Shown piece after piece: positions 1 to 64,000 of a stretch of 64,000 nt of DNA. The stretch is from Sipunculus nudus (taxonomy: Eukaryota > Annelida > Sipuncula > Golfingiida > Sipunculidae). The position numbers and the translations under genes were made by a program. Numbering within the stretch: position 1 is the first letter of the stretch; each line of letters starts with the position of its first letter. Location of the stretch: contig CM049307.1 of the NCBI GenBank assembly GCA_026874595.1, forward strand, positions 34,638,862-34,702,861, written 5' to 3'. Below the pieces are notes generated by a model. It made no database searches, was not told the origin of the DNA, and saw only the letters and a list, made by a program, of their open reading frames with translations.

Positions 1-746
1 ATATTATATATAGGCGTGGTTCTCCTCTTTGATATCATATATATGCGTGGTTCTCTTCTCTGGTATCATATATATGCGTGATTCTCCTCTTTGATATCAT
101 ATATAGGCGTGGTTCTCCTCTTTGATATCATATATATGCGTGGTTCTCCTCTTTGATATTATATATAGGCGTGGTTCTCCTCTTTTATATCATATATATG
201 CGTGGTTCTCCTCTTTGATATTATATATAGGCGTGGTTCTCCTCTTTGATATCATATATATGCGTGGTTCTCCTCTTTTATATGATAAATATGCGTGGTT
301 CTGCTCTTTGATATCATATATATGAGTGGTTCACCTCTTAATTAGCATATATATGCGTGGTTCTCCTCTTTGATATCATGTATATACGTGGTTCTCCTCT
401 TTGGTATCATATATATGCGTGGTCCTCCTCTTTGATATCATATATATGCGTGGTTCTTCTCTTTGATATCATACATATGCGTGGTTTTCCTCTTTGATAT
501 CATACATAGGCGTGGTTCTCCTCTTTGATATCATATATAGGCGTGGTTCTCCTCTTTGATATAAAGTATATGCGTGGTTCTCCTCTTTGATATAATATAT
601 GCGTGGTTCTCCTCTTTGATATCATATATATGCGTGGTTCTCCTCTTTGATATCATATATATGCGTGGTTCTCCTCTCAGATATCATTTATATACGTGGT
701 TCTCCTCTTTGATATAATATATATGCGTGGTTCTCCTCTTTGTTAT
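1..746 (+). repeat. 31-bp A/T-rich tandem array
   Basis: About 24 head-to-tail copies of a 31-bp unit with core GCGTGGTTCTCCTCTTTGAT followed by a TATATA-rich spacer. Copies differ by point changes and by one or two bases in the TA tract. The array is cut by the window start, so its full size is unknown. Short open frames across it merely translate the repeat and are not genes. Confidence 0.95.
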
Positions 747-750
747 CATT

Positions 751-868
751 GAGAGTAGAACCACGCATACATATGATAACTGAGAGGAGAACAACGCTTA
801 TATATAATATCTGAGAGTACAGAACCACGCATACATATGATAATTGAGAGGAGAACAACGCTTATATA
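751..868 (-). repeat. Inverted copies of the 31-bp satellite
   Basis: Three to four units of the same satellite in reverse orientation (GAGAGGAGAACCACGC-type core), starting directly after the + array. The switch is abrupt, at about 748, so the two arrays face each other and could form a long imperfect foldback. These copies are more diverged (AACAACGC variants) than the + array. Confidence 0.85.
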
Positions 869-1384
869 TAATATTCTATCTTAATTACATTAAATGTACT
901 TAAAATATAACAGTACTTATTTTTTTATGCTTGTATATATTTAGTCTGTACATTTAAGTGTGTAGGAGGGTTTGACAATTTATTGGACATTAGTATGTAA
1001 TTATCCTGAGTTTAATTTTACACTTAGATTGCATAATATTGGATTGTTATTATTTTGTGTGAGATTAAGCTTTTCACTGACACTTTATTTCAGGTTTATA
1101 AGTTGTGTCTAACCGCATGGGGAGGCAATAACTAATCTATTTGATGTAAAAAAGTTATGTATAGGCTACAAGTATTTTTGTAAAATGTTTTGTTATTGTT
1201 AATCATTATATAGTAAAGAGATAATATATACTATTGCATGGGTACAGATTGGGGTAGTATTTTTTTTAGAGAAAATCCACCAAATTTATCCATGCATAAC
1301 ATTAAGCATTATATTTTTTATGTCAATGTACGTTGTTTCTTTTTGTTCAATAAAATTAAAAATAAATATATATATATATTTGAG
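869..1384. other. A/T-rich spacer without recognisable feature
   Basis: This segment lies between two blocks of inverted satellite. Stops are dense in all frames, and it resembles none of the repeat families elsewhere in the window. A poly-T stretch and a TATATATATA run abut the second inverted block. I see no gene. Confidence 0.6.
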
Positions 1385-1494
1385 ATGGGAACCACGCATA
1401 TATATGATATCTGAGAGGAGAACCACGCATATATATAATATCTAAGAGGAGAACCACGCATATATATATATCATATCTAAGAGGAGAACCACGG
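1385..1494 (-). repeat. Second inverted block of the 31-bp satellite
   Basis: Four units in minus orientation, reading GAACCACGCATATATATGAT and variants, closer to the + array consensus than the block at 751-868. The spacer 869-1384 therefore sits between two inverted satellite blocks. Confidence 0.85.
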
Positions 1495-1505
1495 CTCTTG
1501 CGGGT

Positions 1506-1567
1506 GTCTAGACAATGTGTCTAGACGTCTAGACACAGCGTCTAGACGTCTAGACATTGTGTCTAGA
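1506..1567. repeat. TCTAGAC palindrome cluster (long hairpin)
   Basis: Seven to eight copies of GTCTAGA/TCTAGAC are packed into about 60 bases, many as the perfect palindrome GTCTAGACGTCTAGAC. The left and right halves are near-perfect reverse complements around the ACAGC centre at about 1537, so one strand can fold into a stem of more than 20 bp. A weaker echo (GTCTAGATGTCTAGATGTC) lies at 3242-3262. Confidence 0.85.
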
Positions 1568-1633
1568 TGCAGAATTCCCAGATTATTGGATCTATATCTT
1601 TCAGCTGTTTGAAAAATTTTGGTTTGCATTTTT

Positions 1634-2975
1634 AGCAAATCTGTGTATACTTATGCAATGGTGTGGCATCGTCCGTCGTCCGTCGTGCGTCATAGCTATC
1701 TCAAACAGGGCAGGAGCTAGCATTACCAATTTTTCTGCAAAAGATTTGGCATCTAAAAAAATTTTGGATTTTTAGCGAACCTGTGAGCTTATGCAATGTT
1801 GCTGCATCGTCCATCGAGCGTCAGTGCGTCGCGCGTCGTCTCTAGTTAACCATACCTATCTCAAAAATGGCAGGAGCTAGTATCACCAGATTTTTTGCAA
1901 ATAATCAGTCATCAGTCATAATTTGTTAATTTTTTTTCTAACTGCATATTCTTAGGTTTTTGCACAGCGTCCATCTGTTCATCTGCCTTGGGATAAAAAC
2001 ACTCATATCTCTGCATTGGTTGGACCTATCGACCTGAAATTTTGCATGTGTATACATCTTGGACAGCTTTCTTGATTTTATGACAGGTGGCGCCGCCTAC
2101 ATCATGTTTAAGCTGCAGAGAGCCAAGCACATATCTTGGGAACCGTTTGACCAGTTGGGCGAACATTTTTCATGTGTATAGATCTCCCATAGCTCTTTAT
2201 CATACGCAAAACTGGTGGTGCCACCTGCAACCATTTTTGCACAGCGTCCATCTGTTCATATGCCTTGGGATAAAATCACTCATATCTCGGCAGTGGTTTG
2301 ACTTAACCACCTGAAATTTTGCAAGTTTATACATCCTTGACAGCTTTCTTGATTTTATGGCAGGTGCTACCACCTACATTCAAAATTACGCTGCAGACAT
2401 CTAAGCTCATATCTCTGGACTGGTTTGACATTTCCCCCTGAAATTTTGCATGTTTATAGATCTCACATAGCTCTTGATCATACACAAAATTGGTGGCGCC
2501 ACCTGCCACCATTTTTTGCACGGCGTCCATATGTTTGTCTGCCCTGGGCTAAGATCACTCATATCTCAGTAGTGGTTTGACTTATCTGCCTAAAATTTTG
2601 CATATGTATACAACTTGGACAGCTTTTCTGGATTTTGTGGTAGGTGGCGCAACCTACATACACATTTCGGCTGCAGACATCCATGCTAATATGCAAAACA
2701 CCTCACTCTATTTCCCCTTGCCACTCAATCAATGCCTCACTTCACCCGTCCCACTCTGATTTCGGCGGATACACGTAGTGGCTTGTCGACTACCCGTATT
2801 CTAGTTTTAAAATGTCCCAGTCCGAAACTTGCAGGTCCGAAACATCCATTTTGCTGAAGTTATAATACTAAGGTAGATATGCAGGACATAAGAGGATCAA
2901 TATTAAATTTTCAAAATAATCCTCCATTCATAATCCCAAACTTTGCACAGGTTCGCATTCAGCCTGTAGGCCTTG
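1634..2975 (+). mobile_element. Family B Helentron-like element, interrupted
   Basis: The 5' part has two tandem starts, TTTTTAGCAAATCTG at 1630 and TTTTTAGCGAACCTGTGAGC at 1770. Each is followed by GTCCGTCGTCCGTC-like sequence and 'ATCTCAAA..GGCAGGAGCTAG'. The 3' end has CACAGGTTCGC, which is the reverse complement of the 5' GCGAACCTGTG. A hairpin (AGCCTGTAGGCCT) and CTTGTTTTT follow. A family C copy interrupts it from 1957 to 2804. There is no open frame of significance. Confidence 0.65.
1957..2804 (+). mobile_element. Family C Helitron-like element, 5' truncated
   Basis: About three internal tandem units of the type 'TTTGCACAGCGTCCATCTG ... TCACTCATATCTC ... GTGGTTTGAC ... GGTGGCGCCACC'. 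They are followed by the family 3' end: GGCGGATAC, the hairpin GTAGTGGCTTGTCGACTAC, then CCGTATTCTAG. The 5' terminus with GTATCCGCC is missing. Small open frames on either strand are incidental. Confidence 0.75.
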
Positions 2976-3839
2976 TTTTTAAGAAACTGGTAAGCTGATT
3001 GGTTTAAACTTTACAAGAACTGTTCTATGTATTGTTCTCTCAGTTTTATAAGAATAGATTAGGTAAATGCAGCTTTAAAAAGGCCTTGTAGCCAATTAAA
3101 AAAGACTTTCAGTGTTTGAAAACAGATTTGGCAGCATGGCAAGTTTCAACATGTCAACTCAAGAGGTCAATCAGTGCACTCAGGTGCAGTCCAAACATCA
3201 CCATGGCAACTGACCTGGCTATGCCTGGTGTCCAGATACAGTCTAGATGTCTAGATGTCTAGAACCTACCGACTGTGTCAGATTTTACAATAGTTCAAGT
3301 TACACTCTGTATCTATAAATAACTTTGGCAGACTGCCAACCATTTTAGATTTGCCAACAGGTCAAGTTTCAGTCTGTAAGAACCAGTGGTAAGTTTCAGT
3401 CTGTAAGAGCCAGTGGTGAGGTTACATGTGGCACAGTAGGTATGCGTGACCTGGGGGAAAGCTGAACCTCCATTGCCAGGATGCATAAGGTGTGACTCAA
3501 TACCAAGGCTAAAAGAGGAACTTGTTCTTAGATTTTATAGGGAAAAAGCTAAAAAAAACATTTCAAAATGTTCTTCTCCGAAACCATGCTGCCAAATTGT
3601 CCATTCATCTGTCCCAATATCCCTCCCTGGCGAAAAGAACATATCAGAAAATCCTGACTGATACATCCTAGTTTTAAAATGTCCTAGTCCATAACATGCA
3701 GGTCCGAAATGTCCATTTGGCTGAAATCATAATGACTAAGGTAGAATGCAGGAGTCATGAAAGGGTCAGTATTAAATTTTAAAAATAAACATTCATACTC
3801 CAAAACTTGCACAGGTTCACATTAGGCCTGTAGGCCTTG
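2976..3839 (+). repeat. Family B internal and 3' fragments
   Basis: Contains B-type internal sequence, including TTTATAGGGAAAAAGCTAAA and 'CTTCTCCGAAACC.TGC.GCCAAATTGTCC', and 'AACAGATTTGGCAG' motifs. It ends in a second copy of the B 3' terminus (ACAGGTTCACATTAGGCCTG, TAGGCCTTGTTTT). The stretches TTTTAAAATGTCC and GCAGGTCCGAAA.. occur twice, at about 2804 and 3672, so this is a partial duplication of the preceding element's tail. Confidence 0.6.
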
Positions 3840-4189
3840 TTTTGTGATAAACTATATTTTTTTAATTTGCAAAACAATAATATATCTGAAAATAACACTT
3901 GATTCAGAATTCAGAATTCCAATTGCTCCTTTGTTCATCCATAATTTGGTTCATAAATTATCAAATATTGCCTACTGGTTAGTTTAAGTATATTTTAATT
4001 CCTTTAATTATTCAAAAGAAAAAAGAATTTCTCTAAAAATGCAACATCTGCACAACATGGTATCTTCTGGATTACTCCTTGAACTACTTCTTCATGAAAA
4101 GTTGTGTACATTGGATCAACACAGCTTTACATTTAAAGAAATACAGTTGTCAATAAGAAAAACATATATTGAAGTATACTTGTGGCAAA
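3840..4189. other. A/T-rich sequence, no feature seen
   Basis: Between the family B tail and the G-tract. No convincing open frame, splice-bounded segment or repeat end. Confidence 0.5.
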
Positions 4190-4201
4190 GGGGGGGGGGG
4201 G
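4190..4201 (+). repeat. Poly-G tract
   Basis: Twelve consecutive G, followed by CGGG. It is the only long G-run on this strand. All other homopolymer tracts of this kind in the window are C on the + strand. Confidence 0.9.
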
Positions 4202-4294
4202 CGGGTTAGGGCACATGAGAATAAAGTACAACCTTTGAAAGAAGGGGTGCTCTGCCAGTGTTGCATATTGCATCAACATATATTGTTAATCTGG

Positions 4295-4975
4295 TCAGGC
4301 AACATTTCGACATGGTTGGACCTACGAATCCGAAATTTGGCATACAGTTAGATGTCCTTATGTTCTCCTAACAAATCCGAAACTGAGTGTCTATCACTTC
4401 GTTTCTTTGAGAAATTAAGGAAAAACTTCAATTTTTTATTAAAAACTTATTTTCTTACTTCAGGACTGTCTAGTGTCAAAACCACTCATCTGTTTTTCTT
4501 CATATTTACCATAAATATTTCCCTATATAGTTCCTATGTACATACAAAAATTAGGTCAGTATTACATAATTTTTAAAAGTTATGGGCCCAAACATAATGC
4601 ACTTTGTAAAATGAGGAAAGACATTTAATCACTTACCACAATAAATGTGAAAGCTAGGGGCTTGTTTTCAGGGATATAACTTTATTTATTCAAAATTAAA
4701 TTCTATACCCAAAATTAGAGCAGAATCTTGTAATTTTTTCAAGATAATTAATAGCATAAATATTAAATTGAAAGCTTTAATTTTGCCCAATTTTGACCAT
4801 GGCACGTTTTTTTTCCTGCAAGTACATCTGATTTAATTTTTTACAGTAGGTACACATATGGACGTAATCTGTTAACCTTTGAAATTTGAAAATTAAGCTA
4901 AAAAATTAGGCTAGTTATTGAAGTTTTCAGAGGCTCTAATGTATTTACATTTTGAAGAACCAGACCACCCATTTT
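4295..4975 (+). repeat. Family A element body, 5'-truncated
   Basis: Starts near 'GACATGGTTGGACCTACGAATCCGAAAT' and runs through the standard family A body: GTTAGATGTCC, 'AGGACTGTCTAGTGTCAAAACCACTCATCTG', TTATGGGCCCAAACATAATG, and TTTTGACCATGGCACGTTTT. The AGCTCAGCTGAC 5' terminus is absent. The 74-residue frame at 4352-4576 is the recurrent family A frame and is probably not a gene. Confidence 0.8.
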
Positions 4976-5636
4976 TGGTCACTACAGCCTTGTCTGGGTA
5001 ACCTTATTAGTGATGCAACACTGGCGTAGCATCCCTGCTGTCAAAGATGGATGAAGAAACCTTTCAATTTTGAGGTCATGGGGTCGAAGGTCACGCCCAC
5101 AAAGCCCAATTCTTGAAAAAGCTTCAGGACCATATAAAGCCAAATAATTTGACAAAAACCTTTCATCTTGCAAATATGGCTTACCCACCCATAAATGAAG
5201 AACCCTGACAATTTTGAGATCACAGGGTCAAAGGTCACGGCCACATGGCCCACTTCTTGAAAAAGCTTGTGGACCCATTTAAAGCCAAACCTTTTGACCA
5301 AAACCTTTCATCTTGCAAATATGGCTCATCCACCCATAGATGAAGAACCCTATAAATTTTGAGGTGACGGGGTCAAAGGTCAGAGCTACAAAGCCCACTT
5401 TTTAAAAAGCTTGTGGACCCATTTTAGGCCAAACAGTTTGACCAACACCTGCCAGTTTCATCTTGCTCATATTGCTCACCCACCCATGGATGAAGAACCC
5501 TATATTTAGTTTTGATGTTACGGGAGCAAAGGTCAAGGCCAGAGAGCTGCCCTCCTCAATTTCACACTTATAATGTAAAACTGCCATTCTAATTATGCCC
5601 CATGCGAGGGGATGCTTCGCTTTCCGGTGCCCTTGT
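4976..5636 (+). repeat. Tandem ~145-bp repeat with AGGTCA direct repeats
   Basis: Four units, each containing 'GATGAAGAACCCT..AATTTTGAGGTCA', a GGGTCAAAGGTCA-type motif (at 5081, 5225, 5370 and, degenerate, 5522), 'GCCCACTTCTTGAAAAAGCTT', and 'ACCTTTCATCTTGCAAATATGGCT'. The motif spacing is 144, 145 and 153 bases. The block ends CCCCATGCGAGGGG..GGTGCCCTTGTTTT, like the 3' ends of the other families. Minus-strand open frames here are repeat translations. Confidence 0.8.
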
Positions 5637-6050
5637 TTTTTTTATTACAAATTTATCAAACTTGTAAATTAAAAAAAATATGATTCTGATAAAAACTATA
5701 AATGGAGAAAGTGGATATGCTAAAAAGAATAAAGTTTAATATAAAGTTGAGTGCATTATTCCCCTGAAAGTGAAATAAAGGTATCAGTCCATTCTGTCCA
5801 TTTGCCTGTCCATCTGTAAGTTTTTTATATGCAAACGTTTACTGTTTTTCTCATGACAGTCTTAATTGTCAGAGTATTTGTTTTGCAATTATATATTAAG
5901 AACTTTACTATAACCAAGTAGGAGGGCCATTTCCTCTTAGCTTCTTATATGCTTATACATATGAAAAACATTACAATAGAAATCAGCATATTTTGCATTT
6001 GCTAAAATTTTCCAAACTTCAGCTATGCGCCGTGACCCATGAGTTCCTTG
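5637..6050 (+). repeat. Family A 3'-terminal module
   Basis: Homologous to 27,545-27,880, 43,730-44,134 and 62,440-62,735. Shared landmarks are AAAGTGGATATGCT, 'GTGAAATAAAGGTAT.AGTCCATTCTGTCCA', and TATAACCAAGTAGGAGGGCC. The terminus AGCTATGCGCCGTGACCC, then ATGAGTTCCTTGTTTT, matches the family A 3' end. Confidence 0.75.
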
Positions 6051-6112
6051 TTTTCTAAACTTCATTAATGATTTATCATTTTGTGGGTTAGAATCCAGAT
6101 TTCCATTCATTT

Positions 6113-6175
<63 letters not shown>
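6113..6175. repeat. (TA)n microsatellite
   Basis: About 60 bases of nearly pure TA immediately upstream of the acceptor of the UBA exon. Its position 20 bases before the exon makes it part of the intron end, so length variation could affect splicing. That effect is inferred. Confidence 0.95.
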
Positions 6176-6179
<4 letters not shown>

Positions 6180-6192
6180 TTTGAAATTTTAG

Positions 6193-6599
6193 TCCATGCA
6201 ATGCTACAGAAGCTGCATATTTGATTGAAGGTGCCTCCAGTTCAAGAATTGATCAACAGATGGTGACTGCACAGATGGTAACAAGACAGGTACAGATAGC
6301 CCTTGACATGGGGTTTCCCCGCGGTCTTGTCCAGAGTGTGGTGGAGATGCAGCTGAGGAACACTGGTCAGGGATTTTCGAATGCAGAAAGTCTGGTTGAA
6401 GCTGTGTTGAATGCTGCACCAGGTTTCCCGCAGAATAACAACAATGTACCGAAAATTATCCAAGCCAGTCCACCATCAGAGAACCCACAAAGTTTTGCAG
6501 TCACTAATCAAGGACCAAAGAAAAGAGAGGTGAACAGTGCCCAGGAACAGGCAGCATGTGCAGCTTCAGAAAAACAGCCAGAGCAAAAGGGAATGGGAG
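6193..6599 (+). CDS. Internal exon with IAP-type UBA domain (partial gene)
   Basis: One open frame runs from the acceptor (TTTTAG before 6193, or CTACAG before 6210) to a donor GGAG|GTGGGT at 6600. The exon therefore ends after the first base of a codon. The translated segment contains VQIALDMGFPRGLVQSVVEM and then TGQGFSNAESLVEAVLNA. This is the MGF-type first helix and the long second half typical of the ubiquitin-associated domain between the BIR and RING parts of inhibitor-of-apoptosis proteins. The remainder (PQNNNNVPKI..., KKREVNSAQEQ) is low-complexity polar linker. UBA domains bind ubiquitin chains, and in IAPs this one supports signalling scaffolds. No BIR exon or RING cysteines are visible in the window, so family membership rests on the UBA alone. 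Upstream exons lie before the window or in unresolved sequence. The UBA-like fold is fairly sure. Assignment to an IAP is moderate. Confidence 0.7.
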
Positions 6600-6639
6600 G
6601 TGGGTGATAAAGTGGTCATCTCTTGTCTCATCTCTGGTG

Positions 6640-6976
6640 TCTTAATCACTGTATTAATTGGTTGATAATTCGGAGTTAAGCAGGATGTGCATGTTAGGTA
6701 ACTAAATCTGGGATTTACTTTTAAAAACATATCACGGATCTTTACCAAACTTGGTATATGTATAGATATGAGTAAGAGGACGACGCCTATTTAAAATGAG
6801 GTCATGACCTTTACTAGGAGAGTGTCCTTGACCTTGAATAGGTCAAATTTTGGGGAAAATCACACAAATTCTTTAAATATCTAAAGAAATCTTGCATGGA
6901 TTGATCCCATAATCAAGTTGATCGAAGATCATGGATAGGGTTGTCATGTTCCAGAAACTGGTGGTGCCACCTATTA
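6640..6976 (+). repeat. Family F repeat, left half
   Basis: Contains TATAGATATGAGTAAGAGGA, 'GGTCATGACCTTTACTAGGAGAGTGTCCTTGACCTTGAA', and 'AGAAACTGGTGGTGCCACC'. The same order is seen at 63,730-63,960. The family C element at 6977 splits this repeat. The other half continues at 8408. Confidence 0.7.
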
Positions 6977-8407
6977 TTGTATCCGCCAAAACGAAGTTTT
7001 GCGGAAACTATGTTTTTGACTGAATTTCCGGAGAACTCCTCTGAGACTATTGGAGGGATTTTCCCGAAACTTAACCAGTTATCGGGTCACCTGTGAACTG
7101 GTGCCTAACCAATTCATGTTGACCTCTGACCTTCCCTCTCTGCATAGCATCCATTTGTGCGTATGTTTCCACACATAAACCCACATATCTCGGTAACCGT
7201 TTGACCGATGAGGAAAAAAATTTTGTACAAATGTAACCCTTGGATAGCTTTATAACATACACAAACAATGGTGGCGCCACCTGCAACCATGTTTGCACAG
7301 TGTCCATCTGTTCGTCTGCCTTGGGTTAAATCACTCATATCTTTGCAGTGGTTTGACTAATTCACTTGAAATTTGGCATGCGTATACATCCTGGGTAGCT
7401 TTCTTGATTTTATGACAGGTGACGCCACCTACATTCACATTTACACTGCAGACATCCAAGCTCATATCTCGGGAACTGTTTGACCGATCTGGCCAAAATT
7501 TTGCATGTGTATAGATCTCACATAGCTCTTTATGAAACGCAAAACTTGTGGTGCCACCTGCAGCCATTTTTGCACAGCATCCGTCTTTTTGTCTGCCGTC
7601 GGATAAAATCACTCATATCTTGGCAGTGGTTTGACATATCTGCCTAAAATTTTACAGGTTTATACATCCTGGAGAGCTCTCTTGATTTTATGACAGGTGG
7701 CACCACCTACATTCTAGTTTACGCTGCAGACATCCAAGCTTATTTCTCGGGAACTGTTTGACTGATTTGGCCAAAATTTTCATGTGTATAGATCTCACAT
7801 AGCTCTTTATGAAACGCAAAACTGGTGGCGCCACCTGCAGCCATTTTTGCACAGCATCCATCTGTTTGTCTGCTGTGGGATAAAATCACTCATATCTCGG
7901 CAGTGGTTTGACATATCTGCCTAAAATTTTGCAGGTTTATAGATGCTGGACAACTCTCTTGATTTTATGACAGGTTGCGCCACCTACATTCTAGTTTACG
8001 CTGCTGACATCTAAGCTCAAATCTCGAGAACCGTTTGAACGATTGGGCCAAAATTTTGCATGTGTATAGATCTCACATAGCTCTTTATCATACTCAAAAC
8101 TGGTGGCCCCACCTGCAACCATTTTTGCACAACGTCCGTCTGTTTGTCTGCCACGGGCTAAAATCACTCATATACATGTAGTGGTTTGACTTATCTGCCT
8201 TAAATTTTGCATATGTATACTTGGACAGCTTTCTGGATTTTGTGGTAGGTGGCACAACCTTCATACACATTTCGGCTGCAGACATCCATGCTAATATGCA
8301 ACACTTGACTCTATTTCCCCTTGCCACTCAATCCATGCCTCACTTCACCCGTTCCACTCTGATTTTGGCGGATACACGTGGTCGCTTGTCGACTAGCCGT
8401 ATTCTAG
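6977..8407 (+). mobile_element. Family C Helitron-like element, full length
   Basis: Begins TTGTATCCGCCAAAACGAAG. The first bases form a hairpin, GTATCCGCCAAAAC with GTTTTGCGGAAAC. It ends with TTTTGGCGGATAC (the reverse complement of the 5' motif), a hairpin-type sequence GTGGTCGCTTGTCGACTAG, then CCGTATTCTAG. Between them lie about four tandem units carrying GGTGGCGCCACC or close variants at 7270, 7420, 7550, 7700, 7826 and 7975. There is no transposase or helicase frame. The element is non-autonomous. The related sequence at 63,900-63,940 lacks the insertion and supports the boundaries. Confidence 0.8.
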
Positions 8408-9016
8408 TTCTTTACTTGTTTTCCTGTCTTTTAATACCCCCCAAATTGCCACTTGACAGTACTGTGAGCATTATAAGTAAAAAACTAATGGACAGATATC
8501 TTTTATATTATGCATATACATAGATATGGGTTATGGGATGATGTTTATTTAAATTGGGGTCATGACCTTTCCTATGAGAGTGGCCTTGACCTTAAATATT
8601 CCCATATTTGGTGAAATTCACACAAAATCTTTAATATCTCAGTAAGGGATACATGGAATAATTCATGACATAAGATCTTGGATAGCTTTGTCTTTTGCAG
8701 AAGGCAGGTGGCGCCACCTTGTGTCGTTTTCTTGTTAAAATGATGTTAACACAATAACTTTGTAAGAATTTGAGATACAGTTACCAAACCCACAGGTTTG
8801 ATGCATCTTATCAACGGCTAGGTCAAGTTTGAACATGGATGACCTTGATGCATATTTTCAAGGTCACAGCAGAAAACTGGAGGTGCCACCTGTATTTTTT
8901 TCTCCCATCAAATCACAGCAATGTCAGTATTTAGATGCAATGTTATCATAGTGATGCATTTATTGATCATAATTAGTTTATTCATTTCCTGAAGACTGGC
9001 GGCACCACATATTTTT
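8408..9016 (+). repeat. Family F repeat, right half
   Basis: Resumes the F sequence after the family C insertion: 'ATTGCCACTTGACAGTACTGTGAGCATTATAAGTA', which recurs at the very end of the window. A second F unit follows (GGTCATGACCTTTCCTATGA, GGTGGCGCCACCTTGTGTCG, TTTTCTTGTT near 8735). Two more short units with AGGTCA-like words and 'CTGGAGGTGCCACC' extend to 9016. Confidence 0.65.
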
Positions 9017-9301
9017 AGCTAACCTGCGAGCGTATGTGATGGTGTGGCAGTCATCCGTCATCCGTTGTCCATCATACCGTCAACAATGATATGAAAAGGA
9101 AAGGTTATAGTATATATCATGCAATTTGATTTGGGGCAGATAAGATTTACATCAAATTTGGTGTGTTATGGATTATAATGAAATTTAGCTATATGCATGA
9201 ATGATATGATACCACCTACATTATGTTAATTATTTGCCTGTGCGAGAACATATATTGTCAACATGTCAGTCGGCCAAGTGTCATGACCCATGGGTCACTT
9301 G
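9017..9301 (+). mobile_element. Short 285-bp Helentron-like element
   Basis: Begins TTTTTAGCTAACCTGCGAGC, like the family B 5' end. It ends 'CAGTCGGCCAAGTGTCATGACCCATGGGTCACTTG' followed by TTAATTT, like the family E 3' end, with a perfect TGACCCATGGGTCA palindrome. It is an internally deleted, miniature member of the same superfamily with no coding capacity. Confidence 0.6.
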
Positions 9302-9889
9302 TTAATTTATTTGATAAAAGTAAAGAAATGCACCTCCCCTGGGATGTATTTATCTCATCATGCAAAGTACTACATTTGATTTTGATAATGGCACATTTTC
9401 CTCGTGTAAGTACTGTTGAGTTAATTTTCATATGATACACACGTGTTAATTGTCTCCACCAGAAAGGTATGCCTTCATTCCTGTTAATGTGTGTGTGTGT
9501 TTGTTCACAACATAGCTCATGCAAACAGGAATGGAATCCCATGAATTTCAGGGCACATAGGGAATGAGCCAATGAAGAATCCATTAGATTTTGCTGTGGG
9601 TCTGGCTCATGATCCTTATCCAAAAAGGAATATTCAAAATTATGTAGTCACATATGCGCATGGAACCTGGGAATAAGGGCGAATAAGTCAATGCAAACAA
9701 GTTTTAGGGAACATATGCACCAATGAACCTTTAAATATGGGCCTATAAGTGAATTAAATTACGGGTTGCAGAGTAACCCACATTAAGGACCACCCACATG
9801 GCAGAGGCCTGCATTCACAGGAATGCATATTTCTTGTCGGTTAAACTTTCTTGAATCATGCTTTCAAGATGAGACTTCTGTATTTTCAG
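9302..9889. other. Intron sequence without recognisable feature
   Basis: The stretch before the acidic exon. It contains a short GT run at about 9490 and no repeat terminus or convincing coding frame. It ends in the pyrimidine-rich acceptor TTCTGTATTTTCAG at 9889. Confidence 0.5.
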
Positions 9890-9969
9890 GTGCAGAAGTC
9901 ATTGATGATGAGGATCAGGATTATGCACAATATGGAGAAGATTATGCTGAGTATGATGATGACGAGTAA
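9890..9969 (+). CDS. Candidate terminal exon encoding an acidic tail
   Basis: The acceptor CTGTATTTTCAG|GTGCAG sits at 9889/9890. Joined to the UBA exon (which ends with one base, G), the frame reads GGT GCA GAA GTC and translates GAEVIDDEDQDYAQYGEDYA followed by EYDDDE and TAA at 9967-9969. The phase match with the donor at 6600 is the main support. A strongly acidic, tyrosine-containing tail is plausible as a C-terminus but is not expected after the UBA of a canonical IAP, where a RING finger normally follows. Alternatives are an alternatively spliced end, a different gene family, or a chance frame next to the GAT repeat. The stop lies where the GAT-rich array begins, and the same frame stays open beyond it. 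Confidence 0.45.
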
Positions 9970-10385
9970 TATGATGGTGATGAGTATGATGCTGGTGATG
10001 AGTATGATGATGGTGATGAGAATTATGATGGTGATGAGAATTATGATGGTGATGAGAATTATGATGGTGATAAGTATGATGATGATGATGAGAATTATGG
10101 TGATAAGTATGATGATGGTGATAAGTATGATGATGGTGATGAGTATGATGATGGTGATGAGTATGATGATGATAGTGATGAGGATGATGATGAGTATGAT
10201 GATGGTGATGAGTATGATGATGATGGTGATGAGTATGATGATGATGGTGATGAGTAGGATAATGGTGATTAGTATGATGTTGGTGATGAGTATGATGATG
10301 ATGAGAATTATTATGGTGATGATGATTATGGTAGTGATGGTGGGAATGGTGGTGATGATGGTGGGATTGGTGGTGATGGTGGGGA
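9950..10385 (+). repeat. GAT-rich minisatellite
   Basis: Imperfect array of GATGGTGATGAGTAT-type units (15 to 18 bases) that decays into GGTGATGGTGGG towards its right end. The 184- and 185-residue frames across it on both strands (Met-rich on +, Ile/Thr-rich on -) are translations of the repeat in non-coding frames. Only the Asp/Glu/Tyr frame continues the upstream acidic exon. Confidence 0.9.
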
Positions 10386-11250
10386 TAGGGATAGTTTTTG
10401 TGTAATATATATACATATAAGTAAATAATACAAACAAAATCACAAAATGGTGTTAAATTGGTTTGGTTAGTAAAACAAAATCTGCCAGTATGATGTGGCC
10501 AGGAGGAATACCTCCTCTGAGAGTTTATATAAATACTGTAGTGGCCTACTCACTGATTGGTGATATGATTACATTTACTGAAGTGGCTTACAAGCAAGTG
10601 AATGTGCTTTACCAGCATTCTATGTAATTTGTAATCATATGGCTATGATGTATTATGTCAATAATGTTTTGTTAATTGTAGGATCAGCAGTTTTTTTCTG
10701 TTAGATTAAGTTTTCTGTTAGAATTAAGATGTATGTTGTTGCATCGCAATTGTTCAAAAGTTCCTTCAAACTCCATTCAATAATGTCTGAAAAAACATGG
10801 TAAAATTGGTGAGTGTATAAACCTGATCCCTCAGTCATTGTTCTGGTCAAAATATGTGAAAACTCAGAAGATTCTCTGTACTTGTTCAACATAGGGATTA
10901 CAATGATGAAGCTTCGTTTAAATCAAAGCCTATGTGCCTGGCAGACCAATAGTGTTTGTGGTGAGTATAATTGTATTCAAGTGGCAGCTCACTTTGATTG
11001 ACAACCAAATACTTTAGATATAAAACGTCATATACTTTATTTTAACAACCTGCAACTTTGGGAAGCAGTATATATTTTTGTTGCTGTTTGATTTTGTATA
11101 TATATACTGTAGTCTATTTCTGTTTATTTAGTTTGTGTTTATTGTTGTTTATCAAAAGTTAATATAAGTTCAAGATGGATGATTGAATTGTACAAGCTCT
11201 GTGATACACAAATTAGAAGGCATGTTGTACAAGAAGAGAGTAAAATAGCA
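10386..11250. other. Unique sequence, possible 3' UTR, no gene seen
   Basis: A/T-rich with no long frame and no family A to F landmarks. If the acidic exon is terminal, this would be its 3' untranslated region. A candidate polyadenylation signal (AATAAA) does not appear until about 11,450. Confidence 0.4.
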
Positions 11251-11393
11251 GTGAAGCATTTTGTAGGCACATATGGGTAGTGCAGCATTTTGTAGGAACA
11301 TAAGGGTAGGGCAGCATTTTGTAAGCACATATGGGTAGTGCAGCATTTTTTAGGGACGTAAGGTTAGTGCAGCATTTTGTAGGTATGGGTAGG
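11251..11393 (+). repeat. 29-bp minisatellite
   Basis: Five copies of a 29-bp unit with core GTGCAGCATTTTGTAGG, alternating CACATATGGGTA and AACATAAGGGTA endings. The last unit is shortened to 25 bases. The minus-strand frame over it is repeat translation. Confidence 0.9.
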
Positions 11394-11629
11394 TATTTAA
11401 TGACCTAGAGTCCTTGTTATAAATTTTCGGTTCTGTTTATATAAAATATAAATAAACCATGTGACGGTTAGACCATGTTTGTGTTTTTTAAGGTGATCCT
11501 TGAAAAGTGGTGCCCCGTAGTGATCAGACAGTCTCTCTTTCCAGCTGTCCATTCTGCCTCTGACCATTTGTTGGTGGCCTCTAATGCTTTCTTTTTGCGT
11601 GCAGTATCTCAAACAAAATACATTTGATC

Positions 11630-13020
11630 TTTCTCAAAATCAAAGAGATAACTGGTGCCTGTAGGAGTGCACCAGCCCTGTCAAATTTCAGACCCATATA
11701 AAATACAATGTGTCTTCCATTCAGTGATTTTGGTATTTCTTTTGTGCATTATCTTTAGAGTCATTCAAGCAATTGCCATGAAAATTTAACTTAAGATTGA
11801 CATTCTTGAGAGGATTTGCTCTCTCGAATTTCAGAAATACAACACTGTTTCCAGGCAGCCATCTTGAAATTCCTTTTGTACACATTATCTCGAGAACTTT
11901 TTCAAGTGATTTACTAAAGTTTGACACTAAAAGGAAGATGTGTGCTCTCAGATTTCATACCCATCTGAAATACAAAAGCCGCCAGGCAGCTGTCTTTAAA
12001 TTTCCTGTTTAAATGGCACTGTTGACTTTGGGCCATGTTTTCTTGTTAGCATGAATAACTCAGGATGACCTTGAAATTTGTGGAATTTCCATTTATAAAA
12101 TTAGGTAAATTTGACCAAATTTTGCTATAAAGTTGATCAACAGACCAAGTTGAACAAGTCTATTTTCTTCAATAAAACAACAGGAATTACACCAAACTAT
12201 CCAGTCATGTCACAGTGTAAGACTTTGTTTTTATGATGACCTTGACCTTTTTCCCAGGGTCAAGTTACTATGGTCTTTAGGGGTAGTTCTCTGAGTTTTC
12301 AGTAGATTTGGTTCAAATTTGGTGGGTGGAGAGCAGTGATGTACGAGTCCCTCAAACGGATTAACCTTTGGGTGAAATTAGGTCCCTTTAACCCAGTTCA
12401 GATATGAACTCAGCTTATGTGTGTAGTTCTAATTTTCCTTCAATCAATAATACCAAACTGCAGTCTCCATTTTTATTTGTCATTTGCCACTTTAGTGTCT
12501 ACACTGGCTCACAATTACATGTAAAACATCCCTTGGATTTGCAATCAATGTAACTTCATTAAGTTATCTCAAGAACTTTCAAGTGACTGCCGTGACACAA
12601 GAGGATGTCTGAGTGATATCTACTTTCAGACCCTTTAGAAATAAAGTGTGACTGCCAGGCAGCGATCTTTGAATTCCTTTTGCAGGCATTATCTAAAGAA
12701 CCATTCAAGCAATTGCCATGAAAGTTAACCAGTGATTGATACCCTTGAGAGGATGTACACTATCCCATTTCACACCTGTCAGAAATACAACGTTGCCACC
12801 AGGAATGCCTTTCATGAGCATTTTCTCAAGAATTGTTAAAGTATTTACTGTGAAAATTGAACCATAGATTGACACTCATCAGACTGCTACCAAATTTCAG
12901 ACCCATCAAAATCCAGTACCACCAAAGGGCGGCTATTTCTAGGAAGTGGGCATATTGGGGCCCTAACTGAGGTCCATTAGGGTCCCAGTCATTTCTAATA
13001 TTCACTCCTGTATTCATTTT
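11630..13020 (+). repeat. Family H diverged tandem repeat
   Basis: Repeated landmarks are 'TTCAAGCAATTGCCATGAAA..TTAACC', 'TTGACACTCTTGAGAGGAT', 'TTTCAGACCCAT..GAAATACAA', CCAGGCAGC.ATCTT, and CCTTTTGTGCATTATCT. Units of roughly 150 bases are arranged head to tail with heavy divergence. A GGTCAAGTTACTATGGTC stretch near 12,260 separates two sets of units. No gene is seen. Confidence 0.6.
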
Positions 13021-13216
13021 TCACTGATCAACTTCTTTGAGCCTTTTTCGTGTCAAATCACCATAGCAGTACCAGATAACATTGAACGTGAAGCTCAAAG
13101 GTAAATCCACATGAGTAGGGCAAATATATCTGGAAGGTGAAAAACTACAATTAAAATCGAATTCAAGTATAGTTTATACGAGTAAAGAAGATGAAAGCTA
13201 CAGACAAGAGCTCATG

Positions 13217-13510
13217 AGTAGTTTTTCCATACAAATGGGATGTGGACCAGAGCAAGGTAAAACGGGGCTCCTGACCTTAACTGGAGGTGTTGCACAGAAC
13301 TGGTGCCACCTGTTATACTGTCACAGTTGCATCAGCTAGTCATATCAGGGCTGGGTCGTGGTGAATGTAATGCGCCCATTACATAACAAACCAACATGGT
13401 AACAGAATGACCTGAGATACTGTCTGTAACCACCTTCCCCCTCTCCCTTTAACTTTGCAAAAATAGTCAGTTTTGTTCCCAAGCCGGTCACTGATTTCAG
13501 CTTGTTTTTA
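13217..13510 (+). repeat. Copy of the segment at 63,385-63,650
   Basis: 'TTCCATACAAATGGGATGTGGACCAGAG', 'CCTGACCTTAACTGG', 'TATACTGTCACAG', 'AACAAACC..CATGGTAA.AGAATGACCT' and 'TTTTGTTCCCAAGCC.GTCACTGATT' occur in the same order at both places. An unclassified dispersed repeat. Confidence 0.75.
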
Positions 13511-14714
13511 CAGAAAACTTTGACATTGGACATTCCTAACTCTGACATTAATTGTCATTAAATAATTATACTCGAACTCTGCAGAATCAGTTGAGCTGTA
13601 AATTTATGATCTCCCAGATTTTAGTGATCAATCAACATTTAAAATCCTGGTTCAAATATGAACATCAAGTATCTCATCTCTAAGTAGGAGCGTTATCATG
13701 AATACCCAGGTCAATCAGCTGTCACACTCATATAAACCAGATAATGTGTAGTAATAGTATATCTCTAGGGGACCCATTTCACACAAACCAGTCATGCAAG
13801 ACAAAACTGGAAAAAAATATAAAACATTTTATTTTGAAATCCCAGTATATCACAGTTTACATTTATTTTGAAAAAAGCAAGTTTGATCAGTTAGCTATTG
13901 GGAGTATAAAACTTAACTTATTCTCTCGCTTCTTATGTGTCCAGTCTTGCAAATATGTAATATCTCACAGATAGTAATCACAAGAAAATTAACTATTATG
14001 CATCTGGAACTCCTCTCTTGAGGAAGACGACCAACATTGTATTTACAATCATTGGCCTGTCAGATATGAAATTCTTCATAAAACTTAATCATAACTTTAT
14101 TTTGCAATTTTATCTTCCTCTCTGAGTGGTCTGACTTGTACTACACTGGTGTATTACTACAAGGGTTAATAATATCGGTACAGGCATTGGCTCTAATAAG
14201 ACAAATCGTACAAGTGTCCAGTTTTATAACCGCTTCAAGTATTCATGCAGATGTTGTGAATGATTCAACATCCATCTATTACTAATCAGCTTGCTTTCAT
14301 CTATAATGAATTCAGCTTTTGACCATGGATGACTGGCCTATGATTCTCCATGCATTTTAAATTTGCTTCAATGTTCTCCTCAGAGGATCTACATGATATT
14401 TAAACATCAGCACCATCTCAAACATTACCAGAAATATGATTTCCTACCAAAATTAATGTTTCATAATCTGGCTGAAAGCAGCAGCTTGGTCTCCTGATAT
14501 AAAGATTAACGAACCTATTAGTAATATGGAACAGCAGCAACAGACCACCTTTATAAATTGTATCACAGATACAAAAAGCCAAGACCTTATTGAGCAGTAC
14601 ACCGATTCGCTTATATCCCAAGTTTAACTGTCATTACAAATCCTTTCCACAGTGTCCATATAAAAAAGGATTGATTAGATCCTATTCAGAGTGATTTAGA
14701 TTCAGAGTGGTTTG
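13511..14714. other. Unique non-coding sequence
   Basis: No repeat family landmark and no splice-bounded conserved frame. Short frames such as 13,744-13,974 have no recognisable composition. Confidence 0.45.
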
Positions 14715-14840
14715 AGTCAATTAAGTGAGGCATCGATTGAGTTATATGGGGGAAATAGAGTGAGGTGTATTGCATATTAGCATGGATGTCTGCAAACGTA
14801 TAAACATGATTGTAGGTGGTGCCACCTGTCATTTGAACGA
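14715..14840 (-). mobile_element. Family C fragment, minus orientation
   Basis: Reads as the reverse complement of the family C right part: 'GAGGCATCGATTGAGT..GGGGAAATAGAGTGAGG', 'TATTGCATATTAGCATGGATGTC', then 'GTAGGTGGTGCCACCTGTCAT'. Both termini are missing. Confidence 0.7.
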
Positions 14841-15661
14841 GAAAGCTAACAACCCAGCATCTCAGCTAAACATCCTCTCCTCACGTCAGCATATCCTACT
14901 ATCATCACTTTACATGATTTCAATTTAAAAATACGATCAGAAACAGATTATCAGTCATGGCCATATCTACAAAACTCGTCTATTAGTGACATCAGTAGCC
15001 CAACGAGCATGCATGCAATGCGCAAACTGAAAATATCATATCGTATTATACTGTTAACTCTACACTACTCAAAGCATAAGATACTCTAAATGTCACATGC
15101 ATTACATTAAATTAAGTATCACATACTGTAAGCACCAAATGAATCATTTATAAACTCGATTGTATGTGATCTATGATAAGCATATACTTCACTGATACAT
15201 ACAAGACAATTAAGGCGGTCAAGTGTTACTTCATAAGTTGGTTACGGCTGACACTTAAAACAGTCGCAAAATACTGAAATTCTACACAACTAAGTAACCA
15301 AAATATATATCTGACTATCTTAGGTAAAGTATCTTGGAAAAATCCACAAAGGTGTAACCTGTGCCTACTAACTCTCACTAACTGTTCCAAAATGATATTA
15401 AATAAATAAGGATGTAAATAATAGAAATATTAATAAAAAGTCAAGGTTAAGTTCTGTACACAGTTCACATGAAATTAATGTTTCTCTCAAATACAGCTTT
15501 CCCATAGTTAAAGTTCCCAACTTACTTGCTGAGCTAAACAATCGAAAAAAAAAAAGAATACTACAAGCTAACCTGGTCAAGGTTATGAATATCTCCTAGG
15601 GTTAATTGGTATGTCCTTAAAAATTCATGATTTTTTAGATTTAAAAAAAGTCATGATTTTT
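14841..15661. other. Unique non-coding sequence
   Basis: No gene or repeat terminus is recognised. It contains a poly-A stretch at about 15,545. Confidence 0.45.
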
Positions 15662-16907
15662 AGCTCAGCTTACTGTAAGTCATCTGAGCTATTGCGATCA
15701 CTCTTTGTCCGTCAGGCCATCCGGCTTTCTGTCCGTTAGCAAGGCACAAATCATAACCACTGGACCTGGAATCTTCTAACTTAACATCTAGAGAGGTCTA
15801 TGAAAAATCTCCTAGGAAACCTGGAATTAGGACTCTGTTACCCATATTCTTCAACCTATGGGGCTCCGAAGTACCCCCCAGAATAATGAAAAATTTGATA
15901 ACAAAGCTCAAATATCTGAACAGCTAATGCAGTGATCACCATGATTCTTTGTATGGATATTGATCATGGAATGTCTCATCAGTTTCTGCAGACTGGTGGC
16001 GCAAACTGTATTTTTCGATTTTTTTTCTCTAATTTTGAGACCTTAAAAGTTGCCGTCATCTGTTAATAGGGCACAAATCTTAATGACTGGACTTAGAATC
16101 TTCTTTTTTGACATGCAGGGAGACCCATGAAAAGTCTCCTTTTAAACCTGGATTTAGGTCTCTGTTACCTAACCCCCCCCCCCCCCCCCCCCAGAATAAT
16201 AGAAATTTTGATACAAAAACTCAAGTGTCTGAACAACTTATGCATTTATCACCATGATTTTTTGCATGGATATTGATCATGGAGTGTTTCATCAGTTTCT
16301 GCAGACTGGTGGCGCCACCTGTATTTTTTCTATTTTTACTATTTTTTATCTATTTTTGAGACCTTAAAAGATGCGGTCATCTATTAACAGGGCACTAATC
16401 GTAACGACTAGACCTAGAATCTTCTTTCTTGACATGCAGGGAGGCCCGTGAAAAGTCTCCTGAAATTAGGTCTTTGTCACCCATATTGTCCGAGCTATGC
16501 ATGGGGCTCAGAAGTACCCCCCCCCCCCCCCCCCAGAATAATTGAAAATTTGACACCAAAGTAGGGCACAAATCATAACCATGGGGCCCAGAATCTTCTA
16601 ACTTGATATCCTGAGAGTTCCTCAAAAGTTCTCCCCAGAAACCTGAAATTGGGTCACAATGACTTAAATTCTCAGAGTTTTTTGGGTATGTTTGAGCACC
16701 CCAGAAATAATACAAAATACACACAAATTGCTAGATTCCTCATGAAAGGCTGGTTGGATTGTTATCAAATTTGTTGTGCTTATGGGTCTTGATGAACTTA
16801 AGCTAATATGCACGAACAATTATGCCACCTATCTAAGTTAGATGTCTGTGCAAGGACATGTTATCAACATGCCAGTCGGCTGAGCGTCATGACCAATGGG
16901 TCACTTG
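15662..16907 (+). mobile_element. Family E Helentron-like element
   Basis: Begins TTTTTAGCTCAGCTTACTGT and TAAGTCATCTGAGCT (a variant of the family A terminus). It ends 'GTCGGCTGAGCGTCATGACCAATGGGTCACTTGTTTTT'. Three to four internal units of about 310 bases repeat 'GGGCACAAATC.TAA..ACTGGAC', 'GAATCTTCT..TTGACAT', 'CCATGAAAAGTCTCC', a C-tract followed by AGAATAAT, 'CACCATGATT.TTTGCATGGATATTGATCATGGA', and CAGACTGGTGGCGCCACCTG. No transposition protein is encoded. Confidence 0.75.
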
Positions 16908-17579
16908 TTTTTAGGAAATTCTCAAATTCATGAAAAAATCATGATTTTCAATTTTCTTACTGTTGAAAAATATTTTATTCCAACTTTATCATCATATTTA
17001 TCAAAGATTGAACGTACATAATACATGAAAACCACCTAAACCAGACTACACCTGGGCATTTCTCCCCTCAGTGATGATCACACTCAGCTTGGCATCCGCT
17101 CTTCTCTATCCTGGCGGTTAACCCCCCCATTGCCGTCATGCTATTCTTACGAATACTTTTGTAAAAATTTGCCAGGGAAGTCTTCATTCCACAATTTCAA
17201 GAATTAAGTGTTGCTCGCAGGATACCAAGCGAAGCAAATTCTGAACTTTCTGTAGTGCATGAAGTATTCACGGCAATGGCGAATTTTGTGCAAATGCAGT
17301 TTGACATCACGGGGAGAAGCTTAAAATGGTACATGTGTATGAAACGAATGAAAATGGTAGGTATTTTACTGTCGTTTGCAATAAAAAAAAATAATCACTT
17401 AGGCCTATGAGTTTAAGATGTTAAATCATTAATAAAAATGCTTTTTTAGATATTTTTTCAGGGATTGACGTGTATTGAAAATTGCAATTTAAAAAAATGT
17501 TTTTAAAATGAGAGAAAAGTAGAATATACTGTCATTTCCAGAGAAGTATAAATAACAGAATGTTCCTTTATAGTTAAAA
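16908..17579. other. Unique sequence, nothing recognised
   Basis: Moderately CpG-containing around 17,210-17,300, otherwise A/T-rich with poly-A stretches. No supported gene. Confidence 0.4.
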
Positions 17580-18045
17580 CGGCGACATCATTGTTATCCA
17601 GTAGGATATACCAACGCTTCCGTTTTCCGGGAGTCCACGGAGATTTAATGCCAAATCCCTGCCATCCCGGGCCTTCTATTGCCAAGCCAAGCCAAAAGAA
17701 TCGAGCAGCTACAGGTTGCTGTGGTCAAGACCTCAGCCCTGTGCGCTCCTTAAGCATGTTCTCTGAGCCAACAGTCGCAGTGCCACGCCAAGCAAAGCAG
17801 GGAGCCGTAGAGGGCGCCATCTTCTCTCCTGTGTTGTTGTCCTTGTTAGAAAGTTACAGCATCCACAGCCACAAAGCCAGAAGCAACCCGCATTCCCTCC
17901 ACCGATCCCAGCAGCGGAGACCCAGCCATGCCATTCGAGAGCCGAACTCGATCTTTGTGAACGACCTTACTTCGAGACGCAATATATTGCATCGCAAAGT
18001 AAAACAAGCACATATTCCAAGCACTCGTATATCTCTTTAAGTTCA
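17580..18045. promoter_or_regulatory. CpG-rich segment, candidate promoter or first exon
   Basis: GC and CpG content rise sharply here against the A/T-rich, CpG-poor surroundings. On the minus strand, AAGATGGCGCC at about 17,821-17,811 resembles a YY1-type promoter motif or an ATG in good context, but the frame behind it closes after 31 codons. On the + strand a frame of about 130 codons from the ATG at 17,648 is open, rich in Ser, Arg, His and Pro, and unlike any family I know. Open frames are expected by chance in GC-rich DNA. I take it as a probable promoter of a gene not otherwise visible. Confidence 0.35.
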
Positions 18046-18386
18046 TAACTAGACAACAAATTAATATTATATATAATTGTAAGAAAGTCTTATTCAAAAT
18101 GCCAATGAGGCCTCATTTCTTGTTCTGTGCATTCCATTTGGTTTTGCTGGAAACTGTTTCCACCCACACCTGTATTCGCTGATTCGGTCCGTACAGTTAT
18201 TTTCTGTTATATGATTATTAGAAATTTATCCAAATACTTTATTGAATGACAAATAATCATAAGTTCATAGATAAAACCTCACATGCACAGTGCAGGAACA
18301 TTCTCACTAATTCTAAAATGAAATTGATGTAGACATGAACTAAAGAATGCTTTAGTATAACTTAATAAACTTAAAAAATCCTACAG

Positions 18387-18484
18387 AAAGGAATATTCCG
18401 CCGAAGTGGAAAGAGGCGATGATACGGCCATTGATCAAGAAGGCAGGTCTAGATCTCGTTCTTAAAAACTTCAGACTTGTAAGT
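18387..18484 (+). pseudogene. Remnant of non-LTR retrotransposon reverse transcriptase
   Basis: In the frame starting at 18,389 the translation includes NIPPKWKEAMIRPLIKKAG and then LDLVLKNFRLVS before a stop. This matches the segment of LINE-type reverse transcriptases preceding the first catalytic blocks (pattern: P..WK.A.I.PL.KK.G......N.RP(V/I)S). Only about 32 residues remain. The catalytic aspartates, endonuclease and RNase H parts are absent. The fragment is flanked by TCCTACAG on the left and GTAAGT on the right, the pattern of an exon. It is either an exonised fragment or a coincidence. Confidence 0.7.
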
Positions 18485-18890
18485 TAACACGATTTATGAT
18501 AAACTCACATTATATGTGTATCCTGCAAGGATTTTTTTTCTAGTTACAATTTTTGTTTTTATTTATATCAGCAAAGGGATGAATGTTCTTTTAAGTGTGA
18601 CGAAGGAATTCCCTGCTCATGAATTCTAGTAACAATTGATTCTATTTGGATTATAATCGCGTTTTTGTCAACTTAAAGCCTTTTAAATAAAAATTTGACG
18701 GGATATGTTCCTATTGTTTTATGTATAATGGTTAAAAAAGGCTTAGGTAAAAATGGCTTGGGTAAATGTAGTTTGTATAGGCAAAAATAGCTAAGGTAAA
18801 AATAACAGATATAACGGGATTTAATTCTGAATTTCATAACCTCACAGATCAGTATAAAAAAAGAGTGGTCTCACTGAATTTCTGAAATTA

Positions 18891-19341
18891 AACCCATCTT
18901 GGACTCGCGCTTCCGCTTGCGTGTCCGATTCTGCGCAGTGTGTGCATCTTACATCATCTTCGCGAATCAAAGTGACTTTTTCTCATCTAAGTTGCAAGTT
19001 GATTAATTAATTTTTATACATAAAGTCCGTTCACATAATGTAAAAAAGCATCGCAAAGACAATGAATTTCTAACATACTGGTCAACTAAGTTAATACAGC
19101 ATTTCAACCTGCCACCCCTATTACACAATGGGTCAACCCAGTTCCCTGAAAGTTGGCCCGAGTTAAATCCACTCGTCCCGCGTCGATCCGCGTGCATACA
19201 TCTACGTTTCTAACCCTAGTAAGCAGTAAGTTCAGCTCAGGAGAAGACAGGCCGGACTGCACAGTCATCACGTGATTGCCTTTATACAAACGTCGTCAAA
19301 CGAGTGTTCCTATGTTCCCGCGTTTTCGCGAGTTCTCCAAG
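18891..19341 (+). promoter_or_regulatory. CpG-rich candidate promoter with 5' UTR exon donor
   Basis: CpG content rises through this segment (CTCGCGCTTCCGCTTGCGTG near 18,905; CGTCCCGCGTCGATCCGCGTG near 19,173). It ends in CGCGAGTTCTCCAAG|GTAAGATTCG, a strong splice donor at 19,342, with no long frame before it. That is the expected look of a promoter with a non-coding first exon. The next + strand exon with a clean acceptor is the ATG-bearing exon at 29,684, so this could be the start of the cysteine-rich gene. The link is inferred. Confidence 0.4.
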
Positions 19342-20625
19342 GTAAGATTCGCAAACTTGTCAGTGTTTAAAGTTGAAGCGTGTAATTGAATGTATGCGAC
19401 TTCGGGTGATCACTGTATAAGGGGTTACGTCTTAGGAGAATTCTGCTGCAGATATTTTGATGAACTGGATAAATTATAATTAAATATGAACGAAATGAAG
19501 GAGGAAACAGAGTCACCCTGTCAGTGTTTATCCCGAATTCATCCATTTAAACGCTGATATCTTGATATTTATTTTGTTATATATTTATACATGCACACAT
19601 TCATGGTGTGGTTGTTTTAAATTGCACCTGTATATAATGGGTAGTTGGAGAAATATTTAAAATTTTATTAACTGGAATTCAAGTTGATCTTGGAAATTTT
19701 GAGTAAATCATTTAAAATTTGAATATTGAATTAAGAGTTGAGATAAATTTAAATTCTGTCCAAGAATGAGTGTTTTTCAGTCATGTCTGATGTGAATGTC
19801 TTGAAAATATATTCTTTTATTGGACTTTTTTTATAATCATAGGTAAAAACTGTTTTAGCAGTCTAAAATCAGAGGTACTTGTATAGAAATGGCTCCTTTT
19901 GTACCTTCAGGCTATCTTGTTGGATGTCATCAGAGCACAAGTTTAAAACATTTTAGCTATCAGAAATTTTGCATTCTATTAAGGTGTTACATTCCTCCAA
20001 CTAGAACTCTGGAACCAGGTACAAGTATCTGTTCACACCTATCAAAACTGCTTAGTATACCATTAAAATTATACATATTGGAATATAAGTGTGATCCCTT
20101 CAGGAAATAAATCAGTGTGTTAATAAATTAAGCTGTAATTTAACATTTTATGAAAACATGAGGTTGATAATTGCTGCTGCCCCTCCCCCCCCCCCTTTCC
20201 AGGTGACCCTTACTGCTGGGACTAGCCTCCCTGGCTGGGTGCCAGGCTGCTTGGGTCCCTGATTTCATGGTAGCCTGCCAGGCCTGGTCTGAGAAAGGTG
20301 TCACTGGGTCCTGGGTCAAGGCATCAGACAACTGAGCTTGTGACTGTTACTTAACCAGCAAGTAGGCCTAGTCAGCAGGGCTCAGGTTGAACATTACCAG
20401 TAGTAAAAGTATCAGGAAAGATTATTCTGTATATATATATAAATGTCTTTAATATTCACGGTTTGCCCTCAAATTTGAACTGAATTAATTTGCAGTTTTC
20501 CATGATAATTGTTCCCATTGCATTTATATCTTTTTAGTCAATGATACGGATTCAGTGCAGTTGGTCTATATTGAAAATCAAAATTCCTGGAGAAGCATCA
20601 ATTTCTTAACAATTCTCATTCACAT
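19342..20625. other. Intron-like unique sequence
   Basis: A/T-rich apart from a GC-rich patch at 20,165-20,340, which opens with a C-tract and TTTCCAG|GTGACCC. All + frames after that candidate acceptor close quickly, so I do not call an exon. Confidence 0.4.
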
Positions 20626-22289
20626 AGCTGACTTTAAGTCCATTAACAAGGCATGTTTTGAAACTGTTGGACCTATGAATAAGAAATTATACATTCAGTT
20701 AGATGTCCCCAAGTTCTCCTACAAACTTAAAACTGGGTCACTAGGACTTCATTCTTTCAAAAATTAAGGAAAATCTCAATTTTCCATTAAAATCCTATTA
20801 ATTGTTACACTTCAAGACTGCCTCATACGAAAAACCAATGGTTTTGTTTTGTTCATACTTGTTCATACTATTCCTCTGTGTGTTTCCTATAAACTACATA
20901 GTAGAAATTTGGTCTATGTTCAGTATAATTAGCTCAGCTGACTATAATTCATCTGAGCTATATTTGTGGTCAATTGTTCATCGTCCGTCCATTAGACTGG
21001 CACATTTTGAAACTGTTACAATTTACTAATCCAAAATTTGGCATACTGTTTGTTAATTGTCCCCAAGATCTCCTGTACAACAAACCTAAAACTGGGTCAC
21101 TGTGATTTTGTTCCTGTGAAAAATTAAGTAAAAATCTCAATTTTCCATTAAAAACCAATTGTCTCACTTCAGGACTGCCTAATATCAAAACCACTCATCT
21201 GTTTTTAGCTCAGCTGACTAAAAGTCATCTGAGCTATAGTCGTGGTCCATTGTCTGTCATTCGTCAGTCCTGCTGACTATCCGTAAGACAGGCACATTTC
21301 GACACCGTTGGACCTATGAATCCAAAATTGGCATACTTTTAGATGTCCCCAAAATTTCCTACCAAACCAAAAACTGGGTCACTGCGACTTTGTTCCTTCC
21401 AAAATTTAGGAAAAACCTCAAATTTCCATTTAAAACCTATTATCACACTTCAGGACTGCCTAATATCAAAACCACTTATCTGTTTTTCTTAATATTTATC
21501 AGAAGTATTCTAATATATATTTCCTATATACATGCCAGAAATTAAGATTGTTAAGTGTAATTTCTAAATATAAGTTATGGGCTTGAACATATTGGACTTT
21601 GTAAAAAATAAGGAAAAATATTTTCTAACTTAACATGTAAAAATTTGAAGCAAGAGACTTTTTTAAGTATAAAACTTTGTTTAATTAAGATTTAATTGTA
21701 TACCCAAAATTAGAAATGAATTTTGTAAATTTTTTGAGTCATTAGCATAAAAATAAATCTGTACCTTAAATTTTGCCCATAAATTTTGCAACTTTTTTTC
21801 CTATGAGGACTTGATTTATTTTTCACTGCATGTAAACATACCTATTTCATTTGTTCAAATCAGAAATTTAAAAATAAAAGCTTGAAAATTAGGCTAGTTA
21901 CTGAATTTTTCCTTGAGGCTATGTTGTAGCCACTTGCTTTGTCCAGATGCAGGCAACTCACTCCTGGTCACTGGAAGTCAGCTATGCCATGCAGGGTTAC
22001 TGATTTGTTACAGTCACTGGGGGACATTCCCTGCAGTGACAGATGTACATTTATTCTCATATCACCCCCCTGTGTTATGCTGTAATTGTAATTGCTTGCA
22101 CTGTATTTCCTTACAAACATTTGTTCATTATTTTCCTGCCTCAGCAGAATTGGAGATCAGGCTTTGTTTGCCCTGTATGTACATGCAGAAGTGTTGTTAA
22201 TCCCACAATCTCCCCATCCCTGCTGCCATTGATTCCTTTGCACCTATGCACTGGGATATTAGTTTATAATGCAAATGTGTACAATTTTG
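20626..22289 (+). repeat. Three successive partial family A copies
   Basis: Starts are at 20,626 (degenerate), 20,932 (TTAGCTCAGCTGACTATAAT) and 21,207 (TTTTTAGCTCAGCTGACTAA). Each is followed by the family A body (GTTGGACCTATGAATCC, TTAGATGTCCCCAA, 'TCACACTTCAGGACTGCCTAATATCAAAACCAC'). The first two are cut short just before the next start, as expected of tandem or repeatedly targeted insertions at the same T-run. The third runs to a terminal region at about 22,250. Confidence 0.75.
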
Positions 22290-22816
22290 AGCTCAGCTGA
22301 CTTTAAGTCTTCTGAGCTATTGTCGTGGTCCATTGTCCGTCGTCCGTCTGTCCGGATGTCTGTCCGTAAGACTGGGACGTTTCGACACCCTTGGACCTAC
22401 GAATCTGAAATTCGGCATACAGTTAGATGTCCCCTAAATCTCCTACCATGCCGAAAATTGGGTCAATAGGACTTTGTTCCTCAGAGATATTAAGGAAAAA
22501 CCTCAATTTTTTATTAGAAATATATTTTCACACTTCAGGACTGCCTAATATAAAAACCACTCATCTGGTTTTCTTCATATTTACCATTATATTCCTCTAT
22601 ATAGTACCTATGTACATGCCAGATATTAAGTCAGTATTATATAATTTAAAAAAGTTATTGGCCCAAACATAATGGACTTTGTAAAAAAATCAGGAAGATA
22701 TTTGGTCACTTAAGACCAAAAGTGTTAAAGGTAGGGACTCTTTTCCAGTAATACAACTTTAATTAATCAAAATTTTATTGTATACCAAAAATTAGATCAA
22801 AATCTTTTAAATTTTT

Positions 22817-24725
22817 AGCTCAGCTGACTATAAGTCATCTGAGCTATAGTCGTGGTCCATTGTCCGTCGTCCCTCTGTCTGTCCGTCCGTCCGTCCGTCA
22901 GTCCGTCCGTCCGTCCGTCCATCCGTAGATGTGGCACGTTTTGAAACCGTAAGACTTAGGAATCCAAAATTCAGCATAATGTTAGATGTCCCCAAGATCT
23001 CCTACCAAGCCGAAAACTGGGTCTTTGCGACTTCGTTCCTTTGAGAAATTAAGGAAAAACCTCAATTTTTTATTAAAATCCTATTTTCACACTTCAGGAC
23101 TGCCTTATATCAAAACCACTCATCTGTTTTTCCTCATATTTACCATAAATATTCCTCTATATAGTTCCTATGTACATGCCAGAAATTAAGTCTGTAAAGT
23201 ATAGATTCTTTAAGTTATGGGCCCAAACATAATGGACTTTGTAAAAAATCAGGAAAAATAATAACTCACTTAACATGAAAAATTTTGAAACTAGAGTCAA
23301 TTTTATCAACTATATAACTATGTTTAATTAAGATTCAATTGTTTACCCAAAATTAGATCTGAATTTTGTAAATTTTTTAAGTTATTAGCATAAAAAAAAA
23401 TCAGTACCTTAAATTTTGCCCAACTTTGACCATGGCACATTTTTTTCCTGTAAGCACCATTGATTTAATTTTTACAGCATGTAAACATAAATATTTAGTT
23501 TGTCTAAATCTGAAAATTAAAGCTTGAAAATTAAGCTAGTTATTGATTTTTTTTCTGTAGTCACTTGCTTTGATTACAGATGCAGGGTCCCACTCCAGGT
23601 CACTGGAAGTCAGCTATGCCAGGGTTTCCGATTTGTTTCAGTCACTGGGGGAGATCCCCTGCTGTGACAGGTGTACAGTTATTCTCATATCACCACCCCA
23701 ATCACCCCCCCCCCCCCCCCCCCCCCGGCAAACCCACCAAGTGTTATGCAGTAATTGTTATTGTTTTCACTGTATTTCCTTAATTGTAATGCTGTTTCCA
23801 CTCCGATATGCAAAAACTTTCCTTGAAAAAATAATTCAAGGTGTAATCCAGAAGATGCAATGTTGTGTAATGTAGCATTTTTAAAGAAATCAATTTTCTT
23901 TTAAATGATTTTAACAAATATAAATTAACCCATCAGTATGCTTAAATTATTATAAAATATGAAGCACATTATGGATAAATAAAGACACAATTAAAAATTG
24001 TGAAATCTAAATCAAGTATTATTTTTAGATATTTATTGTTTTTACAGATTTAAAAGATATATTTTTGTGGTAAAAAATAAATAAACATTTGTATGCATGA
24101 TGTGGTGTTATCTGACAAGATTGAGATTTTATGATGATGCAATTGAGAGTTATGAATCAACTTTTATATTCAGATATATATGTTATATTGGAAATGTATA
24201 GAAATATTAACTTAATTTAGAAAATAATTGATGTGATAAAAAATCAGGATTTAATACAAACGTTTGTTCATTATTTTCCTGCCTCAGCAGAATTTGAGAT
24301 CAGGCTTTGTTTGCCCTGTTTTATGTTGTTAATTAGCTATATTTCAACTGTATACATTTCATAAAAAAAATACATATATATTTAATAATATATATTATAC
24401 AAAAAAATAGATTCAATTGAACAAATGTGTAAACTACTGAAATGTCAACAGTTAATCGAAAAAACCAACTAATGATCATGGTAATAGTACAGATCATTTG
24501 TTCACAAACTGCTCACATGCTTTAGTTTAAACATTAGGAAACACATGGTCAGGTCACAAAATATTATTTGCAACAATTTCTTGCTCATCAATACAAACCA
24601 ATCATATAAACCAACCATGGCCTTTATTACCTCTTCCTCTTACACTTTATCTCCATTAGATATTATTTTAGATTTTTACCTTCAAGGTTAACGTCAGCTG
24701 AGCACAGTGACCCATAGGTCCCTTG
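22817..24725 (+). mobile_element. Nested family A element, 1.9 kb
   Basis: Begins AGCTCAGCTGACTATAAGTC after a T-run and ends CAGCTGAGCACAGTGACCC, ATAGGTCCCTTG before a T-run. After the start comes a (CCGT)n block at about 22,880-22,920. It is collinear over its whole length with 36,509-38,390. The flanks AAAATCTTTTAAATTTTT and TTTTAAATATTGGCAAAA join to give the uninterrupted sequence at 60,710-60,745, which fixes both ends. Confidence 0.85.
23706..23726 (+). repeat. Poly-C tract in family A
   Basis: About 21 C in the context CACCCCAATCA...GGCAAACCCA. The homologous position at 37,377-37,397 and 47,558-47,569 also carries a C-tract of different length, so the tract has expanded at one consensus site. 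Confidence 0.9.
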
Positions 24726-25969
24726 TTTTAAATATTGGCAAAAATATAAAATTGCTACCTTAAATTTTGCCAAACTTTGGCCACGGCACGTTTTTTTTCC
24801 TGTAAGTACTGTGGATTTAACTTTCACAGCATGTATACATAAGGATTTAATCTGTTAAAATCTGAAATTTGAAAATAAAAGCTGCAAAATTAGGCTAGTT
24901 ATTGAATTTTTTGGAGGCTCTTGTTGTATTCCCTTACATTGTCAAGCAGTCCACTTTGATGACTGTAGGTCATTCAGTGCACATCTCTATGCTCCCCAGG
25001 CTGTTGGCATAATTTTAGATGTCCCCAAAATCTCCTACCATACCGAAAATTGGGTCATTAGGACTTCGTTCCTTCGAGATATTAAGGAAAATACTCCATT
25101 GTTACACTTCAAGGCTGCCTAATATCAAAACCACTGATCTGTTTTTGATCGTATTTAGTATTCACTTTCTTTCATACATTTTCTATGAACAAACCAAAAA
25201 TTAGGTCAGTATTGGGTATTATTTTGAAGTTATGGGCCAAAACATAATGCAATTTTTAAAAAAATCAGGAAATATATTTACTCACCTAAAATGAGAATTG
25301 CTGAACCTAGAGACTTTTTTTCAGGAGTATAACTTTATTTAATCAAGATTCAATTGTTTACCCAAAATTAGATCTGAATTTTGCAAATTTTTCAAGTTAT
25401 AAGCATAAATAAAAAATCAATACCTTAAATTTTGTCCAACTTTGACACTGTTGATTTAATTTTCACAGCATATATACATAAGGATTTAATCTTTTAAAAT
25501 CTGAAATTTCAAAGAAATTGATTGGAAAGAATGGCTTTTATTCATGTTTTCATACACCATGTCAAGTGTTGTTTACATCTAGCCCACCTAGTAGTACAGC
25601 CTTCACTTGCATTATGTAACCCACCCCAGGCAGCTTGCCTTGGGTCAGCCTGGCCACTACCAGCAGGCTTCCCCTCTTCCCTGCACTCCACCCCCCCCCC
25701 CCCAGATGGTGCCTAAACTAAATGAATGTTATTATTTTCTGTATTTGATTCATTCTTATTCAAGGCTATGCTACATTTTAGATTTTGTATTGTACCACCA
25801 GGGTTAAAATGATTAAAGTGTACATTTAATGGTGTCCACAAAGTGGTGTATTGCTATGAAAGTGTGGATGTTCATCAGATAAGTAATTCCTTACTTCAGA
25901 AGAGTAAAAACTTCACCACTTGTGAAATTGACTATTAATTCCAGTAATAAATTAAAACTGGGATAGTAA

Positions 25970-27163
25970 TTGTATCCGCCAAAACAGAGTTTAGCGGATA
26001 CTATGTTTTCAGTTGCACACTGCCGCAGCCACCGCCGCCACGTAGGTGTCCGGAGAACTCCTCCGTAACCGCTGGGCGGAATTTTACAAAACCTGGGATT
26101 ATGTTCGGGTCACATGTGAACTACTGCACCCTGATTTTGTTTTGACCTCTGACCTTTCCTCTGCGCTCTGCGTCCGTTTGTGCATCTGTTTCCACACATA
26201 AACCCACATATCTCGGGAACCGTATGACGGATCAGGAAAATTTTTTTAGCACAAATGTAGCCCTTGGAGAGCTTTATAACATACACAAAAAATGGTGGCG
26301 CCACCTGCAACCATGTTTGCACAGTGTGCATCTGTTCGTCTGCCTTGGGTTAAAGCCACTCATATCTCTGCAGTGATTTGACTAATTCAGCTGAAATTTG
26401 GCATGCTTATACATCCTGGATAGCTTTTCTGATTTTATGACAGGTGGCACCACCTACATTCCCGTTTACGCTGCCAACATCCAAGCTCATATCTCGGGAA
26501 CCGTTTGACCGATTTGGCCAAAATTTTGCATGTGTATAGATCTCACATAGCATATCATATGCAAAACTGGTGGCGCCACCTGCAGCCATTTTTGCACAGC
26601 TCCCGTCTGTTTGTCTGCCATGGGATAAAATCACTCATATCTAGGCAGTGGTTTGACATATCTGCCTAAAATTTTGCAGGTTTATACATCCCCGACAGCT
26701 CTCTTGATTTTAAGACAGGTGGCGCCACCTGCATTCTAGTTTATGCAGCAGACATCCAAGCTCATAACTTGGGAACCATTTGACCGATTGGGCCAAAATT
26801 TTGCTTGTGTATAGTTCTCACATAGCTCTTTATCATACTCCACACTGGTGGCGCCACCTTCAACCATTTTTGCACAGCGTCCAACTGTTTTTCTGCCACG
26901 GGCTAAAATCACTCATAAACATTTAGTGGTTTGACTTATATGCCTCAAATTTTGCATATGTATACAACTTGGACAGCTTTCTGGATTTTGTGGTAGGTGG
27001 CGCAACCTACATACACCATTTGGCTGCAGACATCCATGCTAATATGCAACACTTCACTCTATTTCCCCTTGCCACTCAATCCATGCCTCACTTCACCCGT
27101 TCCACTCTGATTTAGGCGGATACACGTAGTCGCTTGTCATCTTATTAGTAACCCGTATTCTAG
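25970..27163 (+). mobile_element. Family C element, 1.2 kb
   Basis: Starts TTGTATCCGCCAAAACAGAG and ends 'CCCGTATTCTAG'. The terminal hairpin is disrupted here (GTAGTCGCTTGTCATCTTAT). Internal units have GGTGGCGCCACC at 26,293, 26,570, 26,717 and 26,846. The site without the insertion is at about 61,995 (GATAGTAATTAGCACAATG), showing insertion at AA|TT. Confidence 0.85.
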
Positions 27164-28555
27164 TTAACACAATGATGTTGTTTGTCCCTCATTCAACCAA
27201 CAGTGTGTATACTTTATTTGAAAAGATGTTTTATTTTATCAAATTTACTTTTATTTTATTTTGGTGAATAAGATTAAGCATGTACTGAAAACTCCAAGGT
27301 GCAAAACTTTTTAATAGTGATTCAAGGAATATTCTTTTAGATGCCATGTTGTGGCATTATTTTCTTTTAAATTCAGTTTAAACATTTATGCTTTAAAAAT
27401 AATAAAGTATATGTGTATGCATTATATGACCTAATATGATTGCAACTTTTGCAAAAATTCTAATATTTTAACTTATAGTTTCAGTTTTTTACTCTGTATA
27501 TATAATGATTGCAACTTTTGCAACAATTCTAAAAATTTAATTTATATTTTCAGGTTTTTTTTATTAAAAATTTATAAAACATGTAAATAAAAAAATGATA
27601 AAAACTTCTTAATGGAAAAGTGGATATGCTTAAAAAAATTTGCTTATATATAAATTTAAATGCATTATTTCCTTGAAAGTGAAATAAAGGTATTAGTTCA
27701 TTCCGTCCACTTGCCTGTCCATCTGTAAATTTTCATATGCATCACAGTATCTCAAAACCTTTACTGTTTTTCTTCATGACAGTCTTGTCAGAGTATTAGT
27801 TTGCAATCATATATTTAGAACTTTACTATAACCAAGTAGGAGGGCCCCTTTCCTCTTAGCTTTTCATATTCTTATATAAATGAAAAACATTACAATAGAT
27901 TATTTCTACATCCACCTTCGTGCTGCCCTCACTTTTCCCTTCTCCAAACCCCATCCCAAAGTCACCCTCAGTATTAGCAAGAACAAGATGAATCAGATAT
28001 ATTCATACTTTAATATTTTGTATAACTATTCGTCCATAGGTACCTATGTACATGCCAGAAATTATGTCAATATTGTGCAATATGTAGACATAGTGGGCAT
28101 CACAATAATGTACCTTGTCAAGACTAAGGAGATATTGTGTCATACAGTCACAAATTCATAAATCACTTCATCAGCATAGTTAATCATAACATCATATCTG
28201 TCAAATTGAAAGCTTGCAGACTAACATACACTTTAGATCCTTCAACAAATAGCCTTATCATCATTCTGCTACTGCCTATTACTGCTGTCATTGCATTCAT
28301 ATTTGCTCAAATATATCACAATTTTCAACCCCTTCTAAATAAATAAAAAATAAACCACTATATTTTACTCTTTTAATCCATCAGTCAGGTAATTTTTTTT
28401 TATCATTTACTCACATATTACATTACATCCCTTTATAATAGCCCAACATGTCCATGATATTCATAAGCTTTATCAACTCGATATAGTATCACAGTGGAGA
28501 AACATTTATAGTCCAATGACGATCAGCTGAGCGCCGTGACCCATGGGTCCCTTGT

Positions 28556-29297
28556 TTTAATTTAAAAAAATAAATGGATTAGAAAAAATTAACATCTGAT
28601 TGAAACATATTCATAAAGTGATCTGCTGTGTCCATCATCTCTCCGTTATCATTAAATATATATTAATTATGAAATGTTTCCTATAAGAACTGTTGAAATA
28701 ACTTTCATATGCTGTATGTGTATGGATTTAAGCTATTGAAGTCTAAAATATGGAAGCAACTTATATATTCAGTTGTGTAATATTGCAGATGTGAAACTTT
28801 AATCCCATGATTCAACCCGCCCCCCCCCTTCCCCCACACACACACACATGCACATACCACCATCACCAAGTCCTTGCATCTGTGGACTGGGGACATTAGT
28901 TATATTTCAGCTGTTTTTTATATTTACATTTTATAAAACAAAAATATACATATATTTAATAATATATATATTATAAAAATTAGGTCCAGTTGAACAAACG
29001 TGTTAACTACTAAACTGTGAACAATTTATCAAAGAGCAAACCAGTGATCATGGTAATAATATACATCTTACTGGCACAAACTGCTCACATGCTTCAATTT
29101 TAACATTAGGAAATGCATGGTTTGGTCACAAAATATTATTTGCAATAATTTCTTACTCATCAGTACAAACCAATAATGTCAACTAGGCATGGCCTATATT
29201 ACCTTTTCCTCCGAGACTTAATCTAGATTTGATATTATTTTAGATTTTTACCTTCAAGGTCAACTTTAGCTGAGCACAGTGACCCATTGGTCCCTTG
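28556..29297 (+). repeat. Family A 3' module
   Basis: Homologous to 24,240-24,725, 37,900-38,390 and 50,640-50,920/52,380-53,005: TACATATATATTTAATAATA, 'CACAAAATATTATTTGCAA.AATTTCTT.CTCATCA', ending GCTGAGCACAGTGACCCATT and GGTCCCTTG. Contains a C-tract next to a CACACA run (about 28,818-28,850). Confidence 0.75.
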
Positions 29298-29640
29298 TTT
29301 CAAGTTTTTACACATTTTTTTCTCCTTTTTCTTGGAACTTCAAAGATGCAGTTGTCCTTTGGCAGGGTGCAAATGGTAACCATTCAACCTAGAATCTTTT
29401 AATTTGACATCCAGTGAGGTCTATGAAAAATCTCCTTCGAAACCTGAAATAAGGTCTTCATTTCCCATATCCTTTGAGCTATAGGGCTTGTAAATATGCC
29501 TTAGTATAATTAGAAATTTGATACAAAACCTCCAGTTACTGAACAACTTATGCATTCATCACCATGATTCTTTGCATGCACATTCATCATGGAGTGTTTC
29601 ATCAATTCCTGCAGACTGGTGGCACCACCTGGATTTTTAA
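29298..29640 (+). repeat. Family E fragment
   Basis: Internal unit of family E: 'GGTAACCATTCAACCTAGAATCTTTTAATTTGACATCCAG', ATGAAAAATCTCCTTCGAAA, 'TCACCATGATTCTTTGCATG', GCAGACTGGTGGCACCACCT. Both family termini are missing. It runs to within 45 bases of the next exon. Confidence 0.7.
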
Positions 29641-29683
29641 AAATTTCTATGCTGTGATTTTGAACTGGATGTTTATATTTCAG

Positions 29684-29825
29684 AATGAAGACCATTAAGA
29701 GAAAGGGGAACATCAAGGGACTTGAGGAGAGTTCCAGTACACCACCTAAGAGGATAAAGACAGACACAAAGGGAGCAAGTACATCCAAAACGCTGCACAG
29801 TAAAGAAGAAATAAAAATACAAAAG
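29684..29825 (+). CDS. Exon: basic N-terminal or linker segment of KIF4-type CXC gene
   Basis: The acceptor is GTTTATATTTCAG|AATGAAG and the donor AAAAG|GTGAGG at 29,826. The frame starts one base into the exon at an ATG (29,685), giving 47 residues (MKTIKRKGNIKGLEESSSTP, then PKRIKTDTKGASTSKTLHSK, EEIKIQK). The exon ends at a codon boundary, in phase with the next exon. The peptide is Lys/Ser/Thr-rich with a PPKRIK cluster of nuclear-localisation type. It could be the true start, after a non-coding exon such as the one ending at 19,341. It could equally be an internal linker just before the cysteine-rich domain of a longer protein. The A before the ATG permits either. Exon status is well supported by both splice sites, the composition and the phase. 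Confidence 0.65.
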
Positions 29826-30543
29826 GTGAGGTAATGTGCATTTAATCTGCACCAGGTGAGAAAAGAAAACCCAACTCATGAACTCTTTAGAGAATAAGGA
29901 GTGTATAAAGTGCCCCCTGTTTAAGATGATATAACTTAGTCTCACATAACAAAAGTACTATAAAAACTGAAAAGCAGTCTGAGAATAGATACCACAAGAA
30001 TGTTCTGGATAACCAGATGCAGAAGATTAAAAGGATTATAATGAAACTGGTCAGTTTGGTTTCTTATATATAAAAAAAGTGTGTTTTAGTTCACTAGCTT
30101 GATGGTTGCATCACAGTTAAGCTTGCCCCTTCAGAACAAAGGTGCATTAATTAGGTTGCACCAGTGCAAATTGCAGTGGGTTGAAATTTCCATATTGTTC
30201 AGAAATACACTTTAAAGGTCCTCTAATTCAGGACAAACTAATGAACCAAGCCACAGTGGTAAAGAATCCCTAAAATAAATTTAATGGACTACTGCTTGGA
30301 TGTTGTGCTATAAAAAATTTGACAATTTTTCACAGCTTTTTGAGCGAATGAACATCAAGATCAAGAAGTCATATGATGATTTGTGTCATTTATGACTGGA
30401 ACAAAACCCTGACTTGAAACCAATGTACTGGGGATGAGAAATGATCCACATTCCTCATTGGTTAGACAAGTAAGCAACAATTCAGGGTCACCATCTGCTA
30501 CAGTGAAACCTGTGTAATAAGACCACCCATGGCACTTGCCAAA
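29826..30543. other. Intron, unique sequence
   Basis: Follows the donor at 29,826. No repeat terminus or further exon is recognised. Confidence 0.5.
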
Positions 30544-30775
30544 AGTTGACTATAAGTCATCTGAGCTACAATTGTGGCCCTTTGTCTGTCAGTCCGCCAG
30601 CTATCCAGCCTTTAACAGGGCACGTTTTGAAACCGTTGTACCTATACGAATCCAAAATTATGCATACAGTTAGATATTCCCAAAATCTCCTACCATATAG
30701 AAAACTGGGTCACTATAGGACTTCGTTCCTTTGAGATATCAAGGATATCAAGGAAAAACCTCTGTTTACCCAAGG
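30544..30775 (+). repeat. Family A 5' fragment
   Basis: 'GTTGACTATAAGTCATCTGAGCTACAATTGTGG', 'GGCACGTTTTGAAACCGTTGTACCTA', TTAGATATTCCCAAAATCTC and 'TTCGTTCCTTTGAGATATCAAGG', then an abrupt switch to unique CpG-rich DNA at about 30,775. Confidence 0.75.
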
Positions 30776-30779
30776 AGTT

Positions 30780-31040
30780 TACAGGACTGGAGTAACAACT
30801 GTCAGAAGCCCTGCCAGGTTGTGAGTGTCAGTCGTGCGCTAATTGCAATTAAGACATGATAAGCCCATTAACTCTATTGTACGCCTATTGTGCCGCGTCG
30901 TCAGGCGCAGCGGCGGCACGGCCTTTGATAAAGCGAGCCTGCTAGATGTTACTTCTGCGGTCAGCTGTAGCTCGCTGAAGCGGAGAGCGATATATCCAGT
31001 AACTGAGCAGTAAATCACTGGAATAACATTGACCGGAATT
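30780..31040 (+). promoter_or_regulatory. CpG-rich candidate promoter
   Basis: Contains 'TGTGCCGCGTCGTCAGGCGCAGCGGCGGCACGG', with CpG density far above background and no repeat homology in the window. It precedes an ATG-started frame with a strong donor. The inverted words GTGCCGC and GCGGCAC (about 30,890-30,919) could form a hairpin. Core promoter elements are not obvious. Confidence 0.4.
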
Positions 31041-31187
31041 ATGAATGCGCAAATGGTTTGTTTTGTCAAGAATTATGCGCAACAAATATATCTAGAGAGG
31101 TCTCGTGTTGAGGAATCACTTGACCAATTTTTGGATAGATGCGGACACTCTACATCAACTTATGCCGTGATTCATGACGGACGACTG
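31041..31187 (+). CDS. Candidate first coding exon, unknown protein
   Basis: ATG at 31,041 and an open frame of 49 codons to a consensus donor CGACTG|GTAAGT at 31,188, ending on a codon boundary. The peptide begins MNAQMVCFVKNYAQQIYLER and continues with SRVEESLDQFLDRCGHSTST and YAVIHDGRL. I do not recognise it. It looks helical with a regular charge pattern. Because it ends in phase 0, it could splice directly to the CXC exon at 34,749 as an alternative first exon, or belong to an unrelated gene. The candidate acceptor at 31,679 would instead add only four codons before a stop. Codon usage includes CpG codons, unlike the repeats around it. Confidence 0.4.
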
Positions 31188-31679
31188 GTAAGTGTAAACC
31201 TTACTTTCCCTGAATAACTTCGGAATTATAAAAAATTCCATCAGTTCCAACACTTCTGACTTATATTAATAATTGGCCATGTATTATAGTATTCTGACGA
31301 TAAAAAAAAATTTTTAGCTTATGCTCGGATGACTTTCATTTTGATGGATAACAGCATGCCATTGTCCGCTCTGTCACTGACGGCGTTGTTCTCGTATTAT
31401 CGCCCATATGTACCGCAGCAAGCTATAGCTCAGGCGTCATTAGCAACGAAACCTTCACACACGTTTCCCACACATATGGAAATATGGTGTTCAAACTTAT
31501 GATTGTTTAAAAAATTTATATTAAGTACTACCGGAGATAAATTTCGGGAGAAACTTACTCATCCCTGTCAAAATATTTATAAAAATACCGGTACTATAAA
31601 ATCCAGTAATTATTTTGTTAAACTGTGGAAACATTTTTATCGCATTGAGTTTTAATGTACACTTTTATTTGGAATTTCA

Positions 31680-31850
31680 GTGGGTCTCGCGTTAGTTCAC
31701 ATTGGTGGTCTCCGGGAACTAACGAGCTGTTCCGAAGTCACGCCGAAGGGTGGTCTCTCGCGCTGAATCAATTAGCGCCGGGCTTATCAGCGGCATCTCT
31801 GTGTGCCATTGAGCAGTGAGTTTTATGACCCCCGTCAGCAACATCCGACA
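31680..31850. other. Small CpG-rich island with inverted repeats
   Basis: Follows an acceptor-like GGAATTTCAG. GTTAGTTC at about 31,691 and GAACTAAC at about 31,716 are perfect inverted arms, and GGTCTC occurs three times. Two + frames are open for 30 to 45 codons. It could be an exon or a structured non-coding element. I cannot decide. Confidence 0.3.
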
Positions 31851-31859
31851 CGGCCAGAC

Positions 31860-34458
31860 TCTCACTTGATACTCCATCCCTGTAAACTCCTTGGTTTACC
31901 ATTAAAAACCCATTGTTACAATTCACGACTGAATAATATCAAAACCACTGATCTGATTTTGATCATATTTAGTATGCTTATTGTTCCACACATTTTCTAT
32001 GTACATCCCAAAAATTAGGTCAGTATTGCATAACATGTTGAAGTTATGGGCCTGAACATAATGCACCTTATAAAAGTCGAGAAATATATTTACTCAACAT
32101 AAGAATTGCTGAAGTTAGAAATTTTTTTTTCTGGGGTATAACTTTATTTAATCAAGATATACAATTGTGAATTTTGCAATTTTTAGCTCAGCTGACTATA
32201 AGTTATCTGAGCTATAGTTTTGGTCCATTGTCCGTTGTCCGTCCGTCTGTCTGTCCGTCCTTCCGTAGATGTGGCACGTTTTGAAACCGTAAGACCTAGG
32301 AATCCAAAATTCGGCATAATGTTAGATGTCCCCAAGATCTCCTACCAAGCCGAAAACTGGGCCTTTGCGACTTCGTTCCTTTGAGAAATTAAGGAAAAAC
32401 CTCAATTTTTTATTAAAAAATTATTTTTACACTTTAGGACTGCCTAATATCAAAACCACTCATCTGTTTTTCCTCATATTTGCCATAAATATTCCTCTAT
32501 ATAGTTCCTATGTACATGCCAGAAATTAGGTCTGTATTATATAATTTAAAAAAGTTATGGGCCCAAACATAATGCATTTTGTAAGAAATCAGGAAAGATA
32601 TTTGAACACTTAACACAAAACATGTTAAAGCTATGGACTTTTTCCAGTAATATAACTTTAAATAATCAAAATTAAATTGTATACCCAAAATTAGATCAAA
32701 ATCTTTTAAATTTTTAAAAATATTAACAAAAATAAAAATGGTACCTTAAATTTTGCCCAACTTTGGCCACGGCACAATTTTTTCCTCTAAGTACTGTGGA
32801 TGTTATTTTCACAGCATGTACACATAAGGATTAAATCTGTTAAAATCTTAAATATGAAAAATAAAAGCTTCAAAATTAGGCTAGTTATTGAATTTGTTTG
32901 GAGGCTCTTGTTGTATTCCCTTACATTGTCAAGCAGTCCACTGAGGTCACTCTAGGTCATTCAATGCAACTCTCTATGCTCCCCAGGCTGTTATGTAATC
33001 CAATCACTCCAGCAAGCCCTCTCTCTTGTTGAGCTTGATCAGGCTGCCAGCATAAATACCACAGGGAGCCTTTCTCTCCCCCCCCCACCCCATTCTGTTG
33101 ACAGACCTGTACTCTAAACAAGATGAATCTTATAATTTCAGCGATGAACAGTAACAACAGAGACCCCTCACTGAACCCACCGCTTCGTTACACAGGACTA
33201 ATATACAAGACAAAGCTGATAATTTTAATGTTAAAAAATTCTTTTTGTTGAGACTTGGACAATTTTTATTTTTTTTTAAAGAAAAAAATGTTCAGGAATT
33301 TCATACTAATATTCATATATGGTAAAATATTAGGACCTAATGAAAATGCTAACTGACAAGATTTAAGAAGATATAAATACTTTGTAGCATTTCGTTCATG
33401 TTTCTTAAAGTTGGTGGGGCATAGTTATCTAGTTTTTAAAATTAGAAATATTGGTCAAACTTTGTGGGATTAGTTTTTAACTCATATGGCCATATATTTA
33501 ACTTTTGAAAAATTAATTACCTTCACACATTATTTGTTTATGAAATGGAACTTTTATATGACACTTACCGTAAGCCCATTTTTTCCCTTGGTGCATCACT
33601 TAATGGTTTCAGGCCAAAGGTTTCATTTATTACACAGTCCATATGCTTTAGCTCATGTCCATTATTCTATAATTTACAGAGTTTCATTTAAGCTGGGCCA
33701 TTTTCTCTTAGCTTTTCAAATGTAATATACATGGAAAAACCATAAGAAACAAAAATATTTTGCAGTTACTAATATTTTCCAAAATTCAGCTCAGCGACGT
33801 GACCCATAGGTCCCTTGTTTTAAACTATTAGCATAAATAAAAAATCCATACCTTAAATTTGTCCAACTTTGGCCACAGCATGTTTTTTTCCATGTAAGCA
33901 CTGTTGATTTTAATTTTCACAGTATATTTACATGAGGATTTTTTCTTTAAAAATCTGACATTTCAAAGGAATTGTTTGAAAAGAGTAACATTTATTCAAG
34001 TTTTCATACACCATCATTTTGTTTACATCAAACCCACCTAGTACAGCCTTCACCTGCATTATGTAACCTACTCCAGGCATCTAAATTGCCCTTGCTCAGC
34101 TTGGCCACTATTGGCAGGCTTCTCCTCTGCCCTGCATTCCCCCCCCACCCCCCCCCCAGATGGTGCATAAACCAGATGAATGTTATAATTTTCTGTATTT
34201 GATTCATTCTTAATCGAGGATTTTGCTACATATTAGATTCTGTATTGTACACCAGGGTTACAGTGATCAAAGTGCACATTAATTGTGTCCACCAAGTGGT
34301 GTATTGCTGTGAAAGTGTGGATGTTCATCAGATAAAGAATTCCTTACTTCAGAAGATTTAAAACTTCACCAGGTGTGAAATTGAATATTAATTCCAGTAA
34401 TAAATTATAGCTGAGATAGTAATTAGCATAATGATATTGTTGACCCATGAGTCCCTTG
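31860..34458 (+). mobile_element. Family A element with nested family A copy
   Basis: The outer body is at 31,880-32,184 and resumes at 33,818 (CTATTAGCATAAATAAAAAA). It continues through 'GTACACCAGGGTTACAGTGATCAAAGTG' to a degraded end TTGACCCATGAGTCCCTTGTT at about 34,458. The 5' terminus of the outer copy is missing. The insertion at 32,185 lies inside TTTTGCAAATTTTTCAAG, judged from intact copies such as 42,768-42,785. Confidence 0.7.
32185..33817 (+). mobile_element. Nested family A element, 1.6 kb
   Basis: Begins AGCTCAGCTGACTATAAGTT after five T, then GTCCGTCCGTCTGTCTGTCC. It ends CAGCTCAGCGACGTGACCCA, TAGGTCCCTTG before a T-run. The internal open frame 32,326-32,529 is the recurrent family A frame. 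Confidence 0.8.
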
Positions 34459-34748
34459 TTGAAGTGTCACTTTATTTTCCAATGTTACCTACTATTGTGC
34501 ACATTTTATCACATGCAGTGAATGTGAAAAGGGCTCTTGTTGGGAATGAATGATGTCAGTGTGATACTTGATTAGCAGGGCACAAATCTTAACCAATGGA
34601 ACTATCATATTCAAACTTATTTCACACCCAAATTCTGGTAAACTCTTCTTACAAGTCACCTAAGATCAAAATTTATGTTTATCATAGTAAGATGTGAAGT
34701 GTGCTAATATTAATTGTTATTTAATCTCTAACAATATTTATCTAACAG
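34459..34748. other. Intron end, unique sequence
   Basis: A/T-rich, ending in the acceptor AATATTTATCTAACAG. No other feature is seen. Confidence 0.5.
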
Positions 34749-34952
34749 GAGGTTCCCTTCATTCAGCAGCCTAAACGTGATAGCGAGAACACTACTGGAT
34801 GTGGTTGCAAGAAGAACAAAGGGACAGGAATGTGCTCAACAAAGATGTGTTCATGCAGGAAGAATGGTCAGGGATGTGATGAGGCATTCTGTAAGTGTAA
34901 CCCGGCAAAATGTAAAAACCGACAGAAACCTGAATCTGCAACTAATGACAAG
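34749..34952 (+). CDS. Exon encoding KIF4-type cysteine-rich (CXC) domain
   Basis: The acceptor TCTAACAG|GAGG is at 34,748 and the donor GACAAG|GTTAGT at 34,953. The exon is 68 codons in phase 0 at both ends. The translation EVPFIQQPKRDSENTT is followed by GCGCKKNKGTGMCSTKMCSC, RKNGQGCDEAFCKCNPAKCK and NRQKPES. The nine cysteines are spaced CxC-x8-C-x4-CxC-x6-C-x4-CxC-x4-C and end in KCKNRQ. This closely follows the C-terminal cysteine-rich domain of chromokinesin KIF4, which is known to bind an iron-sulfur cluster and to contribute to chromosome and PRC1 interactions. The same fold class appears in tesmin/TSO1 and MSL2 CXC domains, but the C-terminal C.NRQ is KIF4-like. No kinesin motor or coiled-coil exons are visible, so it is either the tail of a gene whose earlier exons are outside the window, or a short stand-alone CXC protein. 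Confidence 0.85.
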
Positions 34953-35379
34953 GTTAGTATATACTCCAGCCAGGTGGTGATACACAAGTCATGACATCAA
35001 CCTTAGACCAAAATGACTTTCAGTGGTCTAAGTAGAGATCACTTGTCTCTAAATGTCCAGCCTTTATCAGGGCACAAATCCTCACTTTGAGGCCCATGCA
35101 GGAACTTCAAATATATCACAGGCTGACAGCTTATGATAGGTTCTCTATGGAAACCAAAACATATGTTTGACCTACTTTCTGAGTGTTATGCAGTGATATT
35201 TTACAGCACACAAATTATAAGAGTTTGATACATGGTGCTTTAACTTGACATGCTTTAATACTGGGCCAGGTAGAATATCTGTTGAAACCCATAAATTGGT
35301 CACTGTGATGATTGTATTTGTTTAGTTATGTAGAGGTAAAAAATATTTTGAGCCCACTGGTCCCCCGGACAAATACAAG
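34953..35379. other. Intron, unique or weak family E sequence
   Basis: Weak resemblance to family E words (GGGCACAAATC near 35,070). No exon is seen. Confidence 0.4.
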
Positions 35380-35878
35380 TCAAAAGTCACATATCCTCTC
35401 AGATTGGTCAGTGTCCCAAAAATTCATTAACACCCCATAACAATATTGGAAAGGTTCCTGGGCAAATTTAAACAACAAGGTTTCAGCTAATTTTGGAGTC
35501 ATGAGGTCAAAGGTCAAGGTCTCAGGACCCACTTCACTAATGACACTGCTTGGATGCATTTTAAGTCTTAAAGTCCAACTTTTCAACACAAACCTTAAAT
35601 CTTGCACATACAGCTTGCCTGCCAATAGCGAGGAAACTTTCAAAGGATTTTGGGTTCACAAGTTCAAAGGCCTAGGTCACAGGGGACATCTGTCCACCAG
35701 TTCATTTCCGGATGATGAATATGGTTTGACATTTAGGGATTTCAATTTAATTATACATAACCCAGAAATAAACTAGAACTATATATTGCTTTTTGGGTCA
35801 ATAGTTCAAAGATCAAGATCTTTGATAGCTTTGTCTTTTATGGAAGACAGGCGGGGCCACCTTTTGTCCTTTTCTTGT
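35380..35878 (+). repeat. AGGTCA-containing repeat
   Basis: Related to the tandem block at 4976-5636: 'ATTTTGGAGTCATGAGGTCAAAGGTCAAGG', 'GACCCACTTC', 'CTTGCACATACAGCTTGCC'. It carries a perfect AGGTCAAAGGTCA (35,504-35,516). It ends 'GGCGGGGCCACCTTTTGTCCTTTTCTTGTTTTTT', the family F-type terminus. Confidence 0.65.
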
Positions 35879-36508
35879 TTTTTGGCTGAAATTTTGCATG
35901 TCCTTTGATCTTGGATACCTTCTTCTTGTATTCAAGACTATCTGCAGTCGTTATTGTGTGGCGTCCATCCATACGTTTGATTACAGTGAACATTTCTCAT
36001 ATCTCCAAAGTGTTCAAGGTATTGGTCTGAATTTTGCCATATCCATCGAAGTTGGAAAGTTTTCTCATAAACCAGACAGGTAGCACCACCTACCTTCCCG
36101 TTTTTGTAGAATAAATTAATGCCCTTTTCTGTGGAGTGATTTGCCCTATTTGCCTGAAATTGTGCTTATCAAAAGATCTTGGACTCCTCGCTCTTGTACT
36201 CAAGACTGGTGGTGCCATCTGCAGTTGTTTTCCCATGGCTTCCATCTTTTAATGTGCTTTGTGTGAAATTTGCTAATATCTCTCGAGTGGTTCAAGGTAT
36301 TGGTCTGAAATTTGGCATGTCCATCCATCTAGGAAAATGTTCTCATTTACCAGACAGGTGGTACCACCTACCTTCCCATTTCTGTAGAATAAACTAATAC
36401 TCTTTTTCTTAGGAGTGGTGTGCAGTATTGGTCTGAAACTGAGCATGTCCATAGATCTTGGACTCCTTCATCTTGTACTCAAGACTGGTAGCGCCGTCCA
36501 CCATTTTT
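35879..36508 (+). repeat. Family G tandem repeat
   Basis: Two units of about 290 bases: 'ATTGGTCTGAA.TTTG.CATGTCCATC', 'TCTCAT..ACCAGACAGGTAGCACCACCTACCTTCC', 'TGTAGAATAAA.TAAT', 'GATCTTGGACTCCT..CTTGTACTCAAGACTGGT'. Interrupted at 36,509 by a family A element and continued at 38,391. Confidence 0.7.
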
Positions 36509-38390
36509 AGCTCAGCTGACTATAAGTCATTTGAGCTATAGTCGTGGTCCATTGGCCGTCGTCTGTCCGTCCGTCTGTCCGTAGATGTGGCACGTTTTGA
36601 AACTGTAACACATAGGAATCCTAAATTCAGCATAATGTTAGATGTCCCCAGAATCTCCTACCAAGCCTAAAACTGGGTCTTTGCGACTTCGTTCCTTTGA
36701 GAAATTAAGGAAAGACCTCAATTTTTTATTAAAAACCTATTTTCACACTTCAGGACTGCCTAATATAAAAAACCACTCATCTGATTTTCCTCATATTTAC
36801 CATAAATATTCCTCTATAAAGTTCCTATTTACATGCCCGAAATTAAGTCTGTTAAGTATAAATTCTTTAAGTTATGGCCCGAACATAATGGACTTTGTAA
36901 AAAATCAGGAAAAATATTTACTCACTTAACATGAAAAATTTTGAAACTAAGAGTCTATTTTCCCAAGTATATAACTATGTTTAATTAAGATTCAATCGTT
37001 TACCCAAAATTAGATCTGAATTTTGTAAATTTTTAAAGTTTTTAGCATAAAAATAAAATAGGTACCTTAAATTTTGCCCAACGTTGACCATGGCACGTTT
37101 TTTTTCCTGTAAGTAACATTGATTTAATTTTCACAGCATGTAAACATAAATATTTAATTTGTTTAAATCTGAAATTTAGAAATAAAAGCTTGAAAATAAG
37201 GCTAGTTATTGATTTTTTTCTTGAGGCTCTATTGTAGTAATTTGTTTTGATTACAGATAACAGATGCAGGGTCCCACTCCAGGTCACTGGAAATCAGCTA
37301 TGCCAGGGTTTCTGATTTGTTATAGTCACTGGGGGAGATCCCCTGCTGTGACAGGTGTATAGTTATTCTCATATCACCCCCCCCCCCCCCCCCCCCCGCA
37401 AACCCAACCCACCAAGTGTTATGCAGTAATTGTTGTTGTATCTCCTTAATTGTAATGCTGTTTCCACTCGGATATGCAAAAACTTTCCTTGAAAAAGTAA
37501 TTCAAGGTGTAATCCAGAAGATGCAATGTTGTGTAATGTATCATTTTTAAAGAAATCAATTTTCTTTCAAATGATTTTAACAAATATAATTGAGCCCATC
37601 AGTATGCTTAAATTTATAAAATATGAAGCATATTATGGATAAATAAAGAAACATTTAAACATTGCGAAATCTAAACCAAGTATTATTTTTAGATATTTAT
37701 TGTTTTGCAGATTTAAAAGATATATTTTTGTGGTAAAAAATAAATAAACATTTGTATGCATGATGTGGTGTTATCTGATAAGATTGAGATTTAGGATGAT
37801 GCAATTGAGAATTATGAATCAACTTTTATATTCAGATATATATGTTATATTGGAAATGTATAGAAATATAAACTTAAATTAAAAAAAAAATTGATATGAT
37901 AAAAAAATGAGGATTTAATACAAACATTTGTTCATTATTTTCCTGCCTCAGCAGAATTTGAGATCAGGCTTTGTTTGCCCCGTTTTATGTTGTTAATTAG
38001 TTATATTTCAACTGTAAACATTTCATAACAAAATACATATATATTTAATAATATATATTATACAAAAAATAAATTCAATTGAACAAATGTGTAAACTACT
38101 GAAATGTCAACAGTCATTTGAAATCAAAAAACCAACTTATGATCATGGTAATAGTACAGGTCATTTGTTCACAAACTGCTCACATGCTTCAGTTTCAACA
38201 TTAGGAAACACATGGTCAGGTCACAAAATATTATTTGCAACAATTTCTTGCTCATCAATACAAACCAATCATATAAACCAACCTTGGCCTTTATTACCTC
38301 TTCCTCTTACACTTTATCTCCATTTGATATTATTTTAGATTTACCGTCAAGGTCAACTTCAGCTGAGCACAGTGACCCATGGGTCCCTTG
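36509..38390 (+). mobile_element. Family A element, 1.9 kb, complete
   Basis: Starts AGCTCAGCTGACTATAAGTC after TTTTT and ends CAGCTGAGCACAGTGACCCA then TGGGTCCCTTG before TTTT. It is near-identical in order and sequence to 22,817-24,725, including the poly-C tract at 37,377-37,397. It is inserted in a family G unit, whose halves resume on either side. Confidence 0.85.
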
Positions 38391-39125
38391 TTTTCATGTG
38401 GGGTCCATTTGTACAATAATTTGTTTTGGTGAAAATTACTCATATCTGAGGAATGGTTCAATGTGTTTGTCTGCAATTTGGCATGTACATCCATCTTGTT
38501 GAATTTTCTTGTCAACAAGACAGGTGGCACCACTTACCTTATGATTTTTATAGAAAATTAATCCCCTTTTCTCAAGAGTGATTCACTGTATTGGCCCCCA
38601 TATTTGGTGAAAAATTTTGTTTCTCAAGTTGAAAGATATAAGAAACCATAGTCGCTCAAGTGTCAGAATGTGCTGCTGAAGATAAGGGGCCTATTCTTAA
38701 AGGGGGGTTGGATTAATTGTCTAGGGATACTATGGCACCTGTGGTGCCAAGAATTGTCTAGTTGTATTTTGATTATGCTTTCAATAGGCATCTTTTATTC
38801 TAAACATTTTGTTTAACAAAAATCCTATAAATATGCAGCTTGAAAAAAATCATTGAAGTCCAAATCTTTCAGTATGCATAAACAGATTTGGCAGTTTGCT
38901 AAGGTTTTGTCTGTATCTATAAATAGCTTGGCAGACTGCCAACTATTTCAGACTTTGCAACACACCAATTACAGTCTGGATCTTTTATAGCTTTGGCTGA
39001 CTGCCAATTGTTATGGATTTTGCAACAGTTCAAGTGTCCACTCAGTGCAGCCAGGTACAAGTCAAAAGTTAACTCAGTGCAATAGCTATACCAAGCACAT
39101 GGTCACCATTGGCTTAGGGGTAACT
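38391..39125 (+). repeat. Family G remainder and family B-like internal sequence
   Basis: To about 38,620 it continues family G (GGCATGTACATCCATCTTGT, 'CAAGACAGGTGGCACCACTTACC'). From about 38,870 it has the family B words AACAGATTTGGCAG, 'TCTATAAATAGCTTGGCAGACTGCCAAC' and CAACAGTTCAAGTGTC. The 150 bases before those are unassigned. Confidence 0.55.
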
Positions 39126-39129
39126 GCCT

Positions 39130-40953
39130 TCCTCAGCTGAGTTTAGTCAGTCCGTCCGTCCGTCCGTCCGTTCTTCCGTAGATGTGGCACGTTTTGAAAC
39201 CGTAAGACCTAGGAATCCAAAATTCGGCATAATGTTAGATGTCCCCAAGATCTCCTACCAAGCCGAAAACTGGGTCTTTGCAACTTCGTTCCTTTAAGAA
39301 ATTAAGGAAAAACCTCAATTTTATATTAAAAACCTATTTTCACACTTCAGGACTGCCTAATATCAAAACCACTCATCTGTTTTTCCTCATATTTACCATA
39401 AATATTCCTCTATATAGTTCCTATGTACATGCCAGAAATTATGTCTGTATTATTTAATTTAAAAAAGTTATGGGCCCAAACATAATGCATTTTGTAAAAA
39501 ATCAGGAAAGATATTTGATCACTTAACACAAAAAATGTTAAAGCTATGGACCTTTTTTCCAGTAATATAACTTTAATTAATCAAAATTAAATTGTATACC
39601 CAAAATTAGATGAAAATCTTTTAAATTTTTTAAAATATTAATAAAAATAAAAAATTGGTACCTTAAATTTTGCCCAACTTTGACCATGGCACGTTTTTTT
39701 CCTGTAAGTACTGTGGATTTAATTTTCACAGCATGTTTTTGTTAGCATTTCAACTGTTAACACCAAAAATTTGAAACCAGTTGATCAAAAACTGTAGATT
39801 TTAATCAAGTTTTCAAGCACCATGTAACATATTGTTTACATCAAGCTAGTATTATGCAGTTTGCAAGAGCTCAGCTCCCCAGCTTCAGCTCTAAGTTCCT
39901 TAAATTCGGCATACAGTTAGATGTCTCCAAAATCCCCTACCATGCCAAGAATTTGGTCACTAGGACTTAATACCTTCGAGATATTAATGAAAAACTTCAT
40001 TTTTCAATTAAAAACCCATTGTTACACTTAAAGACTGCCTAATATCAAAACCACTGATCTGACTTTAATCATAAATAATATACATATTTTTCATTCTCTA
40101 TGCACATGCCAGAATGATGTCAGTATTGCTTAATTGTTTTAAGTTATGGGCCCAAACATAATGCACTTTGTAAAAAATCAAGAAATATATTTACTCCCTT
40201 AACAAGGGCATTGCTGAAGCTAGAGATTTTTTTGTCAGGGATGTAACATTATTTAATCAAGATTCAATTGAATACCCAAAATTAGTTCTGAATTTTTCAA
40301 ATTTTATAAGTTATTATGATCATTATTGAAATGTGTGAATTTTGTATATTCTGGATTCTCAACATCATTGTTTGGTGAAAACTGAATAAATACCAGACAT
40401 GGTGCGAATACTTTGTAATTGTATTTAAATACGAATATGATTATATACTCCATTATAAAATTTCTTGCATAAAGAATGGGAATTCAGGTAAAAATGAAAG
40501 TATATGAATACTCGTGCAAATACTTTCAAAATGTATTCATGAGTGCATTCATGAATATATTCTTTAATATTATTTTAATAATCATATCAGTTATATTTCA
40601 TTTTAAAAGATCATATGATTCTCTTATTATTTTTAATAAAAATTATATTTGGGACAATATTTGTAATTTTTTTTAATAAATAGTTAAACTCTTATATTAT
40701 ATGTTCTGCTTATAAGTTATATGGCCAAGTCAAAATCTGTGTGACAATAGTACTCCATTTGTTAATAAAATAATTGAAATCAATCCTCTTCCCTGTCTCC
40801 AAAGGTACTATTAAAATCACACATAAGCTAAACAACAACAACTCATAATACAGCTTATATAAATTACCACACAAAACCAGTATGTGCCTCATTTCTAAAT
40901 AATATTTTTTTATCATATATAACAGCTGAGCGTCGTGACCCATAGGTCCCTTG
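39130..40953 (+). mobile_element. Family A element (variant A2), 5' end degraded
   Basis: Begins in the (CCGT)n block (GTCCGTCCGTCCGTCCGTCC, near 39,150), without the AGCTCAGCTGA terminus. At about 39,740 it switches to a second body unit (GCATACAGTTAGATGTCTCC). It ends with the A2 tail 'ATTCTGGATTCTCAACATCATTGTTTGG' ... ACAGCTGAGCGTCGTGACCC, ATAGGTCCCTTG. The same composite is seen at 55,270-57,773. Confidence 0.75.
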
Positions 40954-41385
40954 TTTTGGGTTTCCACTCATCTGTGCACAGAGCTCAAGGATGGTTTGAT
41001 GTATCTGCCTGAAATGTTGCATGTCCATACTTTGAAGGTTTTCTTGTTCACAAAACTGGTGGTGATGATGACCTACAATCATTTTGTGTTGTCTATATCC
41101 ATGCCAGTATTTCAGAGTGATATTTGTGTAATTGGTGCTGAAACTTAGGTTCAAAATGTTCAGTACTTGGATTGTACAAATAACTGTTACATATGTACTG
41201 GAAAAGTAATGGTCCAGCATGGAAGCATTATACCTGATGTATATCCCATTGCACAGGTTTCGCATTAGGCCTGTAGCTGGTAGAATCAAGACTTGAAACA
41301 ACAGTATACTATATGTACTAAAGTTATATATGGTGAAGTAACTTGCATATCATAATCACTTGATTGAAAATTCTCTGTGTTCCAG
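40954..41385 (+). repeat. Family G/B-like fragments before the last exon
   Basis: 'CTCAAGGATGGTTTGATGTATCTGCCTGAAA' and 'CACAAAACTGGTGGTG' match 46,770-47,000. 'GCACAGGTTTCGCATTAGGCCTGTAG' is a decayed family B 3' end. The final 100 bases are intron leading to the acceptor TCTGTGTTCCAG. Confidence 0.6.
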
Positions 41386-41503
41386 AAGTCAGAGAAGTTG
41401 AGAAACCAAAGACTGAAAGAGATCATCAAATCAAAAGGTAAGCCTGTCAGTGTCAAGCAGGAGCCACAGATGAATAAGAAACTCATAAAGAATTTACTGA
41501 CAG
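41386..41503 (+). CDS. Exon: lysine-rich segment downstream of CXC domain
   Basis: The acceptor CTGTGTTCCAG|AAGTCA is at 41,385, in phase 0 with the donor of the CXC exon. The translation reads KSEKLRNQRLKEIIKSKGKP and VSVKQEPQMNKKLIKNLLT, 39 codons plus one base, to the donor CTGACAG|GTAATG. An alternative, stronger-looking donor TCAAAAG|GTAAGC lies inside at 41,438. Using it would remove the VKQE part. V-K-Q-E fits the sumoylation consensus (hydrophobic-Lys-x-Glu), which suits a nuclear or chromosomal protein. No homologous domain is recognised. The next exon would have to begin in phase 1 and is not found before the window end. The 3' flank is a family B start only 13 bases away. Confidence 0.6.
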
Positions 41504-41516
41504 GTAATGAATTGTT

Positions 41517-42099
41517 AGCAAACCTGTGAGCTTATGTGATGGTGTGACGTCATCTGTCAGCCATTGTCTGTATGTTAACACATACTATCTCAAAATCGGC
41601 AGGAGCTATCATTGCCAAATTTTATGCAAAGAACAGCCATCTAAAAAATACTTTGTAAATACTATCGTGGTCCATTGTCCATCTTCCATCCGTCTGTCCA
41701 TTAGGCATTCACGTTTTGAAATTGTCGGACCTATGAATCCAAAATTCTGCATACTATTAGATGTCCCCAAAATCTCCAACTAAACCAAAAAAACCAGGGC
41801 ACTGCGACTTCGTTCCTTCGAGATATTAAGAAAAACCTCGAATTTCCATTAAAAACTTATTATCACACTTCAGAACTGCCTAATTTCAAAACCACTTATC
41901 TGTTTTCTTAATATGTTCCAGAAGTAATCCCCTATATATTTCCAAAATACATGCCAGAATTTAAGTCCGTTAAGTGTAATTTCTTTAAATTATGGGCCCG
42001 ATCATAATTGTCTTTGTAAAAAATCAGGAAAAATATTTACTCAGTTAACAAGAGAAATTTTGAAACTAGAGACTTTTTTCCCAAGTATATAACTTTGTT
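41517..42099 (+). repeat. Family B 5' fragment followed by family A fragment
   Basis: Starts GTTAGCAAACCTGTGAGCTT and ATGTGATGGTGTGACG, with 'ATCTCAAAATCGGCAGGAGCTA'. It is followed at about 41,660 by a family A copy lacking its first bases (CGTGGTCCATTGTCC onwards) that stops at 42,095. Confidence 0.7.
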
Positions 42100-42267
42100 A
42101 GCGAACCTGTGAGCTTATGCGATGGTGTGGCGGCGTCCGGCGTCTGTACGTTAACCCATACTATCTTGAAAACGACAAGAATTAGCATCACAAAATCTTA
42201 TGCATAAAATTAGTCATCTAAAAAACTCTATCAGATTTTGCTTGTTTTTTGGCTAACTGCATTTTTT

Positions 42268-44733
42268 AGCTCAGCTGACTATAAGTCATCTGAGCTATAG
42301 TCGTGGTCCTTTGTCCGTCGGCCGTCCGTTAACAGGGCACGTTTTAAAACCGTTGGACCTACGAATCCAAAATTCTGCATACTATTAGATGTCCCAAAAA
42401 TCTCCTACCATACCGAAAATTGGGTCATTAGAACTTCGTTCCTTCGAGATATTAAGGAAAAACCTCCGTTTTCCATAAAAAAGCAATTGTTACACTTCAA
42501 GTCTGCCTAATATCAAAACCACTGATCTGTTTTTGATCATATTTAATATTCATATTCTTCCTCACATTTTCTGTGCACATACCAAAAATTAAGTCAGTAT
42601 TGGGTATTATTTTGAAGTTATAGGCCCAAATATAATGCAATTTTTTAAAAATCAGGAAATATATTTGCTCACTTAACATGAGAATTGCTGAAGCTGAAGA
42701 CTTTTTTTCAGGAATATAACTTTATTTAATCAAGATTCAATTGTTTGCCCAAAATTAGATCTGAATTTTGCAAATTTTTCAAGTTATTAGCATAAATAAA
42801 AAATAAATACCTTAAATTTGTCCAAATTTGGCAGTGGCACGTTTTTTCCCTGTAAGCACTGTTGATTTAATTTTCACAGCATATATACATAAGGGTTTAA
42901 TCTTTTAAAATCTGAAATTTCAAAGAAATTGTTTGAAAAGAGTAGCTTTTATTCAAGTTTTCATACACCATGTCAAGTGTTGTTTATATCTGGCCCACCT
43001 AGTAGTACAGCCTTCACTTGCATTATGTAACCCACCCCAGGCAGCTTGCCTTGACCCAGCTTGGCCATTACTAGCAGGCTTCTCCTCTGCCCTGCACTTA
43101 ACCCCCCCCCCCCCCCCAGCTGGTGCATAAACTAGATGAATGTTATAATTTTCTGTATTTTATTTTATTCTTGGACATGCTACATTTTAGATTTTGTATT
43201 GTACCACCAGGGTTACAATGATTAAAGTGCACATTTAATTGTGTCCACAAAGTGATGTATTGCTATGAAAGTATGGATGTTCATCAGATAAGTAATGCTT
43301 TACTTCAGAAGAGTAAAACTTCACCAGGTGTGAAATTGACTATTAATTCCAGTTATTATTTATAGCTGAGATTGTAATTAGCATAATGATATTGTTTGTC
43401 CCTCGTTCAACCAACAGTGTGTATACTTTATTTGAAAAGATGTTTTTATTTTATAAAATTTACTGAATCTTTTATTTTATTTTGGTGAATAAAATAAAGC
43501 TTGTCCTGAAAACTCCAATGTGCAAAACTTTTCAATAGGAATTCAAGGAATAATTTTGTAGATGCCATGTTGTGGCATTATTTTCTTTTACATTCAGTTT
43601 AAACATTTGATTTAAAAATAATAAAATATATATGTATGCATAATATGACCCAATGTGAGCTACAATCTGGATATATAATGATTGCAACTTAGAATTCTAA
43701 TATTTTAACTTATATTTTCACTTTTATATTACAAATTTATAACACTTGTAAATAAAAAAAATGAATCAGATAAAAACTATTAATGAAAAAAGTGGATATG
43801 CTAAAAAAATAGGCTTATATATAAACTTAAATGCATTATTCCTTTGAAAGTGAAATGAAGGTATTAGTCCATTCTGTCCACTTGCCTGTCCATCTGTAAA
43901 TTTTTCATATGCATCAAAGTATCTCAAAACTTTTACTGTTTTTCTTCATGACAGTCTTGTCAGAGTATTAGTTTGCAATCATATATTGAGAGCTTTACTA
44001 TAACCAAGTAGGAGGGCCCTTTCCTCTTAGCTTCTCATATGCTTATATAAATATAAAACATTACAATAGAATATTTTTCATATTTTGCATTTGCAAAAAT
44101 TTCAAACTTTTGTCGTGACCCATGGGTCCTTTGTTTATATTCTGGATTCTCAACATCATTGTTTGGCTAAAACTGAATAAATACCAGACATGGTGCAAAT
44201 ACTTTGCAAATGTATATGAATATGAATATGAATTTGTACTCCATTATAAAATTTCTTGCATAAGAATGGGAATTCAGGTAAAAATGAAAGTATTTGAATA
44301 CCAGTGCAAATACTTTCAAAATGTATTCATGAATGCATATATTCTATAATATTATTTTAATAATTAGTTCAGTTAGATTTTATTAAAAAAATCATATGAT
44401 TGTCTTATTATTTTTAATAAAAATTATATTGGCACAATATTTGTTATTAAATTTTAATAAATAGTTAAACTCTTTTATTATATGTGCTGCTTATAAGTTA
44501 TATGGCCAAGTCAAAATCTGTGTGACAATAGCACTCCATTTGTTAATAAAATAAATGAAATCAATCCTCCTCCCTGTCTCCAAAAATACTATCAAAATCA
44601 TACATAAGCTAAACACCAACAACTCATAATAAAGCTTATATTTATTACCACACAAAACCAGCATATGCCTGTTTCCCAAATCATATTTTTTATCCTATAT
44701 AACAGCTGAGCTCCATGACCCATGGGTCCCTTG
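42268..44733 (+). mobile_element. Family A insertion in family B (composite)
   Basis: Starts AGCTCAGCTGACTATAAGTC at 42,268 and ends AACAGCTGAGCTCCATGACC, CATGGGTCCCTTG at 44,733. A second family A end (TCGTGACCCATGGGTCCTTTG, 44,133) lies inside, so this is one element within or next to another. Joining the flanks AACTGCATTTTTT and TTTAGATTTTATAGGG restores the sequence of the intact family B copy. Confidence 0.8.
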
Positions 44734-46514
44734 TTTAGATTTTATAGGGAAAAAGCTAAAAAAGCTTAAAAAATCTTCTTCTCCGAATCTGTTCAGCCAA
44801 ATTGTCCAATATTTTAAAGAAATGATTCCTGGAACAATTTCTCTCAAGTTTGTTCGAATGGTTTAAGTTCGGTGATTTTTGGCCGAGTTACAGGAAGTTG
44901 AACTTAGTCATCTGTCCAAAAAAGCATACTAAAATTACAATCTCAGGAATGGCTTGAGCTGTCATCACCAAATTTTATGCCAATGTTGGTCACATGAGTC
45001 ATATCTGAAATTGAGGTATTGGTGGCGCCACCTGTATCGGCCTTTTTTGTACGGGGGTCATCAGTGCCCATATCATACTGACAGCTACAAATAACTTCTT
45101 CTCTGAAATGAAATGGCCAAATTGTTTAATATCGCACAGAAATGATCCTAGGGTAGTGCTTTCTGAAGTTTGTTCAAATGGTCTCAGTTCAGTGACTTTT
45201 GGCTAAGTTATGGGAAGCTGAATTTAGTCATATGCCATAACAGCCTATGTAAGCTAAGTGGCTACAAAAATCTTCTCAAAAACCTCTGGGCCAAATTCTT
45301 AAATCTCAAACATTAATTATCCTTAGATGTTGATAATTCAAGTTTGTTCAAATGGTCTCAGTTCAGTGACTTATGGCTGAGTTATGGGAAGCTGAATTCA
45401 GTCATAACCCATAACAGCCCATGTAAGCTAAGTGGCTACAAAAATCTTCTTCTCAAAAACCACTGGGCCAAATTCTTAAATCTCACACATTAATTATCAT
45501 TAGATGTTGATAATTCAAGTTTGTTCAAATGGTCTCAGTTCAGTGACTTTTGGCTAAGTTATGGGAAGCTGAATTTAGTCATATGCCATAACAGCCCATG
45601 TTAGCTGAGTGGCTACAAAAATCTTCTTCTCAAAAACCACTGGGCCAAATTCTTAAATCTCATACATTAATTATTCTTAGAAGTTGATAATTTCAAGTTT
45701 GTTCAAATGGTTTTGGTTCAATGATTTATGGCTGAGTTATGGGAAGCTGAACTTTGCCATTTTGCTGTATTTTCCCATATGAGTTATAAACCTACAAAAC
45801 GTTTTTTGACTGATGATACTGAGGCCAGTTTGTTTAATATTTTGCAAGAATAATTCCCTGAATCATTCTAATAATATTTGTCTTTTATGGTTCCAAAAAA
45901 TGAATTTTGGCTTAATTATAAAGATTGAATTGAGTCATTTTACCATATATGTTAGCTGTGTGAAGCAGATACATCTAGCCTAGCACCAGTTTATCAGCAT
46001 CCATTACATCATGCCTCTAGACATTTAGATTTCAGAATATCTATGGAAAGTATTGACAAGAATGTTTTTTAAAAGCTTTAAAAAAATGTAGATTTATGAT
46101 ATTACATATCATCTGTACACTATTCATAATTTCTCAGGAATAGCAGGAGCTACCATCTCCAAATTTTATGCAATTATCAGTCACATATCAAATGTTGATG
46201 GATTCAGCTTATTTTTGCTATCTGCATTTACTTAGATTTTACAGGGGAAAAGCTGAAAAAAACTTCTTCTTCTTGTAAAGAGTTCAGCCAAATTGTTCGA
46301 TATTTTACAGAAATGATCCCAGAGGCGAGCCTTCTCAAGTTTGTTCAAATGGTTTGTGTTGAATAAATTTTAGCAGAGTTACATATTAGGCCAAGATTGT
46401 GTATGTTTCTTGAATAGGTTGAGAAACTGCCAACTGTTTCAGATTTGGCAACAGATCAAGAGTTCATTCAGTGCAGCCAGATTTAGGTCAAGAGTTCAGT
46501 CAGTGCAGCCAAGC

Positions 46515-46602
46515 ACAAGGCATGTGATCACCTCATGTGCAGCATGTGATCATTTCATGGGTAGCATGTGATCACCTCATGAGTATCCTGTGATCACCTC
46601 AT
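46515..46602 (+). repeat. ~22-bp minisatellite in family B
   Basis: Four copies of CATGTGATCACCTCATG with spacers (GTGCAG, GGTAG, AGTATC). The core TGATCA is palindromic. It is flanked by repeated 'GTTCA.TCAGTGCAGCCAGGT' words. Found once in the window. Confidence 0.85.
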
Positions 46603-47162
46603 GTTCATTCAGTGCAGCCAGGTACAGGTGAAAAGTTCACTCAGTCTAGCCAGGTGCAGGTCAAGAGTTCACTCAGTGCAGTAGCCTGAGCCAGTAATTT
46701 GTCACAGTACACTCGGGGCAACAGCCTTTCTCACCTAAGCCTGGTCAGCCCCGTGCATCAGACTCAAGGTAAGTTTGATGTATTGGCCTGATATTCTGAC
46801 CTGTCTATGTGTCTTTAATGGCTTTCTCGTTCACAAGACAGGTGTTGCCATCTACAATGACTTTTGCAAAGTGTATGTGCCTGCTTAATTCTACGGAAGA
46901 ATTTGATATATCAGCCTGAAATTGGGCATATTTATACATGTCAAATAGCTTTGTCGTATACAAGACTGGTGGTGCCACCTACAATAATTTTTGTGTTGTG
47001 TGCACCCATGCCAGAATTTCAGCAGTGATGTTTGTGTGTTTCTTGTTCAAAATGTTTAGTACTTGCATTGTTCATATATATGAAAAGTAGTGGTTCAGCA
47101 TTGAAGCGTTATACCTGGTGTATATCCATATGCACAGGTTCGCATTAGGCCCGTAGGCCTTG

Positions 47163-48045
47163 TTTAATTAAGATTAAATTGTATACCAAAAAAATAAGAT
47201 CTGAATTTGGTAAATTTTTTAATTTGTAAGCATAAAAATAAAATCAGTACCTTAAATTTTGCCCAACTTTGACCATGGCATGTTTTTTTCCTGTGAGTAC
47301 TATTGATTTAACTTTTACAGCATGTAAACGTATGTAATAATTTGTTTAAACCTGAAATTTGAAAATAAAAGCTTGAAACTTAGGATAGATTTTTTTCTTG
47401 ATGCTCTATTGTAGTCATTTGCTTTGTCCACATGCAGGCAGCCCACTACTGGTCACTGGAAGTCAGCTATGCCAGGGTTTCTGATTTGTTACAGCCACTG
47501 GGGGAGATCTCCTGCTGTGACATATGTACAGTTGTTCTCATATCACCACCCCAATCCCCCCCCCCCCCCAGCAAACCCAACCCACCAAGTGTTATGCAGT
47601 AATTGTATCCGCCAAAACAAAGTTTTGCGGATACTATGTTTTTGTTCAGGTTCTGCGGCCAATTATAATTATATTTTATTATAAAATCACTCATATTTGA
47701 CAGTGGTTTGACTTATCTGCCTAAAATTTTGCAATTGTATACAACTTGGATAACTTTCTGGATTTGTGGCAGGTGGCGCCACCTACATATTTTGGCTGCA
47801 GATGTCCATGCTAATATGCAACACACCTCTCTCTATTTCCCCTTGCCACTCGATCAATCCATGCCTCACTTCACCCGTCCCACTCTGGATAGTCGCTTGT
47901 CGACTACCTGTATTCTAGTTGTTATTGTTTTCACTGTAACTCCTTAATTGTATTGCTATTTCAACTCCAGTATACAAAAACTTTCCTTGAAAAAGTAATT
48001 CAAGTAAATCCAGAAGATGCCATGTTGTGTTAATGTAACATTTTT
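47163..48045 (+). repeat. Family A body split by short family C copy
   Basis: Family A landmarks (TTTTGACCATGGCATGTTTT, 'CACTGGAAGTCAGCTATGCCAGGG', C-tract at 47,558) up to 47,602. They continue at 47,919 with GTTATTGTTTTCACTGTA. Confidence 0.75.
47603..47918 (+). mobile_element. Deleted family C element, 316 bp
   Basis: Has the complete 5' hairpin (TTGTATCCGCCAAAACAAAG, TTTTGCGGATAC) and the 3' end AGTCGCTTGTCGACTACC, TGTATTCTAG. Most internal units are missing and only one GGTGGCGCCACC (47,772) remains. The empty site is at 23,738-23,765 (GCAGTAATTGTTATTGTTTT). Confidence 0.85.
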
Positions 48046-50075
48046 AGCTCAGCTGACTGTAAGTTACCTGAGCTATAGCGATCACTCTTTGTCCCTCGTC
48101 CGGCCAACCTGCCGTCTGTCCGTTAACAAGGCACAAATTGTAACCTTTACATCCAGAGATGTCCATGAAAAATCTCCTTGGAAACCTGGAATTAGGTCTC
48201 TATTACCCATATTCTTCAACCTATGGGGCTCTGAAGTACCCCCCAGAATAATGAAAAATTTGATAACTAATGCATTGATGCATTGATCACCATGATTCTT
48301 TGCATGGATATTAATCATGGAGCTTTTCATCAGTTTCTGTAGACTGGTGGCGCCACCTGTATTTCCTTTATTTTTAGCTTAGCTGACTATAAGTCATCTG
48401 AGCTATAGTCGTGTTCCATTGTCTGTCGTCTCTCCAGCTATCCGTCTATCCTTCCGTCTGCCCATAGATGTGGCACGTTTTGAAACCATAAGACCTAGGA
48501 ATCCAAAATTCTGCATAATTTTAGATGTCCCCAAGATCTACCAAGCCGAAAATTGGGTCTTTGCAACTGCGTTCCCTTGAGAAATTAAGGAAAAACCTCA
48601 ATTTTTTATTAAAAACCTATTTTCACACTTCAGGACTGCCTAATATCAAAACCACTCATCTGTTTTTTCTCATATTTGCCATAAATATTCCTCTATATAG
48701 TTCCTATGTACATGCCAGAAATTATGTCTGTATTTTATAATTTAAAAAAGTTATGGGCTCAAACATAATGCATTTTGTAAACAAAACAGGAAAGATATTT
48801 GATCACTTAACACAAAACTTGTTAAAACTAAGGACTTTTTTTCCAGTAATATAACTTAAATTAATCAAAATTAAATTGTATACCCAAAATTAGATCAAAA
48901 TCTTTTAAATTTTTTAAAATAGCAAAAATAAAAAATTGGTACCTTAAATTTTGCCCAACTTTGGCCACGGCACGTTTTTTCCTGTAAGTACAGTGGATTT
49001 AATTTTCACAGCATGTGCACATAAGGATTTAATCTGTTTAAATCTGAAATTTGAAAATAAAAGCTGCAAAATTAGGCTAGTTATTGAATTTTTTTTTTGG
49101 AGGCTCTTGTTGTATTCCCTTACATTGTCAAGCAGTCCACTTTAGGTCATTTAGTGCAGCTCTCTATGCTCCCCAGGCTGTTGGCATAATGTTATGCAAT
49201 CCCATCACTAGGGCAAGCCCTCTCTCGATCCTCTGAGTTGAGCTTGATCAGGCTGTCTGCAGTTAATACCTCAGGGAGCCTTTTTCTCTCTCTCTCTCTC
49301 CCCCCCCCCTCCCCCACCCCATTCTGTTGACAGACCTGTACTATGAACTAGATGAATCTTAAAATTAACATTTTTTTCAGCGACGAGCAGTAACAACGGA
49401 GACCCCTGCCCCCACCCACCCCTTCAATACACAGGACTAATAAACAAGATTAATCTTATACTTTTAATGTTAAATAAATTCTTTTTGATGAGACTTGGAT
49501 AATATTGATTTTTTAAAAGAAAAATATTTCAGAAATTAAATCCTAATATTCAGATGTGATAAAATATTAGGATCTAAGTGCTTACTGACAATATTTAAGA
49601 AGATATAAATACTTTGTAGCATTTCATTCATATCTCTTAAAGTTGGCGGGGCCTAGGTGTGGATAGCCCAATTCTCAAGCTATTGGGCTAAGAAGTACCC
49701 CCCAGAATAATAGAAAATTTGATACCAAACTAGGTCACAAATCATAACCATGGGGCCCAGAATCTTCTAATTTGACATCCTGAGAGTTCCCCAAAAGTTC
49801 TCCCAAAAAACCTGAAATTGGGTCACATTGACCTATATTCTCAGAGTTTTGGGGTATGTTTGAGGACCCCAGAAATAATGCAAAATACACACAAATTGCC
49901 AGATTTCTCATGAAAGGCTGGTTGGATTGTCATCAAATTTGTTGTGCTTATGGGTCTTGATAAACTTAAGCTAATATGCAAGAACAATGATGCCACCTAT
50001 CGTAATTGGTTTTCTGTGCAAGGACATATTATCAACATGTCAGTTGGCTAAGCGTCATGACCCATGGGTCACTTG
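48046..50075 (+). mobile_element. Family E element with nested family A
   Basis: 5' AGCTCAGCTGACTGTAAGTT, ACCTGAGCTATAGCGATCAC; 3' 'CAGTTGGCTAAGCGTCATGACCCATGGGTCACTTG'. A family A copy starts at 48,376 (AGCTTAGCTGACTATAAGTC) and runs to about 49,640. There family E resumes with 'GGGCTAAGAAGTACCCCCCAGAATAATAG'. Confidence 0.7.
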
Positions 50076-50920
50076 TAAAAGAAATCAATTTACTTTTAAA
50101 TGATTTAAACAAATATATTTTAACCTATCAGTATGAATAAATTTATAATATATTCAGCAAATTATGGATAAATAAAGGCACAATTTAAAATTTTGATTGA
50201 AACTGAATGAAGTATTATTTTTAGATATTTATTGTTTTGCAAATTTAAAAGAACTATTTTGTGGTAAAAAAATAAATATCCATTTGTATGCATGATGTGG
50301 TGTTATCTGACAAGATTGAGATAGATGATGCAATTTAGAATTATGCATCAACTTTTATATTAAGATATATGTTATATTGGAAATGTATAGAAATATAAAC
50401 TTATAATAAAAAAATTGATGTGATTAAAGATGAGGATCTAATACAAACATTTGTTCATTATTTTCCTGCCTCAGCAAAATTGGAGATCAGGCTTTGTTTG
50501 CCCTGTATGTATGTGCAGTAGTGTTTGGTAATAAACCACCCCCCCCCCCCCCATCACCCACTCCCTCCCCTTGCTGCCATAGATTCCTGTGCATCTGTCC
50601 ACTGGGACATTAGTTTATATTGAAAATGTGTAAAAAATTATTTTATTAAAAAAATAATTGGATTAGAAAAAATTAAGATCTTATTGAAACATATTCTTGC
50701 CTTAGGTGAATGGAACATAAAGTGATCAGCTGTCTGTACATCATGTCTATGTTATCAATATATGTATATTAATTATGAAATTTTTCCTACAAGCACTGTT
50801 AAAATAACTTTCATATGCTGTATGTGTATGGAATTGAGCTATTTAAGTCTGAAATTGGAAAGCTACTTATATATTCAGTTGTGTATTGTTGCAGGTGTTA
50901 AATTTAAAAAAATATTGATA
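50076..50920 (+). repeat. Family A 3' module, left part
   Basis: 'AGTATTATTTTTAGATATTTATTGTTTTGCA', 'TGTGGTGTTATCTGACAAGATTGAGAT', 'TTTTCCTGCCTCAGCA.AATT.GAGATCAGGC' are shared with 23,880-24,330 and 37,560-38,000. A C-tract lies at about 50,530-50,552. Interrupted by the CCGTATTT element. Confidence 0.7.
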
Positions 50921-50922
50921 TA

Positions 50923-52370
50923 CCGTATTTGTTCGTGTACAGGACAAATTTTATCCTAAAAATATTTGGCAAAGAAGGGGGGCCATCTTATACAAGGGTA
51001 CAAGTTTTTCAGTGTCCTCAGGGCCGCCAAGGATAATTAACGGCAATCAGCATTATTAGGTCGGTCCAACTGGATGGCGTGAATATCAGTGATCATGTTG
51101 GTATGGTGGTAAAGGATGTTTTTTTCATATGGTGCCGTATTTATCGCGTAAAATGTTCACGAGTCCAGTGAATGCGGACGCTGTCAGCTGGCTTGCACAC
51201 TGACATACACGGAGACTCGCACATGGCACTTTGATTACAAGACAACCAGTAGCGCGTTATAATTATAAATCTGAAGCAGCCTTTCCTCAGGTGACGCGAA
51301 ATTCAATGTTTGTCAAGCTTGTATTATTGGTCTACGTCAAGAAATGAATGTATTATAATGGGTCAACAAAGTTCAAGAAAGGGACCAGGTTTCCAGGGGA
51401 TTTAAATGACGAATTTCCTCACAATTCTATAACGAAACCCCAGATTTGGTGCGTATATCCTCTTAGGGAATGATCTATTAAATAGTACCGAATGGAAACC
51501 CTGGTTTCTACAAGGTAGCATTGAACTTGCACATAGTTCAAGGTCGTAAAATTATGTAGTTCATGAAAGTCCTACTGGGTCATTACCTATTTACATTTTT
51601 CCTTCCTCACGGGTACAACGGAATAAATTCGAACCTGACCGACGTCGTTTACGCAAACGTGGTACATTTTGTGGGAAAATTTGGTGACTGTGACATGGTT
51701 GTGGATAGGCCAGGAAAATGTAATTTTCGATAGTTTAAGATTAACACAAAATAATAAATGAGGAAACCTAGTTAAGTAGAGTATCATGGAAGCCTTGGTT
51801 TCGTGCGCGGTCACTCGTCTACCTTAAGCCACTTGTGGATGTGGACGCTGATATGCAGTGGGCGTTTGGGGTGATCTCCCTCAAATTATGCAGAAGACTG
51901 ACATTTCTTTGAAATAAATTTATCTTTTTTGAAAGAGGAAAGTGTCAGTGCCCTGTAATGCACATTCTCTTGACATGTTAATTCTTAGTGGTGCCATTTC
52001 CTGGATAATAATTTATTACCCAAATCTGGGCCCTAAAATTGGCCCTTTGATGTCTCTTATGATATTAATTTGAATTGTTGCATAACACTCATTCTTTGAT
52101 ATGTTTAATTAATTCCATTTTGGTCTGATCCATACCTTTCTTTATTACTTTCCTGTTTTCACTTGTTGCATCATAAAAAAATATACCACTGACCATTTTA
52201 AGAATAAAAAATTATAAAATCCCATTTCAATCATCAGTGTTAAAGTGATCATTATGCTAACAAAGTGATCCTCAGTAGCTGGCAGCTCCAACTTAAGATG
52301 CTGAAAAAAAAATTGAACTAAAATTTGAGGCTCAACATTGGGGGGTCGTCTTATACACACGTAAATACGG
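50923..52370. mobile_element. 1.45-kb TA-flanked inverted-repeat element (Tc1/pogo-like termini)
   Basis: Left end TA|CCGTATTTGTTCGTGTAC, right end CACACGTAAATACGG|TA. The outer 8 bases are exact inverted repeats, and GGGGGGTCGTCTTATACAC near the right end resembles GGGGGGCCATCTTATACAA at about 50,978. TA duplications and CCGTATTT termini with 'CTTATAC..GTAAATACGG' are typical of Tc1/mariner-pogo class elements. The core (about 51,050-51,900) is CpG-rich and unlike anything else here. The largest frame (75 codons, minus, 51,587-51,814) has no transposase motif, so the element is non-autonomous or has captured foreign DNA. Confidence 0.75.
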
Positions 52371-52372
52371 TA

Positions 52373-53005
52373 ATATATAAATTAAGAAATAATTAAATTT
52401 TAATATATTATCAGCTTTGTTTGTCTACCAATGTGTCTGTCCTTATTTAAATATAAAGTAATTGTGAATGAACTTTTTTATCCTGTAAGCATGGTTGGAT
52501 TAAGTGAAAATCCTATGTATTTACACTATAATAATACAGATATGTTGTAACTCCCATCATTCCACCCCCCCCCCCCACCACCACCATGTCCTTTTACCTG
52601 GGGACTTTAGTTATATTTCAACTGTTTACATTTCATAAAATAAAAAAAAAATACATTTATCTAATATTATAAATTTTAAAAAAATATAGATTCAATTGAA
52701 CAAATCTGTAAACTACTGTACTGTCAACAGTTAATCAAAAAGCCAACTAATGATCATGGTAAAGGTACAGATCATTTGTTCACAAACTGCATACATGCTT
52801 CAGTTTCAACATTAGGAAACAAAGTGGTCAGGTCACAAAATATTATTTGCAACAATTTCTTGCTCATCAATACAAACCAATCATATAAACCAACCATGGC
52901 CTTTATTACCTCTTCCTCTTACACTTTATCTCCATTTGATATTATTTTAGATTTTTACCTTCAAGGGTAACGTCAGCTGAGCACAGTGACCCATAGGTCC
53001 CTTGT
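52373..53005 (+). repeat. Family A 3' module, right part
   Basis: Continues the module interrupted at 50,920. C-tract at about 52,565, 'GTCACAAAATATTATTTGCAACAATTTCTTGCTCATCAATAC', ending ACGTCAGCTGAGCACAGTGA, CCCATAGGTCCCTTG at 53,003. Confidence 0.75.
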
Positions 53006-53011
53006 TTTATT

Positions 53012-56000
53012 AGCTCAGCTGACTATAAGTCATCTGAGCTATAGTCGTGGTCCATTGTCCGTCCGTCCGTCTGTCCGTCCGTCCGTCCGTCCGTCCGTAG
53101 ATGTGGCACGTTTTGAAACCGTAAGACCTAGGAATCCAAAATTCAGCATAATGTTAGATGTCCCCAAGATCTCCTACCAAGCCGAAAACTGGGTCTTTGC
53201 GACTTCATTCCTTTGAGAAATTAAGGAAAAACCTCAATTTTTTTATTAAAAACCTATTTTCACACTTCAGGACTGCCTAATATCAAAACCACTCATCTGT
53301 TTTTCCTCATATTTCCTATAAATAATCCTCTATATAATTCCTATGTACATGCCAGAAATTAGGTCTGTATTATATAATTTAAAAAAGTTATGGGCCCAAA
53401 CATAATGCATTTTGTAAATAATCAGGAAAGAAATTTTATCACTTAACACAAAACTTGTTAAAGCTAAGCACATTTTTTCCAGTAATATTACTTTTATTAA
53501 TCAAAATTAAATTGTGTCCACAAAATAAGATCAAAATCTTTTAAATTTTTTAAAATATTAGCAAAAATAAAAAATTGGTACCTTAAATTTTGCCAAACTT
53601 TGACCATGGCACGTTTTTTTGCTGTAACTGCTGTGTATTTAATTTTCACAGCATGTTTTTGTTAGCATTTCAACTGTTAACACCAAAAATTTGAAACCAG
53701 TTGATCAAAAACTGTAGATTTTATTCAAGTTTTCAAGCACCTTGTCACATATTGCTAGTGTTATGCAGTTTGCTAGAGCTCAGCTCCCGAGCTTCAGCTC
53801 TAAGTTCCTTAAATTTGGCATACAGTTGGATTTCTCCAAAATCCCCTACCATGCCAAGAATTTGGTCACTAGGACTTAATTCCTTTGAGATATCAATGAA
53901 AAACTTCATTTTTCCATTAAAAACCCATTGTTACACTTCAAAACCACTGATCTGACTTTGATCATTTATAATATACATATTTTTCTATACATTCGCTATG
54001 CACATGCCAGATATGATGTCAGTATTGTGTATTTTTTTTAAGTTATGGGCCCAAACATAATGCACTTTTTTAAAAATCAAGAAATATATTTACTCACCTT
54101 AGATGAGAATTGCTGAAGCTGGAGACTTTTTGTCAGGAATATAACTTTATTTAATCAAGATTCGATTGTTTACCCAAAATTAGATCTGAATTTTGCAAAT
54201 TTTTCAAGTTATTAGCTTAAATAAAAAATCAATACCCTAAATTTTGTCCAACTTTGGCAATGGCATGTTTTTTTTTCTGTAAGCACTGTTGATTTAATTT
54301 TCACAGCATATATACATAAGGATTTAATCTTTTAAAATCTGAAATTTCAAAGGAATTGATTGAAAAGAGTAGCTTTTATTCAAGTTTTCATACACCATGT
54401 CAAGTGTTGTTTACATCTAGCCCACCTAGTAGTAAAGCCTTCACTTGCATTATGTAACCCACCCCAGGCAGCTTGTCTTAGCTCAGCTGGGCCACTACTA
54501 GCAGGCTTCTTCTCTGCCCTGCACACCCTCCCCCCCCCCTAGATGATGCATTAACTAGATGAATGTTATAATTTGCTGTATTTCATTTTATTCTTGGCTA
54601 TGCTACATTTTAGATTTTGTATATACCACCAGGGTTACAATGATTAAAGTGCACATTTAATTGTGTCCACAAAGTGGTGTATTGCTGTGAAAGTGTGGAT
54701 GTTTATCAGATAAGTAATTCCTTCCTTGAGAAGAGTAAAAACTTCACAAGGTGTGAAATTGACTATTAATTCCAGGAATAAATTAAAGCTTAGATTTTAA
54801 TTAGCATAATGATATTGTTTGTCCCTCATTTAACCAACAGTGTGTATACTTTATTTGAAAAGATGTTTTTATTTTACCAAATTTACAGAATCTTATTTTA
54901 TTTTGGTGAATAAGATTAAGCATGTACTGAAAACTCCAATGTGCAAAACTTTTTAATAGTGATTCAAGGAATAATCTTGCAGATGCCATGTTGTGGCATT
55001 ATTTTCTTTTAAATTCAGTTTAAAAATTTGTGATTTAAAAATAATAAAAATATATGTGTATGCATAATATGACCCAATACGAGCTACACTCTGGATGTAT
55101 AATGATTGCAACTAAGAATTCTAATATTTTAACTTATATTTTCAGTGTTTTTTTAATACAGATTTATAAAACTTGTAAATAAAAAATATTAATCAGATAA
55201 AAACTATTTTAATGGAAAAAGTGGATATGCTTAAATAATATATAAACTTAAATGTATTATTCCCATGAATGTGAAATAAAGGTATTAGTCCAGACCGAGG
55301 AATCCAAAATTCGGCATAATGTTAGATGTCCCCAAGATCTCCTACTAAGCCAAAAACTGGGTCTTTGCAACTTTGTTCCTTTGAGAAATTAAGGAAAAAC
55401 CTCAATTTTTTATTTAAAACCTATTTTCACACTTCAGGACTGCCTATTATCAAAACCACTTATCTGTTTTTCCTCATATTTACCATAAATATTCCTCTAT
55501 ATAGTTCCTATATACATGCCAGAAATTATGTCTGTATTATTTAATTTAAAAAAGTTATGGGCCCAAACATGATGCATTTTGTAAAAAATCAGGAAAGATA
55601 TTTGATCACTTAACACAAAAAATGTAAAAGCTATGGACATTTTTTCCAATAATATAACTTTAATTAATCAAAATTAAATTGTATACCCAAAATTAGATGA
55701 AAATCTTTTAAATTTTTTAAAATATTAATAAAAATAAAAAATTGGTACCTTAAATTTTGCCCAACTTTGACCATGGCACGTTTTTTTACTGTAAGTACTG
55801 TGGATTTAATTTTCACAGCATGTTTTTGTTAGCATTTCAACTGTTAAAACCAAAAATTTGAAACCAGTTGATCAAAAACTGTAAATTTTAATCAAGTTTT
55901 CAAGCACCATGTAACATATTGTTTACATCAAGCTAGTGTTATGCAGTTTGCAAGAGCTCAGCTCCCCAGCTTCAGCTCTAAGTTCCTTAAATTCGGCATA

Positions 56001-57773
56001 CAGTTAGATGTCTCCAAAATCCCCTACCATGCCAAGAATTTGGTCACTAGGACTTAATACCTTCGAGATATTAATGAAAAACTTCATTTTTCCATTAAAA
56101 ACCCATTGTTACACTTCAAGACTGCCTAATATCAAAACCACTGATCTGACTTTAATCATAAATAATATTTTTCATTCTCTATGCACATGCCAGAATGATG
56201 TCAGTATTGCGTAATTGTTTTAAGTTATGGGCCCAAACATAATGCACTTTGTAAAAAATCAAGAAATATATTTACTCCCTTAACAAGGGCATTGCTGAAA
56301 CTAGAGAATTTTTTGTCAGGGATGTAACATTATTTAATCAAGATTCAATTGAATACCCAAAATTAGTTCTGAATTTTTCAAATTTTATAAGTTATTAGCA
56401 TAAATATAAAATTAGTACCTTAAATTTTGCCCAACTGTGACCATGGCACGTTTGTTTCCCGTTAGCACTGTTGATATAATTTTCATATCATGCACACATA
56501 AGGATTTCAGCTTTTTAGTTTAGAAAGCTGAAAGAAATTGGCCAAATATTGTAGCTTTTATTAATGTTTTTTATGAGACCCTGTCAGACTTTGGCTCTCT
56601 CCAGCCCCTCTTGAGTCACCACTTTGTTGACCTTGTTGACCTTTCATCAAATTATGCACGCTTGGGGCGAGAATCCAGGCAGCTTATGGCCAGCCACAGT
56701 TGATCCAGGTGTCCAACCCAACTCATCTAGTAGTTTTAACCAACAACATAACAATAAACAATAAATTAATAAATTTTTATTGGTTTTTAATAACAAATTA
56801 AAGAAAAAACAGAAAAGGAATTTGTTAGTTTATAATAACAGGAAATTAACTTGCAGTTACTGATGATATAAGAATCTTGTATCGATGGGTAGAATGTCAC
56901 ATATTCCAAATAACACCATGCAGTCACCTATGGCATTTTTCAGTTCAATTTTAATGATAAAGAAGTAAATCTTATTATTCATTACTAATAATTAGGGATT
57001 ATATGAAGGAAATTAATGATAGACAAAGATGCAGTTGATAATATTAATCTAGATTCCTACTGTGTCTAGTGTGTACATTGATGTGAAATTAGTCCAAAAT
57101 GAATTTTTTACAGTTATTTTTTAATATAAATAAAGGCCATAAAACCAGGTACTTATGATCATTATTTAAATGTGTGAATTTTGTATATTCTGGATTCTCA
57201 ACATCTTTGTTTGGTGAAAACTGAATAATTACCAGACATGGTGCGAATACTTTGTAATTGTTTATGTACTCCATTATAAAATTTCTTGCATAAAGAATGG
57301 GAATTCAGGTAAAAATGAAAGTATATGAAAACTTGTGCAAATACTTTCAAAATGTATTCATGAATGCATTCATGAATATATTCTTTAATATTATTTTAAT
57401 AATCATATCAGTTATATTTCATTTTAAAAAATCATATGATTCTCTTATTATTTTTAATAAAAATTATATTTGGGACAATATTTGTAATTTTTTTAATGAA
57501 TAGTTAAACTCTTATATTATATGTTCTGCTTATAAGTTATATGGCCAAGTCAAAATCTGTGTGACAGTAGTACTCCATTTGTTAATAAAATAAATTAAAT
57601 CAATCCTCTTCCCTGTCTCCAAAGGTACTATCAAAATCATACATAAGCTAAACAACAACAACTCATAATACAGCTTATATTTATTACCACACAAAACCAG
57701 CATGTGCCTCATTTCTAAATAATATTTTTTTATCATATATAACAGCTGAGCGTCGTGACCCATAGGTCCCTTG
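53012..57773 (+). mobile_element. Run of family A elements (A and A2 variants)
   Basis: Begins AGCTCAGCTGACTATAAGTC at 53,012, only nine bases after the previous family A end, with a (CCGT)n block at 53,057-53,097. Second body unit from about 53,660. C-tract at 54,531. Another A body from 55,290. The A2 tail from about 57,150 ends AACAGCTGAGCGTCGTGACC, CATAGGTCCCTTG at 57,773. The stretch 55,290-56,400 is near-identical to 39,210-40,320, which indicates recent duplication. Confidence 0.7.
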
Positions 57774-60213
57774 TTAAAAACCTATTTTCACACTTCAGGA
57801 CTGCCTAATATCAAAACCACTCATCTGTTTTTCCTCATATTTACCATAAATATTCCTCTATATAGTTCCTATGTACATGCCAGAAATTATGTCTGTATTA
57901 TTTAATTGTATCCGCCAAAACGAAGTTTTGCGGATACTATGTGTTTGACCGGGTTCCGCCGCCGCCGCTGCCGCTGCGTTCGTTTCCAGAGAACTCCTCT
58001 GAGACTACTGGACAGATTTTTCCGAAACTTACACAAATTATCGGGTCACATGTGAACTGGTGCCTAACCAAGTGACCTTGACCTCTGACCTTTCGTCTCT
58101 GCCCAGCGTCCGTTTGTGCGTCTGTTTACACACATAAACCCATATATCTCGGGAACCGTTTGACGGATCCGGAAAACATTTTTACACAAATGTAGCCCTG
58201 GGATAGCTTTATAACATACACAACAAAAGGTGGCGCCACCTGCAACCATGTTTGCACAGTGTCCATCTGTTCATCTGCCTGGGGATAAAATCACTCATAT
58301 CTCTGCAGTGGTTTGACTAATTCACCTAAAATTTGGCATGCATATACATCCTAGATAGCTTTCTCAATTTTATGACAGGTGGCGCCACCTACATTCACGT
58401 TAACGCTCCACACATAAACCCATATATCTCGGGAACCGTTTGACCGATCCGGAAAAAAATTTTACACAAATGTAGCCCTGGGATAGCTTTATAACATACA
58501 CAACACAAGGTGGCGCCACCTGCAACCATGTTTGCACGGTGTCCATTTGTTCATCTGCCTGGGGTTTAAAATCACTCATATCTCTGCAGTGGTTTGACTA
58601 ATTCACCTAAAAATCGGCATGCATATACATCCTAGATAGCTTTCTTGATTTTATGACAGGTGGCGCCACCTACATTCACATTAACACTCCACACATAAAC
58701 CCATATATCTCGGGAACCGTTTGACCGATCCGGAAAAAATTTTTACACAAATGTAGCCCTGGGATAGCTTTATAACATACACAACAAAAGATGGCGCCAC
58801 CTGCAACCATGTTTGCACAGTGTCCATTTGTTCATCTGCCTGGGGTTAAAATCACTCATATCTCTGCAGTGGTTTGACTAATTCACCTAAAATTCGGCAT
58901 GTGTATACATCCTAGATAGCTTTCTTGATTTTATGACAGGTGGCGCCACCTACATTCACGTTAACGCTGCAGGAATCCAAGCTCATATCACGGGAACCGT
59001 TTGACCGATCCGGAAAACATTTTTACACAAATGTAGCCCTGGGATAGCTTTATAACATTCACAACAAAAGGTGGCGCCACCTGCAACCATGTTTGCACAG
59101 CGTCCATCTGTTTGTCTGCTGTGGGATAAAATCACTCATATCTATGCAGTGGTTGACTTTTCCACATGAAATTTTGCATGTGTATATATCTTGGATAGTT
59201 TCTTGTTCAAATAACAGGTGGCGCCACCTACAATCATGTTTATGTGGCAGAGATCCATTCTAATATTTAACACATGTAACTCTTTATCCCCTTGCCACTC
59301 AATCCATGCCTCACTTCACCTGTCCTTCTCTGATTTTGGCGGATACACGTAGTCGCTTGTCGACTACCCGTATTCAAGTTAAAAAAAGTTATGGGCCCAA
59401 TCATAATGCATTTTGTAAAAAATCAGGAAAGATATTTGATCACTTAACACAAAAAATGTTAAAGCTATGGACCTTTTTTCCAGTAATATAACTTTAATTA
59501 ATCAAAATTAAATTGTATACCCAAAATTAGATGAAAATCTTTTAAATTTTTTAAAATATTGATAAAAATAAAAAATTGGTACCTTAAATTTTGCCCAACT
59601 TTGACCATGGCACGTTTTTTTCCTGTAAAGTACTGTGGATTTAATTTTCACAGCATGTTTTTGTTAGCATTTCAACTGTTAATAGGACTTAATACCTTTG
59701 AGATATTAATGAAAAACTTCATTTTTCCATTAAAAACCCTTTGTTACACTTCAAGACTGCCTAATATCAAAACCACTGATCTGATTTTAATCATAAATAA
59801 TATACATATTTTTCATTCTCTATGCGCATGCCAGAATGATGTCAGTATTGCGTAATTGTTTTAAGTTATGGGCCCAACATAATGTACTTTGTAAAAAATC
59901 AAGAAATATATTTACTCCCTTAACAAGGGCATTTGCTGAAGCTAGAGATTTTTTTGTCAGGGATGTAACATTATTTAATCAAGATTCAATTGAATACCCA
60001 AAATTAGTTCTGAATTTTTTCAAATTTTATAAGTTATTAGTATAAATATAAAATTAGTACCTTAAATTTTGCCCAACTGTGACCATGGCACGTTTGTTTC
60101 CCGTGAGCACTGTTGATATAATTTTCATATCATGCACACATAAGGATTTCAGCTTTTTAGTTTAGAAAGCTGAAAGAAATTGGCCAAAAATTGTAGCTTT
60201 TATTAATGTTTTT
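57774..60213 (+). repeat. Family A body split by family C
   Basis: TTAAAAACCTATTTTCACAC onwards is a family A body without its 5' part. It breaks at 57,905, resumes at 59,379 (TTAAAAAAAGTTATGGGCCC), and continues to the next family A start. Internal deletion near 59,680 relative to 55,850-56,050. Confidence 0.7.
57906..59378 (+). mobile_element. Family C element with 280-bp tandem units
   Basis: Starts TTGTATCCGCCAAAACGAAG with the perfect hairpin partner TTTTGCGGATAC. It ends TTTTGGCGGATACACGTAGT, CGCTTGTCGACTACCCGTAT and TCAAG (CTAG in other copies). The words ACACATAAACCCATATATCT recur at about 58,130, 58,410 and 58,690, a period of 280 bases with few differences, so the units were amplified recently. 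GGTGGCGCCACC occurs twice per unit. The empty site is at 55,548-55,560. Confidence 0.9.
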
Positions 60214-62735
60214 AGCTCAGCTGACTATAAGTCATCTGAGCTATAGTCGTGGTCCATTGTCCGTCGTCCGTCCGTCCGTAAGACTGGCACGTTTCGACAC
60301 CGTTGGACCTACGAATCTGAAATTCGGCATACAGTTAGATGTCCCCAAAATCTCCTACCATGCCAAAAATTGGGTCAATAGGACTTTGTTCCTTTGAGAT
60401 ATTAAGGAAAAACCTCAATTTTTTATTGGAAATCTATTTTCACACTTCAGGACTGCCTAATATCAAAACCACTCATCTGGTTTTCTTCATATTTACCATA
60501 AATATTCCTCTATATAGTTCCTATGTACATGCCAGATATTAAGTCAGTATTATATAATTTAAAAAAGTTATGGGCCCAAACATAATAGACTTTGTAAAAA
60601 AATCAGGAAGATATTTGGTCACTTAAGACCAAAAGTGTTAAAGGTAGGGACTTTTTTCCAGTAATACAACTTTAATTAATCAAAATTAAATTGTATACCA
60701 AAAATTAGATCAAAATCTGTTAAATTTTTTTAAATATTGGCAAAAATATAAAATTGGTACCTTAAATTTTGCCCAACTTTGGCCACGGCACGTTTTTTTC
60801 CTGTAAGTACTGTGGATTTAATTTTTACAGCATGTATACATAAGGATTTAATCTGTTAAAATCTGAAATTTGAAAATAAAACCTGCAAAATTAGGCTAGG
60901 TATTGAATTTGTTTGGAGGCTCTTGTTGTATTCCCTTACATTGTCAAGCAGTCCACTTTGATGACTGTAGGTCATTCAGTGCACATCTCTATGCTCCCCA
61001 GGCTGTTGGCATAATTTTAGATGTCCCCAAAATCTCCTACCATACCGAAAATTGGGTCGTTAGGACTTCATTCCTTCGAGATATTAAGGAAAAAAAACTC
61101 CGTTTTCCATAAAAAAGCCATTGTTACACTTCAAGGCTGCCTAATATAAAAAACACTGATCTGTTTTTGATCGTATTTGGTATTCACATTCTTTCATACA
61201 TTTTCTATCAACATACCAAAAATTAGGTCAGTATTGGGTATTATTTTGAAGTTATGGGCCAAAACATAATGCAATTTTTTTAAAAATCAGGAAATATATT
61301 TACTCACCTAACATGAGAATGGCTGAACCTAGAGACTTTTTTGCAGGAATATAACTTTATTTAATCAAGATTCAATTGTTTACCCAAAATTAGATCTGAA
61401 TTTTGCTAATTTTTCAGGTTATTAGCATAAATAAAAAATCAATACCTTAAATTTTGTCCAACTTTGGTAATGGCACGTTTTTTCCCTATAAGCACTGTTG
61501 ACTTAATTTTCACAGAACATATATAAGGATTTCATCTTTTAAAATCTGAAATTTCAAAGAAATTGATTGGAAAGAATAGCTTTTATTCATGTTTTCATAC
61601 ACCATGTCAAGTGTTGTTTACATCTAGCCCACCTAGTAGTACAGCCTTCACTTGCATTATGTAACCCACCCCAGGCACCTTGACTTGGGTCAGCTTGGCC
61701 ACTACAGGCAGGCTTCCCCTCTGCCCTGCACCCCACCCCCCCACCAAGATGGTGCATAAACTAGATGAATGTTATTATTTTCTGTATTTGATTCATTCCC
61801 TATCCTAGGCTATGCTACATTTTAGATTTTGTATTGTACCACCAGGGTTACAATGATTAAAGTGTACATTTAATTGTGTCCACAAAGTGGTGTATTGCTA
61901 TGAAAGTGTGGATGTTCATGAGATAAGTAATTTCTTACTTCAGAAGAGTAAAAACTTCACCAGGTGTGAAATTGACTATAAATTCCAGTAATAAATTAAA
62001 ACTGGGATAGTAATTAGCACAATGATATTGTTTGTCCCTCATTCAACCAACAGTGTGTATACTTTATTTGAAAAGATGTTTTATTTTATAAAATTTACTG
62101 AATCTTTTATTTTATTTTGGTGAATAAAATTAAGCATGTATTGAAAACTCCAATGTGCAAAACTTTTTAATAGTGATTCAAGGAATATTCTTGTAGATGC
62201 CATGTTGTGGCATTATTTTCTTTTAAATTCAGTTTAAACATTTATGATTTAAAAATAATAAAATATATGTGTATGCATAATATGACCCAATATGAGCTAC
62301 ACTCTGGATTTATGATGATTGCAACTTTTGCAACAATTCTAATATTTTAACTTATAGTTTCAGTTTTTAAATCTGTATATATAATGATTGCAACTTTTGC
62401 AACAATTCTAATATTTTAACTTATATTTTCAGGTTTTTTTATTAAAAAGTTATAAAACCTGTAAATAAAAAAATGATTCAGATAAAAACTTCTTAATGGA
62501 AAAAGTGGATATGCTTAAAAAATAGGAGTATATATAAACTTAAATGCATTATTCCCTTGAAAGTGAAATAAAGGTATTAGTCCATTCTGTCCACTTGCCT
62601 GTCCATCTGTAAATTTTCATATGCATCACAGTATCTCAAAACTTTTGCTGTTTTTCTTCATGACAGTCTTGTCAGAGTATTAGTTTGCAATCATATATTT
62701 AGAACTTTACTATAACCAAGTAGGAGGGCCCCTTT
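60214..62735 (+). mobile_element. Family A element, least interrupted long copy
   Basis: Starts AGCTCAGCTGACTATAAGTC after GTTTTT, then two successive body units (second from about 61,010), the C-rich block at about 61,728, and the tail TATAACCAAGTAGGAGGGCC. It is cut at 62,735 by a minus-strand family B copy, so the 3' terminus is missing. It is the reference for defining insertions in the copy at 22,290. Confidence 0.8.
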
Positions 62736-63381
62736 TCCATAACTTAGCCAAAAAATCACTGAACTGAAACTATTTGAACAAACTTCAGAAAGCACTACCC
62801 AGGGATCATTTCCGTGCGATATTTAACAATTTGGCCTTATCATTTCAGAGAAGAAGTTATTTGTAGCTATCAGTATGATACTGGCACTGATGACCCCCGT
62901 ACAAAAAAGGCCGATGCAGGTGGCGCCACCAATACCTCAATTTCAGATATGACTCATGTGACCAACATTGGCATAAAATTTGGTGATGATAGCTCAAGCC
63001 GTTTCTGAGATTGTAATTTTAGTATGCTTTTTTGGACATATGACTAAGTTCAACTTCCTGTAACTCGGCCAAAAATCACCAAACTTAAACCATTCGAACA
63101 AACTTGAGAGAGATTGTTCCAGGAATCATTTCTGTAAAATATTGGACAATTTGGCTGAACAGATTCGGAGAAGAAGATTTTTTAAGCTTTTTTAGCTTTT
63201 TCCTTATAAAATCTAAGAAAATGCAGTTAGTCAAAAAATAAGAAAAATCCGATAGAGTTTTTTAGATGACAAATTTAATGCAAAAAATTTAGTGATGCTA
63301 ATTCTTGCCGTTTTCAAGATAGTATGGGTTAACCTACAGACAACGCCACACCATAGCATAAGCTCACAGGTTCGCTAAAAA
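62736..63381 (-). mobile_element. Family B element, minus orientation
   Basis: The right end, read on the minus strand, is TTTTTAGCGAACCTGTGAGC followed by TTATGCTATGGTGTGGCG, the family B 5' terminus. Internal words (reverse of AGCTGAAT, GGCCAAATTGTT and GGTGGCGCCACC at 62,926) follow in order. The family 3' end is missing at the left boundary. It has no nested insertion. Confidence 0.8.
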
Positions 63382-63384
63382 GTA

Positions 63385-63650
63385 GTTATTCCATACAAAT
63401 GGGATGTGGACCAGAGTAAAACGGGTCCTGACCTTAACTGGGAGTGTTGCACAAAACTTCTGGTTTAACCTATTATACTGTCACAGGGTCATTGTTGTGA
63501 ATGCAATGCTCCCATCACATAACAAACCCACATGGTAATAGAATGACCTCAGATACTGGCAGTAACCACCATCCCAGTCCCCCCCCCCCCCATCCCCCTT
63601 TAAATTTTGCTAAAATATTCAATTTTGTTCCCAAGCCAGTCACTGATTGT
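63385..63650 (+). repeat. Copy of the segment at 13,217-13,510
   Basis: Same order of landmarks as described there. Includes a short C-tract at 63,582-63,592 where the other copy has CCCCCTCTCCC. Confidence 0.75.
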
Positions 63651-64000
63651 ATCCTTATCGGGGATAGTATGGTTAGGCATGGTAGCACCAGAGCTGTAGA
63701 GATTTCTTTCAGGCGAGATAACTCAAAAAATATTTCATGGATCTCTACCGAACTTGCACGTGCATAGATATGGGTGAGATGCTGAAGCCTATTTAATATG
63801 GGGTCATGACCTTTACTGGGATAGTGACCTTGACCTTGACAAACTCCATTTTGGGGGGGAAAAATCAAGTTGCCAAAAGATCTTGGATAGTGTTGTCATG
63901 TACCGGAAACTGGTGGCGCCATTTATTATCCTTTTCCTGTTTTTGTGTCGTTTTATACACCCATCATTGCCACTTGACAGTACTGTGAGCATTATAAGTA
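63651..64000 (+). repeat. Family F repeat without insertion
   Basis: Collinear with 6700-6976 joined to 8408-8480: 'GGTCATGACCTTTACTGGGATAGTGACCTTGACCTTGAC', 'CCGGAAACTGGTGGCGCCA', then 'TTTTCCTGTTTTTGTGTCG', 'ATTGCCACTTGACAGTACTG'. Runs off the window end. Confidence 0.75.

Follow-up and report, generated by a model that had tools for sequence, protein, structure and literature searches.

The window, the whole 64,000-nucleotide stretch of Sipunculus nudus DNA analysed here, contains copies of three mutually unrelated, gene-less element families, A, B and C, whose ends are of one kind, as well as a probable host exon of BIRC2/3-type UBA that runs on the same strand as the elements (6185..6607, +; Pfam PF21290, E 7.6e-6, 26.3 bits, just below the cut-off of 27.2). 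In a scan for the ends of all three families, 44 of the 45 recognised ends lie on the plus strand, including four weak or partial matches at 6034, 9018, 34442 and 44117; the sole minus-strand end is a B 5' end at 63365, whose motif marks a B 5' part (62751..63381, −). A copies with both ends occupy 22817..24725, 32185..33817, 36509..38390 and 48046..50075 (all +), the last with an extra A 5' end at 48376. Another A copy (42268..44733, +), inside which a second A 3' end is found at ~44133, lies within a B-related repeat, and A 5' and 3' ends surround further A sequence at 53012..57773 (+), possibly as one copy, for which the empty-site search returned only a partial match. B ends (5' 42101, 3' 47133-47162) enclose the nested A copy (42101..47162, +), and C-type sequence within 1635..3839 (+) is framed by two B 5' ends (1635, 1775) and two B 3' ends (2946-2975, 3810-3839); here the pairing of ends is ambiguous, and a search for a spanning empty site found none. 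The C copies carry tandem repeats of ~277 bp (6979..8407), ~275 bp (25972..27163) and, within A sequence, ~280 bp (57908..59378), alongside one short copy (47605..47918; all +).

The earlier note had attributed a common terminal architecture to these families, and this description holds: all nine described motifs were located in the window, each subterminal inverted repeat (10-11 bp in A, 11 bp in B, 13 bp in C) has a 3' motif that is reverse-complementary to its 5' motif, and outside this 3' motif all three families have a palindrome, followed by a terminal CTTG (A and B) or CTAG (C) adjoining a T. The T-rich flanking target was likewise seen at insertion sites of A, B and C. When one copy per end was folded, the outer 3' hairpin formed in all families with modest scores (z −1.5 to −1.8), and a strong extra 5' hairpin appeared at z −3.7 in A and at z −7.0 in C; folding of the B 5' end gave no hairpin (z +0.5). 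A and C possess a 5' inverted repeat or hairpin; B lacks it, and so do some published HINEs. A furthermore contains a GTCC-type microsatellite, and C its 275-280 bp tandem repeats. A canonical Helitron (5' TC and 3' CTRR ends, A|T target) is ruled out by the 5' AG/GC/GT and 3' CTTG/CTAG ends and by the T-rich sites. A further family, E, which had been proposed as a probable companion of the others, was not recovered in a scan for families of the same architecture, which yielded no further acceptable candidate. Genome-wide, exact matches number 14,119 (6988 + 7131) for the A 3' end, 6817 + 6899 for the A 5' end, 4,152 (2088 + 2064) for the B 3' end and 2,952 (1450 + 1502) for the C 3' end; the reversed-pattern controls for the A, B and C end searches each gave 0 genome-wide matches.

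This anatomy closely resembles that of known elements. Cg_HINE of the Pacific oyster, as far as it is described in the accessible text of PMC7492417, shares subterminal inverted repeats of 11-12 bp, an inverted repeat beside the 5' one, a GTCC-type microsatellite, central satellite-like repeats, a 3' palindrome and T-rich sites. HINE-Mo and DINE-1/INE-1, treated together with Helentrons in PMC4067079, have subterminal inverted repeats, a 3' palindrome, a partner encoding Rep, helicase and endonuclease, and at least two T on either side of the insertion. Helitron2/FoHeli of Fusarium (PMC5148889) displays asymmetric terminal inverted repeats with hairpins and T-rich insertion; these fungal Helitrons differ in lacking the endonuclease and in their end sequences.

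Filled sites were compared with uninterrupted paralogues: for A at 60650-60806 of the window (94%; copy at 22817), in L025 (a diverged paralogue; copy at 36509) and at 63295-63138 (92%; copy at 42268), with a further site comparison for the copy at 48046; for B at 36902-37056 (86%; copy at 42101); and for C in L012, L017, L043 and L014 (copy at 6979), at 61936 (copy at 25972), at 23672 and in L043 (copy at 47605) and at 39380-39538 (98.75%; copy at 57908). At eight of the nine sites, A36509 with its diverged paralogue among them, the filled version is longer by two or three bases (T or TTA), and at the ninth, A48046, by at most one; the empty-site flanks for C57908 and A48046 were set one base off. 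Consequently, the proposed insertion between two T without duplication stands only as regards the T-rich sites, since the extra bases make a TT duplication possible. A TT duplication and terminal Ts borne by the element are indistinguishable here; the available portion of PMC4067079 leaves the same question open. The consistent duplications of a DNA transposon or LINE, named beforehand as evidence against a Helentron origin, occurred at none of the nine sites, with which a 2-bp TT duplication is compatible: no duplication longer than TT/TTA, as a LINE or a cut-and-paste transposon would consistently leave, was observed.

An autonomous partner was found in part. A frame of 2342 aa on C17 combines a Rep domain (Helitron_like_N, 5.1e-27), a PIF1 helicase (6.5e-23) and a C-terminal endonuclease (Exo_endo_phos, 4.4e-4, 20.5 bits, below the cut-off of 24.5), the arrangement by which Helentrons are recognised. 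An A-type end ~1 kb behind this frame could stem from a different copy and was set aside as proof; a TCAGCTAAGC match in L032 came without a hairpin and was judged to be due to chance. A Rep element on C7 (71.189 Mb) has an A 3' end ~150 bp downstream of the endonuclease frame. With the endonuclease end of this element as tblastn query, A copies of the window proved to retain a remnant of its C-terminus (24468..24611, +, E 6.6e-15), with further remnants inside A at 29040-29207, 38135-38278 and 52683-52890. The sequence upstream of three Rep genes yielded no A 5' end, and in five Rep elements examined behind the Rep gene no B or C end occurred as the element's own end. The autonomous element with matching ends, which the earlier note had named as support, is thus half established, with the A 3' end and the endonuclease remnant but not the A 5' end. 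For A, the Rep element and the remnant support a Helentron-type, non-autonomous nature; for B and C this support is confined to their anatomy and the empty sites. Taken together, A, B and C are almost certainly HINEs, non-autonomous derivatives of Helentrons. That one Helentron-like machinery moves all three is unproven, because no matching autonomous 5' end was found for A and no partner for B or C, even though A is tied to a Rep element. In PMC7492417, as far as its text was available, no autonomous relative is established for Cg_HINE, so that the link of A by 3' end and endonuclease remnant bears on a point open for the oyster elements.

The strand lists for A, B and C cover the start of C1, and in these samples the families have common strand domains of ~0.1-1 Mb. 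Among 100 A 3' ends there are 15 strand switches where 28 are expected (none of 20000 shuffles gave so few), the first 37 (64 kb-1.14 Mb from the end) lying on a single strand. Of 41 B or C ends that have an A end no more than 50 kb away, 38 share the strand of the closest one (58% in the shift null, 0/5000), and C agrees with B within 25 kb in 20 of 22 (null 49%, 12/5000). A LINE 3' end tried as control repeat gave only 79 matches, none in the listed part of C1, and thus no powered control from another transposon class is at hand. Many window copies are nested and agreement is high at short range, as would be expected if co-orientation were a by-product of nesting or of tandem duplication of element blocks. 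However, pairs of different families are co-oriented in 25 of 28 cases at 10-20 kb and in 64 of 79 at 20-50 kb, distances too large for nesting, and separate genes on different chromosomes match the gene strand; such a by-product is a very improbable explanation. From the C1 strand runs we initially considered that the replication fork sets the orientation through insertion into the lagging-strand template, with genes co-oriented with forks: the domains and the 37 same-strand ends fit this, IS608 uses the lagging strand, and the possibility has been raised for Helitrons too (PMC4778049, PMC5371812, in the parts available). IS200/IS605 elements likewise transpose as ssDNA in an orientation set by a host process, which in these bacterial elements is replication, whereas here the gene strand fits (PMC5371812, in part). 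The fork reading lost weight with the introns described below, where gene-by-gene agreement (19 of 21) exceeds what we would expect of fork/gene co-orientation alone, and we regard it as improbable.

Introns of 47 genes were examined, 21 of which contain A, B or C; in 19 of these 21 the elements lie mostly in gene sense (p=2.2e-4). Summed over all 47 intron pieces, ~91% of matched bases are sense; base counts, unlike the 21-gene count, include repeat matches other than A/B/C. In kinesin introns 23303 bp are sense versus 1281 bp antisense and in SNF2 introns 8878 bp versus 311 bp, together 95% sense. One SLC6 gene (L055) is a clear antisense case; L026 and L047 are also antisense in part, and L025 has one antisense fragment. 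Three coding non-HINE elements in introns comprise one sense and two antisense insertions, and a control SINE sought via tRNA-like B boxes was not obtained (one match, in L052). The sense bias in the sampled introns is very probably real. A T-rich target combined with more T-runs on the sense strand could in principle generate it, and the unmasked portion of sense introns does have more T-runs than A-runs; yet this asymmetry reaches only 53-56% against ~91% sense by bases, and inside five A copies A-runs and T-runs are nearly balanced (59 and 51) while nested window copies are still co-oriented. Sequence bias is therefore refuted as the sole cause and scarcely credible as the explanation.

Sense orientation common to unrelated families points to transcription: because the elements lie mostly in gene sense, the element strand with the T-rich target corresponds to the coding, non-template strand. 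On this reading the Rep nuclease would cut and join ssDNA and encounter it in non-template strands opened up by transcription, in a transcription bubble or an R-loop, and copies would enter germ-line-transcribed genes in sense. We put the probability that A, B and C are HINEs sense-biased by such insertion during germ-line transcription at roughly 0.55. Helraiser offers a precedent as an HUH rolling-circle transposon that prefers expressed gene bodies and whose nuclease acts on ssDNA, with lagging-strand replication and transcription named as candidate sources of the target, but it has canonical 5' TC/3' CTRR ends and inserts between A and T (PMC4778049, in part). Neither the available text of this paper nor that on Cg_HINE (PMC7492417) was found to address gene strand, and the literature searched held no report of such a bias; what is new is the gene-aligned orientation, HINE anatomy being known from oysters, mites and Drosophila. 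Drosophila INE-1 occurs in both orientations in chromosome 4 introns (PMC5624886, in part), which counts against sense insertion. The idea speaks to how eukaryotic rolling-circle transposases locate single-stranded target DNA and can be checked with genome sequence and RNA data alone. With about even odds, a eukaryotic rolling-circle system targets the transcription-exposed non-template strand, and orientation is a sequence-readable, strand-resolved fossil record of germ-line transcription; if so, these elements could serve as markers of gene strand and of transcription in the germ line for genomes that lack annotation.

The main rival, which we consider unlikely, is selection: insertion would be random in orientation, and antisense intronic copies would harm the host transcript and be purged. 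Other transposon classes are known to be strand-biased within introns, and L043, the sole ion-channel gene with A copies, is also sense-biased, both of which speak for selection. Against it, poly(A) signals show no strand asymmetry in the counted copies (33 sense and 37 antisense in five A copies, none in three C copies), splice-donor-like words are few on either strand of the counted A and C copies, and a bias of ~95% would require removal of nearly all antisense copies. Insertion rather than selection is slightly favoured as the cause of the sense bias. Moreover, selection acting solely on orientation gives no reason to expect a shortage of copies in ion-channel/SLC6 introns, where 6 of 20 pieces contain any match, including repeats other than A/B/C, as opposed to 18 of 27 for kinesin/SNF2 (p=0.019; 0.035 without L060; 0.037 for A/B/C only), a weak contrast, with classes taken from gene family names and not from expression. 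For kinesin versus ion-channel pieces, the corresponding counts are 13 of 20 versus 2 of 9 for any match and 11 of 20 versus 1 of 9 for A/B/C.

The terminal architecture that the earlier note had proposed for A, B and C, three non-autonomous families of mutually unrelated sequence, was confirmed: the described motifs are present in the window, and in each family the 5′ motif recurs as its reverse complement at the 3′ end, with an outer hairpin beyond it that is followed by CTTG in A and B or CTAG in C (CAAG in one C copy). Across the 1.43 Gb of the genome we counted 6988+7131 exact 3′ ends of A, 2088+2064 of B and 1450+1502 of C, as well as 6817+6899 exact 5′ ends of A, whereas the reversed control patterns of the A, B and C ends yielded 0 exact matches; the end motifs are therefore not a product of chance. 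In the list of the first 100 A 5′ ends, 43 are followed 200–8000 bp downstream by a same-strand A 3′ end, compared with 28 on the wrong side, and 12 of these 43 pairs are 1.1–1.9 kb apart. Folding revealed a strong 5′ hairpin in one A copy and one C copy, and none in B. This anatomy is that of the mite and Drosophila HINEs and of the oyster Cg_HINEs, as described in the accessible parts of PMC4067079 and PMC7492417, respectively, so that A, B and C are further members of this known element type with a probability of roughly 0.95. Elsewhere in the window, a 31-bp satellite array occupies positions 1–874 and 1366–1493, with inverted copies at the far end.

To relate the elements to genes, we used intron pieces, each taken from a different gene and bounded by two matches to the same domain (20 kinesin, 9 ion channel, 7 SNF2 and 11 SLC6; part of the genes listed). 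They were picked from exon positions and intron lengths with the sequence not yet seen; that both domain matches belong to one gene was deduced from order and strand, least surely for the longest SLC6 introns. With the window as library, 24/47 pieces contain matches and 21/47 contain A, B or C, whose bases are mostly in sense orientation in 19 of these 21 genes (p=2.2e-4), the exceptions being L025 (an 85-bp fragment) and L055. Over all matches, sense and antisense bases amount to 23303/1281 in kinesin, 8878/311 in SNF2, 2535/238 in ion-channel and 2707/2017 in SLC6 introns. The main kinesin exception is intron L026, where A-type sequence occurs in both orientations, facing each other. Further repeats lacking A/B/C ends lie at 6723–6978 with 8408–8672, and at 5054–5544 of the window, and may represent additional HINE families; matches to repeats outside A/B/C are sense in 18/18 cases in kinesin introns. 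Repeats common to introns but absent from the library form 9 sense-sense and 0 inverted pairs, which do not amount to a control. The introns also contain three coding elements from other classes, namely a LINE and a gypsy-type element in antisense and a Tc5-type element in sense orientation. Literature searches on Helitron, HINE and INE-1 orientation relative to genes, replication or R-loops, with thin coverage of subscription papers, turned up no description of a comparable bias, so the strand rule appears to be new. It differs from Drosophila INE-1, which, according to the available portion of PMC5624886, occurs in both orientations in chromosome 4 introns.

Many window copies are nested, and their uninterrupted relatives provide empty sites for comparison: for the C copy at 57908, for instance, the joined flanks match A sequence at 39380–39538 with 98.75% identity. 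Twelve filled/empty comparisons at nine sites bore out the T-rich targets of the earlier note and fit a TT duplication as well as the insertion without duplication that it named: in 8/9 sites, including A36509, which was compared with a diverged paralogue, the filled site is 2–3 bases longer (T, or TTA for B), and TT duplication and terminal Ts of the element are indistinguishable. At the ninth, A48046, it is at most one base longer. The same choice was left undecided for mite HINEs by Thomas and colleagues (PMC4067079, seen in part).

The coding strand of the gene is the one on which the element reads 5′→3′ and on which its T-rich target is found. Helitron-type nucleases work on single-stranded DNA, and Helraiser prefers expressed gene bodies (PMC4778049, in the part available); in the simplest model, the element would be joined to the non-template strand laid bare by transcription. 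The strongest rival, selection against antisense copies, is possible but distinctly less likely, and poly(A) signals speak against it: five A copies contain 33 in sense and 37 in antisense, hence no strand bias, and three C copies contain none. An asymmetry of T-runs in introns as the cause is barely credible, as it reaches only 53–56% and is too weak. For insertion during transcription, ion-channel genes were chosen as a test, germ-line-silent genes being predicted to be insertion-poor, with SNF2 and SLC6 as a second pair. Matches cover 27.3% of the cut sequence in kinesin, 39.1% in SNF2, 5.9% in ion channels and 14.3% in SLC6. With classes assigned by family name and lengths of 2.5–5.2 kb, 18/27 kinesin/SNF2 pieces contain any match versus 6/20 ion-channel/SLC6 pieces (p=0.019; p=0.035 without L060, which holds 359 N), and 16/27 versus 5/20 contain A, B or C (p=0.037).

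By our own count, the + strand carries 44/45 of the A/B/C ends recognised in the window. On C1, the minus strand carries 83 of the first 100 listed A 3′ ends; the list opens with an unbroken run of 37 minus-strand ends (C1:64038–1143091), forming a 1.1-Mb one-strand domain adjoining the contig end, and the 100 ends switch strand 15 times against 28 expected, a value as low in 0/20000 shuffles. B and C share these domains: different-family pairs agree in strand in 33/36 cases below 10 kb, 25/28 at 10–20 kb, 64/79 at 20–50 kb, 100/135 at 50–100 kb and 51% at 1–2 Mb. When each B or C end is compared with the closest A end (5′ or 3′) up to 50 kb away, the strands agree in 38/41 cases (circular-shift mean 58%, 38/41 never reached in 5000), and for C compared with B up to 25 kb away they agree in 20/22 (null 49%, reached in 12/5000); among C ends alone, whose list is sparse, there is little agreement between neighbours more than 10 kb apart. 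As the lists comprise the first 100 places, these tests are limited to the start of C1 (first 5 Mb for A, 20.5 Mb for B, 28 Mb for C). Co-orientation through nesting is very improbable as an explanation, for it has no effect across 10–50 kb, where different families still agree; that replication-fork direction sets the orientation is somewhat less remote, yet improbable.

The Helitron Rep domain has at least 143 matches in the genome, and we inspected the region behind the Rep gene in five Rep elements, candidate autonomous Helentrons. At C7:71189229 an A 3′ end lies ~150 bp behind the endonuclease frame. At C17:35630192 a single 2342-aa frame matches Rep, PIF1 helicase and, below the curated cut-off, a C-terminal endonuclease; an A-type end ~1 kb behind it may or may not be the element's own. 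Remnants of the endonuclease C-terminus occur at four places in window A copies, ending 59–83 bp before the 3′ subterminal inverted repeat, and in A copies of introns L014 and L043. Given this 3′ end and these remnants, A is best read, from sequence, as a deletion derivative of such a Helentron. The autonomous element with matching ends envisaged by the earlier note was thus recovered for the A 3′ end; a search for the A 5′ end in the C17, C13 and C7 elements, covering ~5 kb upstream of each Rep match and another 8.2 kb at C7, did not find it, and the five elements yielded no partner of B or C. In the C13 relative of the C17 element, an A/B/C motif matched only by chance, and none was found behind the Rep gene of the OTU-Rep element at C11 or the element at C8.

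At the N-terminus of the C17 frame, residues 63–210 match a herpesvirus tegument protease family (PF04843, 1.8e-11), where the C11 lineage carries an OTU protease; Helentrons are also mentioned in a paper about herpes-tegument-like deubiquitinases (PMC9741609, in the part seen). Over the 3.6 kb compared, the OTU-Rep elements of C7 and C11 share 99.7% identity, which suggests recent movement. Small contigs (C61, C62, C72, C74, C83, C89, C102, C131 and C133, among others) have domain matches within long open frames, several near-identical between contigs; they look bacterial, possibly from a symbiont or contaminant. Finally, the C17 Helentron (L035) carries a C copy in Rep sense at ~866–1724, and the T-rich site of this insertion is uninterrupted in the C13 relative (L036, ~1241–1247).
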